DNA of 64,000 nt, from NCBI GenBank assembly GCA_950295325.1, contig OX485809.1, positions 62,001 through 126,000 on the forward strand, in the 5' to 3' direction. The DNA is from Polytrichum commune (lineage: Eukaryota > Streptophyta > Polytrichopsida > Polytrichales > Polytrichaceae). Shown in pieces: positions 1 through 64,000 of this stretch (position 1 is the first letter of the stretch; every line of letters begins with the position of its first letter). The notes under the pieces are model-generated. The model searched no databases, was not told the DNA's origin, and saw only the letters and a program-made list of their open reading frames with translations. The position numbers and the translations under genes were made by a program.

Positions 1-642
1 GGGTAAAATAAAGATTGATCTCTATGAGGCTTACTTTTTAGATGATAATGAAAATTGACATTTGAAGAATATGTGAGAATAAAATTAGTATTTTTCATTA
101 TACAAGTAGATCAATATTTTGATGATTGTGGCTCCTTCTGAACGTCACACTCTTGAACACCTAAGATTGTGCAGTGCTCAAAACGGTTCACTATTAATTA
201 CTGTTGCAACCACACACGTAGAATGATAAGCATTGGTAGTTCCAATTTTTAGTGTGACAAGTTTTCATCACTATCATCTGTTATGGACAGTTTCAAAGCT
301 CTAAAACATCACAACCAAGAAGAATACAATGCAAGATTGAATGTGGCAAATATTCAAAAACATTTTGTAGAATATCGTTAGTCCCACAAAACATTGTTAT
401 GAATATGAATAATGTTATGTCATTCTAAATGCATGATAAATAATAAATTATGAAGGCATAAGCTTACCAACAAGGCAGGGTCGATTCCACGGAACTACCC
501 ATACAGGTACTCATATTAGGTTAGAACAATGGACCCCTAAAACTAAATTATGGACAAAATTAATATGAACAGTGGATGGTAATGTCAAAGAAGATTACCT
601 CAAACCTTGGATCAGACATAAAACATGAATGTCAAACTTCTC
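1..642. other. Region downstream of the lipase gene, no gene seen
   Basis: AT-rich sequence beyond the lipase stop codon. I see no coding exon, RNA gene or clear repeat. The lipase 3' untranslated region must lie here, but no clean AATAAA hexamer stands out on the minus strand close to the stop. Confidence 0.4.
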
Positions 643-3600
643 TTATAGATCAGCAAGTTGAAGAAGGTTAAATGGATAAACATCTGGGAAACTACCGGAT
701 ACAATGAGATTTGCTACCAACTCATTACATCGGTCGGATGGATGAAACCGATCCCAAAAAACATATGCAGATCTATCCTCACAATATGGTGTTGTCGGAA
801 TACAAGGAGCCTCCGCCGCAAATAGCCCGCTCCCACAACAAGACACATTCCCATATTGAAAACCTACATTGTAGAAAACCGTAAAAAACTACGTTTAGTT
901 CCCCGTGGAAATAATAACCCTACAAAATTCGGGCATGAAGTTTTACATGAAAGGTAGCTATGAGTTCGATGTTGTTACTGGTGTGAAATATGGTGTGGTT
1001 TCATCTTTGAGTTGGTTTAAGTCTGTATGTGATCCCGAAATGGGCACCACGGAAATTAGAGGGGTTCCAAAGACTATTGCCTCCTTTTTTAAAGGTGTTC
1101 ACCTTGAAAAAACGCATGAAAGTTGACCCACACCTACCTTCTACAAAGGGCAAGTCCCTAGGTTTCCACATGATTGATTGAAAATATCTAGCTCATCTAG
1201 TTTACCCTAGTATGGTGGATGGACCATATTGTTACGACACACTTGTAATCAAGTGCTAGGAAAGTCACCCATTTGAGCACTAGTTCACACTTAAGTGGCT
1301 TAAGCTTAGATATACATATGATTTACAACTACAAATGAGCATTGAGTAAAGCCATGTGATCTTGGGGTTCACAAACCCCCAAAAAACCAATATTATATTT
1401 ACTTCATCTTGAGAGAGAAGAGAAGAGAAGAAACGTTGACCATGCAATTAGCGTGATTGGAATGCATGTTCAACCCACCCTTAGTATTATACCCTTAGGA
1501 CATAATACCAGTGGTGCATGACTGCAGAGAGAGAAGAGAAGAGAAGAAACGTTGACCATGTGATCAACGTTTTACTTCGTCCACATTACATGAGCAAGGT
1601 CTTTTGTAAATGCTCTTCTCAACATTGGTCACAAATTGGTGAAGAGTACGTACCAAAATCCGTTGGAGCTTGAGAATACGAGTAAACTTTGTCATAGGCG
1701 TTACCATATACTAGATAAAGTCCAGGGTATTCAAGAGTCAAATTTTGCATAGCTACTTGCATCATTCCGTTGTAGTATTGAACCCACCGATTTGGCTCTT
1801 CAAAGCATGACCCGTTTGTGCTTTTAAGGAACCACAGCTCATATGGTAGACAACCGAGGGGACCCACTGAGGTTATAATGAATTTCCGTGCACCCAAAGC
1901 ATACATATTCTGCATCCAATCAAATGTCAATAGGGCATGCAATATTCATATAACATTATTTAGCCGATGAGTTGTGTTCATGGGTCCGTAGTAGATTCGA
2001 GAATAAAGCCTTCATATTATGTTGGATCCCAAAGATGTAGACTGAATTTGAAATCAGGCCAGCTAAAAACAATTCATCAACTGAATAATGTTATGCAATG
2101 TTTGACAAACATATAAGAAATTACTAGGGTTTAGGGCATTTTGTCACTTATACCGATAACAATTAAGACAATCAACATGAATTCACATTTTCTAATATTT
2201 TAGCAACCGAACCTCGTGAGTTTCGTTGTCATAGCATTTTCGAACAACGTTCAAGTTCGTGCATTTGTCTAGGTCAACATAATTATTTCTTACTAGGTAT
2301 CAAGTAAAATCCAACCGCATATTTCTTTGAAGAGAAGAATACTAAATAAGATATTTAGTTTCACCAATTCTAATTGTTTTGCTCAATACTAATTGTAAAC
2401 TGCAGTATAGTGTCACTAACACTTAATGTTGAACCCAACATTACTTGTCATTCCTTTTAAGTTTTTGGGGTGATTATAGATTTACAATGTTGCAATTACT
2501 ATCACTTACCAAGTGGATTTTCACCACAAGTTGCTGACAAGAGAAGGTAGTGTTTTGGCCAATGGCTGAACTCATCCATCATCCATGACAGTATTTGGTC
2601 ACTTATTCATAAGAAGTGTCATCCCAAAAGTTACCATATGACCCTAAAAATCATGTTTAGCGTAGCTGAGCTGGAAGCTTATGGGGAAACCGAGGTTGAT
2701 CTTGACGGGTTATCAATAGCTTATGAAGGTGTGCATGCTATATCACAAGTAAATTTAAGCAAAAGAATGTAAATTCTCGCTCTCTTGAAATCATTCCAAA
2801 CAAGTACTTGGGTTTGGTTCAAGTGATGAAATCAGCACAACACTTACAACTACATTGCATTTAGTTGGGTAGGGATGAATACCTTTATGTGTTCGCAATA
2901 TGTTGATACAAGAAGGTCTCCAAAGTCTTGGTATGAATACATCAACCGAGATGAAGCACCGGGAAGCATGTAATTATTTATATAGTCGTTTGATCCCAAT
3001 ACCACCAAATATAATGCTTTGCCCAAAAGCAATTGTGTGGAATTCAGTCCTAAATCTTTAGCCAAGGTTTCTTTCACAACCGCAAAATACTCCACTTGTT
3101 GTGACATTGGGATCCGTTCTAGCTGCACAATCATTAATATTGTTAGATACGATTAATATTGCATTTCAATTAGTGCATCTTGTATTGCACATGTATTTTT
3201 AGTCATTCTTGTCAACTAGGACCCTAAAACAACTTTTCTCCTTCCCTCTGAATGGTTTGGCACATTTATCTCGAACAAGAATCGTATTCCAAATACCAAA
3301 TACATATGAAATTCACTAGTATTGCTTTTCTTTCTATATGTAGTTTGTTTGGTTGTTGTTGTCATATTTTTTATTTTTTTATTTTTTTTAACTGTTGCGA
3401 CATATTCTCCCAAATGTAAGTTCAAATTGACATCCAAACTTACGCAATGTTCTAATTCTATGTGAAATGTATATAAAAATGATTGGACAAAGAGCGCCTC
3501 GACCTCACTCTATTTAATTCTCTATGGAACACTCCGTCCATCACCCCAACCTAGATCTCCCAAGCTCTCAAGTTCTGCAATGGTCAATATATGGGCAATT

Positions 3601-5021
3601 GCTGGAAACACCTCTTTTGGCCAACAAAATTCCCCTCCATCAACTGTACACTATGCAGCAAGACCACTCACGACGTGGACACATGGCCTCACCTTCTGGC
3701 CACATGCAAACACCCAACCATTAAAGGAATCCAAATAGATAGACACAACAAAGCACTCTTCCACATCAAGGAAACGCTTCTCACTCATCATCTTACAACA
3801 TGGTGACGCTTCATGAATGGTAGCTCCACCCCTTACTTCCTGTCTGAACACATAATGCCCAAGTGGATCCTTCCCAACCAATGCACTTGCCCCCCCCCCC
3901 ACCCACATAATGCCAATGCCTACATAAACTACGCCATGACATACTCTTGGTCAATGGCCTCCCTACATATGCCCTAGCCCCTTCATACCCTTCCAACATT
4001 TTCTCCCTACAATTCATTAAATTTACAAATTGCCGGAGATAGCCATCCGACACAAACGAACAAGTACACCCCCCTCATGACTATCATTGCTACACACGGG
4101 TGGAGAGTCCAACCACTCATCATCATCATTGGAGGGCAAAGAGGTGGAACCCATAAAGATAGTTCCAACATTTCTTTTCTCAACTCAAACTTCCCTCCCC
4201 CCCACCAGAATCAATACCCTCAAGAAACGCCTACACATAACCACCATCAGATCATTGTCGTCATTGATCCTCAACAAACGACAACTTGAAACAAAAACTC
4301 ACCCCTCACACTTGCCCCCATAACCCCCAACAAAACCCAAAACTGCGAAAATAATAGGTGGATATTGTCATTTAGACTCGGTGAAGGGATAGCATTTTCC
4401 TATGACATTGGCTTCTTAAAGGATCTCTCAAGGTTTTGAACCCGGACCTTCACAAACATTATACCGCAACATGCACCAACCAAATTACTTAGCCCCAAGG
4501 TGACCAAAAGCCGTGAGGGCAACAAGTGAGCCCCACTAATGTCTCAATTAGGGTAGGATGATGGCAATATAAATCACTCTCAAAGGGGCCTCGGAGGGTT
4601 TTGAGCTTGGGCCTTCAAACAAATCTCAAGCATAGGCACCCACCCACTGCTCACAACCCTCATGATTCCAAGGTGACAATGCCACAACCCACTTTCATAC
4701 TTAAACAAAAAACAATCCTTATCCCCCACGTTACAATAGTTACATCGGTTACCTATGACAATGGTACCTCAAATAAAGCCCACCCCCGAAAGGGGGCAGT
4801 AGCATGCGGGCGAAGAGGCTCTTCATTCATGCTTGCTCCATATGAAGCCGGCGTTTATATCTATCTATATGTAGAATTTAAACCTTAAAAATTGTGAAAC
4901 ATGATCTCTTATGTGCCACAAGTGTGTGTACAAATTCCGGCCTTATGTGTGTTATCTTTTGCTTATTCCATTTGTGGAACAATGACTTTATGATCACTTT
5001 GCCTTTCATTCTAGACTATCT

Positions 5022-5061
<40 letters not shown>

Positions 5062-7080
5062 ACATAATTGTATCCCGATTCATCCAAAATCCCAGCAGCT
5101 CCAGATGCAAAATTGACTCCTTGTTGCAAACTATGACCATATGTAAGGATGTCAAAATATGCCGGTGCCGAATCCAATCCAAGGATGTTCCCTGCACCAC
5201 CAAAGCACAAGGATATCAATTCTTAAATACAATTATCTGCAATAAAAATAAGGAATAGGAATCCTCTATTTGGACTCAATATGTAGGAGTCTACTTTTCT
5301 ATAGCTAAACATGTGTATGACTAAGAAGAGTGATCACAAAAGGCTCACGGATCTCACTCACTTTTTGGTGTGAATGCCTTGAACATACACAAATAAGTTG
5401 GCCCACACACCTCTTCCCCAATGCGACAAGAACCTAGGTACTCACATGGTTGCTTAAAAATATCCAGTTCATCCAAATACCACCACTTTGAGGAAGTGGA
5501 CTATAGTGGTTGGATTCACTAAAAATGTGAAGTTCATTACGACTTATGTAGAGGTAGGGGGGGGGGGGGGGGTGCCCAAAATTTTCAAAAGTACACTTGT
5601 TAGTCAGTTGGGTGGCAATACAACTTTATCTAAAGATCACTTGACTCGGATTAAGAATGGAATATTATAAATGAAGCCTAAACTCCTTACCACCACAAAT
5701 CATGTTACTATGTTATCTTGGTTGTAATTGTGGAGTGTGGTTTTTGAACCACAATTGAAGTTACATTTGTCAAAAAAACATGGTAGACCAAAAAATTAGC
5801 TCCAATCAAGGTATGATATGTTGGGAGGGATTATAGGATGCGTAGAAAATTAGGTAATTGTTGGATGGAGTATAGGAATCCAATTGACTTGATGTACCAT
5901 CCATCAAACATGTTGGTATATATAAAAAAAAACCAACAATAAGTGGACTTAAAGATCTTACAAATCATTTGATGGTAGATTTGAAAACAATAATTACAAT
6001 AACTTCTATGACACATACCGTAGACTTAGATGCTTATGAGTTACATCCGAGGAATGAAAAAGTCGTCAACAACCTCATTAATGAATGCTAATGCTTTACA
6101 TTATACATATGATAGGGGTTCAATATTCTTCAAAAGTATATTTGTATATTTATGTTAATGACTATATATGAATGTAAATTTTTTATGTTTACATATTGTC
6201 ACTTGTATTTTTGTCATTGAAATTGTACATGTATTGCTTTATTTTTCAAAAGAAACTTGTATATAGGGAGTTTTTAGAGTATGTTGCAAACACACATGGT
6301 TCCAGAAAATTAAATAAAAGATGCACCCCCAAGATGTGCATGACTTTGTAAGGACTAAATATGACTCATTGGCACCAATATCAAGCCCGCAATTGGATAT
6401 AGATAAAAATGGGATTTTTTCAAGATTTTAGCATGTTTATTGAACCATGATGATTGTAGATTTGATCATAATTGGATCACATCTCGTTCAAATATAACAA
6501 TGAGTTCTCATCTTCCATTTCTATGGAAGATATTTGTGCCTCAAAATAACATCCCAAACATCATTAAAAAGTTACCATCTTGAGCATTCATAACTTTGTT
6601 CTATATGATTTAGATTGTTGTCTTGTTTGCACTTATTTCTTTTCATCTTAGAGTGTACACATATCAATGGAAATCAATAATAAATAATAGGGTCAAATTC
6701 AAAGTAGATTCAACCATCATCACCAACTTTTAACAAATTGGGTGTTTCTAATTTTCATTTCTTTTGGGCAAACACATATTACAACACAAACACATGCTTA
6801 TTAAACATGAATTACGCTTACCAATGTAATCGGCTAGTGTTTTGCCATTGCAAAATCGACCTGTGAAGGCTTCTTTTGTATAATCACACCCATTTGGTGG
6901 GAAATCTGCTCTTGCTAATGACGCCAAATAATTGTTGTTTCCATTGTCTACTAGCGAATCACCAAATGTGAACATTGCAGGATAGACTGGCTGCCCCACA
7001 ACTGAATTCTCACATGTTTTCCCCATAATTGTGTAAGAAAAAGAAATTGAAATTAATGCATTTAAAACACAAGAAGACAT
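643..7080 (-). CDS. GDSL-type esterase/lipase, 5 exons, complete
   Basis: Exons on the minus strand: 7080-6822, 5191-5064, 3122-2883, 1909-1654 and 863-643 (stop TAA at 645-643). All introns are GT-AG and the phases (1,0,0,1) join into 367 codons, the usual size of plant GDSL lipases. Block I FTFGDSLVDNGNNNYL holds the nucleophile (Ser42); block II GVNFASGAAG is in exon 2; block III GSNDYINNY (Asn174) is in exon 3; GARKFIITSVGPLGCLP is in exon 4; block V WDRFHPSD (Asp332, His335) is in exon 5. All four SGNH signature residues are present, so the enzyme should be active on ester or acyl substrates; the substrate cannot be told from sequence. The start chosen gives a hydrophobic leader (residues 4-19), suggesting secretion as in the family, though it is a weak signal peptide. 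Introns total over 5 kb and contain transposon relics. It is divergent from the dynein gene and shares no evident function with it. Confidence 0.9.
1411..1560. repeat. 34-bp direct repeat pair in the last lipase intron
   Basis: The same 34 bases, a purine-rich GAGAGAGAAGAGAAG stretch followed by AAACGTTGACCATG, occur at 1411-1444 and 1527-1560, 116 bp apart. The two copies are identical, so the duplication is recent or maintained. It lies about 95 bp from the 1654 exon boundary. Confidence 0.7.
3524..4300 (+). mobile_element. LINE-type reverse-transcriptase C-terminal relic
   Basis: Sits on the plus strand inside the third-to-second exon intron of the lipase, opposite to the gene. The frame from 3591 reads CTLCSKTTHDVDTWPHLLAT followed by CKHPTIKGIQIDRHNKALF. 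This is the cysteine/histidine zinc-knuckle pattern (CxxC...HxxxxC...RHN) that follows the polymerase domain in many non-LTR elements. A second block from about 4060 reads KYTPLMTIIATHGWRV then PLIIIIGGQRGGTHKDS, matching the conserved tail of the same protein. The two blocks are in different frames with stops between them, so it is dead. No poly(A) tail or target duplication was identified. Confidence 0.6.
5023..5060. repeat. (AG)19 microsatellite
   Basis: A pure AG dinucleotide run on the plus strand. On the minus strand it is (CT)n, and it begins only three bases into the lipase intron that follows exon 2 (donor GT at 5063-5062). Confidence 0.95.
5557..6333 (+). mobile_element. Degenerate relative of the CTCGGGGGGTGCAC element
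   Basis: In the first lipase intron. From about 5830 to 6333 it matches the reverse complement of the 45232-45947 element: first the open frame (MRRKLGNCWMEYRNPIDLMY here against [20 protein letters not shown] there, with the copy here full of stops), then the long AT-rich tail, ending in GATGCACCCCCAAG, a decayed form of the GTGCACCCCCCGAG terminus. A G16 run at 5557-5572 followed by TGCC may be the decayed other end, but the segment 5573-5820 does not match and no target duplication is evident. Left boundary uncertain. Confidence 0.55.
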
Positions 7081-7136
7081 GATGAATCATAGTTTACCTA
7101 TACAATTGACTGCAAAAATGCAAACAACATCATTTG

Positions 7137-7146
7137 TATTTATATC
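7137..7146 (-). promoter_or_regulatory. Candidate TATA box of the GDSL lipase gene
   Basis: Read on the minus strand, this is ATATAAATAC, about 57-66 bases upstream of the lipase ATG at 7080. That leaves room for a short 5' leader of about 30 bases. The match to the plant TATA consensus is good, but the area is AT-rich, so chance matches are common and no start site is visible. Confidence 0.35.
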
Positions 7147-8535
7147 TATAACAAACCTTGCAACTAACCATATTCACAAATAACACCAACTTTTTTTGTT
7201 ATTATTTAAAATGTGTAAGGACAATAACCAACCCTTGCCATGTGTATTGCAAGATATAAGAAGGCATGTTTGAACCAAATATGACGTAAAATTGACTACA
7301 TAGCTCCACCCTGCATCATTTGGTAAAACCAATTAAACGTTAACGACTACATTTATTTCAACTGAGGGATTTGTTTATCTCTTGCCTATATTGCAACAAA
7401 CAAAATGGACTTGATGAATTATACTTAATTATAGGTTAGTAGAATCAATTTTGAAATAATAGTAATAATTTTGTTGTTGTTGTCATCATTGAAATCATAA
7501 AGAATATCATTACGATTAAGAGATTATTATGTTTGTTCATCGTCGAAGCTATGTAAGATAGTTATGGGCCCTTTTTTGGCTCTTGTGGATCATGTCTATT
7601 TCCAATTCTCCAAAGGTGATATTTGAACTTGCTAAGAAGGCTTAAAAATGATGTGCCCACTTCATCCTACCTTTGTGTACTACCATGTTGGCTTTATACT
7701 CGTTGGCCCACCCCTTTTTTTTGAGGACCACGCATAACCCTGTAAAGTGACACATGGTCAATCTTCACTCAAATGAACTAAATATTTTTTCTAGACTTGG
7801 CAACCACTGGTATTTAAGATTTTGAAAATTCAAGTTTCATTTGGTGGTCAATATGCTACTCATTTTTTGACATTTCATTAAGACATTCAATTTGAACATT
7901 GCAATCAATGGGCAGCCATAACTTGTAGATGTCACAAGAATCTAAGTCCAATATTTATAAATCGTAGCCATGCCCTTAATATGCCTTTGCTTGTCATAAT
8001 CCAATACTAAGGTGTGTCGCCTGCGATGGACACTTTTGAAAATTCAACACAAGTGGAGGTTTGATACAACAAGACAAAAAAAAAGAACATGAGATAAAAA
8101 CCTTTATTGGGATATCCAAACAAGGACCATTGAAGTTGAGCTTGTTATTTTTGAAGTTAAGGTGAGTATTTAAAAAAAATCTAAAACGATGAGTTATTAT
8201 GGCTTCTTCTGCACATGTACTTATCTATATGTTGGAATTCAACATAGGTCATCATTCATAATAAGTGTAGAATCTACAAGATATATTAAGGCATTGCCAA
8301 ATCATAGTGATAGTTATTGTTTGAGACTTCAAACCTTGATCAAAATGACCGTAATCACGTTCGAGGACTCAATTTAAGTTTTTGAAAAGGAATGAAAAGG
8401 GGACCACGTTGTAATCGCTCGTCGTAGATCCTTCATTGTGCAATATTACAATAAGTTACTTGATGATCATGTCTTTATCATTCTCACTTCAGCTTCATAT
8501 GTCAACATCCACGCCTGACACATGACAACATTATC
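7147..8535. other. Intergenic, no gene recognised
   Basis: AT-rich sequence upstream of the lipase promoter. Open frames here are short and lack codon structure or recognisable motifs. A TTGTTGTTG tract lies near 7472. Nothing else is supportable. Confidence 0.4.
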
Positions 8536-9730
8536 ATGAGAGAGAGAGACTCTTACATTGGCATGACTAAGAGATTCTGCACTCTGGATCAAAGCCACAC
8601 ACCCAACTTTAAACCCAAGGCATGTTTAGGGATGGCTAAGGGACAAGAGCTACTGCCTCGCAATATCAATATTACGTATTCATATATCCAGCCATTCAAA
8701 TTGAATGTAGCACGATGTGTATTGATAACTTTGCAACAACAACCCAACTTACATGAACTGAAAGAGTGAGGTGCTTGCTGCAGTAGATCAGGTGTCACAA
8801 TCTCCTCCTGCCCACCACATCAACCATGTCTAAGAAATGTGGATTCCAAATTCACATCAAACTTGCTCATCATCGGAGCGAGTCTGTTAGCTATAACCTG
8901 TAAACAAATTGAGAACACTTTGAGACGACAGATATCATGTTGTGCTCAAGAGCTTTGGGGAAGTTAGCAGTTCTGTGCCGATGGCCTTCGAAACTTCCAA
9001 ACGAGTGTAAATCTACCACCAACTCCTCCTGTGCTACAAGCTAGCAAATGAGCCACCGATCGGGTCGGGAGTTTGTCCAAGAAGGGGCGATGTGTTTCCC
9101 TCCTGAAACTCGTTGATTGTATGCATACGAGAATTAACCCTATTCAGTGCACGGTAAATCAAGTTGAACGAACTGACACATGAATTAGGTGTTGCATCTG
9201 ATCTGATGCGACGTGGAATCTCGCACCAGTTTTGTCTTCCCTCACAATAAAAGTGTGTAAAGCCTCCGACTTGTGCGAAGGAGGAGCGACATAACAACGG
9301 CCAGACTTCATCTCTACCAACCCACCAGATGCAACAGCAGGGAGCTCACGAACAATGCAGATAGATGTATCCCTTTCAGTTCCACCAATCTTCTTCCTGT
9401 ATTTATTGCGTTGTGAGTCCAAGACGCAAGAGTGTAGGAGTGTCCCTCTGTCTCGCTGTAAGATTCTTGAAGGGAAGGGCAACAAGAACGGAGAGTTTTA
9501 CTACCTAAAGAAACCCAGGCTTCAGTGGTTACAGGTAGTCGAAGTTCTTGACATTGTTGTTGGGCGGGCATTCGATTCTGAACTCCGGTTCCTGCGTTTC
9601 AAAAACTGCGAATCAAAAGAACCTCTGGTTTGGGATTCGGGAATATTGGCAAAGAAAAGTACAAATAAAACAAGGGATGTGTGGGTTTACATGAAAGAAC
9701 TGGTGGATTCTGACAATGCTATTTGACTAG
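8536..9730. other. Unrecognised open, less AT-rich patch
   Basis: This patch is visibly richer in G+C than its surroundings and has overlapping open frames on both strands. On the plus strand, 9355-9726 encodes 123 codons from ATG to stop (mid-section RLQWLQVVEVLDIVVGRAFD). On the minus strand, 9485-9159 encodes 108 codons (RELPAVASGGLVEMKSGRCY), and the adjacent frame continues to 9034. I recognise neither protein. It could be part of a spliced gene, an untranslated leader, or a pseudogene; strand cannot be settled by eye. Confidence 0.25.
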
Positions 9731-12145
9731 GTTTCGATTTTCTTCGAATTGCGGTTGCGACTCAAACTCAATCATGTGACATCTTCAAGAAGCGCGGTCA
9801 TGAATTAAACATCTGTCATTGTAACTAGTGGGGTTCTTGTGTCAAGTGTAATATCCACCCAACTTTGTCGTCGAGCTCAAATGAGGGTTAGGAGGTCGGA
9901 TGGGGTTGGTTGGATGTGAACTATTTTTTTAAGGTGCAACATAACTTGGATTGTCTAAGTGATGATTTGTATGAGCTGCAAACGAGTAGTGAAATTAAAA
10001 AGTTTACTTGGTTTACAAGATGAGAATTTTATTGAGCACAACTCACTACGTGAAGTGAAAATACAGTCTCATGTGACAACTATAATAATATGTATGAGTA
10101 TAAATTTGAAACATTATCATCTATATTAATTCATATATTTCAATTTCACATTTGCATACATGTATACTTTGAATACAATGGAGGAATGTAATCATTATTT
10201 AAATGGGTAAATTTCAGGTGAGGTCCACTTTGACATTGTCACTCAAATTATGTAAAAGTAATTTTAAACAACTCTATATGATTTTTGGGACCTTTAAAAT
10301 CAAAGCATTTCAAGTATGTTTCACCAAAGATGTTGACATGGCATTGTTAGAAATGTTTGTTGTTGTGTTGGTGACAAGTCCATATTTTATGAAATGTTTT
10401 CAACAAGTAGTAGCAGAAATATTTTATAGATACATTTGTATTATCCTCGTGTAGTGATTATGTTTATTGGGTAAGGCTTGTAGACACTCATCAAACCGTA
10501 CATGCTCAAGATTGATAATATATATAAAAATGAGTGAAATTGATTGCCCCCAAAAAGAAAGGGGGGGGGGGGTTGCATTAGTGTAAAAAAATGAACCCAT
10601 GTGTGAGCAAAGGGTATTTTTTGGGGTAATAATTTTCTATTATTTTCAAAAGAATTTCTGGATTGTTCAATGATGTAATTTCCAACATTTAGTAGCACAT
10701 ATTTCAAAAAATAAATTAATCTCTACCAAATTTTTCAAGAGGCAACAAAATGTGCTCATGTTGTTTAGTGCCAAAAATGCTTTAGCCCACCAAGTATCAA
10801 AAGAGAACTACATTCATTGATAAAAATAAAACGAAAACTCAATAAACAACAGTATAATGTAATACAACATCAACCTCATGCAAATAGTTTGAAGCATTAT
10901 GAAGATGACATAAAGGTTCATGCATATTCTTTGCCTTGCCTAAACCCTAAAGCTTTGTGTAAACCCTTTGCAACCTAACATGCAAGGAAAAAAAGAATTT
11001 CATGTGAACCTTAAACCTTGCTTGCATGATGCTTGATACCCAATAATACCCTCAAGGGGTATCGCCTGATAACCTCCAATACCCACCTTAGAACACATAC
11101 CATACACTATCCTATGACATAATCCTAAGTGGTTTGTATTATCTCCTAGACCTATATTGGTTTGAATGTTTTTCCACTACTCTTCATAAACTAATACCTG
11201 TAAATTTGTATTTACATACTTGATATATATTTCATGCATGGGTTCTCTAAAGCCTAATATATAGTTTATCACACTATGAATTTGACAAAACCACAGCCTT
11301 ACAATGAAGCCTAAGCTCATGTGTTTGTCAAAATGAACCATGTGGTGGACTTGCCCCAAGTGCACATAGGTCATGTTATCCCTCCACTTGGTTTTCATTT
11401 TTTGGGGAACCATGTAACTTATGTTTTGTGTCCACTATCATCTAACCTGGACGGTTTCAAAACTAAGAATCAAACCTGTAATTTGTTTCCAAAATTATGG
11501 TTTGACAAACTAAAAAATTGACATTATTCCATAATTTCCCTCATTTTTTAATTACTAAAACATAATTTCCAAAAGCTTTGATTTCTTGAATAACATAATT
11601 TCCATCAAAACTGTCCATATAGGGCGGTATACTCTTAAATGTAGGTGTCCAATATAGGTTACAAACCAAAATAGTTGCACCTACTTTGCAAGAAACCTTC
11701 AAGGATGTTGTGTTGCCAATGTTGTAAGCCATTGGCATCGTGTTGCATCATTTTGAGTCAAAATTAACAAAGTTGCTTGCATGAAGTTGCAAGAACAATG
11801 ACATCACAAAACCCGTTCTTATACTAAGAATCGTATACGCACTTACGAGTAAAATCATTTGTGCTCATATGATGTTTCATGAATGAGACGTGACAGAGTT
11901 GAAGTCGAGTTGTTGATATTGAATGTTGATTGCAATTCCCTTGTAAGGATGTGGGAGGTAGTTGAATACACAAATATATTGAATGCCTTAGGCAACAACA
12001 AATGATAATTTTCGAGCTGCCAAAAATCTCCACATACTGGGAATGCGAAGATGCTAATTAGGGTTTGATATGTCTCTAGAGTTACAGTAAATTGGTAGCG
12101 AAGAGATAGAGAATATCAATCTTTGATAGGGGAATTTACGAAACC
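9731..12145. other. Intergenic to the dynein start, no gene recognised
   Basis: AT-rich sequence with a G12 run at 10561-10572 and no coding signal I can support. The dynein promoter should lie toward the right end, but no TATA box or known element stands out. The segment 12060-12145, just before the ATG, is less AT-rich and may be 5' untranslated leader. Confidence 0.35.
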
Positions 12146-14509
12146 ATGAGCGGCGGGAATCAAAGCGAAGGCCATTCGAAGGGGAAGGCAACAAAAGCGA
12201 GAGACAGAGCTGAAAGTCCCGACCCCAAAAGGCAAAAGTTGCAAGATGGGAAAGGAGGTAGTAAGTGGCCCGTTTTCCCACTCTGTTTATGCTAGATTAT
12301 GTAAGGAGAAATCGAAGCATGTGGAAATTAGGTTTCAAACAATCTGTGCAGGTGTTTACTACTATTGTCATGTTCTATGTTTCTTCTGAAGTTTACTACG
12401 TATCAACGTGTTGTCACTCATAACAATATTTAGCGAGCATTTCTTGTTATGTGGGATCTGGAAACGCGACTCAAGATTTGTGCTCGGAACAAACAAGCGC
12501 AATGTTCCTGAGTCTGGTATTAATATGAATGTCCAAGCACGTGAGTCTTGGACATCCTACATCACTGCAAAATCTACGAATCTACCATTGTTCTTTCACT
12601 GACGCATGACGATTGCCTAGGACTCATGTGCTCATGGTGAATTCGTGTGCGCGTATAACGAGAAAGAGAAAGAGAACGAACGAGCAATGCAGCTGGTTAA
12701 TGTTATGTTCACTGTGAGTTTTGCTTGCAATCCCTAGCAGGTGGGAAAGCTAAGAGAGGCCGTAAGAACAATAGTTTGATGCATGGAGGAATCCCACGAA
12801 GCCACCCTTTGGTGCTTGACATGCCCGAGTTGGACTCCGTGTATCCATCACAAAACAGCCCTCGGGCCAAGGGTGAGGCCAGTGTAGATGTGGAAGCTTG
12901 GAAGAGGCGGCGTGGGAAATTTGCCTTGGCCACGCCCGAATCGGCTCCCAAATACGTGTGGCTCCCGTTTCTTGGTAATCTATGTAACCTAACCTACTCG
13001 CCAATACACCTGATGCCAACACTCGTTTCAGTCTGAATTGAAATCCCTAATTTGCATTACGTAACTGAATGGTGTGTGATTAGGTGTGGCTTTAAGCACA
13101 GATGCCGTAAAAACGCGTGTTTGAAGATATTCGACTACAGAAGAAAAAAATTGTTGCTCATTTTATGTTGAACAACGAACATGATTAGGAGGACCTATGG
13201 AACAAAAATGTTCACCTTGATAATGAATAAGATGTTCATATGAACGCCAAAACTCATGAGAAAAATGACCTCACACATAATTCAAGTTTGCTAATCATCT
13301 TGCACTAATAGCGAGTTTCGTATCTCACAGGAAGTGCAGAGAAAAAAAAATGCATGTTTAAAGACCACTTACCCTAGGTTACCTATTAGGATGGTAATAA
13401 GAAGAGTTTGTTTTCTTTGGGACACAGAAATGATAAAGGCTTACCCTGAACGACCGGAATTTGTGTACCTCCAACCACCAAAAGTGCCAAAGTCACCAAA
13501 GTATGATCCCTATGAGTTGGAGATTGTTCGGCATAGTGACATTACACACCCTTATTTTTGGACGATGAGCAGCAAAGGAGTCACTCTCTTTAGAGATGGA
13601 GAGGCAGGTACAACTTAAACACACACACACACACACACATAACTTATCCTTCCTACAAAGTTCATGTATACAAAGGTAGGTGGTGCAAAAACCAACAACC
13701 CATCCAAAATCAACACCTTAAATCCGATGGTAATAAAAAGTAAATGGAGAGATTGGTAAATTTGTCAACTTAAACCCTTGCATATGATTGTTTGGAATAA
13801 TTTGGATACCGTGAGAAGCACAATGAACAAGTTTGAGTATACATGGAGGAACAAACATACCATCATACTTTCAAAATCCCCCCGAAACCCAATGATCAAT
13901 AAAAACAATTGAAGGGACTGGTGAATATGTTTACTAAACCCTAGAATATGATTGTTTGAAATGACTTGAATGTGATTAGAAGCATAATGAAAAAAAAATT
14001 AGTATATATGGAGGAACAAACATACCATCATACGTTTAAATCAACTCAAAAAGGGATTGGTGGATATGTCAACTAAAGCTCTAAAATATGGTAGTTTGAT
14101 ATGATTTGAATATGAATTAAAGTTGTTGTGGATTGACAACATTTCATAACAAAAAGTTACACCATAGCCAATGATCATTGCTTTTGACTTGAACTTCACC
14201 TTGTGCTAATTACATTTCATCGAAATGGTTGGTTCCTCTCATATTTAACTTTCAAGCTTTCAGTTGGAGAACAAGAAAGTCACATTCATGGATCATTTTA
14301 GGACTGGTATTCACAATTGTAAAATCCACTAATGGTAAAATGTCATATCTAGATTTCAATAAAAACATTAAATTATACCATGAAGGGGTTATTCCAAATC
14401 CAAAAGAATAAGGTGAATGTACTTCTTGCAATGCTAACATGCTAGCACTTTATATTGGTACAGAATTTGAGCCACTAGAGCAATGGGAGAGGGGCTACAA
14501 CATGTTCAG
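12146..14509 (+). CDS. Dynein exons 1-4: N-terminal extension
   Basis: Exons 12146-12257, 12741-12974, 13428-13607 and 14464-14509, linked in phases 1, 1, 1, then ending in phase 2. Exon 1 starts at the first suitable ATG and is Lys/Arg-rich ([20 protein letters not shown]), typical of the variable dynein N-terminus, so the start is only moderately sure. Exon 3 gives [20 protein letters not shown] and then [18 protein letters not shown], and exon 4 gives [15 protein letters not shown]. These are the first conserved motifs of single-headed inner-arm heavy chains. The phase-2 end of exon 4 does not fit the phase-0 start of exon 5, so a short exon (length 1 mod 3, likely 30-40 bases) is missing between 14510 and 16431. 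An (AC)n run follows exon 3 at 13619-13639. Confidence 0.75.
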
Positions 14510-17500
14510 GTGTATAATGTATCTCGATATATTTCGCCAGGTTTGTCTTCAAGCCTTCATATAAATAAACAATAAATAAAACAATCTATGGCATTCTTTT
14601 GCCAATGTGAATAGCATAGTCATCACATAATTTATCATGTTGGTTTATCCTATTTGACTTTATATGGAGGACCAACGAGTATCACTCAATAGGGGGTTCT
14701 ATTTCATATAAGATCTAACATTGTTGCATTTATCTATGCACACACACTTTCAAAGTGTGTGTGAGAGTGAGTGATTGAGTGATTGAGTGAACTAATATGA
14801 AACTTACTGAGTTCTTAGGGACACTTATCATCTTATAAAGTGATGGCAAAGGGGTGGGGTTAATCTCCATTAAAGGTGCGATAAGTTATTATACCAAGCA
14901 ACTCACTAATGCATCAATTTCTAGCATGCTTCACCTCAAGAGCATTATTGTTTTATGCACTAAAGCTCTAGATACTTAAGAATCTACTTTATACAAACCA
15001 TCTTCGCAAAGTTATTCACCTCCAAGTTTTATTTATTTTTGCATGTAACCACCTTAGTGTTGGAGAAAATGTTCCTACATATAGCATACCAAATGTGTCA
15101 AAGAATGGCACCCTTAATTTGTTCATTACTTAGCAAAATATCTATTGCTTTGTATGTTGTTGAGATAGTCCCCATGATGAATTCCTTCCAAGAGATGCTT
15201 TCAACCTTGCCAAAGCTCTTCCAATTGTCTTCATCAATTCGTTCAAGCCTTCCGTTGATTTTGCAATCCCTGAAGAAATGCTTAAGCAATTCCTCGAATT
15301 CAAACATGTAAATCAAGCATTTGGCATAGTCCATACATTTTCTCCTTCTTAGAATCAACATGCCACTCATGCTCAATTGCCAAAATAAAATGTTTATTTT
15401 CTCAATCCGGTGTCATTGCAAAGGAAATTGCTGGGCAATGTTTTGCTCCTTTTAAGGCAATAAATTCTATAATGTACTCAAGGGGGAGGGGGGTCGCTCC
15501 TTCTTATATTAATGTATACTCATGTGCTCATGACCTATATACCTTGCATAAAAGATTATAAGGTATAGTATTTTTCAAAATAAAGGTAAATACTTGTATT
15601 TTAATACACCCTATCAATAATTATAATTTTTGGGGGGAATCATTTAAAAATACCCTATTTTATTTCTATTGCCAAAGAAAATTGGAAAATAAATTGCAAT
15701 TCAAACAACGCGCTGAAATTTTCCCTCCCGGCACGTAGGTAGAGAACATTAACTCCACATTGGATATGTTGGTTTAGTAACGTTATAGCCAGCCAGCCTG
15801 CGAGTCATCCATCCAAGTTTTTTCAACAAAAACTTACCTCTTTTCATCCACTAGCACAGACCCTACCCTAGACCCACTACCCCCAATAATTGTTTCCATG
15901 CTATTTTACATGTACTGACTAGATAAAAGAGGCCATTTTATGTGATAATATTTTACATGTAAACATGTTTCATTATTTAAAAAACCCCTATATAATATGT
16001 ACATTTTTTTGCAAAATTTATCTACAATGAATATATTAGACCCTACTTTTTTTATTGCACATTGTTTTTACGATTTTCGCCACTGACCCCCCGAGATAAT
16101 GTACTCAAGCATTGTCATAAAATCAAAGTCCTATTGCCCTCTGCAAGATCTCATTGAAGGATTTTGATGAGTCCCCAAAAACCATAAGGTATTGGTTTCG
16201 TCATTGCAAATGGCTTTGATGAGGTCTTCTTGAGAGTTGATTTGGTAGTAATTATACTTGAAAACCCTCGCTCCCTTGAGGTTGAGCAAGTAATGGCTTG
16301 ACCTTTCCCGAACTTCTTTATAAGGAGATTCAAGTCACTTTCCCTTTGCACAAGTGACCCATGGAGTTGGTTTGGACCTTGAAAATACTTAATCTACAAC
16401 AAATGTGTCTGATGTGTTGGGCTTTGTGCAGTATCAAATATGGAAGGGTTGGGCAGTCTGGAAGCATTATGTAAGGAGGAAAACAAAAGGAGCAGCAAAT
16501 ACCAAAATTAAAAAGCTATTATTCAAATCAAACACCATATTCCACAAAGTCTTGGTCCAAATACGGACGGTAATTTGATTGTTGAGCCTTCTAGAAATTT
16601 TGCTTTAGTAGATGTTTACTTAATATATTCACATATAATAGATATTTAAATGCATTTCAAGTTTCATCATATTGGCACTAAGTATACACTCTATAATATT
16701 GCTATTTAGTGTTGGATAAAATTTGCTTCATTTGTCATTCTTTCAATTTATACATATGGACGCAATGAAGATAAATTTGAACCAACTCGATATTATTGTT
16801 ACTTTTTGTTTTATCGTGTTTTGTTAATTGAAATGCTTCGGTTTTTTTCTTCTTTCTTTCAAATAATGTATTATGTAAAGTTTGGTTTGGTGAGTTTCTT
16901 TTTTTAACAGTTCTAATTGGCAATTTGAGAAAATGAACTAGCTTCTTTGTAACTAGATACTGGATCTTCCCCCTGTCATCCTAAGGACCAACTTCAAGCA
17001 TAACCACATCAACATCAACAAAGTTGTTTGAGAGATGTTGAAACAATTATACATATGTGATACAACCTAAGGTTAACCCTTTCAATCCATTGCATACAAA
17101 TTTGGATTACTATTTAGGAGGGTCGGCAAGGCGGAGTATTTTACTCATTACAAGCATCATTTTGTAACTTCTTGTTTAGGCCATATCAATCACAAGCTTC
17201 AGTGTTTGTGACTATTAAATCCAAGAGATTAATGTGATGCCTAAGGGCCATATTACAAAGTGTCATGTACAAACGCCACCTTCGGCTCATGCCATCTTGA
17301 CCCAACAATAACAAGAGAATTTTTCATTGTCTTGAAAAAACTATTTCATCTATATTGAATATTGCAACCCATGTTGTAAAAACTATTGAACATAATGGAC
17401 ATTATCAATCCAAATTGTTGTTGTTGTGGTGGTGGTGGTGGTGGTAGAAATTTTTAAACTTTTAAATTGGTTGGATCATTGTAGTGTTTGTAAAGAATCC

Positions 17501-20500
17501 ATCAAAATCCAGACAAAGATGTGAGTCACATGGATGTCCTTGTATCATAATTCAAAAGTCTTTTCAAAAGGACACAAGTTGCACAAACAATTAATGGCAT
17601 ACTTCTCCAAACCATGCATCCTTATGATCGATAAAAATGTTATTTTTTGTATGGAGTATTTAGAGAAAAACTTTGGGCAATGAATAGATATGCGTACAAC
17701 TATGGATGATGAGGTTCCTAAATATGGATGTGACTATGACCTATACTTTGGAGATTTTTTTTCAAAGACAATTAGATCAAAGACAAGAGATAAAATCTCA
17801 AATAATGCAGGTCTCACATTTTACCATGCATCAATTACTACCATACTATTTGTGGATATCCACTCTAAGTAAGAACATAGAAGTAAAACTTATAACCCTT
17901 ACGGCCTTGCATAATGTGGCCATATGATTGTTAAGTGGGTAAAATCTATTCTCTTTCCTTGAGAATAATTCCAACATACTGCAATTTGATTTCAAAATAA
18001 AAAAGCAAGATACAAAGCCTGGATTCAAATTTTAGTTTGAAGCTTAAGCGGATGGTTTGACGGGAGTAGGATTGCATAGATTAAAGAGCAATTATCTTCA
18101 TAGGCTGAACAATGTCATGGGTTTTGTTAGTTCTTAAGTGAGATCATTGTTGCAATAAGAGATGCATGCGTTCAAGTTTTATCGCAACTTCAAGGAAACC
18201 TCATCGGTGGGACCAAAAGCAACGAGGACAAGGACAACACAAAAGCAGATGCACCGAGTGCAAAATCCACTACCCACAAGAAGAATAAACTTCAAATTAA
18301 TGAAGAGCAAGCTGACCAGGTTATCTCAAATATTATTATTCATTTGTATCTTGAAGGACCATGGATATTTACCCCTCATTTTTTAGACAATGTGAACCAT
18401 TTCCATAAAACAAATTACCATTTTTTTGTTATCGAAGTCACGTGCACATCCTAAACTCATGTATTGCGTGTGATGCATGCAACATTTGTTCTCATGCACC
18501 AAATTTAGAGCTCAATCTAACAACTGCAAGTGAGGAGTACCCTACTATGAACCTTGGTAGGGTGTATTAATGGAAAGGAAACCACCTCAAGGAACTCAAT
18601 AATGTTAAGTACATGTTTCATTGATAGAAACATGACAATTAGTGTAAAATGCATTATTATGCATTGTGCATGTAGAGCACTTGATCTTCATGCATTCCAT
18701 TTGTAACAACTACATGTGACATGCATGCATGCATGAGCAATGCCGACATGGCTAAGCTCAACATGAATATTGAAGTCTCTTTGTTTGTAAGCTATTGCCT
18801 TAACTCCATGTCATTGCATTTACATGTACATAATGAAGTCCATTATGGTGAGTTTTGAAGACATGATATTCCTCAAAATTGAACAATTATTCCCTTTTCA
18901 AATTATCAGCTTCTCTCTCTCTATATATATATATAGCATTGTAGAGCTACAATGTTTAGTGAACATGAGTTGTAGATTTACACACCTCACGAAGATTTGT
19001 CCACTTGTCTCAAAGTTGCTTCCGACTATCACACTTTAGACTAATTCAATTGAATGTCAAGACTAATATGTGAATGGTACAAGCATATATGATTTCAAAT
19101 CTCAATACTCATAAAACATGGTCACCTTGATGAAACTTGCTACAAAATCAATGATTCACATAATATGAACTATTTGAATTTCCATGAACTTATGTATACA
19201 CTCCAAAAACATACTTAATACAAATTCTAAAACAATGAAATTGTCCTTCATGGGTTCAGGATAGGTACACATATCTAATTGCGGCCGCAAAAAGAGCTGA
19301 GCAAGCAAGGTTGATTAATTTTGTAAGGTTGTCCGATTATCTCATCACGGATGGACTCCGGGTGATGCTGATTGAAACCCTTCAAGACTTGATAGGGAAA
19401 GTTAAACATAGCAAACTTGCAAGTAAAAGCAAGGCCTCAACTATTGTCCATTTAGAGGACCGCTCAGCTAGTATCAATCTCGACGATGCGGCTGCAACTG
19501 CTAGTACCACTCCAGAGGACCATGCTCCACCAAGCCCGGAGCCAAGTACTCCTCAAGAAACAAATATGGATTTCATCATGTCCGATGCACCAATTCCAGT
19601 TGCTGAAATCTTCAGTGTGGACTTGATTGTGGAAAATGATGTGTTGATTTTCAGTCCTTCATATTTGGATTATGAAGCCAAGGTAAGTGACATGATCGCC
19701 TCGTCAACTTTTCACCAGACTTGGATGGGCTCCTAGGGGTGGACTTATAGCTAGTAAATAAGTAGGCTCCAAGACCAAAGTAAGTTTGAAATTGAGTGAT
19801 CCTATTGGTCAAAAGCTTAAATTTGGACCTAAAGAGTTTATACTAGGGTTTAAGTCCAAGGTATGAAAAAGAATGAAATTGTGCTACTTTTCTACCAAAT
19901 CTTGACCGTTTCCCCAAAGGAAATATTGCTCCCAGTTTGCGAACCCAACCCTCAAGCTTGGGTCCAATCTTGAATAAAAAAGTAAGGTTCATCAAAGGGT
20001 GTTTTGGACCCCAAGTTTCTTGGACCCACTTTTTAATGTAAAACCATTCTTATTGTTCCTTGTTGAATGGCATTCTTACTTCAACTTAAGAACATGTTCA
20101 ATTTATAGACACAAACACATAGATTTGACCTGTTAACTTCAATATCATTTGTTTTAAAGACAATGATATTTTGAAGAAAAATTTACGATTAGCACATAAT
20201 TGTAGAATTCGAAAGGATTTTTTTTTCCAACCATCTAATAAAGATGACAAGACCTATAAATTAATGTTCTCTTGCATTAGCAAATCCTACTAAAACATAG
20301 TTGGGGACATTTTGTGTATCATCAGTCATAGAGTCCTCTAACTTACAAAGGGCTAAAAGCAAGTGAATTGAAATAAAACTCTTAGACAATGGTTTGGAAT
20401 TCACCAAGAAATATATTTATCTATTTATTTGGTTATTTAGTTATGAAATTGTTCTAAACGTGGGGTATTGTCTCCTCTTTCAAAGATGAACCCCATACAT

Positions 20501-23500
20501 TTCTACAACAAGTTTTGTTCACGTTGTCTCCAAAAGGCAAGCTTGTAGGTCCCACATGGCTTACTAGGTGTCTAGTTTACGTGAAAAATTGAGCATAGTT
20601 GGGTACATTAATGTTATAGAAGGACTCACATGGCACAAGGAATAAAACTTAGATCAAGTTGGTATGAACCACAAGCCTCAACCACAACACCACACGTTTG
20701 ATTTCCTAGAAATAAGAAATTATGTCAATTTTGCACTCATAACGCCGCTGAAAATGAAACACACCATTTTTGGAATGCCTATACAAACCCAATAGAGAAT
20801 GGTTTTCTTTTCTATTTCATAAAGTAGTCTTGGCAACCTCAAGTAGTTCTACCAGCTTGAGTGTTGATATTAGCCGTTACCTCACTCCATTGTACTCCAT
20901 GGCTTTAAGGATTTAGTTTCTTTGATTCCACCTTCATGTCCTCCTAGTTCCATAAACCTTTTGACCTCGTAGACTTTACGATCAATTTCATTTCACTTTA
21001 TTGGTGTATGTGGGGCCCCATTGGCGGAGGGGTGAAAATGCCCTTAGATTTATTTCACGTCTAAGTATATTGTACATAAGATATAGTGTGCCCCACACCA
21101 TTCATCAATGACAAACATAAATATTCTTTACAATCACTACATGACAACCAAAGTAGGTAACTTAGAACACTTGTTGCTACAAGACAAGTCATGCAAGCCA
21201 CTCAAATTGACTGGACACATCATTATGAATGTCTCATTGAGATTCTTCTTGATTTATAAGTTGTCATTGAAGTTGATGGAGTGCTATGTACATTTACAGA
21301 TCGACGAATATTTCCAAAATGCTTTAGAGGTGGTTCGACATTTACGGAGAATGATGTACCACCCTTTGTTGGATGGGGTTGTGGACAAAGGAGATGTGGA
21401 TGTGGATAACCTCCAACCTTACACCGAGCTCATTGGCGAGGCCCAGTTTGGACCCGTCATGAAGAGTATCTTAAAATCCATTTCCTTGTACTTCCATGTA
21501 TGTCTCTCTACCTTTACACCACAAATAAATATATTACATATCAATTATTACTTTTTCTCCATCTCTAGCAAGTCCCCCATTAATTGGTGCAATAGTTGAT
21601 CTGGATGTAAAAATCTTCCATCCACAAAACCCTAATCGGCGTGCACGTTGTGTCATCAACAAAGGATCCAATATGCAATGTCTCATAAGTATGCACCACA
21701 ATAATATTTTTACAACTCATAATATTGCTTGTCAAGATGGTGAACTTTCACAAAACCTATTGATGGAGAGGGTGATTGTGAAAATGTTGTTGAGGAACTC
21801 AGACATGCTATTTTGAGGAGAAGTTAGTCCCTAATCATAGATTCTAAATTAGTCTAGTGAGCTTAGATTGGGGTGAACTACCTATGAACCCCATAGGAAC
21901 AAGATTTTCATATTCCCCTATGTAAGGTGTGAAACACAATCCTTGTCAAGATATCCCATGTAGGTGACATGAACTTTCAACCCTTGTCAAATTTATATAT
22001 GAGGACCGGCATAAAACATACTAATGTCTTAAGTACAAATTGATGTTGACATGTTTCTAAAATAACATACCTTGGTTTATTTGAGGTCTTTATGGTGTTT
22101 GCTTTATTTTTATGTATTTTCTCTAAAATAGTCCCACTCAAACCCAACAAAAGCTAACCTTTCCTTAGGTGATGTTGCTTAATCTATCATTTATATTAAA
22201 ATATTATATCTATATCTATTATATTTTCATGTTGCAAAGGTGTCAATGGGATTCCTCCAAGACTTGATGTGAATGTAAACAAATGTTGGATAGTTATAAA
22301 CTTGATCTACTTGATCTAGTTATCAATTTGTTTATAACAAGGGTCAACACTTTAACGGGGGGAACTTTGATACACTTGAGCTTTTGATAACATGAGGTTG
22401 GGCCAACACATGTGAAACTAGTCAATTAAAGACCAAAGTCACGATTTACAACCTACATTTGTAGGTCCAAGATTATGTTGTTCACCTAAGCTCAAAGTTA
22501 TGGCGACTTGTTAAACTTAAACACCACCATGACCATTTTTGATCTTGTGGTGGGGCGGTAGGGACAACCCTTTACTTAGTAGGCAACCAAATAAGGAATG
22601 GTGGGTGGCTACCTAGGTTTGTGCATCTCGGAAACCCCCTTCAACAGGTGAAGATGGACCGGAAAATATGTTGTCAGAGGCCATGCCCTCATGACCATAG
22701 TGCCCAATGCCATCTTGTAACGGCAAATTCTTGCTCTGACCATAACTCATGTGTCATGCCATGGGTGTTGAGTGCCTCTCCTATGTTGCGAGTAATGACT
22801 AGTATCTCATATACTTGGGGTCGGGGAGAGGGGGAAGGAGAAATGCAAATACAAATTTCACACACTCACAAAATGAAAGCAATTGCCCAACAATTGCACA
22901 AGTCATATGAAATTTGTTTTGTTATCAACATTTGAAATTTGTTCACTATTGCCAACTTCCATCGTGTGCACTAAGACCCATTGTTTGCTCGTGGATTCTA
23001 CACCTAGACACCAATTCACTTACGTGACTCACATATAGATTTTGGAATCTTATAGAGCTTGGACAGCTGCCAAAATAACTATAGTTAACTAGATTTTTTT
23101 CCATACATTTTAGGGAACAACTATAGTTGACTAGAACAATTTCAAACCGATTTGAAAAACAACTACAGTTAACTAGAAAAAAAATCTAGACAACTATAAC
23201 TTGAGAGTGCCAAAACATGTAACATCCCAAAACTCAAACTCCCAATCCATAACAACACGGATTGGCAAGGCCAAGTATTTCTTTGATCCAACTCCATCGA
23301 CCTTCCCAATCAACTCATGCTTGGTGCCTTCTTTCTCCAAGGAATACAACAATATATTTGAAACCACATTGCATATGTGTGTTTGATGAGTATGGTAAAT
23401 CTCATCCACACCAAAGCACCCTATGTTGGAGAAAACGTATTGACCTATGATTTACACTCTATTTTAGAAAAAAACTCTACATCAATACATTGATTACTTC

Positions 23501-26500
23501 ATTTAGTGTGTGATACTATTTGAACTTACACAAGGCAACAACGTCTTACTCAAGAGTTCAATTTTTACGAACAAAAATTCAAATTATGACTTGGCTTGGT
23601 TAAATATTACATTCTCATTAAATAATTATAGCATTGTGTAACTCTGAATTGTTATACGCACTAAATGGGATTATTAGCGTAGCTTTTCCTTTTCCTATTC
23701 CTCACTTTACTTATATGTACCATACACTCAATAATGTAACCCATCCAGAAATAATCCTAAAATCTAGGGTATTTTAATTATCAATTTTATTTTATTTATG
23801 TTTTTTCTCACATGTGGTGTGTGCATTTTCAACAATGAACTCCGTGGGAGAAAGAGACACATGTCCTCCATGAGAATGGCAACTTGTGCAAGGTGATGAG
23901 CATTTGCTTGCCAACTTGAAGTAGGGGGTTGCACACAATTCTAACAAAAATGAGATTAGATGGTTGTCAAAGGCCACATCATCTCCATGAATGATATTAT
24001 TTCCATGTCTTTAAGAATCATATCCTTCGAAGGAATAGGAATAGAAGCGATCAAGGCTATCCTTTGTTAATTGTAACTTTGTTATAATTTAACTTTTGAA
24101 AATAAATTGCCACCCCTGCGCGCGCGCGTGTGGACTCTTCATTGGATAACTAAATGGTGTGTGTGGGGCATATTGAGATTAAACCCCCTATATACGGCAA
24201 CTTTATGAAGAAAAACAAAGTGATGTACGAATGGCAAGCTAGAAAATAGATTCGTGTATTTATACCAAGCTTTACAATTGAACATGATAAATGCCTCCAC
24301 TACATATACAAAATATATATCTTGATTTAAATATGCCCTATTACATATAAAATCCACTTCGCTTTCCAATGAAAAAATCATTGAACAAATTTTCATCCAT
24401 AGCATGTAACTTAATAATTGTGAACTCGGGGGGGGGGGGCCAGTGTGTTAAAAAGTTAAGGATATAGGTGCGAACAACCATTATTTTATAGGGGGGTATT
24501 ACTTTCAATTCTCTTCTTTTTTTCACATGCTATCATTATGTAATTTTCTACTTTGGGTTAATTGAAAAATGGCTTGCATTACTTATAATTCCAAATTACC
24601 TATTATTCCATACCCTATAGTACTTTAAAGATGTCCAGTGCCATTTTTGATACCCTATATTACTCTTAAGTCCATTTATAATTTTTTGCCCCCATGTTTT
24701 TAAAATACCCTATCATTTGTTCGCACGTATATTGCTACTCCAACCAATGACTACCCCCCCCCCCCCCCGAGATTGCGAACTAAACAAATAAAGACAAAAG
24801 CACAATAACTTAGTCACAATCCAAAGAGAAAATATCAAAGGAGTCTATGCGGTTCAAGACCCTTCAATTTATAAAAACTTAACACCCAAATGCAAAACTC
24901 TAACAAATATGGACATGGTAGTCATTAAGGACTATTACCGTATGATAACAATGGTTGAAAACGTGAAACAAACACACCTCTTCTCAAATTTTCCTCTAAA
25001 TCTTAGGGGCCCTTTTTGTACATCTCTCAAAATTCTTGATACCAACAATTTTGACCTATCAGTCAAAATTGTTGGTACACAATTTTGACTGATAATTTGG
25101 GGAAAATGTACACAGTAGATTTTTATTTTTATTTAAAAAAAAACCTCTCCAATACTTATACTATGTACGCTAATGCCTCAAATAATACCCCTTCTTACAC
25201 TCATGCTAGTTCCTATGTGATATGAAGATTTTACCCCCGGGGTGCCACCCTATGTTATATTCCACCCCCTTCTATTAACTATTGTAAAGCTTGCTCCCTA
25301 AGAGTCACACTAGTCTCTTACAAATGTAAAATTAGTGTGATGATCATTCATGGGAAACGTATTTCAAGAATCACTCTATATCCAAAAGAACTAGTGAGAC
25401 TAGGTACTCAATGTGGAATTTTGTAAGTTCACAAATCCCAGGACATTGTTGGCAACTAACTCACTGCACCACCACAAGTCGTCAAATTACGAAAACGTTC
25501 AAAATTTGTGGAAATGGTAAGCTCCTTATGAAGCCCCCTTCAAATAAGGAACGAAAGGTCATTGTAGCTAGGGTGATGAGCATATTTCATACTCATAGAA
25601 GCTCGCCATGATTTATCCTAACTAACCTTAACTTACTTACCCTAAATATACTAACCTCCCATTTATGCAAAAAGGTTCATATGTTTGGGTATCTTATACA
25701 TGTTTGTGATCAGGCCTCAAAAATCTTGATGAAGGCTAAGGCAAGTCAAAGTTTTTTAGTCTAGAGGTTTGTGGATACCTCTATTACAAGACACATATAT
25801 GACATAGGATTGATCTTTTAATTGTTGTCAATTTAAAGTGCAGGATTTTGAGCATGTAGGGGAGCCATTTGAAAACCATCTTGCAACATGCTTATCACTT
25901 CGTCAAATTAGCGTGGAGAGTCTCCAAAAGGAGGTAAAAAAAATTGGGTTGTTCTAGAGGTATCCATGTTTCATACATAATAGGTTGAGAATAGTAATAT
26001 TATCTTACAATGAATCGTACATTGGTGACATTTGCAAAACTGAAAATCATCTGACAAGGTGGACGAGGGGAAAAGGGATCTAGAGCGTTTTCGTGATGAC
26101 ATTGATGCATATCTTGAATTAACTGAGAAGATTGTGGCTTTACCAGATTTCAATGATGTGGTTAGTATTTTCTATACATTCCAAACCTCTAGATCCATAT
26201 ATGAACACTAAATTCAAATCAATTCACTTAAAACGTTGCAACACTTTAAACAATGTTTACAAAACATAGGACTACATTTTAATAGATTAAATTTATAATT
26301 GCAAGATTCCAAAGGTTGCATTATGTGTGGATGCAATGTTAAATGAAGCATGAGTTAATTGTTGGGTTGATTTTTTTTAGAATAAAAAATAAAAAAACAC
26401 CCTAAAAGATGTTACAATTACATCACATCATTGATTCAACTTTGAATGTTTGTTCACCTACATTTGAGATGCATTCTACTATCTTCTTGAAATTCTTGTT

Positions 26501-26838
26501 GTAAGACTTAGGGCTGGTTTACACTACGGTGGAGAAGTCCACCGGTCATGAAAAAAGGGCGTTTCTCAATTGTGATTGGTCGAAAATGCAACTCTTGACC
26601 GGTGGGTGTTTACACTAGGTGAAGAAAACAATGGTGGTGAACTTTTCTCATGGATGATAAAATGACATGGCCGCCTACATGGCGGCACTTTTTGGAGTGG
26701 GCTTCTCCGGCCTCAAGAGGCCGGACAAGAAACTCCTCCTCCGGAGAAGCCCAACTCAATAAAAAATTAATTTTCAAAAACAGATCTGGACCGTAGATTT
26801 CAGATATGGTTTTTTTCAAAACCTAAGGTGTTGGCAAG

Positions 26839-26900
<62 letters not shown>

Positions 26901-29900
26901 AGTAGCTCCTTAGCGTTTTTTTTTGTGCAATTTTTTTTCGCAATGTCTGGTTACTCACAATTTCAGTTTGGTAGTAGCCAAGATGAGGATGACCTCATTG
27001 GTAGTGAGAATTATTTTGAGCCCTCAAGGCAATTTCCACACCACCCTCTCCTTGCTCCCAAACAAAAATTATGCCATCATCATAATTGAAGCATTATGGT
27101 GATACATGATGGTTTTTTGTATCGCCATAGTTGAAATGATAAAAGACTTCAAAACCATAAAGATCATAAGAGAGCACAAAATCTCTCTTCTTCAATTATC
27201 CGTGATTGAAGATCAAAGATAAGAAGAGAGAAATTGATGAGGATGATTAAGAGGAGAGTATGTATTAAATAATACCAAAGAGTAGTGCTTTGTCCAATGT
27301 GTATGGGTTTTCCGCTCTTCATTCTTAAACACCCAGGGAGACATTTATTTCCTACATGGGCCAAACTTGACAATTGGCAATTTGGCAATTTTCATTATCT
27401 TTTGAATAAAATTGAACATTATATTACACAATTCTTATGAACACAATTCTTGTTGAAATCTTTTGATACAATGTGAATGTAGAGAATTATGGTTTTTTTA
27501 TCACAAAAAAATCTTCAACATTAGGTGAACTTCTCTTCACCGGTGGACTTCTCCGGTGGACTTCTCCGCTAAACTTCTCCTCTAGGTGTTTAGACTTCAA
27601 CCGGTCAAGACTCCTTAAGAAATATTTTATTGCCTTTAATTCTTCTCCGGCACATCCACCATTTGCCTCATATAACCATGTCTTGGCCAAGCATTCTTGA
27701 CCGACCGGAGGCCTTCTCCACCGTAGTGTAAACTGGCCCTTAGTTGGTCTTTATTGGAGGTAAACTCAGTTTTGCATGTTGAACCAAATTGGCCATGATT
27801 TGAATAGAAAACATGAATTTCTTATAACTGTTGGTCCATGTGACTCCAAATTCTAGAGGATATAATGGTATCCACACCTAATTGTGATCCTTACCCAAAA
27901 GCAACCCCTAACTTTTTAAACATGAAACAAACATGATTTGTGACATGAGAGGGAGGATTTATTTTGGACATGCCTATTATCAACATTTAAAAAATCCATA
28001 TGCTTATATTTGTGTTGGAATATTCTTTCATTTACAAACAACACCAAATAACCATTAAATTCATCTAGTAATAGTAGTTGTGCTCATATTCTGATTACAA
28101 CAAATGTAATTACTAGGTGTAATTACCTGACATGTCTATGTATTTTCATTCCCTCGGGGGGTTCAGTGGCGAAAATCGTAGAACAACGTGCAATAAAAAA
28201 TAGGGTCCAATATATTCATTGTAGATAAATTTTGTAAAAATTGTACATGTAAAATAGGGGATTTTAAAATAGCGAAACATGTTTACATGTAAAATACCAT
28301 CACCTTATAATATTTTCTGCAAGGTAAATAACCCCCCCAATAAATAGGTCCTGAACTCACGTGCATGCAAAATATAAGAGGGAGTGAACCCCCCGAGTTC
28401 ATTCCTAGGCACTTGATTGAATTTTGTGATGAAAATGTAACCAGGGAATTTTCCATGTCAACAATATTCCTGCAAAAGGTTCTTTATTGCCTTTGCCACA
28501 AAAAGCACTCGAAAGCATTTATCATTTGTTACCTGTCTTGGCTGCACGAAGATTTGAGGTTCTATATGTCAAAGCCTACTAAGCCAATGATATTTATGTT
28601 ACACTATGAAAGGACCACAATAACACAACCTTCTTTTGAGAAAGAGATAAGTATTGTAGGTGATCAACAAGTTTGACACAAAATAAATAAATAAATTCAA
28701 CACAAAGAGCCACATGTCACATGTTGGAACCTCTCTATAATTTTGTATGTCATCTCAAAAAATTAACAATTCAACACCAAACCGTCAAATATGCATATTA
28801 CCTTTCGTAAACACTCCTTTGATAAATAAGACATTGTTTGTCTTATTACAAGCTTTTCATATTCACCCATAATGGATCTCTTTGGAATTTGAGGGCTAAC
28901 TTGGGAAAGAGTTGATGCAGGCCTTCATGAACGAAGTCCATGCTGCGGATAAAAAATTACGACAAGTACCATCAACCGTAGAAGAGTTTGTTGATATCGC
29001 AAGCTTCAATGAGGTACAAAATAAACATCCTCTATTCATAAGTTGTTAAGCCATGTGCGAGGGATCCTTTGGTAGGTCTTGTTGCCAAGAATATTGGATT
29101 ATTTCTCAATGAGTCAGAGTTAAATCTTGGAAATGCAACTTACCAATGCAATTAAAATCTATGTGTATGCTCATACTCAAAAGGATGAGCTCCCTCTCAT
29201 CTTAATAATGTTATGTCAATCTTGGGCAAAGTAACATAATTGAGGTATCACATGTTGCCACCATTTCATGGCAACCAATACATTACATACATTTTCCACA
29301 TTTCAAAATAGCTTCAATATTAACATTTTGCACATGGAGGATTTGCTAGGTTAAACTCGATAGAAGTGTTTGAAAACTTTGATGATAGGATAAAGGTTAG
29401 CTTTGCTACCTCCAAACGAGCAATCATTTTTGTAAGATGAGTGTTTTGAAGCATTTTATTATAAGGTCAAAGCAATATTGCATGATTTTTTGTCCCTTCA
29501 AACTTGCCCTCACTATATAACCATAAATGACCTGATGCCAAAATTTATTTACAACTCATTTGAAATGAAAGGTTGACGTATGATAGACACATGTATTAGA
29601 TTTGAAACACAATCCATGTAGTATGATTCCCTTTGACAAAGCATCATAGGACATCATGAAGCGTTGTCGTACTTCACTTGCATAAACACACTTATAAATT
29701 GTTTCTAAGATCGTAAGAAACCGTTAGCCCTCAAAGGTCCTAGGGGCCGAATATAGGAATTATGACATTTCACTTGAAGGTGTTTATGTTGATGTTTATG
29801 CTATTGTAAGCTTTTGATACATTTCAAAGGCAATCCACCTAGAACTAGCCCAATTATCACGCTCTCCTCCAATTGGAACATCAAAATATGCAAAAGAAAA

Positions 29901-32900
29901 TATTCAAAGATTTGAGCTTGTAGAAGACCTAATTTCAAATACAGTTGGGCAAGCTACATCATATCGCCAACATCACATATTTTGATCAAGTTTGTACATT
30001 GCGTTAAATAAAGTTTCAGTCTCACAAACCAAAAAAAAAACAGTCTAAATATTATATTTATGTAATTGAATGTGTACAAATTATACATACTAATAACACT
30101 AACCATCTCATATGTCACTTATGTGTTATGGTCTTCATTGGACACTAGCACGATGAACATAGACTGTAGCAAATGACCCTTGCGATATGGTACACGTGTC
30201 GCCTTGCTATAGGTTGTTGCTACCAGGGCTCCTCATTCACAATAACACCTAATCTATTAAAAATTGTATGAGCATGGCGCCTGCAAGGGTTAACTACATG
30301 GATATGATTGATGTGCAGGAATTGTTCAAGAAATTGAAGTCCATGGAGTTGGAGTTTGACGCCATCACAAATTACTATGATCTCATCAAAATGTATAACA
30401 TCGAAGTTTCGGAGCTCGAGCTCGCTTCGTATGCGATGATGAACCCCGATTTCACGTCTTGTAAAGAGGCTATGGAGGTGGTTGAGGAAAACAAGTTGGA
30501 GAACATCAAAGCTTTCAGTGCGGACCTTGTGAAGGAAGTCGATAAGCTCCGGAAAGATATCATCCGCATTCGCGCCGCCGCACAAAATGAGATGATTTTG
30601 AGTGCAGGTATGAATTTTTTCAACCCAGGAAATCGAAACCACCATTGATGTTGTAATTGCTGCGAAAACCTTTACTCTAAGAGCCGACTGCATCTACTAT
30701 TATTATACTGCTAAAGCTTAAAATGTTTCTCGTTAGCAATTGAACGTGGACTCCGACCCACCAAAAAATGTTGTATTTGAATCACCCGAATGCAAGTGTC
30801 ATAAGGATTCAACGTTTTATTGGTAGATGCTCTTGAACCAAGATGGGAGCTTCATGTTAAGATACTGGTCGTTTTTGATATTGACATGTATTTTTAGTGT
30901 AGGGTTTTACTTTTGGGTATGGTTTTTAGCATGCACCTATGGTAGCACTTTGAGCGTTGTGAGATATAGGGTTTGATACCAATTTTATTATTAGAGTAGC
31001 AAAATAGTGATTCCAAAATGAGGCACATCAAAGTTCATACATCTATCATTAAATGTGGAGTCTGTGTGAATATTTTTCTAAGTTTGTGGAGTCAAACTTA
31101 TAGATGACCTATAATGGTCTTCCCTTAGAGATATACATTTGAAACTTGGATACGTACTTATACATCATAAACCACTATAGGTCATTGTCCAAAGCAAGTG
31201 TATCCATCTTAATTGTAAAAGGTCCAATGAGCCCCCACAGGGTTATTCAAACGAGTGTTAATCATCTTGCCTTGAATGCCCGAGCATAGTTTACAATGGT
31301 TGAATAGCTTCCCATTCCAATTGTGTTTAAACTTACGAGTTCTAGTTTTTCTAGTTTTTATTTTTTTTATTTAGAAAAATTCTTTCACATGTACTTCTAG
31401 TCTCGTTTAAAAAGGTAAAGATTGACCTTAATGTTTGTTAGTGGCTTGTACGATAAGTCGGACATACATCATGTAGGTTGTGTAGGCTTTTATAAAGTTA
31501 TTTAAGATTTCTCATAGTCATGGTTTTGGATCGCCGATCATGACCACAAGAATTCCTAACATCATTGGCTCTCACGGCCCTTGTCACGGGTGTAAAATGG
31601 CCATGAGGCCATAAAACCCTTGTTTGATAAACCACCGTTCGGCTTCCTTCATGACCATTGCCCTTTCATTTGAATCGATGTTCAATCATGCATTTTGATG
31701 GTTCTTTAGCGACCTTCAAATATAGCAACATTTTAGTTTGGAAGCCATGTGCCGTGCTACATTGTAACGGGGTTTGCATTTGCTAACACATTTACCCCAA
31801 CCCGCACATTCACATGATTGGGGATTTTTAATAAATGAATTTTAATTTCTCAACGAATTCATCTAAGATTACTTAGTAGAGCAAGCACTATCAATGGGCC
31901 CACGGCACAAGTGAGAAATAATGCTCGCAAAATTCTTATTCCTACCCTAGTTCAACTTGAACATGGGCCAATTGAAACAGTCTAGTCCGACAACTCTCAT
32001 GAGTGCATTGAATAGATCTCAACTCACATGACTTGGGAATTGGGTATATATATATATGTCTCTCTTGAACATCATACAAACCATTTTTGCTCAAATATGG
32101 TTTAAAAAGTGACCGATTTTTTGGGAGACTAGGATGGCTAAGGGCCACTTTACACTAGAGCTCGAGGGCCTTGACCCATGATATACAAATTGGTTTGCTT
32201 GGTCAAGGATCCGAAGACTGTCCAAGTTCACTTTAGACTAGATCCTGAGGGCATGAGGGATCAAAGATATTCGATTGAATGAAAAATCTACATGGTTGCT
32301 TACATGACACCGAGTGGATAGTGTTTCATAGTCTCCTGGATATTGCGTTAAACTTGTCAAAAAGAAGTGGGTCTAATGTAAAACCAGGGGTCGTTGTAAG
32401 CAATCGAATTGCCTTTGGCTCCTGAAAATATTATAAAACTATGGTGGGGTCCGGACTACCTATCATTTTGGCTCATCCATAAAACATGTTGCAACCACTC
32501 AACATGCTCCATGTTCACTTTCCGCTAAAGCTTGAGGGCCCATCAATTGCAAAATTGAATTTCTACTTCCCACGATTTTTTGAAAGGGCCCATAGATATA
32601 CATGGTAATTGCTCCTAGTCCGTGTGTAAAGCGGTCCTACTTGCGAGATTGCTTAGGTCCATTTCAGGGTGAGCCCACATATAAGTAATGTCAATCCGTT
32701 TATGGACCATTCTAGAGAATGGCATGGACATTGCATGGACTCATACATACATAAAGGAAGCACACTAACTAAATATTGTATTGAGCATCACCAAGTCTAT
32801 TTATGTTGCTCATTACTAAATGTAAACTGCATGTAAAGCGTCACCAACACCAAATGTAAGCCTAACAATATTTGTCATTCCTTAGTAGATAAATTTGAGC

Positions 32901-33499
32901 ATTATAGGTTTTACAGTATTGGACTACTGTCATTCACTAGGTGACGTTTCATGCAATGTCAACCATCCATGACACTATTCATTACAGAAGTGCTAGGACG
33001 CAAAATTCACCCAACATTGTTTCAATAGTTGGCATTTGGATGAACTAAAAGTAAGTTGGGATGACAATATTTGTAAACTTATCCGTATGAAGTGCCACTA
33101 GAATTATTTACCACGGTGACATGAATTATCCATATGACAGTAAATACGATATTTAGTGGTAGCTATATAGATGGAAGCAAGCAAGGAAGCAAGGGTTTAG
33201 GGTTTAAGGTTTGCCTTGGTGGTGGGTGGTGTACAAGGTTAGATGCGGAGGAGGATGTGATATTGGAGTACATGGGGAAGCTCCACAGAGATGTTCAAGC
33301 ACAGAAGGCACAAGCTGTGCGCATTGTGGAGTACCAACACCTTTTTGAGGTACCCCTACAATTTTACATAATACACTCTCGTGGTAAATATTGTGGAACA
33401 CTGCCACATTGTATATTGTGTTTACAAGGTAGGTAATAAACCCCACCCTGCACGAAGAGGATTCTTGAACAGGGTAGGACCAATGGACTCAAATTGACA

Positions 33500-33579
<80 letters not shown>

Positions 33580-36500
33580 TTGTTTTTTTGTTTTTTTGTT
33601 TTTTTGTTTTTTTGTTTTTAGTGCTTACTGTCATTTTGTATGTTATGTCATTGTGGTAACTTCTCTAATGACACTTTTACAAATAATGCCATTCTAGTTT
33701 ACTTTGACTTCATCCATTCTTGGTATATGTTGCATCCTAATATTTTGTAATGAGTTACTACCATGGATGATTGAAATTTGGTTGAAAAATCACACTTAGT
33801 ATGTGACGGTACTTGCAACATTGTAAATCTACAATGCCCAAATCATTTTACGAGGGATGACAAATGATGTTAGGTTTACATTTACTGCTAGTGACACTAC
33901 ACGGGTGGTTTACAATTAGTCTTGACCAAGACAAATAGAATATCTAGTGTAGTCATACTTGAATCTTCAACCACTCACAATGTTCTCATTACTTCAGTTC
34001 CGATGGTGGGTAACGTGTGAATTACAAGCAACTAAGAATGTGAATTTCTTAAGCACAAACTTGCTTCCAAGAATCTAAGGAGAAAACATTAGATATCGAC
34101 ATGCAATGTGAGTTTCTTGAAGGTATATGTAGTTGATAATTGAATGGCCGTTGTAGCCAAATGGCTAAGATTTAAGAACCGACATTGTATCTTTAGAAGT
34201 AACATGCAAAGTTTAACAAATAAATAAATAATCAGTTTGATTTGAAGACGATATCATCATTTGATTCTTGGACCTTTGATGTTATAACGTGTGGCTTGGT
34301 AAACAATGTGCATCCATATTATTAGTATTATATATGTTGTTTTTAGTGTATATTTCTCATTATAAGTGTGGCCCCCAATGTTTACCAGAACGAGTGTTAA
34401 GGATCTACAAAGTTTCCCTCCCTTAGCAAAGTATTATTGATTGCCAAAAAATCCTTACACACCTAGTCCATAATACAAAATAAAATAGGACCACAAGCAA
34501 CGATTGATTGCCCCACATGACAATCCCTAGCTTAATTCTTTCACAAAACTCCCTCGAACAACCAAACATTCTTTCTCAACGGCGTATGATTCCTTTGTCT
34601 CCAACATAACATATTTCCCATAGCCCATTTACTGAGAGGTAGGGACTATACCCTACCATGCACCAATGGGACTCTTAATCATCCCTTGACATTATAAGGG
34701 CTTATCTTCATGTTGGTGTACCACCATTATTTTTTTAATCAAAAAAATATTCTAGCACCAAACATTTCAAATCGTCTTAGCTTGAGAAACCACTTCACAC
34801 ATGGAAGTGCACGTGTATCTTGATAGATTGATATGTAACTGTACCCTAAAGTGGCCTCAAATTTATGCCAACCATGTTAGAGGATCCAATAAGAACTAAC
34901 TTCAAACCCTAAAACCAATTCTCCTAAAGGCTTTGGTTGATTCATCCCAATTTAATCTCACTACACCAAGTTGGGGTGGTATTATTTCTATCTTTCAAAC
35001 TACACAAAACACGTTGAGTCTTGGGACATACTAGTTTTGTCAAATGATACCTTCTGATGAATGTGAATGAAATCTTTGCGATCAAAATCTTACACATGTT
35101 CTTATGGCATATCAAGATGTCAAATTAAGCACTCCATCGCTATGGATATATGCTTTAAACAAATTTTTGCACCATTTCTTGTTTTTAAACTTGAACATTG
35201 AACATTGGAAGTCTTTCATCTTGAATCAATACAATTTTTTACAAATAAAAAATCTTCTACCTTTAACAACCAACACATTTGAAAATCAAATGTTCATTTT
35301 GTGCATCCTAGGCCGAAGAATCGCGGTTTGATGATTTGATGCAAGCTGCGGAGGAAGTGGACTTGCGTTATTCCCTTTGGATGGGGCTTAAGGAATTGGC
35401 CACCAAGTCGGTGACGTGGACGGCCACACATTTTGAGAGCTTGAACATTGATGAGGTGGAATCAATTGTTACAAAGTATGGTCCCCAATAGTTCAACTTT
35501 TGTTCCAATGAAATGGCGCTCAAATTATGCAAGTCTTTCAATTCTTTAAGAAGATGATGTCCATGTACTAAGTTTAACTCCGAGGTGAATTTGTTGTGGA
35601 CCCGGTTGAATGGCGGGTCACCGGGAGTTGGGTCCACCCCCGATTATAGTCAATGGGGTACCATGGAGGTTACGGCTTTGAACAAATAATTTAGGGTTTT
35701 TTTTCGAATCGTCTAAAATCAATTTGCTAAAAAATGTAGATCCTCGCAAAGAACTATGAGAAGTTCATCGAAATTCCCCATTTCCGGAAACGGAATCACG
35801 ATCAGTTTGACAAAAGATTCGTAGAAACCGTCATGATAATCTCCAAGCGATCATGGAAATGAAAGAAAGAACTATGCTTGTTGCTTACATACAATTGTTG
35901 CATGGTTTTGACTGCCATTTTTTTATGTGGTAAAAATTGTGGGCATACTTATGAGTTTAACTTTCCCTTCACTGCAACGTAGTGTGGCCCACAATATGTA
36001 TACCATCATGCATCCAAAATGACGTGGAACCTTACACTTTGGGGAATTGTTTTTGCATCAATACCTCGAAATAATTTGTGGCTTTGGTGACAAATGAATC
36101 ACTTTATAAAATAAGGAGATCAACGGAGATTATATTTTTTGTTAAATTACATTTAGCAAGTTTTGAATAGTGAAAATTCTAGTTTGGTTGAAGTCTATAT
36201 TTGGAAACATATTAAATATTTGATTTGTAGATTCAAAGTTGTCTAGGTAGAACAATGTGAATGGAGTCTCTCAAATGCACATTAATTTCAATCCAATAGT
36301 AATATTGTAAGCTACAACATAGACCTCCGTTGTTATATATCGTGGGTTGGAATATAGTGCGCATCCACAATACTATCCCCATCGTTTTAGTGTCGGTCTC
36401 CTTGTTTATAGTGTGGCCCATAATATTTAATAAGTAGGTAGACAATTCATCTTGCACAAAATAATTCTAAAATAGGAGTTAGGTTATTTTGAAAATAAAA

Positions 36501-39500
36501 AACATAATTTGACGAAAAGAGTTTACTTTACCTTACACAATTGTCAGAATTTGGTAGAATCTCACTCTACAAAAACCTATGTAGTGTTGATACTTCATTG
36601 TAAGGTATTAGGTAGGGAAAGGTGTTCACATTATATGCTATTTTTATTAGTGATTAAATATGTCACTCATATGGAAGGTGTTGTAATGTGTGGTGGGTGG
36701 TGGTAGATATTCGAAGCTTGCGGTGAAGATGGAGAGGATGATGCCTCCCAACCCCGTGGTGAAACGTCTCAAAGTCATGGTGAATGAGTTGGCTGCCACA
36801 CTGCCCGTCATCCAAAACATGCGCAACCCGGCTTTGAAAGACCGGCACTGGAAGAAGATGGAGACCCTAATTGGACGCAAGGTAATAAATAACAATAAAG
36901 GACTCCAATCAAATAATACGCCTTTCACTGCACCTATGACTAACTGTGGAAAATTAAAAGTTAGAGTGGGTAGAAAATATTGTGGTCCACTATGTGTGGG
37001 GCAAAAGTTACGATGGCTAATATTAATATTAAAGTAATGTAACAACAAAATTATATTTCTCTCATGATATACTACTGATACGATGTTTTCCAACTCCCAG
37101 TCTTTCATGTCCCATAATAACAATGATTTTATGTTTTTATGTTTGAACTCAAAAATGATGTGGGCCAAGAAAAAACCTTCATTGACTGAAATTATGATTA
37201 TAGTATCGTCATAGCACCTTAACCACATCGGATATTTATTGGCGAATTGATATTATTTTTTTTTATAGATGGTGAAATCACGGAGTTGGTAGGAAATCTG
37301 GTTTTTTTCATATTAAAATTTTGATATTTAAAAAATAAAATTCCTGATTTTTCTCTCTTTAAATATAGTTTTAATTAATGCCAGAGTGGTAAATTCACTA
37401 AACCCTAATATGTCAAAATGAGAGTGCCAAGTGGGCCACAAGAATAGGTGTGAAAAGTGTGACTATGGAATGGTATATTTCCTAATGGATAGATATTTTA
37501 TAGAATGAGCAGTCTATCTTGACAATGGGACAACGAAATGAAAGAAACGGTATGAAATAATGGTGACGAGAACGAATCTTCATTCATTCACGCTCGCTCC
37601 TTCACCTCGGGGGGTTCACTCCCTCTTATATTTTGCATACACGTGCGTTCGGGACCTATTTATTGGGGGGTTATTTACCTTGCAGAAAAGATTATAAGGT
37701 ATGGTATTTTTCAAAATAAAGGTGTGATGGTATTTTACATGTAATCATTTTCACTATTTTAAAACCCCCTATACCGTATTATATGTAATATTTTTACAAA
37801 ATTTATCTACAATGAATATATTAGACCTTATTTTTAATCGCACTTTGTTCTACGATTTTTCGCCAGTGAACCCCCCGAGTCCTTCACAAGCCAAAGTATC
37901 CATGTATCGATCTATGAATTCTCTGTCCGAGAATTAGGGTAATCGTCAGAAAGCTGAATGAAGTGGCACTCATGAATGGCAGATTGAGAGGAATGCGCAA
38001 TTCACGCTGGGGAAATTGTTGGAGCTCAAAGTCATGGAATTCACCAACGACATCGTGAGCATTTCAAACGAGGCCACACAGGAATTGGGCCTAGAGGAGC
38101 TCATGGAGAAAGTCAATAATAAGGTATTCACTCCCCCCCCCCCCCCCAGCTCTTACTAGCGTGGGTGGAATCAATGAATGTGGGCCACTCTAATTGTCTC
38201 CACTACTTGGTCTAGTTAGTGTGGGTTACTGTTTCGAGTTATGCAATGATATAATATTTTACCCAAAGTATCATTCTTTACTCAAATAACATAAGTACAT
38301 TAAATATGATATTTAGTGTCACTTACTGTTCGGAGTTACACATTCCTATATCTTCTCACTATTTATGTGATTTTTCATCAAGAAAAGATGCTAGAGTTCT
38401 ATTCATGTCCAAACAACTAGTTCGACCTTTGTTGGTGGAAAATGAGATGTACGGTAAAACAATTATAATGTTGTGTAATTCCAAATAGTAAGTGACACTA
38501 AATATAAATTGCACACGGAAGAATATGTTATAACTTAGTTGGTGAAAAATGATAATGGTAGGAACATTTTATAATAAACATGTAACTTTGAATGGTAACT
38601 TACACTAATTAGACAAAATAGTGTAGCCGGGGTGGAAATAATGTGGGTTCAATACTCGACATAAAATAAGATAGTCGTCTTATGTTTAAAATAGCATTAA
38701 AATAATGATTCATCCACATCCATCCATCTTCTAATGAAAAACAACTAATGTGGCCCACACGTTGTTCTTGCACTTGTTACTTGTAGGAGTAAGAATTTGG
38801 CAGACAAAGTGAATTGCTTTCCATGTGTTCTCTAGATGTACATCATTTAAAATAAATAAATAAAAATTGGTCTCGATGAACTCACATATTTGAGTGTGTG
38901 ATGCATCATATTATTACCAGTGGGTCACAATTGAATTTGTGGTTAAACCATTCAAAGAAGTGAAAGACTGTTACGTTTTGGGCGGTGTTGATGATGTCAT
39001 CGCCGCTTTAGATGAATCAATGGTCACCATGAATACAATCACTTCATCAAGGTACGCTCAAACACCAATCCCTTACTCTATTTGGTATCAAAACATTGTG
39101 ACTACATCCTCACTCTAAGTACGTGAATTGTGCCACTAAAGAAAAGCGATACCAAACCGACATTGGTAAACACCATCTATTCTTCTTCAAACTTTGGCTA
39201 GACTCACTAATAACTATATCCACAAAGTTCGTGCACCCCAAACTAACTAGAATTTGTTATGTAGATTCTTACCGTTACGAGTCTTGCAATTAGGCAAAAG
39301 CCATAGTTGTGGTTGTGTACTTGCTTTGAATTAATTGACAACAACGTAAAGAAGAAATTGAACAAAGATGAGGATGACGGGCTCATAGTCACGTCACTGA
39401 AACATCTAATGATTCTCTTCATTTCTTTTCTTTGGAAGAAAACGCATATGTATGTGCAGTAGTAAAAATGTGGGAGTTTCACGACACAGTAGTCTAGCAC

Positions 39501-42500
39501 AAAGTGACTAGAATGACACATGGTGATGTCGTTTTGATCACTTTGTGTTAGACTGTCGTGTCATGAAACTACCGATGGCTTGAAGTGTGGAGTGTGAGCC
39601 CAATTTTGACGACAATGGACCTTTCAATCAATTTGCATGTAGGTATGTGACGGGCATTCGAGCGGAGGTTGAGAGATTGGAGGGCCAGTTGAAGCATTTC
39701 GGGAAAGTGCTAGACCAATGGTGTGAGTGCCAAAAGCAGTGGATGTACCTGGAGAGCATCTTTAGTGCACCCGACATCCAACGTCAATTGCCGAATGAAA
39801 GCAAGGCTTTCTTTGCAGTTGATAAACAATTCAAGGATATCATGAAACGAACTCACGATAGGTAAGATATTTACACATCAACTTGAACCTTTCATTGTAA
39901 GGGGAGTGTACGTATTATATTATGGACATTATCATCATTCTCATATGTGTAGGGGTTTGATAACAAAATAAAATACACTTGAGCATATTAGTGAATAACA
40001 CAATTGAGGAATGTGGAAGTTGAGCTTGTATCCCTTGTGAATATCTCCTACGTTATTCAAATGGAACTCTTAATTTGTGCCTAAAACAATTTTTATTTTA
40101 TTTTCTCACATATGTACATTGTAGGCTAGGATATGTACCTACATGCTTTAAAACCTATACATATAAATTGCATCATATCTCATAGGAACTTGGTTCAATA
40201 TCATGAATTATGTCCTTAGTATTTACAGTAGTATGAATTTAAGTTGAATTTTTGATCTGATGTTATCAATCATATCATGTTATAGCTTCATAAATTTCCT
40301 AAAAATGGCTTAGAGTATAAATATCCATTCACCATGTTCTATTATTATACAACATACTTACTCTATCTTATAGGGATTGGTCTCAAACTATAAAGTTTCC
40401 CATGATAAGCTACATGATAGATCAATTCATTAAGTTTATCATGGTAATCCTATGTTTCATTGCACAATCATAAACTACCTCGTAATTCTTATTGGTGTGA
40501 TTTTCACAAATTTTCTTGAGTGTCATTTCTTTATGCTATTCTTTTGAGGCCGAGATTTTACTTCACGTTCTTTTTGAAGTGTTGTTATCACAAAAGGGCT
40601 ATATGTTAAGGTTGAGAAATGGATATAGGTGTCAAGGTTGACATCCAACTCTAGTGATTACAAAACATGCATATTAACCTAGTACCATAGTAAACTTGAC
40701 ACTAATGCATTCATTCATTCATGGACATTTACATTAACACAACTCACATAATTACTGACTGAAACCCATGATGACTTAGTTGATGTGACACAAAAATAGC
40801 TTATAATTTGACATGCAAAGTGTCGAATTTGCATAAATACTACGTGTAACTCTAAACTCTAACGACCATTCTAATTGCAATCAAAATACTCATAGAATGT
40901 TTGTGTGGATCCAATATGCCTATATTAATAATTGTACGATTTCATATGTATAGAGCAAATGCCCTTCAAGCAGGCTCGACACCCGGATGGCTTGACATAT
41001 TTATAAAAAGCAATGAAACATTGGAGAAAATCCAGAAAAACTTGGAGGATTATTTAGAAACAAAGCGTATGGCATTCCCAAGGTTCTATTTCTTGTCGAA
41101 TGACGAATTGCTAGAAATTCTTGCTCAAACAAGAAACGTTCAAGCTGTTCAACCTCACATGTCAAAATGTTTCGGTAAGTAGTGTTCATCTTTACGCTCA
41201 AAACACTTGCCATGAGTAAACACCTACTTGGAATATTTCCGGAGAATAGAAGATAGCATAAGACTATAATATGAAAACTATGTAGGAGTGATGACAATCC
41301 AATAACGTGCAATCTTATAAAGGGCCAAGGATTTGTGACTCCTCAAGTAACATGGTTACAACAAATCCTAAGTTTGTAACATTCTTTGACAAAATTGCCA
41401 TGTTGCCTTCTTGGAAAACTGGGTTAGGTCAAAGTTGGAAGATGGTAAAATTAATATGGGTTCAGGCTAGACAAGTAGTCTGAATATGTAGTTTGACTAA
41501 GTGTTGCTGAAGAATGTTATCTCCTTTCAAAGTAACATAAATCCTTTAATACCTACAAAATTTGAAAAATGCAAACCACCTAACTTTAATGCTACATTTA
41601 TCATATAAAATGCACATACCGAAAACCAACACTTCATCCAAAACCATGTTCTTTGGAGACTTCAAATGCACGACAATGATACATGATGTTAGGCGGGAGT
41701 TATTAGTTAATTTTGGGTATGCCAATCTTAAGTATCCACATAGAAGTTGTTAATTCATGAAACACATGGATATTGAATTTGGTAAGCGAATGTGTATCAG
41801 ATGGCATCAGAAGTTTGGACTTTGGAGAAGACCCCAAAAGCATTGACATTTTTGCAATGGTGTCTAGTGAGGGGGAGAGAATTCCGCTGGGCAAGAATCT
41901 AAAAGCTCGTGGAAATGTGGAGAATTGGTTAACAGCCGTGGAGCAAAACATGGTGTCTAGTCTCCGGAGGTTCTCTTACTATACATGAATGTGCATTGAA
42001 ATACGTCATCATTTTCATACAAAATCCATAAAAACAAGTTGGATACGTCACTCACCCGTTTGCAACCCATTGTATCAATCAATTTCATTAGCTATTAATT
42101 CCATTGCAGTTTATTTACTTTTAATGTGGCTCGCTAGACCGATTTGAAATCCATGAAGATTAATCATGTGTCCAATGACCTTGAATAAGTACCACTCAGC
42201 AATATTAGTGGGAGGTATGCTTGTGTGCAATGATTCTCTCTTGCTTTTCCATACTCGTTGGTCTCTCACACAAATTTTGTCTTGCCTAGATTGGCAAAAC
42301 TTGCCCATGTAGATTATGCTAAAAAAGAACGGAAAGAATGGGTGCTCCAACATGCAGCACAATTGGTGGTTATGATTTCCCAGGTGCACTATTTATCAAA
42401 GTATTATTATTATTATTATTATTATTATGTTCTTTGTAGAGATCCATAACATTGCTTCTTATGGGATTGCATTAGCATTGGTCAAGGGGAGATCCCAATT

Positions 42501-45500
42501 TCATCATGTAGATCATAAATTCAACATAAATCCTAGTAAGCTAGTATTTTCAACATAAGCAAAAATCTACACAAATAAGATTAACCCTTAATGTACATGG
42601 AATTATTCTTGCTACATTTATTTTGATTCTTTATTTAGGGGCCACACATAATATTACTCAACAACTATCATTTGTTCAGTGGGCCCCAGGAATATAACAA
42701 TCAGATGCTTGAAAAGTTGAAACTCTTGCTCAACTTTTTGAGCATCCGACTATTATATTCAAGGGGCGCACTCAAAAAACAATAAGTGCTGAGTGAACAC
42801 CATGAATATAACAATCAGATGCTTGAAAAGTTGAAACTCTTGTTCAACTTTTCGAGCATCTGACTGTTATATTCAAGGGGCCCACTAAACAAACAATAAG
42901 TGTTGAGTGAACATAGGTGTTGAGTAATGTTATGTGTGGCCCCTAAATAAAGAATCAAAATTATTGTAGCAAGAATAATTTCATGTACATTAAGGATGAA
43001 TCAAATTTGTCTAGATTTTTCCTTATGTTGAAAATACTAGAGTACTAGGATTCATTTTGAATTAATGATCTACATGATGAATTTGGGATCTCCCCTTGAC
43101 CAATGCTAATGTTTCTCTCCTTCACTCCCGATGCTAATTTTGGGTTTGTGAACTTCAACTATTTGGATTGAAGTCTAACTATCCAGACTATGTATCTACG
43201 AAACATGGCAATTGAACTACATCTATGTAAGATAAAAGGTCTTACTCCAACATCCCTTTCACCATTGAATAGAAATTTAATACAAAGCTTACAAATGAGA
43301 GTCCCACAATAAACATCAAGTCGTGCATGAGCTATATTCTCACAAAACCAACCTGTATGGATTTGACCCCAAGGTGGACTTGAAGTCCAAATTCTTGTAA
43401 AAGAGTACATTTCATTCTTAGAAAATAACAAATTAAATGGTGGATGTGATCCTTGTGTAGTAAACATAATGTCCAAAAAGTTGTAAAATCTATGGTTTTG
43501 ATCAATTTTGGATTTCAAGGTAGCTATGTTAGCATGAAAACTTCAATACTACAACCTTTGGACCCTCTGTTAATTTTTTTGAAAAAAATAATTTAAACAT
43601 CTTCATTATGATAATGGTTTTCACAATCAAATGATTTTGATGGAAAACCCTTCACATCAAGGGTGATCTAGAAGCTCCAAGTTAATATGTTAACCCCTAG
43701 GACAATTAGTTCTCAATGGTCTAAAGGGGCCCAATGCATGGCTTGTATGCACAATTCCAGAAGTCCACAATAAGGCTTAGAATCAAGTGTGACATTTATA
43801 ATCAATATAATCAACATAAACAATCAATACAATTAGCTTAAAAACCAAAAACAATCAACATATATAGTCAACATATTAAGTATGTATTTACATCCAAGGG
43901 CACCCAAGTCGTGTTCTTGAACATGGACCATCAAAAACATAAAAGTGTTAAATTGATTTAAAAGGTGCATTTGATGAATGCACCAAATGAAGATAACTAT
44001 GGTTACTTCGACACAATTTACAAACATGCAAAAAGGAAAGTATGTAGCTCAAGTACATGCTTTGTGCATGTCCCTAATAAGACCTGCCAAATTTTTATTG
44101 GGCTAACCCTCAAACCTCATAAAACCCCGACATGTCCTTGGAGAGAAGAAGAAAAGAAAATCTTACCCATAACTTTGTCATTAGCCATTTCTGTTAGGAG
44201 TACACCTACCTAGAGAAATAGTTAAAACCTTCTAACAAACAACTTCAATGAAAGGAGTAAGTTGAAATTATGGTGTAAATACAGTCAAGGGCATCATATA
44301 AATCAACATACAACTCTATAAACTTTGCACTATCTACTAATGCTACACATGATAATAATAATAATAATCATGTACACTATGTTGCAAACAGCTAGTTTTT
44401 GAACCTTGGGCTACATACATACATACATAGTGCAACATTGCTATGAATCGATGTCTAAAATCATATTCTTGTGCATGCTTTTCTAATATATCAAGTAGTT
44501 ACATAATGTAATCTTGAAGTGATTTCCAACAACTTCTCTGTGAATGCAACGAACAACATTTCAGCAATGAAAGTCTTTCTTCATCTTACGTCACGTCGAT
44601 TTTCGAAACACACCATTGACATTTGAGGACTAAAAATAAACTTACATGAGCGATTGACCACCAATGGAGCCTGTAGGTTTATTGGTGCTTGTCTGTTGAG
44701 ACTTGCTTATTTGCTGAAGATGTGGAGGCTGCTTTGACGAAATGCTTAAAACAAAATATTGATCAGCTGGAAGAGCTCTCGGTCCTCGTGAGAGGGGATC
44801 TGCTTCCGTTGGACCGGAAAATATTGACGGCACTTATCACCATCGACGTCCATGCTCGCGATATTATCGAAGACATGCTTCGGTTCGTAATTCACTAATA
44901 AGTGTGCAAACCCCACTCCCCCCCCCCCCCCTTAATGAACATGTTATCATATTAGTCTTCATACCTGGTGCATAATTAGTGTAGACGTGCCTCATTTGTA
45001 TACTTATCTCTACAAGCCCGTTTACGGTAAGATATGAAACATCCAATTAGTGCAAGATGATTAGAAACTCCAAGTTGTGCCTCGTGGTTTTTGGAACTCG
45101 TATGAATTCTTCATAAACCTCAAAGTAAAGATTCTTGTGCTTATTAAGTGGTCATATAGGTCCCTCTAATTATGTTCACTATTGAATTTTGGAATACTTT
45201 GCATATTTTGGTGACTTAGTCCAGTCACTCTCTCGGGGGGTGCACCTTTCATTAAAACCTAGAATCACGTGCGTTCACTGCATACTCTAAAAACCCCCTA
45301 TATACAAGTTATTTTTTGTGAAATGAAGTAATACACATACAATTGCAACAATAAATATACAAGTGACAATATGTATACACAAAAAAACATCCATTCATAT
45401 ATAGTCATTAACGTAAGTATACAAATATATTTTTGAACAATAATCAACCCCTATAATATGTATAACAAAATATCCTAGCTTTCATCAGCAAAGTCGTTGA

Positions 45501-48500
45501 AAACTTTTTCATCTCCCGGATGTAACTCATAAACATTTGATTCACCAATATATGTCATTGTAGCCAATGCAATTATTGTCTCTAAGTCTACCATCAAATG
45601 ATCAGTAAGATCATATGTCCACTTGTTGTTAGCCCCTTTTTGATACCAACATAAACCAATCTCCACGTTTGATGGACGGTCCATCAAGTCAATTGGATCC
45701 CTATACTCCACCCAACGATTACAAAACTTCCTCCACATCCAATATGAAAACTTATGATATGTAGTATAGTAACAATACCATACAAGTACAATTATTATAT
45801 GCTTTTTAAAGGCCTTCCATATATGTACGTAATTATAAATTATAACATGTATACCATATGTATACGTAATACGGCAAGGTCCAAATCAATACCCCTCCTG
45901 TGCACTCACGTATACTCGTACATGTTTAGTACAGTGCACCCCCCGAGGTCACTCTTACACACGTGTCTTTTTGGTGTCCATTCTTAGATCCACACCTAAC
46001 TGTGTACCAATCAAATATAGGTGTGCATGTAAGATAGGTACTCATATTAGGCATGCTTCTATTAGGGGGTTTGTTGGATCTTGGACTTGAACCCTAATGT
46101 AAACCTAAAAATTACAATCTTTAGGCCACTTTGTATTTTCAAGACATTTTTGTTTACCCCTAAACACATGTTTAAGATCCAAGCCTTTTGCATGTTCATG
46201 AAGGTTGGAAGGCTAGAAAGTAGGTTTTTTGCAATGCAAACTTGTCGACATCTATGGAAAGATCACATCCACATGGTTGGTGTTCTCAATTAATGTAATG
46301 AACTCCATGCAAGATTTCTTTTGGTTTGATGATAATTAAATCTCTCAAATTTAAAAATCACTTAACCTTAATATGTTGATTTTTTTTGATGTTCTAAGTG
46401 CATGTAGGTTCTTGATACATCAAAACATAGAGTCAATTATGGCTATTTATAGATGATACAACAAGAGGCATTGGTTTGAATGAAAAGTGTTACTAATTTC
46501 AGACATATATGTGCAATTTTTATATATTCTATATTCTTTAATAATTTCAATTAAAATCATTTGACATGCATTTCTTATGATTCATGAATATATAAATCAA
46601 TAACATGGTACTATAAATATGTGTTATATCTAAATTGTAAGAAAATACTCTATAAAAACTTATTTGAAAATTTTAATTATTTTTGTGAAGTAAATTTTAA
46701 ATATGGAAATTTTGTTATATTTAGAGTTTTCAAAAAATTTCATTCAACCGGTGAAAAGATTTTCCAGTTGCAAAACCAAAATTTAGCACCTTTCTGATAT
46801 ATATATATAAAATAACTCACTGGGTACGCAACTCCCATATTATACGTAGGGGGCATCGTATTAAAAACGGCTTAGAGGACGGCTTTTGTAAAAATTATAT
46901 CAAATTATATCAAATTAAAATGATCAAAAATTTGGGTGAAGACCAAATTAAATAAAATGAGAGGGAAAAAAATTTGGGTAAAGACCAAATTAAATAAAAT
47001 GAGATGAAAAAAAAGTTGGGTGAAGACCAAATTAAATAAATGAGATGAAAAAAAAGTTGGGTTGCATATTTATTAAGCCTCTCATTAAAATTATAAGCCA
47101 CGAATAGTTTCCTCCCATTAAAATTATAATTCATTCTCTATTTTAAATTTGATTAAAAAGTCCAAAAAGTTGGGTAGTTTGACCTATGGTACATGTATTA
47201 AAAAAATCATATAATTAGGTTTTTAATGCAATTATATGCTTCAAAATATATTCATTTCTTATATATAATTAGATAATTGGATTCCTTGTTAGAAGGGCTA
47301 CAAGGGTTTCCTACATTAAAACAAATTGTATCACTCAATATTGGACTAAAACGCATTATAAGTGATTATAATCAAGACCATATAATACGGGAGTTGCGTA
47401 CCCAGGAATAACTCCTAATGCTTTATGTGTTAGTTTTTTCAAAATGTTGTTTGAAAAAAAATTAGGTCACAAGCAGATACAAATGCCTCCTATTGCCACA
47501 ATAAAATTTGATAGGGTCCCATGCAATTTCTTTAAAATCTTGTAAAACTATGCTAATATACCATATTTATGACAAGTCTAGCTAATAAAATATACAAATA
47601 AAAAAATAAAAACCAGGTTACAGATTGTTGTCTGGCCCGGTTTTACTGCAGAGACAAGATCTTCAAGTCCACAGAGTTTGGGTGGCAAATGCAATTGCGA
47701 TATTATTGGGACGACGTGATTGAGGATTGCGTGGTGCGACAAACAAATGCCTCCTTTGCTTACGCTTACGAATACTTGGGAGCGCAACCCCGCCTTGTTA
47801 TCACTCCATTGACTGATAGATGCTACATGACACTCACAGGTACTGCATGTGTCAATCTGGGCAATCGTTTTGCCAAGAAGTGACCTCAAATCTCAGAAAC
47901 GTAAAATTTGGACAACAACAGAGAAATTTTAAAGTTTAGGAAACAGACGAACTTATAATTGTCCAAACTGTAGTTATTAGTGAATTTTATGATTGATGTC
48001 ACATTCTGTTCATGTCATTCTATAGAAGAAAAATAATCACCTATGGTCTAGTGATTGCCACTTTTACAAACACAACAGAAGGAAAAAAAAATAACAATAC
48101 ATTGCTCGTGCAGGTGCTTTACACCTCAAACTTGGAGGTGCACCTGCTGGGCCAGCCGGAACCGGAAAGACGGAGACTACAAAGGATCTTGGCAAAGCTT
48201 TAGGCATTCAGTGTGTGGTGTTCAATTGCGGAGATAACCTTGACTACAAGGTAATAATAGGTATGCCTTATACGTACTACACTATTGTTTTCAGCTCATA
48301 CAGGCTAGGGGGCTCTTGGTGTCTACGTAACCTCATCCATTACGAACATGACAACCTGACAACACCACAAGGTACTCTACAAACTACTGGTAGTTTTAAG
48401 ATGTTTTGATTTCGGCAATTCTACGAGAGACCCCAAATTAGTCGAGTGGAATCTGGTTGGAACAATTCGAACCTTAAGCTATCAGTAAAAGAAAACTTGT

Positions 48501-51500
48501 TCGTTACGACCATCCATTGCCACTCATCGCGAGAAATATACATAAATCAATCAATTTGATTGTCAACTGAAGGATTCTGATTGCGATTTTTGGACAATTG
48601 ACATCCAAAACCCACTTGGTGACAGCCACAATGATTTATTTAGACATGTTCTCGCCATGAGTTACAGTGGACGAGTCCCAAGAGATGGTATTAGTGGACA
48701 AGTTCTTCTAGCGTAATGGGGTGTTTGGTTTTATTAGACTTCACCCATGATGGATGAGGTTACGAAGACACCAGAAACCCTGAGCCTCTCCATAACATGT
48801 ATATAACGTAGGTGCCCGTCTTGCTCTCTCTTTTAATTAATTTATTATTGCTATTAGTTAATGTTATCGGGCAACTCACTTCACGATGCCTAGTACCAAG
48901 AGGACTCAGATTGAAAAGGTGAGCGCGACCGAGTGAACGGCTCTGTTGTTTTGGTTTTTCGTTTTTGGTTCCCTACGAAGAAGCATCGAATTGTCAAATG
49001 AGTGAGGCATTTGATGTTCACAGTTCATGGGAAAGTTTTTTGCGGGGCTGTCGCAATGTGGAGCTTGGGCGTGTTTTGATGAATTCAATCGAATAGACAT
49101 CGAGGTGCTCTCTGTTGTTGCACAGCAGCTCCTAACCATTCAAAATGCTTTGAAAGCTGGTCTCACCCGCTTCAACTTTGAGGGGCGCGAAATCAAGTTA
49201 CTGCCAACTTGTGGTGTATTTATCACTATGAACCCAGGATATGCGGGGCGCACGGAACTCCCCGACAACTTGAAGGTCCTCTTTCGACCCGTGTCCATGA
49301 TGATCCCCGATTATGCTCTCGTGGCAGAAGTCATGCTATTCTCTGAAGGTAAGCACGTGATTCAGATCTGAAGTGTTTGATACAACCAGTAATTGAAGCT
49401 TCGAACCCTAGACCCCACATATCTCGAATTCATCAACCATTCTAGACTCAACAGTCAACACAATTACGAAGACTTAGCTACTATCATGCATTTAAAGAAA
49501 TCAACACACATGCTCTTTCCACGATCAGAAGTACATCAAGAGAGGTCTGTTGTTTGCTAATGCGAATGCAACACAAGCTTTCGTTGCGTTGAATCTGTTT
49601 TGAAAGAAGTTGGGGAACATGAACAACTAACTGAGTAACACCCACAAACCTTTAAGTATCCCTTTGAGATTGATGATGTCGCAGGTTTTGCAAATGCAAA
49701 GACTCTATCGCGGAAGATGGTGAAGTTGTATAAACTATCTAGTGAGCAACTGAGCCAGCAAGACCATTATGATTTTGGCATGCGAGCAGTTAAATCTGTT
49801 CTCGTGATGGCTGGCTCGTTAAAGAGGGCAAATCCAGACCTAGTCGAAGATGTTGTTCTTATTCGAGCTTTCAAGGACAGCAATCTCCCAAAGTTTCTAA
49901 AGGAGGATGCTGATCTATTCATGGCTATCATTGGAGACCTTTTCCCAGGTAAAAATACATACTAGTTATAGTAAAGTAGGTGGTGCTTAAACCGTCACTT
50001 TAAGCGCTGCGAATTTGAATTACTATTACACATGTAAAAAAGTTCGGAATGATTCTTGTTAGCAATTGAAAGAAGATTCTAATGCACCAAAGTATGTCTT
50101 ATTTGAGTTTAGGGTGCAAAAGTTAGATGGGTTTCACATTTCATTGGTAGATGACTCAAAACCGACATGGGAAGCTTGATGTTTAGGTGGTGGACATACT
50201 TAGAATCAACATGTAGTTATTATGCGAGATTTTAGTGTGCTAGCCTTGGGTGGCGTGTTATTTTAAGCACCCACTATTTTAGTAGTAAAATGATATCTCT
50301 CTTTACATTGCAATTTGTTATACTCCTTGGACCTAAAAGTCAAAAATTGAGCTAAGGTGATATTATATAACATGCATTCACACCTTTGGGTAAGTCCTAA
50401 TTTAATTTCTAAGTTTAGCAACATTAATTGTAAGATAACCTAACTTCACATTAACCTTAATGTCACACCTATAGGCAACTTTACCAGGGCATCACCTCTC
50501 TAGTGTAGGTTACTGCTTCTATTCAAACATGGCCATCATTAAACTCACCTTGATTGCCCTGTGTCATCGTGTGAACATTCCATTTGATAGTTAATAAGTC
50601 ACTAGTTGCTATCATGGTCTTTAAATGTAGCCAACCCGCCTAGTACGAATGAGGCAAGTTACCACCGAGATAAGGCGCTAATTGTGTTGTTGAGTTATAA
50701 CGATGCAATCTCTTAACCTAGCAATGGTAAATTAATGTGTAAGGTAAATTAATAACCTAAAAATAAAAATAGATTGTTAAAAAATGGTTGATATTGAGTT
50801 ATACACGATATTTACACACATGATGCCATCATGCAACTCAATGACTCCCATATAAATATTCTTAAGCTCGAGACTATAAACAATCTTTGTTACAACTTAT
50901 TATGCAGCTATATTATAATTATTTAGGTTGCTTAGACTTGGAATCGCATGTGATGACACAAAAATAAATAATCATTTACCCAAAAATATAGTCTAGGTTC
51001 ATGGAAGCTCAACTATAATATACTACATATCATATTACTTAGGCGTGGTGATACCAAGGCAAGATTTCGGAGACATACAAAAAGCTATCGAGTTTTGTCT
51101 CTTGGCCACGGGTTACCAAGCGGTACCATCGTTCGTGATCAAAATCATCCAATTGTTTGAGACGATGAACGTGAGGTTTGGGGTGATGACGGTGGGGCCC
51201 ACGGGAGGCGGGAAAACCGTGTGTTGCAATATGCTCAAAATGGCGATGACAAAGCTCCGCGTTGAGAACAATGTGAACCCCGCGTTCCAAATCACGCATG
51301 CCTATGTCCTCAACCCCAAATGTATCAAGATGGGGGAGCTTTACGGGGAGTATAACCTCCTCACAAATGAATGGACGGACGGGCTAGGAAGCACAATTAT
51401 TCGTGGGTGTGTGGCGGACACCACTCCCGACCGAAAGTGGGTCGTTTTTGATGGACCCGTGGATGCAATATGGATCGAGAATTTGAACACGGTGTTGGAT

Positions 51501-54500
51501 GATAATTGTGTATTGTGCTTGCCGAATGGTGAGCGAATCAAATTGAACCCCAATACCATGCGTATGCTATTTGAAGTCCAAGACTTGGCCGTTGCGTCCC
51601 CAGCTACTGTAAGTCGATGTGGAATGGTGTATGTGCCTCCCGAAGAACTTGGATGGCGACCCTATGTTGCCTCTTGGTTGCAGCGATTTCCTAACGAGAT
51701 TGGTATCACACTATCAAAAGAGGTATCAATGTGTGTGTGTGTGTGTGTGTGTTTTAAAAGAAGGAAATTCATCTCTTTAAGAGTAGGGAACATGCGATTA
51801 AATATGATGACAAACTTGATTATATAGTCAAAATAAGGTGTGTAATATCCATGATGGATGGTGGCCTTATGTTGCATCGCTTCTTGATGGCAAAGATATC
51901 CTCGTCAAATTGGTATTACACTATCAAAAGAAGCAATTTAATATGCACTTCGAAAACTAATTTTAATCTTCAATTTTATTCCTTCCTCAAGAGTAGGTAG
52001 GTAGCATATAGCTCATCATGGGTTCAACCTTGATTTTTTTCAAGTATGTAATATCCTGGAGGAATGCATGCATGTATCTCAAGTCTATAAATGTTGATGA
52101 GACTAAGAATTTGTTAATTGATATGTGCTTTCTAATCACCCCACTAAGACATCCATCAACAAATGTATATTAAACCGTTAGACTCTTTCTCAAACAAGAA
52201 TGCACAAGAATTTATTTACGTAACCATCTACAAACTTTGTTGCCCAAAACAATATTCCATATTATGGATTTGTGTTGTGGTCATGCCACCTTTAGGATAG
52301 TTTGATAATGATAAATCATTCAAAGATATCATGGAGATTGTTGACAAATAAGTTGGAGCTTATTTTCTACATTTGAGTATTATATACCTACATGTATTGA
52401 TACTCAACACACAAATCCAAATCAACAATCATTTAATTCTTATAATATTGAAATAAAGTTAAATTATGCCCCGGTCACTTGTAAGTAGTATTTCACAAGG
52501 GTCACCACATTCTTCTTAAAGATTGATGCCCTCATGATTAAACACCATTTGAAAGTAAATTTTGGTACATTTTTTTTTCAAGATTAAAGAAATTCATGTT
52601 ATGGATTTGTTAACATGTTGTATAGCAAAACTACGTGTATGAGTTTCGGTAAATTTTGTGGGTGTCCTAGTAGTTTGTATAAGATTCATTGACTTTTCCT
52701 TTGAGTGAGCTTTGAAGTGTATAGATTTTGTGCACATGGTAAAAGAATAATTCAAAGGTGGTTATTTAACAATTTACAAGACCATATTGATGGTGGGTTG
52801 TATACGTGTACAAAGTTATGCCAATGTATACAACCCTTTTTATAAATTTCTATCTTTATTTCTTAAATATCAAGGAATCAACGACACTATGGACCTTGAA
52901 ACTATACTCTAAACCCTAAACCTCACTTAAGGTATTGTATCAATTTCTAATTTGTGTTTAGTTCTGTAGAACTGGTGTCATTATATGGTTGTAATTTCAA
53001 GAATGATTTTGGTGGAATCGGACCGTATTGATATATTTGAAATTTACCTTATTGTGAGGTCAATAACCATTGTGCTAATAACAGGTCCACGCTCACATAC
53101 ACATGTTGTTTGAGACATGGATGGATCTTGGGATAAAGTTTCTGAGAACAAAATGCAAAGAAAATATTCCTTCGGTAGACATCAATATTGTGACGTCACT
53201 ATGTTTTTGTTATCAATCTCTTTTAATACCGTCTCGAGGAATCCATATTGGTGGAGAATTTGGAGATGCCGTCCAAGCTACATTGAATCGTATCTTTGCG
53301 TATGGATACATTTGGTCTGTAGGAGGGAATATCGACCACACAAGTATTGAGAAATTTGATGTGTTTTTCCGGACCGATCTTGAGACTCTTGCTGCATTCC
53401 CAGGCTCTGACACAGTTTTTGAATATTATGTGAATATTAAAGACCAAGTTAGTTACACTACCATCAAAACATGCATAACGTAAGATATAAAAAAATAAAC
53501 TAATTATTTTGAGGAAGTTTACTTAGTAAACTTGAACTTAAATGGCATTAGTTCGCATATGATAGTGTTTCAAGATGTGCAATGATGTTGGCTTGTTTGT
53601 ACAATCTAGAGCCTTTCACCTTGGGAGGATATAATTCCGGAGTTTGTGTACAATCCGAAAAATTCATTCTTCTCCATTATGGTTCCGACATTGGACACAA
53701 CACGACTAGGGTTCTTGATGGATGTCTTCTTGGACGTTGATAAATCCGTGTTGTTCCAAGGCGTGTCCGGAGTTGGTAAAAGTGCAATTGTGATGGATCT
53801 CATCACTCAATTGCGTGAAAACAAAAACTACATGTCCATCGTGCTAAATTTTAGTGCTCAAACGACTGCAATAGCCACACAGGTTCATTCTTGTTACAAT
53901 GCCCAAGTACTAGGAATCACAATGTTCACACATTCTAATTATTTGACTCATTCTCACAGAGTCATGATTAAACTTGTTCTAAAGTTAAATTGCACAAGTT
54001 TTAAAACTGTAGACTTTTTAGATATTGAAATTTTATGGGCAGAAATTAGCTTATGTACTTTTAGTATATCTAAATTTCATGGAAGATTTGTGAACATTGG
54101 TGATTCTTTTGGTTGCTAAGATATTGAAATATGATTAAAAAAATCAACACATTGTTTCTTGATGTTGAATATATAAGATAAATTGGTGAATAATGAGAAT
54201 CTAATAAAAACATTGTGTTGATATTTTTACAATCATACATGCATGCAATTTAATCAAAGGGTCCTATCATATAATCTAACTTGTTGTAATTATTGGATTG
54301 GATCTTTATTTAATTTTACTTAAATATTGGTTAATTGCAAATTATCACATTATTTTATGAATCTTCAATGTAGGAAGCAATCGAGGTGAAGCTTGAGAAA
54401 AAACAAAAGACTAGGTATGGTGCACCGACCGGGAAGAAAATTGTATGTTTTGTGGACGATGTTAACATGCCGCTACGGGAAACATACTTTGCTCAACCAC

Positions 54501-57500
54501 CCATAGAGTTGCTTCGTCAATTCCAAGATTTCAAGGGCTTCTACGACCGCCAACTCTTGTTTTGGAAAGACATTGAGGATATGACAATCGTGACCGCATG
54601 TGCACCACCAGGGGGTGGACGAAATGAGGTTGGTTTGAGCTTTGCTAGTATCAAAATTCTTAAGAAAATTGTCATGTGGAAATCTATTAGGAAAGCTATG
54701 AATAAATCTTTTTGAGAAGATCTTATATGAGACAACTATCTTGCACTATGAACCACACCTTTTTGTGAACTTGTGAGTATGCACGAGGATGTGTTAGATG
54801 GTGGAGGCATGAGGAAATAAAGTATAATATACGTTGCAACTTGAATTCAATATCAACATTTAAGTCTCATTATCCTCTTATATGGCATGGAAAAAATAAT
54901 TGAGAAGTATGGTAGATTTTGCAGTTTTTGTTGAATATTATTGAGTATTTTGGCAAGATTGTAGTTGTTCATTTCAAGTATTGTTTAAAGCACATTGCAC
55001 AACTCATCTTTATGTAAAACTTCAATTTATTTATTTATTTATTTGATTTGGTTAACTCAACTCTATGGACGGATCCAATAATGTATATTATGTCTGTTTA
55101 AGCCTCTTTAGGTCTAGATGGATCACGGACTATCAATGTTCCTTTAAATGATGAGGTATTTTATATAAATAAAATAAACGATAATGATGATATAATCAAA
55201 GAAAAGCCCAATCATTTGTACAATACTGTCCACACATACACTTTAACTTAAGCAAGCTAAAATTCAAGACAAGGTCTTGGCTTGATTATACTTGAAATTA
55301 AGTTTATAACTTGAATTTGCAGGTAACACCTCGATTTTTCCGACATTTTAGTATGGTGTGCGTACAGCCTCCGACAGAAGGAAGTCTCCGGATGATTTTT
55401 AGCGGGATTTTGGGGGGTTTTTTGCAACTATTCCCTGTCGAATGTAAACAGATGGTGAAACCCATTGTTGATTGCAGTATTGAAACTTATAGTCGTATAA
55501 GTGCAGAGCTGTTGCCGACTCCGACAAAATCCCACTACACTTTCAATCTTAGAGACGTGTCCAAAGTGTTTCAGGTACGTCTATCTTCAAGAACTATTTA
55601 CAAATGTATCATCAGTCAATGAGATATTAGATGCGAGAGAGGTAGATAGAATTGCTAGCTTCCAGAGGCAGCAAACATACATACACGGAGAGGTGTTGCT
55701 GCCTCTCAATGATGGGCTCTGTTGGTAGACGAGCAAGTATGAATATTTAAGTAAGTATTGATGAATTCAACAACCACACTCCCTAGATCATCACAACCTA
55801 ATCCTAAAATGTAAATTCGTGATGGCATAAGTTCTAAGAGCTCGTATGAATCAAATCGGTGAATAAATCGATTCCTATGCTGCAGGGTATTCTTATGGTG
55901 AAACCCATTGATTGTAGCACCAAAAAACAATTCAAGATTCTTTGGATACATGAAAGCATGAGAGTTTTCCATGATCGACTCATCGACCAAACGGATAGAA
56001 CTTACTTCACGAATATCTTGCACGAGCTTTTGAAGAGAAGCTTTGAGGAAACGGGGAGTCACAAGGAAATTTTCGAAGATCAAATTATCATGTACGCCGA
56101 TTACTTAAAACCGGGTTACGCAAGAGAGGATCGACGATATGAACAGGTGTGAACATCATGCCTGCAGCATTGGGTTCCTTTTGAGACTAATGAAAGTAAT
56201 ATATAACACTACCCCGTTCATGTAGGTAGGTAATCAAGTCATTAATTATACGATTCTGTTAAGAAGTAGAAGCTCATTTGAGGCAAATTCAAACTCTACT
56301 GTACTACTAGGTTCAAGATTATACTAAAATACCACAACTATTGAAAGACTATCTCGAAGACTACAATATGAGTACGACAAACATTATGAGACTAGTGTTC
56401 TTCAAGGATGCCATTGCTCATATATCACGAATTGCACGCGTTTTGCGTCAACCACGAGGAAACGCCATGCTCGTGGGGGTGGGCGGTTCCGGAAAGCAAA
56501 GTCTTACACGGTATGCTTGTTTCCTTGCGGAGTATCAATGTTTCCAAATTGAGCTCACAAAAGGTTATGGCAATTTTGAGTTTAGAGAAGATCTCAAGAA
56601 ACTTTATGACATTGCAGGTACGCCTGCTTCCTAGCGCTACTGTAAAACCAAGCTTTATGTAACTCAAATTATCAGGATTCACATTCTTGCAATAACGTAG
56701 AGACTAAAGCTACCATAGGTGATAAGCAGGTTCGGCAAAAATTAGTTCAGATTTTGAGCAACTTAGTGTCACATGTCATTACTTTATATTTTGCATCCTC
56801 TACGAAAGTCCATGTGTCACCTCATAAATACATAGCGAGTTGGCACCAAAGTGCAGAACCTGCTTATTACCTATGGTATTTTGTTTGGCCTATGGTATAT
56901 GTCACTGAAGTAAGTTGGAGGAGGTGAAAACGTTGGCAACCACTTATGGTTTAGAAATAAATTTTATCAGCATAGTTGAACCTCATTTGATCCCAGATTA
57001 GCATATGAGACTGCGATTTATATGACTCAAAATCTCATGCTTGACATAGCACAATGATGAAGTTTCTACAGCTACCTACTCTCTTGCTCTATATTGATAG
57101 TCCCATTTGAACTAAGAATTTTGATCCAAAACAATGGATCTTGTTCCACATCATTACATTACTCGGTTGATGAGCCGTGTTCAGCTACCTTAACTTCATA
57201 TTCAGTTTGAAGCACTGGGATTCCAACATATGGGGTCTTTATTCTCAAATCTATTGTTGGGCCCATGAACACAACCCATCAGTTGAGTAATGTTATGAGC
57301 GGCTAGACTCATATTCATACCACGTATATTCAATCACCGTTGTCACATATGATTCTATTTTCACTTCCTTTTCTAGAAACTCATATTCTGTTAAAAATGG
57401 ATTCAGTTTCATGGATCACATAAAACAACATCATAACGATGGTTGTGTGTGTTGGTGGGGTGGGGGGTTCGTTAAAAACATCAAATATACCGTATAAAAA

Positions 57501-60500
57501 CACCCTTCAAGGTCCGTGAAGGGTCAAAGCAGCAACGGTTTTCGCACCACCATCTCCACCTACTACTGCCACTTGAGAGCGGGTGAGTGTTGATGATTCA
57601 AGCCGTTAGAGAAGAATGTGATGGAGGTGGGATTGATATGAATAATTGCGACGTTGCAGGATCTGCGGGAGAACCAGTGACGTTTTTACTCGCGGACACG
57701 CAAATTGTGAACGAAGGATTTGTGGAGGACGTGAACAACTTGTTGAATTCCGGAGAGGTGCCGGGGCTGCATACGGCGGATGAGAAGGACCGGGTGATGG
57801 CGACGATCCGGGACTATGTGTTGGCGCTGGGCCTGCCGCTGACGAAGGAGCAACTTTACACGTCGTTCATCAACCGGTCGCGCGAGAATCTGCATGTGGT
57901 GCTGTGTATGAGTCCCATCGGCGACGCATTCCGCGGCCGCTGCCGCCAGTTCCCCTCCTTGATCAATTGTTGCACCATCGATTGGTTCAATGAATGGCCT
58001 GAAGAGGCTCTCTTATCTGTCAGTGGCTTCTTCTTATCCACCGTGGACTTGGGAACCGACGAGGTATATCTTACACATGCATACTTACATACACACATAA
58101 TGCCCCCTTCCCACCTAACTTTACCAAATTACCAAAGTCTTTCTTAAAGACCGGGTAATGCTCTCTTGGTTATAGGGGAGGCATCGGGCTATCCCACTGC
58201 ACCCACAAGAACTTGCTCCGGAGATTTTCGAGTGGGTTTTAGTTAAGTAAGTTTTCACACATGTACATTGTTTTATCTTCCAAGCAATGGAATGTTGGCT
58301 AGTTTTTGTCCCATCCCCAAATGCCTTACTACTCATCTATCTTATCATTGGTTTCTGTTAGTGGAGCTCCTTGTGCCCTCATAACTAAGACTAAAAGAAA
58401 CCAATCACAAGGGCGGGAGGCGACACTTTTAAAGGTCCTACATTCTTGCCTCATGTCTAGGTACCAATGGGAGGGTCGGTGCTTGAGGCTTAAAACCCCC
58501 ACTTTCAAATCATGCCACATCATCTTGCTAACTAGGCTCGGGACTAGATAGTGTCGATGGTGTGAAGGATGTGTTTTTAAAACCGGCTTTAAGGCTTAGC
58601 TAAAGTCAAGTGGGAAGGGGGCATAAGCCTCATTGAATAGTTTTGAATATTGGTACGTGTGAATGTATCATTTGTAAATAGGTAATTACATATTTGTACA
58701 CCCAAAACCAACATCTCTTAACCTAAAACTAGTACCTAGACATCTTGCACAATAGCTAAAAACATATTGATTATGAGGATGCACACCCTCGAGCGAACAT
58801 TCAACATACAACCTATAAGGTAGCTCAATCCATTACCAACATCAAACCTATGACCACCCAAATGAATGGGTGGGGTTCATTTTAGAACACAAATCTAGTA
58901 CATCCAATGATTTCTCAGTCATGGACACCTCTCATAAATGAGAGATCCTTGGATATCCTAGATTTGGGAACAAAAATAAAGCCCACCCATTCATTTGGGT
59001 GGTCGTAGGCTCAGTGTTGAAGCTGGGCTTGAGCTACCTTAGCTGTTGGTTTTAGGTTGCCTAAAATTGCAAATGTAAACCCATATTGCTTTTGCATACA
59101 ATGTCTAAACGACGTATTTTTAGTGCGTTGGAATACTCTTCATCTCACAAACAAGAAAGTGTGTAATTTCAAAAACTAATATTATTAAATATCCTCAAAG
59201 CTTCAGACATTGGTCTATAGCGTGTTGACTATAGGCATACCCAAAAGGCTTCATGACTGGTATGAAGAGGCTTTCTTATTTGCTAGTGGCTTCTTTTTAT
59301 CCAAAGTGGATCTAAGAACCAACAAGGTACATATTCAAAAGGCCCTAATTAATTTTGATTGAATTTACCACCACACATGAATTTATCATTTGTGAACGGT
59401 TCAAGCAAGCATATCCAAAATCAATATTTTGTACCAATGTCATACATTTTAAGCTCCTAATCAATTGTTGCACAATTGATAGGTGCAATATTATATGGCA
59501 TGAAGAGATTCTTGTATGTGTCAATGGTTTCTCTTTGTCCACATTGGATTTGAGGAGCAACGAAGCACGTTTTAAATAGGCATGATTAGATTTAATAGAA
59601 TACCACTAGGTATGATTTTATCATTTTTGCATAGCTTGGTAAGGTAGGCATACACATGATCCAACACTATGTGCCGATGTCTTACATTTGAGCTCCCAAA
59701 TATCAATTGTTGCATTTATTGACTGGTGACAATAAATGGCTTGACGAGGCTCCATTACATCATGAAGTTGCCTTACCATGCTCTTTGGATGGGTCATGGA
59801 GCTTGGCCAACACAAAAGTTCATGCTTAATGCAAAGAGATATGGGAGGAACTTGGTGTACGCTGAATAGGGGCTTATCAAGGGTAGCGGTGCATTGTTAG
59901 GTGTTAGACAAGTGGCTTTCTCTTTTAGAAGTGAATACATACATAATTGAAGTTGTGCTCACCACCAAGGCCTACATTAATATATATATATATATATATG
60001 AAAAATCTCTAGTTTTTCTAGACTCTTTTGATCCCAAATAATTACCACCTCACCTCATGAATATTTTTGAAATTCAAGCCTTAAGTAGTAAGTAATGGGA
60101 GTGGAGTTGAATAAATAAATATCATGAATATAGAGGTATTTGAAGAGTATGTTAACAAATGTATTGGTTCAAGACTTTCATTTCATTTTATTTTGGTTGC
60201 CAGATCAGAATGAAAGTTGCAGCGTTTTGTGTGGGTATCCACACATCGGTTTCAAACATGGCAGACAAGTTCTATGCAGAACTACGTCGAAAGTATTACA
60301 TAACACCCAAATCATATTTGGATTGCGTCAACTTGTATATTGTGCTTCTAGATGAGAAGAGAATAGAGAGTATTGCAGCTCAAGATCGGTTTCTTAATGG
60401 ATTGAATAAATTGAAGGAAACGAATGAATTGATTGCAACGATGAAGGTGAGATGTGACTCAACCCAAAGGAGACTTAGGTCATATCTGAGCAGTATTTGT

Positions 60501-63500
60501 CATAATTTATCATTCAAGGACCTTGTGCATATGATTTATAACCTCCTACACATATACCCAGTGCAATTTATCAACACACTCACCTAATTTGCTCTTCCTT
60601 CATTTTCAGATTTTTTTCACAACTTGTAAAACATATGGAAGTGGTGCAAAGTGTTAAGTTCAATATAGAAAATGCATGTGTACCAATAAAGCAATGACTA
60701 ATATGGGCTTTTCAATCCCTTAAACCCTAATCTCAACTCTTCCATGTCATTTTCTAGACATGGAAGGGGAGATTCAATAGCAACATTAGTAAAATGAGAG
60801 TGAACAAAATATATCATTTCCGCTAGTAAGGATCAATAAGATACGTTTTTTTGTGCACACTTAGATTCTATAATTCAGCTTAGGCTTTCAACTCATTAAT
60901 AGAATGCACTCTTTCTTACTCTTCAATTATTACTTGTTTTTCTATAGATTGAGCTTGGAGAGTTGGCACCAATTTTGGCAGAGAAATCTGAAATAACAAA
61001 TAAATTATTGAATCAAGTTGCTAGTGATCAAGAAGCAGCACAAAAGGTATCACATGTTTTCTCATGCTTAAAAATCTCTTTTTTTGGAAAGTCACCCCTC
61101 TATGCTATAACTGCATAAGTAATATTATGCACATGGGATGTGCCGATGTGCCAATGTGCAATCCAATGCCAATCATAGAAAGTGGCACACGATAAACTGG
61201 CATGATTCATGTATTGCTAGGAGTTTGACCATGCCAAGTGACATGACATAATTCACACTAATGATGACAACAGTCCCATGAGCCACTATTTATATTGATG
61301 GACTTCATGATACACTTTTGATTTTAAGGCACTAACAATACTAAAACTTCACAATGCATTATTTAGTCCTAAAAAATAAGCCACAATATGTGGTGAAATA
61401 ATTCCATGTACATCATGCCTTTGTCCAAATTCAACAGCGAACTTGTGACTTGGGAGGGCATGGTTTTCAAATACTTGCCATTGCATTTTAATTTTTTTAT
61501 GGAAGAAATCTCCACGAGCTCAATGAGTACCGTTATGAACATTATGGTCCACATTAAGTTAGAACTGTGGATGCTTAGAAGTTGTGTAGACTACAACCAC
61601 ACCATTTTGAAATAAATGGTGTACTAGTTGCTTGCTAACTAGTTGACTTCCAGCCTATTCATTTTATTCTTGATGCCCAATTAACCATGTTGACCATTTT
61701 ATAATGTTATTGAGGACTCTACCATTTTTTCAAGAAAATCCCATCGGAGAACGTTAATTTATGTTGAATTCTCAGTTAGAATGGTTACATTGTTACAACC
61801 CATCCAATACCAACACTTTAAAATCTTGCACAAGAAGTTGACACATATGAATTATAAGAATGTCCACCATCACAACACCAAATAAGCTCATGGGGTGGTT
61901 TAGGGTCATCTACCATCAAGCGTCGCGGCCTTGTAACTTTTGCATACGGTAGTCAAGTAACACTTTGGTGTGTTGTCAACTATTAACAACCTACCTAAAA
62001 CACACAGGTGAAAGACACAGTGGCAAAGGAAGAAGCCCAAGTGAAAGAACAAGCTGCCGCCACTCAACTCATCAAAGATGACGCTCAAAAAGATCTTGAT
62101 GCCGCTCTACCCGCTTTGAATGCTGCGGTGGCCGCCTTGAATTCATTGAATAAGAACGACATCACCGAAATCAAGTCCTTCTCAAAGCCACCGCCACTGG
62201 TGTTGGTCACAATGGAGGGCGTGTGCATTCTCTTTGGACAAAAGCCCGACTGGGATACATCAAAGAAGGTCTCTAGTTATGTACCTCGTATAATTCTCCA
62301 TGTTTCGCCAAAATCTCAATATAATTGTTCTAGGTTCTGCATTCAGTATGCTTTGAGGGCGTTTGACCACCAATATGTCAAATTAACCATATCACAATGC
62401 TAAACAGGTTTTAAAGTTATAACTAGGGTTGTCACATTGGGGAGGACGCTCAACTTTGTTGTCAATAGCCTCGTCCAATTTGACGGGACAAGGTAGTCAT
62501 CATGTGTGACGGGACTTGAACATAAAATTCTATTGAAAGTTTTTTTTTTCAACTGGTCAACTTTACTAAGTCGACATGCCTGGTTGACCGCTCCATTTAC
62601 TTTTTCTTGCAATTTTTCAATATACATATATTCGGCAAGACAACTGGGAGGGGGAGGTCGACCAATCGATCTGACATGTAGTGATATAATTTGCAAATTT
62701 GATCAATCAACTACACTAAATAGGATATTTAGTGTTTGATTATATTTAATGTTGTTACCACCTTATCCTGCTCAACACTAATTTTTAATTTTTTGACAAA
62801 TAGTGTTAAAAGATATGTTAAAATTCTACTTTTATCATTGTCGTTTTTTCTTTTCATATCTTTACTGACACCAAATTCAAACATGTAACTTCCACATATT
62901 ATCATAGTTGATATTTAGTGTTTGAGTTTACATTTAATGATACTTACTTTCATAGGGTTATTGATAATTAGAGTATGCTTTCGTATTTAGTGCATCAAAC
63001 ACTAAATATCCTATTTAGTGTAGTTAGCTTCACTGCTAGGTCGACCGGTTTCCTAACGTGGAGCAATCCGAATACTCAATTTTTACCATGTACACTATTT
63101 TTGGGCCTTGTCTGATTTGACGAACGCCTTGTATCATGTAACATATTGGTACAGGACAAGGAAGGGACAACCATGGTCGTAATGGGCTATATATGCATGT
63201 CATTACATGATTGAAAGTGAGTTTCATATGGTCTCATAGGTACATAGACGATGTGGGGTTGTTCTTGTGAGTTTGGATCTAGATGGAGCTCTAATTGGTT
63301 TATGAAATGCACTTTGGTCAAGTAAAGGATGTGCAATTGTTGTCAATAGATGTGCAAACATAGGATGTGTAAGAAGAGAAAACTAATAAAATGGGATTAC
63401 CGATCAAGTATTTTGGTAAGGACTTATGGCCTTGTTAAAGTGAAATGTGCAGTACTAAAATGTTGGTATACTTTTACAAATTAAGTTTCGTTCAAGTTGA

Positions 63501-63797
63501 CGATGTTATCCAAATGTCATTGTGATTTTTAACATAGTTGTCACAACAACACTCAATAATATTTTGTTACTCTTACAGCTAATGGGTGACACGGGCTTCA
63601 TCAAATCACTCATTGAATTTGACAAAGACAACATTACTCCTGCAACTCAGAAAAAACTACAAGTTTATATTGAGAATCCGTTGTTCCTACCTGAATTTGT
63701 GCTAAAACAAAGTAAAGCAGCCACAAGCCTGTGTATGTGGGTGCGAGCAATGGATGTCTACGCTAATGTCGCAAAAGTTGTCGCTCCAAAGAAAGCC
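12146..63797 (+). CDS. Axonemal dynein heavy chain, inner-arm DNAH6-like, 3' end outside window
   Basis: Forty exons were placed by family pattern, GT-AG sites and phase. They total about 8.4 kb of coding sequence (about 2,800 codons) against roughly 4,000 or more for the full family. Order: N-terminal tail, linker, AAA1 to AAA4, stalk coiled coil and microtubule-binding tip; AAA5, AAA6 and the C-terminal domain lie past the right edge. Dynein heavy chains are ATP-driven minus-end motors; this type powers sliding of axonemal doublets. P-loops GPAGTGKT (AAA1), GPTGGGKT (AAA2), GVSGVGKS (AAA3) and GVGGSGKQ (AAA4) are intact. The GPTGGGKT form of AAA2 and the AAA3-AAA4 sequence fit the single-headed inner-arm DNAH6 group best by eye; a DNAH1/3/7-type assignment is less likely but not excluded. 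No stop or frameshift was seen in placed exons. The individual domain blocks are listed separately. Confidence 0.9.
13619..13639. repeat. (AC)n microsatellite
   Basis: AC dinucleotide run in the intron just after dynein exon 3, starting about 11 bases beyond the donor site. Confidence 0.9.
15098..15376 (-). pseudogene. Possible retroelement zinc-knuckle relic
   Basis: The minus-strand frame is open for 92 codons and reads [20 protein letters not shown] then [18 protein letters not shown]. The C..C ... E...KHFF.DC spacing resembles the zinc-binding segment after plant LINE reverse transcriptases, followed by a short Trp-containing stretch. The match is by pattern only, and no polymerase domain is seen. 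It lies in dynein intron 4, opposite to the gene, beside the small element at 15477-16095. Confidence 0.3.
15477..16095. mobile_element. Non-autonomous DNA element, CTCGGGGGG family, long copy
   Basis: The right end reads CGCCACTGACCCCCCGAG and the left end a decayed CTCAAGGGGGAGGGGGG. Both flanks carry the 8-bp duplication ATAATGTA (15469-15476 and 16096-16103). The terminal 110-150 bases on each side match the 37606-37879 copy (for example ATTATAAGGTATAGTATTTT and TTTATCTACAATGAATATAT), while the central part, about 15600-15940, is extra sequence, either an insertion or the longer ancestral form. No coding capacity seen. Confidence 0.8.
16432..21497 (+). CDS. Dynein exons 5-9: N-terminal tail
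   Basis: Exons 16432-16569, 17688-17810, 18131-18319, 19260-19682 and 21300-21497, all phase 0 at both ends. Diagnostic stretches: [17 protein letters not shown] (exon 5), [14 protein letters not shown] then [16 protein letters not shown] (exon 6), [18 protein letters not shown] (exon 7), [20 protein letters not shown] and [14 protein letters not shown] (exon 8), and [12 protein letters not shown] (exon 9). The order and spacing match the tail of inner-arm dynein heavy chains, which binds intermediate/light chains and docks the motor on the doublet. Exon 7 carries a long hydrophilic, low-complexity loop ([18 protein letters not shown]), and exon 8 another Ser/Pro/Glu-rich loop ([18 protein letters not shown]); these are probably lineage-specific insertions. 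The acceptor of exon 7 could be 18131 or a few bases downstream. Confidence 0.75.
17427..17445. repeat. (GGT)n microsatellite
   Basis: Short trinucleotide run (TGTTGTTGTGGTGGTGGTGG) in dynein intron 5. No further structure. Confidence 0.7.
23078..23196. repeat. Triplicated AACTATAGTTAACTAG motif
   Basis: AACTATAGTTAACTAG at 23078, AACTATAGTTGACTAG near 23118 and AACTACAGTTAACTAG near 23161, with complementary runs (CTAGATTTTTTT and AAAAAAAATCTAG) that let the segment fold back. It lies in dynein intron 9 and looks like a small foldback relic. Confidence 0.5.
24425..24771. mobile_element. Small element with homopolymer-expanded CTCGGG termini
   Basis: Begins CTC followed by 12 G and ends with 15 C followed by GAG. 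The flanks ATTGTGAA (24417-24424) and ATTGCGAA (24772-24779) are an 8-bp duplication with one mismatch. Just inside, GTGCGAACAA near 24469 and its complement TTGTTCGCAC near 24719 extend the inverted repeat. Internal sequence differs from the 274-bp copies, so it is a cousin rather than a copy. Located in dynein intron 9. Confidence 0.65.
25040..25077. repeat. Perfect 16-bp hairpin
   Basis: TACCAACAATTTTGAC, a 6-base loop, then the exact complement GTCAAAATTGTTGGTA. A third partial repeat (CAATTTTGACTGAT) follows directly. In dynein intron 9; probably the core of an old foldback element. Confidence 0.7.
25844..29013 (+). CDS. Dynein exons 10-12: tail to linker transition
   Basis: Exons 25844-25933, 26059-26160 and 28921-29013, all phase 0. 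They read [19 protein letters not shown], then [20 protein letters not shown], then [20 protein letters not shown]. Individually these are short and weak, but the sites, phases and family pattern (F...FR..I..Y...I..LP, then P.T.EEFV) agree. Between exons 11 and 12 the family normally has about 35 more residues (VGLF.VD...LK..L); I could not find them, so an exon is probably missing in 26161-28920, which now holds a Harbinger-type element and another small element. A weak candidate reading [11 protein letters not shown] lies near 26304 but runs into a stop. Confidence 0.6.
26841..26897. repeat. (TC)n microsatellite
   Basis: About 28 TC units inside the Harbinger-type element, 45 bases before the small open frame at 26943. 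Confidence 0.95.
26943..27089 (+). other. 48-codon open frame inside the Harbinger-type element
   Basis: ATG to stop: begins [20 protein letters not shown] and ends in a His-rich stretch before TGA. A pyrimidine-rich (TC)n and poly-T leader precedes it. It resembles the start of a larger acidic protein cut short and may be the surviving 5' end of one of the element's own genes; I cannot assign it. Confidence 0.3.
28153..28397. mobile_element. Non-autonomous DNA element, CTCGGGGGG family, 245 bp
   Basis: Starts CTCGGGGGGTTCAGTGGCG, ends GGGAGTGAACCCCCCGAG, and is flanked on both sides by the 8-bp duplication TTCATTCC (28145-28152, 28398-28405). It is the reverse orientation of the 37606-37879 copy and shares nearly its full interior (e.g. 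ATTCATTGTAGATAAATTTT). No coding capacity. In dynein intron 11. Confidence 0.92.
30319..36881 (+). CDS. Dynein exons 13-16: linker, first half
   Basis: Exons 30319-30607, 33243-33349, 35312-35475 and 36707-36881 (phases 1, 0, 2, 0). Exon 13 reads [20 protein letters not shown], exon 15 [20 protein letters not shown], and the joined 15/16 boundary [18 protein letters not shown], followed by [15 protein letters not shown]. RNPALKxRHW is the most conserved motif at the start of the linker, the mechanical lever of the motor. The acceptor of exon 14 (33243) and the direct 15-to-16 join were chosen because only they keep phase and the family spacing. Exon 14 lies between two inverted copies of a dispersed repeat. 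Confidence 0.85.
30690..30975 (+). repeat. Dispersed repeat, copy 1 of a pair
   Basis: Shares a run of diverged but collinear matches with 50035-50290, such as GTTAGCAATTGAA, CATTGGTAGATG/TATTGGTAGATG and ATGGGAGCTTCATGTT/ATGGGAAGCTTGATGTT. Both lie in dynein introns directly downstream of exons 13 and 27. No termini or coding sequence were defined, so its class is unknown. Confidence 0.5.
32145..32637. mobile_element. Possible Harbinger-like foldback relic
   Basis: Left end GGGCCACTTTACACTAGAGC and the reversed right end GGACCGCTTTACACACGGAC are similar inverted termini of the same general form as the 26511 element. Internal subterminal repeats (TTCACTTTAGACTAG, TTCACTTTCCGCTAAAGC) support this. 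Flanks TAA and TAC do not match perfectly, so the boundaries are tentative. In dynein intron 13. Confidence 0.4.
32815..33960. repeat. Inverted repeat pair flanking dynein exon 14
   Basis: About 300 bases from 32815-33135 reappear in reverse complement at 33640-33960 (for example AAATGTAAGCCTAACAATAT against AAATGTAAACCTAACATCAT reversed). A third, plus-oriented copy lies at about 2380-2650 in the lipase gene, so this is a dispersed element. The two dynein copies enclose exon 14 (33243-33349) and the (TTG)n tract. Confidence 0.55.
33501..33617. repeat. (TTG)n then (TTTTTTTG)n
   Basis: About 25 TTG units to 33577, then four units of the 8-mer TTTTTTTG. The poly-Cys or poly-Thr open frames here are products of the repeat, not genes. 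Confidence 0.95.
37606..37879. mobile_element. Non-autonomous DNA element, CTCGGGGGG family, 274 bp type copy
   Basis: Starts CTCGGGGGGTTCACTCCC and ends GCCAGTGAACCCCCCGAG; a 15-bp perfect terminal inverted repeat. It is flanked by identical 8-bp duplications TCCTTCAC (37598-37605, 37880-37887). The interior is AT-rich without coding capacity. Perfect ends and duplications make it the best reference copy. In dynein intron 16, ending about 100 bases before exon 17. Confidence 0.95.
37983..44882 (+). CDS. Dynein exons 17-23: linker, second half
   Basis: Exons 37983-38123, 38921-39051, 39643-39861, 40954-41174, 41801-41969, 42290-42383 and 44701-44882, with phases 0, 2, 2, 1, 2, 0, 2. Key sequence: [79 protein letters not shown] with [31 protein letters not shown], and [32 protein letters not shown] and IDVHARD are hallmark linker motifs. 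Every junction restores a codon consistent with the family. The acceptor of exon 23 (44701, after TGTTGAG) has a poor polypyrimidine tract and is the least certain. Introns here hold a foldback before exon 19, a 642-bp foldback after exon 22, and a well-bounded small element before exon 17. Confidence 0.88.
38311..38506. repeat. Foldback with 34-bp arms
   Basis: ATATTTAGTGTCACTTACTG near 38311 and its complement CAGTAAGTGACACTAAATAT (here TAGTAAGTGACACTAAATAT) near 38487 form arms matching at about 30 of 34 positions. Probably a small foldback element in dynein intron 17; no target duplication defined. Confidence 0.5.
39471..39573. repeat. Hairpin element just upstream of exon 19
   Basis: GTTTCACGACACAGTAGTCT and the reversed right arm GTTTCATGACACGACAGTCT continue for roughly 45 bases with few mismatches around a loop of about 13 bases. 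Ends 70 bases before the acceptor of dynein exon 19. A transcript of this intron would form a strong stem. Confidence 0.65.
42402..42429. repeat. (TAT)n microsatellite
   Basis: Trinucleotide run starting about 20 bases after the donor of dynein exon 22. Confidence 0.85.
42470..43111. mobile_element. Large foldback element, about 640 bp
   Basis: Starts CATTAGCATTGGTCAAGGGG and ends as its complement CCCCTTGACCAATGCTAATG. Complementarity continues inward along nearly the whole arms (GATTCTTTATTTAGGGGCCA against TGGCCCCTAAATAAAGAATC). The centre holds two tandem copies of a further palindrome (CAGATGCTTGAAAAGTTG ... CAACTTTTCGAGCATCTG). No clear target duplication was found. In dynein intron 22. 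If transcribed it would make a near-perfect long double-stranded RNA. Confidence 0.85.
45232..45947. mobile_element. DNA element, CTCGGGGGG family, 716 bp with open frame
   Basis: Starts CTCGGGGGGTGCAC, ends GTGCACCCCCCGAG, and is flanked by perfect 8-bp duplications GTCACTCT (45224-45231, 45948-45955). It differs from the short copies after the first ten bases or so (GTGCAC in place of TTCACT), so it is a distinct subfamily. It contains an 87-codon minus-strand frame. A decayed relative sits at 5557-6333. In dynein intron 23. Confidence 0.92.
45475..45738 (-). CDS. Unrecognised 87-codon frame inside the 716-bp element
   Basis: Reads [20 protein letters not shown], continues through [20 protein letters not shown] and ends FNDFADES. 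The composition is protein-like (many Trp, Asp, charged residues). The relative at about 5830-6090 keeps the same residues around WxEYRxPIDLM despite stops. It is likely a fragment of the element's own protein or of a captured gene. No catalytic motif is visible and I do not recognise the family. Confidence 0.35.
   Translation of the reverse strand: MWRKFCNRWVEYRDPIDLMDRPSNVEIGLCWYQKGANNKWTYDLTDHLMVDLETIIALATMTYIGESNVYELHPGDEKVFNDFADES
46819..47406. mobile_element. Non-autonomous element with CTGGGTACGCAACTCCC termini
   Basis: Inverted termini CTGGGTACGCAACTCCC followed by R-TATTATA match at all but one of about 25 positions. Flanks AATAACTC (46811-46818 and 47407-47414) are a perfect 8-bp duplication, the size made by hAT-type transposases. 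It contains a 42-bp tandem repeat and no coding capacity. In dynein intron 23, about 245 bp before exon 24. Confidence 0.85.
46931..47062. repeat. 42-bp tandem repeat, about 3 copies
   Basis: The unit TTTGGGTGAAGACCAAATTA followed by AATAAAATGAGATGAAAAAA recurs at 46931, 46973, 47015 and (partial) 47056. It lies inside the 46819-47406 element. Confidence 0.85.
47652..49948 (+). CDS. Dynein exons 24-27: AAA1 motor domain
   Basis: Exons 47652-47839, 48114-48250, 49024-49348 and 49685-49948 (out-phases 1, 0, 1, 1). Exon 24 ends the linker and opens AAA1 with [20 protein letters not shown]. Exon 25 has the Walker A loop [18 protein letters not shown], about residue 1350 of this model. Exon 26 has Walker [21 protein letters not shown] and the sensor region [20 protein letters not shown] with an arginine-bearing FRP motif. 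Exon 27 carries [20 protein letters not shown] and [15 protein letters not shown]1 is the main ATPase site of dynein; all catalytic residues seen are intact, arguing for a working motor. Confidence 0.95.
50035..50290 (+). repeat. Dispersed repeat, copy 2 of a pair
   Basis: Diverged copy of 30690-30975 in the same orientation, located in dynein intron 27 about 90 bases after the exon. Boundaries are approximate. Confidence 0.45.
51043..51722 (+). CDS. Dynein exon 28: AAA2 domain
   Basis: The longest exon placed (680 bases, phase 1 to 0). It carries the AAA2 Walker A GPTGGGKT at 51196-51219, [18 protein letters not shown], the Walker B region [18 protein letters not shown], and [23 protein letters not shown]2 normally binds nucleotide without hydrolysing it quickly. 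The GPTGGGKT loop, rather than the altered loop of the DNAH3/7/12 group, supports the DNAH6-like assignment. The donor at 51723 is followed at once by a (GT)n run (51731-51752), and 210 bp downstream lies a decayed copy of the exon's 3' end. Confidence 0.95.
51731..51752. repeat. (GT)11 microsatellite
   Basis: Begins 8 bases after the donor site of dynein exon 28. Confidence 0.9.
51850..52015 (+). pseudogene. Decayed duplicate of the 3' end of dynein exon 28
   Basis: GGTATTACACTATCAAAAGA at 51912 repeats GGTATCACACTATCAAAAGA at 51702, 210 bp upstream. Similarity extends left over CCTATGTTGC (CCTTATGTTGC here) and right into the intron (AAGAGTAGG). The copy has lost the donor GT and codon integrity, so it is an intronic fossil of a tandem duplication that spanned the exon end and intron start. 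Confidence 0.7.
53085..56146 (+). CDS. Dynein exons 29-33: AAA3 domain
   Basis: Exons 53085-53447, 53610-53882, 54374-54628, 55323-55574 and 55886-56146, every one phase 0 to phase 0. Exon 30 has [18 protein letters not shown] and the AAA3 Walker A GVSGVGKS; exon 31 has Walker [11 protein letters not shown] and [19 protein letters not shown] and ends [10 protein letters not shown]; exon 32 starts [17 protein letters not shown] and has [19 protein letters not shown]; exon 33 reads [17 protein letters not shown]. The donor GTTAGT after exon 29 was chosen over a stronger GTAAGA downstream because only it joins to SLSPWED in phase at the family spacing. AAA3 is the regulatory ATPase site of dynein. 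Confidence 0.95.
56311..58246 (+). CDS. Dynein exons 34-36: AAA4 domain
   Basis: Exons 56311-56617, 57660-58063 and 58176-58246 (out-phases 1, 0, 2). Exon 34 reads [18 protein letters not shown] and [18 protein letters not shown], then Walker [13 protein letters not shown]. Exon 35 has the Walker B-type [18 protein letters not shown], then [20 protein letters not shown] and [20 protein letters not shown]. Exon 35 is strikingly G/C-rich at third codon positions, unlike every neighbouring exon. Exon 36 ([20 protein letters not shown]) is short and matches the family poorly; it is supported by sites and phase and is the least certain of the three. Its intron holds a foldback and three decayed copies of the end of exon 35. 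Confidence 0.88.
58818..59040. repeat. Foldback between exons 36 and 37
   Basis: AAGGTAGCTCAA, then ACCACCCAAATGAATGGGTG on the left, pair with CACCCATTCATTTGGGTGGT and TTGAGCTACCTT on the right, with CAAATCTAG/CTAGATTTG nearer the centre. It looks like a small foldback transposon relic in dynein intron 36. Confidence 0.65.
59222..59765 (+). pseudogene. Three tandem decayed copies of the end of dynein exon 35
   Basis: Copy A (about 59255-59327) reads TGAAGAGGCTTTCTTATTTG...GTGGCTTCTTTTTATCC and still has an AAG|GTACAT donor-like end. Copy B (about 59455-59570) begins TAATCAATTGTTGCACAATT and keeps GGCATGAAGAGATTCTTGT. Copy C (about 59695-59755) keeps ATCAATTGTTGCATTTATTG and CTTGACGAGGCTCC. 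All match exon 35 at 57958-58063. B and C also share upstream sequence, so the repeated unit is about 230 bp and includes intron. None keeps an open frame, so they are fossils. Confidence 0.75.
59979..60000. repeat. (TA)n microsatellite
   Basis: TA dinucleotide run in dynein intron 36, about 210 bases before exon 37. Confidence 0.85.
60209..63797 (+). CDS. Dynein exons 37-40: stalk coiled coil and microtubule-binding tip
   Basis: Exons 60209-60446, 60948-61046, 62008-62268 and 63579-63797, phase 0 at all later joins. Exon 37 reads [20 protein letters not shown] and [19 protein letters not shown]; exons 38-39 form the ascending heptad helix ([19 protein letters not shown], then [20 protein letters not shown] and [18 protein letters not shown]), followed by [19 protein letters not shown]. 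Exon 40 covers the tip and start of the return helix ([16 protein letters not shown]). This antiparallel stalk carries the microtubule-binding domain and signals to the AAA ring. The exon 37 acceptor is taken as 60209 rather than 60204 to keep phase. The last donor is at 63798; the gene continues out of the window. Confidence 0.92.
62709..63025. mobile_element. Foldback element with 32-bp perfect inverted ends
   Basis: The left end begins AACTACACTAAATAGGATAT and runs on to TTTAGTGTTTGAT; the right end is its exact complement over 32 bases. Each end is itself partly palindromic (CACTAAATA/TATTTAGTG). 317 bp, no coding capacity, target duplication unclear. In dynein intron 39. Confidence 0.8.
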
Positions 63798-64000
63798 GTA
63801 TGTTAATAACTTAAAACCCTCTAGAAATAATTTCAAACAAACACTTTGATGAGACTTACAGAACTTATCAAACTGAGTTTTGATGATCAAATGATTTTTC
63901 TTTTCTTTTTTAATTATGTTATAAATGAATAATGAGAGTGATCAATTTCTTAATTATAATAGTAATTCCTATATAGATGCATTGAAAAAAAACGATTCCG

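Follow-up and report, generated by a model that had tools for sequence, protein, structure and literature searches.

Transposons of the hAT superfamily have termini of the CAGNG form, and MULE elements make duplications of about 8–11 bp; a very long transposase is not out of place in Zisupton, and non-autonomous transposons are able to capture pieces of genes. A further superfamily, Lanisha, was reportedly proposed by moss genome workers and is said perhaps to come from mosses. In one account, 8-bp duplications are usual for hAT and are also made by Zisupton/KDZ; the CMCT groups (EnSpm/CACTA, Lanisha included) have mostly CA..TG ends and duplications of 2–5 bp (PMC12730594). The elements described here differ from EnSpm/CACTA and the other CMCT groups in having CTC..GAG ends and 8-bp duplications, and would resemble them in having a large transposase. 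Among the titles and abstract openings listed from the open-licence literature there was no family with CTCG(n) ends, and a search for the string CTCGGGGG together with transposase returned nothing related, as judged by title.

Five such elements (E1–E5, all recorded without strand) lie in the window, by which we mean the whole 64-kb stretch of DNA that was analysed; they are short non-autonomous DNA transposons of the cut-and-paste type with 8-bp duplications. The sequence CTCGGGGGG is present nine times in the window by comparison with a mean of 0.03 in shuffled sequence, and 0 of 100 shuffles reached nine. An earlier note on this DNA had named four insertions with common termini and perfect 8-bp duplications. 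All four are real and all four duplication pairs are perfect, although a fifth element, E2, had been missed, and CTCGGGGGG is found at both ends in only three of the four, the left end of E1 being changed. E1 (15477–16095, 619 bp) lies between copies of ATAATGTA (15469–15476 and 16096–16103); its left end reads CTCAAGGGGGAGGGGGG rather than CTCGGGGGG, and CCCCCCGAG is present at its right end only. E3 (28153–28397, 245 bp) and E4 (37606–37879, 274 bp) are in opposite orientations and are flanked by TTCATTCC (28145–28152 and 28398–28405) and TCCTTCAC (37598–37605 and 37880–37887) respectively. CTCGGGGGGTTCACT is carried at either end of E4 and at one end of E3, the opposite end of E3 having one mismatch. 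E5 (45232–45947, 716 bp) has the ends CTCGGGGGGTGCACC and CTCGGGGGGTGCACT and is duplicated as GTCACTCT (45224–45231 and 45948–45955). E2 (24425–24771, 347 bp) has long G-runs at both ends, and its duplication, ATTGTGAA on the left (24417–24424) and ATTGCGAA on the right (24772–24779), agrees at 7/8 positions with one mismatch; a second E2-like copy elsewhere in the genome (L092:729–1073) has the exact pair TATATACA. The earlier note set the four insertions in introns of a single gene, which is putative for 15–46 kb; dynein motor domains are confirmed in the window only within 51–58 kb.

The single family claimed in the earlier note was rejected, as on sequence comparison the five elements fall into three kinds: E1, E3 and E4 are related to one another, E5 stands apart in a young family of its own and E2 makes up the third kind. 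E3 and E4 are members of one family, to which the E1 family (most complete copies 613–637 bp) is an older sister. The closeness of E3 and E4, the two shortest copies, had been taken as a mark of recent activity; they are, however, only 82.6% identical over 276 columns, and this pair therefore gives no sign of it. Recency holds instead for the E5 kind: three 716-bp copies are identical to one another, with copies identical to the E5 of the window on C7 and C1. A decayed E5-like relic (5581–6330, plus strand) is also present in the window; its 5832–6330 portion is 77.7% identical to E5 over 515 columns, and further short matches to the C-terminal exon of the long protein described below lie at 5581–5664 and 5817–5894.

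Searches of the window's own genome (408 Mb) strongly support independent insertion with 8-bp duplications across the genome, as had been claimed from the window. Exact 8-bp duplications flank 34/39 further copies of the 274-bp (E4) family, with one mismatch in four copies and two in one; 28 of the 30 loci of the E5 (716-bp) family, the window's own included, are likewise exact and the other two have one mismatch. A further family, of 1.31 kb, has CTCG(n)-type ends and exact 8-bp duplications at all six loci fetched. When the distinct exact duplications were pooled (n = 68), the nTnnnnAn target preference of hAT elements was absent, with nine fitting the pattern against 6.2 expected; position 2 shows an excess of T (62/136, counted symmetrically). 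A 9-bp duplication was considered and rejected, there being no sign of one among the pooled duplications. This differs from MULE elements, which these elements otherwise resemble in their similar duplication size and abundant short derivatives.

E5 retains a remnant of coding sequence. A stop-to-stop frame of 136 codons runs on the minus strand (45475–45885), and the end of it (45481–45738) resembles the C-terminus of a long protein encoded elsewhere in the genome, with 30.9% identity to its C-terminal exon (E = 4.9e-6, against sequences assembled in this analysis). The remnant is present in both the 716-bp and the 1.31-kb kinds: the E5 frame (as a string from the majority sequence) has 32% identity with the 1.31-kb tail, which in turn has 69% identity with the L120 copy of the exon. 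Alignments of 74 and 78 columns link the two ends of E4 with the two ends of one copy of the 1.31-kb family. Nine matches to the long protein lie in uninterrupted frames of 1,493–1,549 aa, and the same nine frames contain an inner stretch of 95 aa. Uninterrupted copies lie around C5:50060000–50064600, C4:41299000–41303500 and C6:18750000–18755000. Of 57 occurrences of the inner stretch, 46 have the C-terminal exon after them on the same strand, 40 of these at a distance of 1.48–1.73 kb; among the matches listed, 11/57 inner matches had no C-terminal match.

Two stretches of the long protein were read for domains, 223 aa from the C-terminal exon of L120 and the inner 95 aa. Neither matched any Pfam model up to E = 10, and no catalytic domain was recognised; the inner stretch gave only two PDB matches, at E ~1, and none in a plasmid collection. 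The tail alignment had no Pfam or PDB match; by eye it resembled DUF4216, BAH and similar domains of plants, to which Pfam gave no match. The E5 frame returned only YWFCY at chance level (E = 0.17), and an AlphaFold model of the 93-aa E5 tail alone, with a mean pLDDT of 41.8, was set aside. CACTA, MULE and hAT-dimerisation models were each tried as the identity of the long protein and rejected, with no scored match in a frame of ~1,500 aa. The largest frames were 689 aa for PF02992 (TNP2; 150 of 643 candidates scored) and 694 aa for PF10551 (MULE; 142 matches, 150 of 271 candidates scored); the KDZ model PF18758 gave no matches and no candidates in this genome, and none in the control genomes either, so that it had no positive control.

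Taken together, we favour, at a probability of roughly three in four, MITE-like elements with G-rich inverted CTCG(n) ends that are moved by a candidate transposase of ~1,500 residues. The transposase, supplied in trans, would bind the element ends, perhaps at a subterminal motif near ACGTGCG, and would excise the element and reinsert it with an 8-bp stagger. Its best candidate is the long protein, which dispersed longer repeats encode in a single uninterrupted frame. Internal deletion may have produced E5 and the 1.31-kb family, in which the C-terminal coding end is retained, whereas E1, E3 and E4 would retain little beyond the ends; the same C-terminal end in the differently built E5 and 1.31-kb families fits deletion derivatives. 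The long member with a transposase that the earlier note had suggested looking for was thus found in part, as frames of ~1,500 residues with the protein end of E5 and the 1.31-kb family, although these are tied to CTCG(n) ends only via the short derivatives, and for E5 at only ~31% identity. A new transposase superfamily, judged here against Pfam models, is possible but unproven, and the earlier note was still right to leave the superfamily open.

A diverged branch of another known 8-bp group, such as Zisupton/KDZ, P or Merlin, is the alternative that survives best, and we consider it possible though rather unlikely. Zisupton makes 8-bp duplications (PMC12730594). A very long transposase would suit it. 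The 223 and 95 aa of the long protein, however, match no Pfam model, and PF18758 is without a match in this genome, though equally so in the control genomes.

We think it improbable that the long protein is not a transposase and that the short elements took up part of a repeated but unrelated gene. Such capture is known, the protein has no recognised catalytic motif and its link to CTCG(n) ends passes through short derivatives; but the same C-terminal end recurs in E5 and the 1.31-kb family, and the long gene is repeated and dispersed in its own right, five of its copies, on four chromosomes, being identical over the inner 95 aa. Two of those five are separated by 22 kb on C5 and could represent one local duplication.

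Least probable of all is membership of hAT, in which case one of the genome's many hAT transposases would move elements whose termini are atypical: 8-bp duplications, short terminal inverted repeats and deletion derivatives moved in trans are shared with Ac/Ds-type elements and their MITEs, and matches to the dimerisation domain are abundant in the genome, some in long frames, but the ends start CTCGG rather than CAGNG, the C-terminal dimerisation domain PF05699 is unrecognised in the 223 aa read and no PF05699 match lies in a frame of more than 1,084 aa (150 of 1060 candidates scored), two differences that count only on the premise that the transposase is the long protein, and paired CTCGGGG ends are found in none of 13 stretches at hAT loci (L101–L113; 12/13 span only 1.5 kb either side), three of which have a single CCCCGAG.

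Should the long protein prove to be a transposase that falls in no known superfamily, it would be a new eukaryotic recombinase, open to direct testing and with genes that are apparently uninterrupted and recently copied. Should it instead represent a diverged lineage within one of the known 8-bp groups, that group would gain a new member and a clear example of deletion derivatives alongside the element from which they probably arose. As the short forms are numerous, with at least one young kind among them, they serve as markers of recent transposition and probably generate variation within genes and in their vicinity.

Non-autonomous cut-and-paste transposons of three kinds interrupt the window, which comprises bases 62001–126000 of contig C7 in a genome of 407.8 Mb in 64 contigs (seven of these, C1–C7, are 42–78 Mb each and together hold ~406 Mb). 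The window holds nine occurrences of CTCGGGGGG, where 0.03 would be expected. The four elements of the earlier note, E1 (15477–16095), E3 (28153–28397), E4 (37606–37879; 274 bp) and E5 (45232–45947; 716 bp), are all present with perfect 8-bp duplications, and a fifth, E2 (24425–24771), has a duplication matching at seven of eight positions. The first four had been described as a single family; by blastn within the window, however, E1, E3 and E4 are mutually related (82.6–94% over shared parts), E5 matches none of E1–E4 and has a diverged relative at 5832–6330, and E2 has no match elsewhere in the window. The three kinds have short ends in common and, judged by eye, a subterminal motif near ACGTGCG. 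The left end of E1 is changed: it starts CTCAAG, and these six bases also come after the right duplication of E1 (15477–15494 and 16096–16110), as though target-side sequence had been copied into that end.

The window also contains dynein motor domains at 51.0–51.8 and 57.6–58.1 kb and a sub-threshold GDSL-lipase match (E = 0.0054) of plant-like appearance. The source might, at a guess, be a land plant whose sperm swim, perhaps a moss with seven chromosomes. A long inverted repeat lies at 42470–43111 (199-nt arms, 91% complementary, 244 nt between), and inverted 42-nt arms at 26506–26547 and 27703–27744 (88% complementary, 1155 nt between) are possibly another transposon.

Searching the genome with E4 (40 of 1681 candidates scored, so that copy numbers are lower bounds) gave 39 copies besides the window's own. 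With element borders free to move by as much as six bases, provided that the end kept to at most one mismatch from CTCG, the 8-bp duplication was exact in 34 copies, with one mismatch in four and two in one; the duplication size seen in the window is strongly supported genome-wide. Two loci with the same duplication, L059 and L060, are probably a single insertion present twice in the assembly. For E5 (40 of 1728 candidates scored), duplications were exact in 28 of 30 loci, the window's own included, and had one mismatch in two; a stricter first count recognised ends in 27 of the 30, with exact duplications at 25. The E1 family (40 of 545 candidates scored; 30 loci, including the window's own) is the older one, with 87–91% identity excepting the window copy; the best end pairs, picked by fewest mismatches, delimited elements of 613–637 bp in 24 loci, 10 with exact duplications.

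Three E5 copies share one and the same 716-bp sequence; two are on C7, the window's among them, and the third is on C1. In an alignment of E5 with 30 loci, copies differ from the majority sequence by 2–11 substitutions; E4 copies differ from theirs by 2–7 over ~269 bases. Recent activity, previously argued from E3 and E4, gains nothing from that pair (82.6% identical), but the identical copies show that E5 has moved recently. Inverted ends, a constant duplication size, the number of copies and recent movement together show the elements to be non-autonomous cut-and-paste transposons.

A longer member, of 1312 bp with duplication CGATTAAA, is nested in an E1-type copy (L086:71–1382); the minus strand of this member encodes the end of a frame that aligns to the E5 frame with 32% identity. 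Its 110-aa C-terminal coding end (the tail) gave 150 matches from 150 scored of 1014 candidates, those listed lying mainly in frames of ~120 aa. Each of the six loci fetched (L114–L119, of which L114 is the L086 element again) has the tail inside an element of 1306–1327 bp with CTCG(7–19) ends and an exact 8-bp duplication. Both ends of one copy of this 1.31-kb family align to the two ends of E4 (74 and 78 columns). Terminal G-runs number 7 to 19 at these 12 ends and nearly always 5–6 in the E4 and E5 families (L001–L069), a variation that could reflect slippage or assembly error.

Two tail matches, with 69% identity, lay in longer frames of 251 and 261 aa. At the first (L120, C5:37330950–37333650; 2,701 bases read), a 223-aa exon terminates in the tail. 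On its upstream side the exon passes into a further CTCG(n)-type element at that element's C-rich end, which makes part of the 251-aa frame fortuitous. The short elements examined lack the 108 aa that precede the tail; a search with these 108 aa matched at least nine uninterrupted frames of 1,493–1,549 aa (150 of 495 candidates scored); other matches listed were in two frames of 1,180 and 1,185 aa or in shorter or broken ones. An inner 95-aa stretch, from 288 bases read in one 1,518-aa frame, gave 94 matches with all 106 candidates scored and recovered all nine long frames. Five copies, on C2, C4, C5 (two, 22 kb apart) and C6, are identical across it, in frames of 706, 1518, 1518, 1518 and 1506 aa. 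Among the best 57 of the 94 matches, 46 are followed within 20 kb by a tail-side match in the same orientation, at 1.48–1.73 kb in 40, and 11 have none among the matches used; the 46 include C1:32921221 and C6:563993, upstream of two of the tail matches that are most similar (69%) to the tail of the 1.31-kb family. The long gene is thus a repeat dispersed through the genome with a product of ~1,500 residues, and two short CTCG(n)-ended families retain a relative of its C-terminal end. A search for a long transposase-bearing member sharing the termini had been proposed; the ~1,500-aa frames carry the C-terminal end seen in the short families, and we infer that this protein moves the short elements. 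The end of the inner stretch, GHSSDGDSRRRQ, may, at a guess, contain a catalytic aspartate.

Neither the 223-aa exon nor the 95-aa stretch had a Pfam match at any E value up to 10; against the PDB, the tail alignment found no match and the inner stretch only two, at E about 1. In PMC12730594, CMCT groups, to which the author assigns Lanisha, are described as having for the most part CA..TG ends and 2–5 bp duplications, and 8-bp duplications are made by Zisupton and usually by hAT. The 69 exact duplications pooled from the E4, E5 and 1.31-kb families (68 distinct) have an excess of T at position 2, counted symmetrically (62/136, p about 0.001), and no enrichment of the hAT pattern nTnnnnAn (9/68 versus 6.2 expected). 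Bases adjoining the duplications gave no hint of a 9-bp size. No ~1,500-aa frame was found among matches to PF05699 (largest 1,084 aa; 150 of 1060 candidates scored), PF02992 (689 aa; 150 of 643) or PF10551 (694 aa; 150 of 271); PF18758 had no match in this genome, nor in control genomes, and so says little. Matches to the hAT dimerisation domain are plentiful in the genome (150 scored of 1060 candidates), and equally long hAT frames occur in sets, several each of 1,084 and 420 aa, which may indicate recent hAT activity. A new superfamily is possible, though less likely than not, and a diverged known superfamily is about as probable.

A cousin family with ends CACGGGTAGATCACT and subterminal ACGTGCG is found at L025:301–790 and L019:1428–2649, with exact 8-bp duplications (CGTTCTTT and GGTGAGGT); an E5 copy, flanked by a separate duplication (CTATTTAC), splits the L019 member. 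On its minus strand, L120 (bases 1–627) has a 209-aa frame similar to 2OG-Fe(II) dioxygenases (PF13640, E = 0.027, under the cut-off), which lies upstream of a right end of the CTCG(n) type (L120:1955–1975, then TGCTCAGC). Transposons bearing TET/JBP are described in fungi (PMC12730594); if the dioxygenase-like frame lies inside the L120 element, a plant transposon may likewise bear a dioxygenase.
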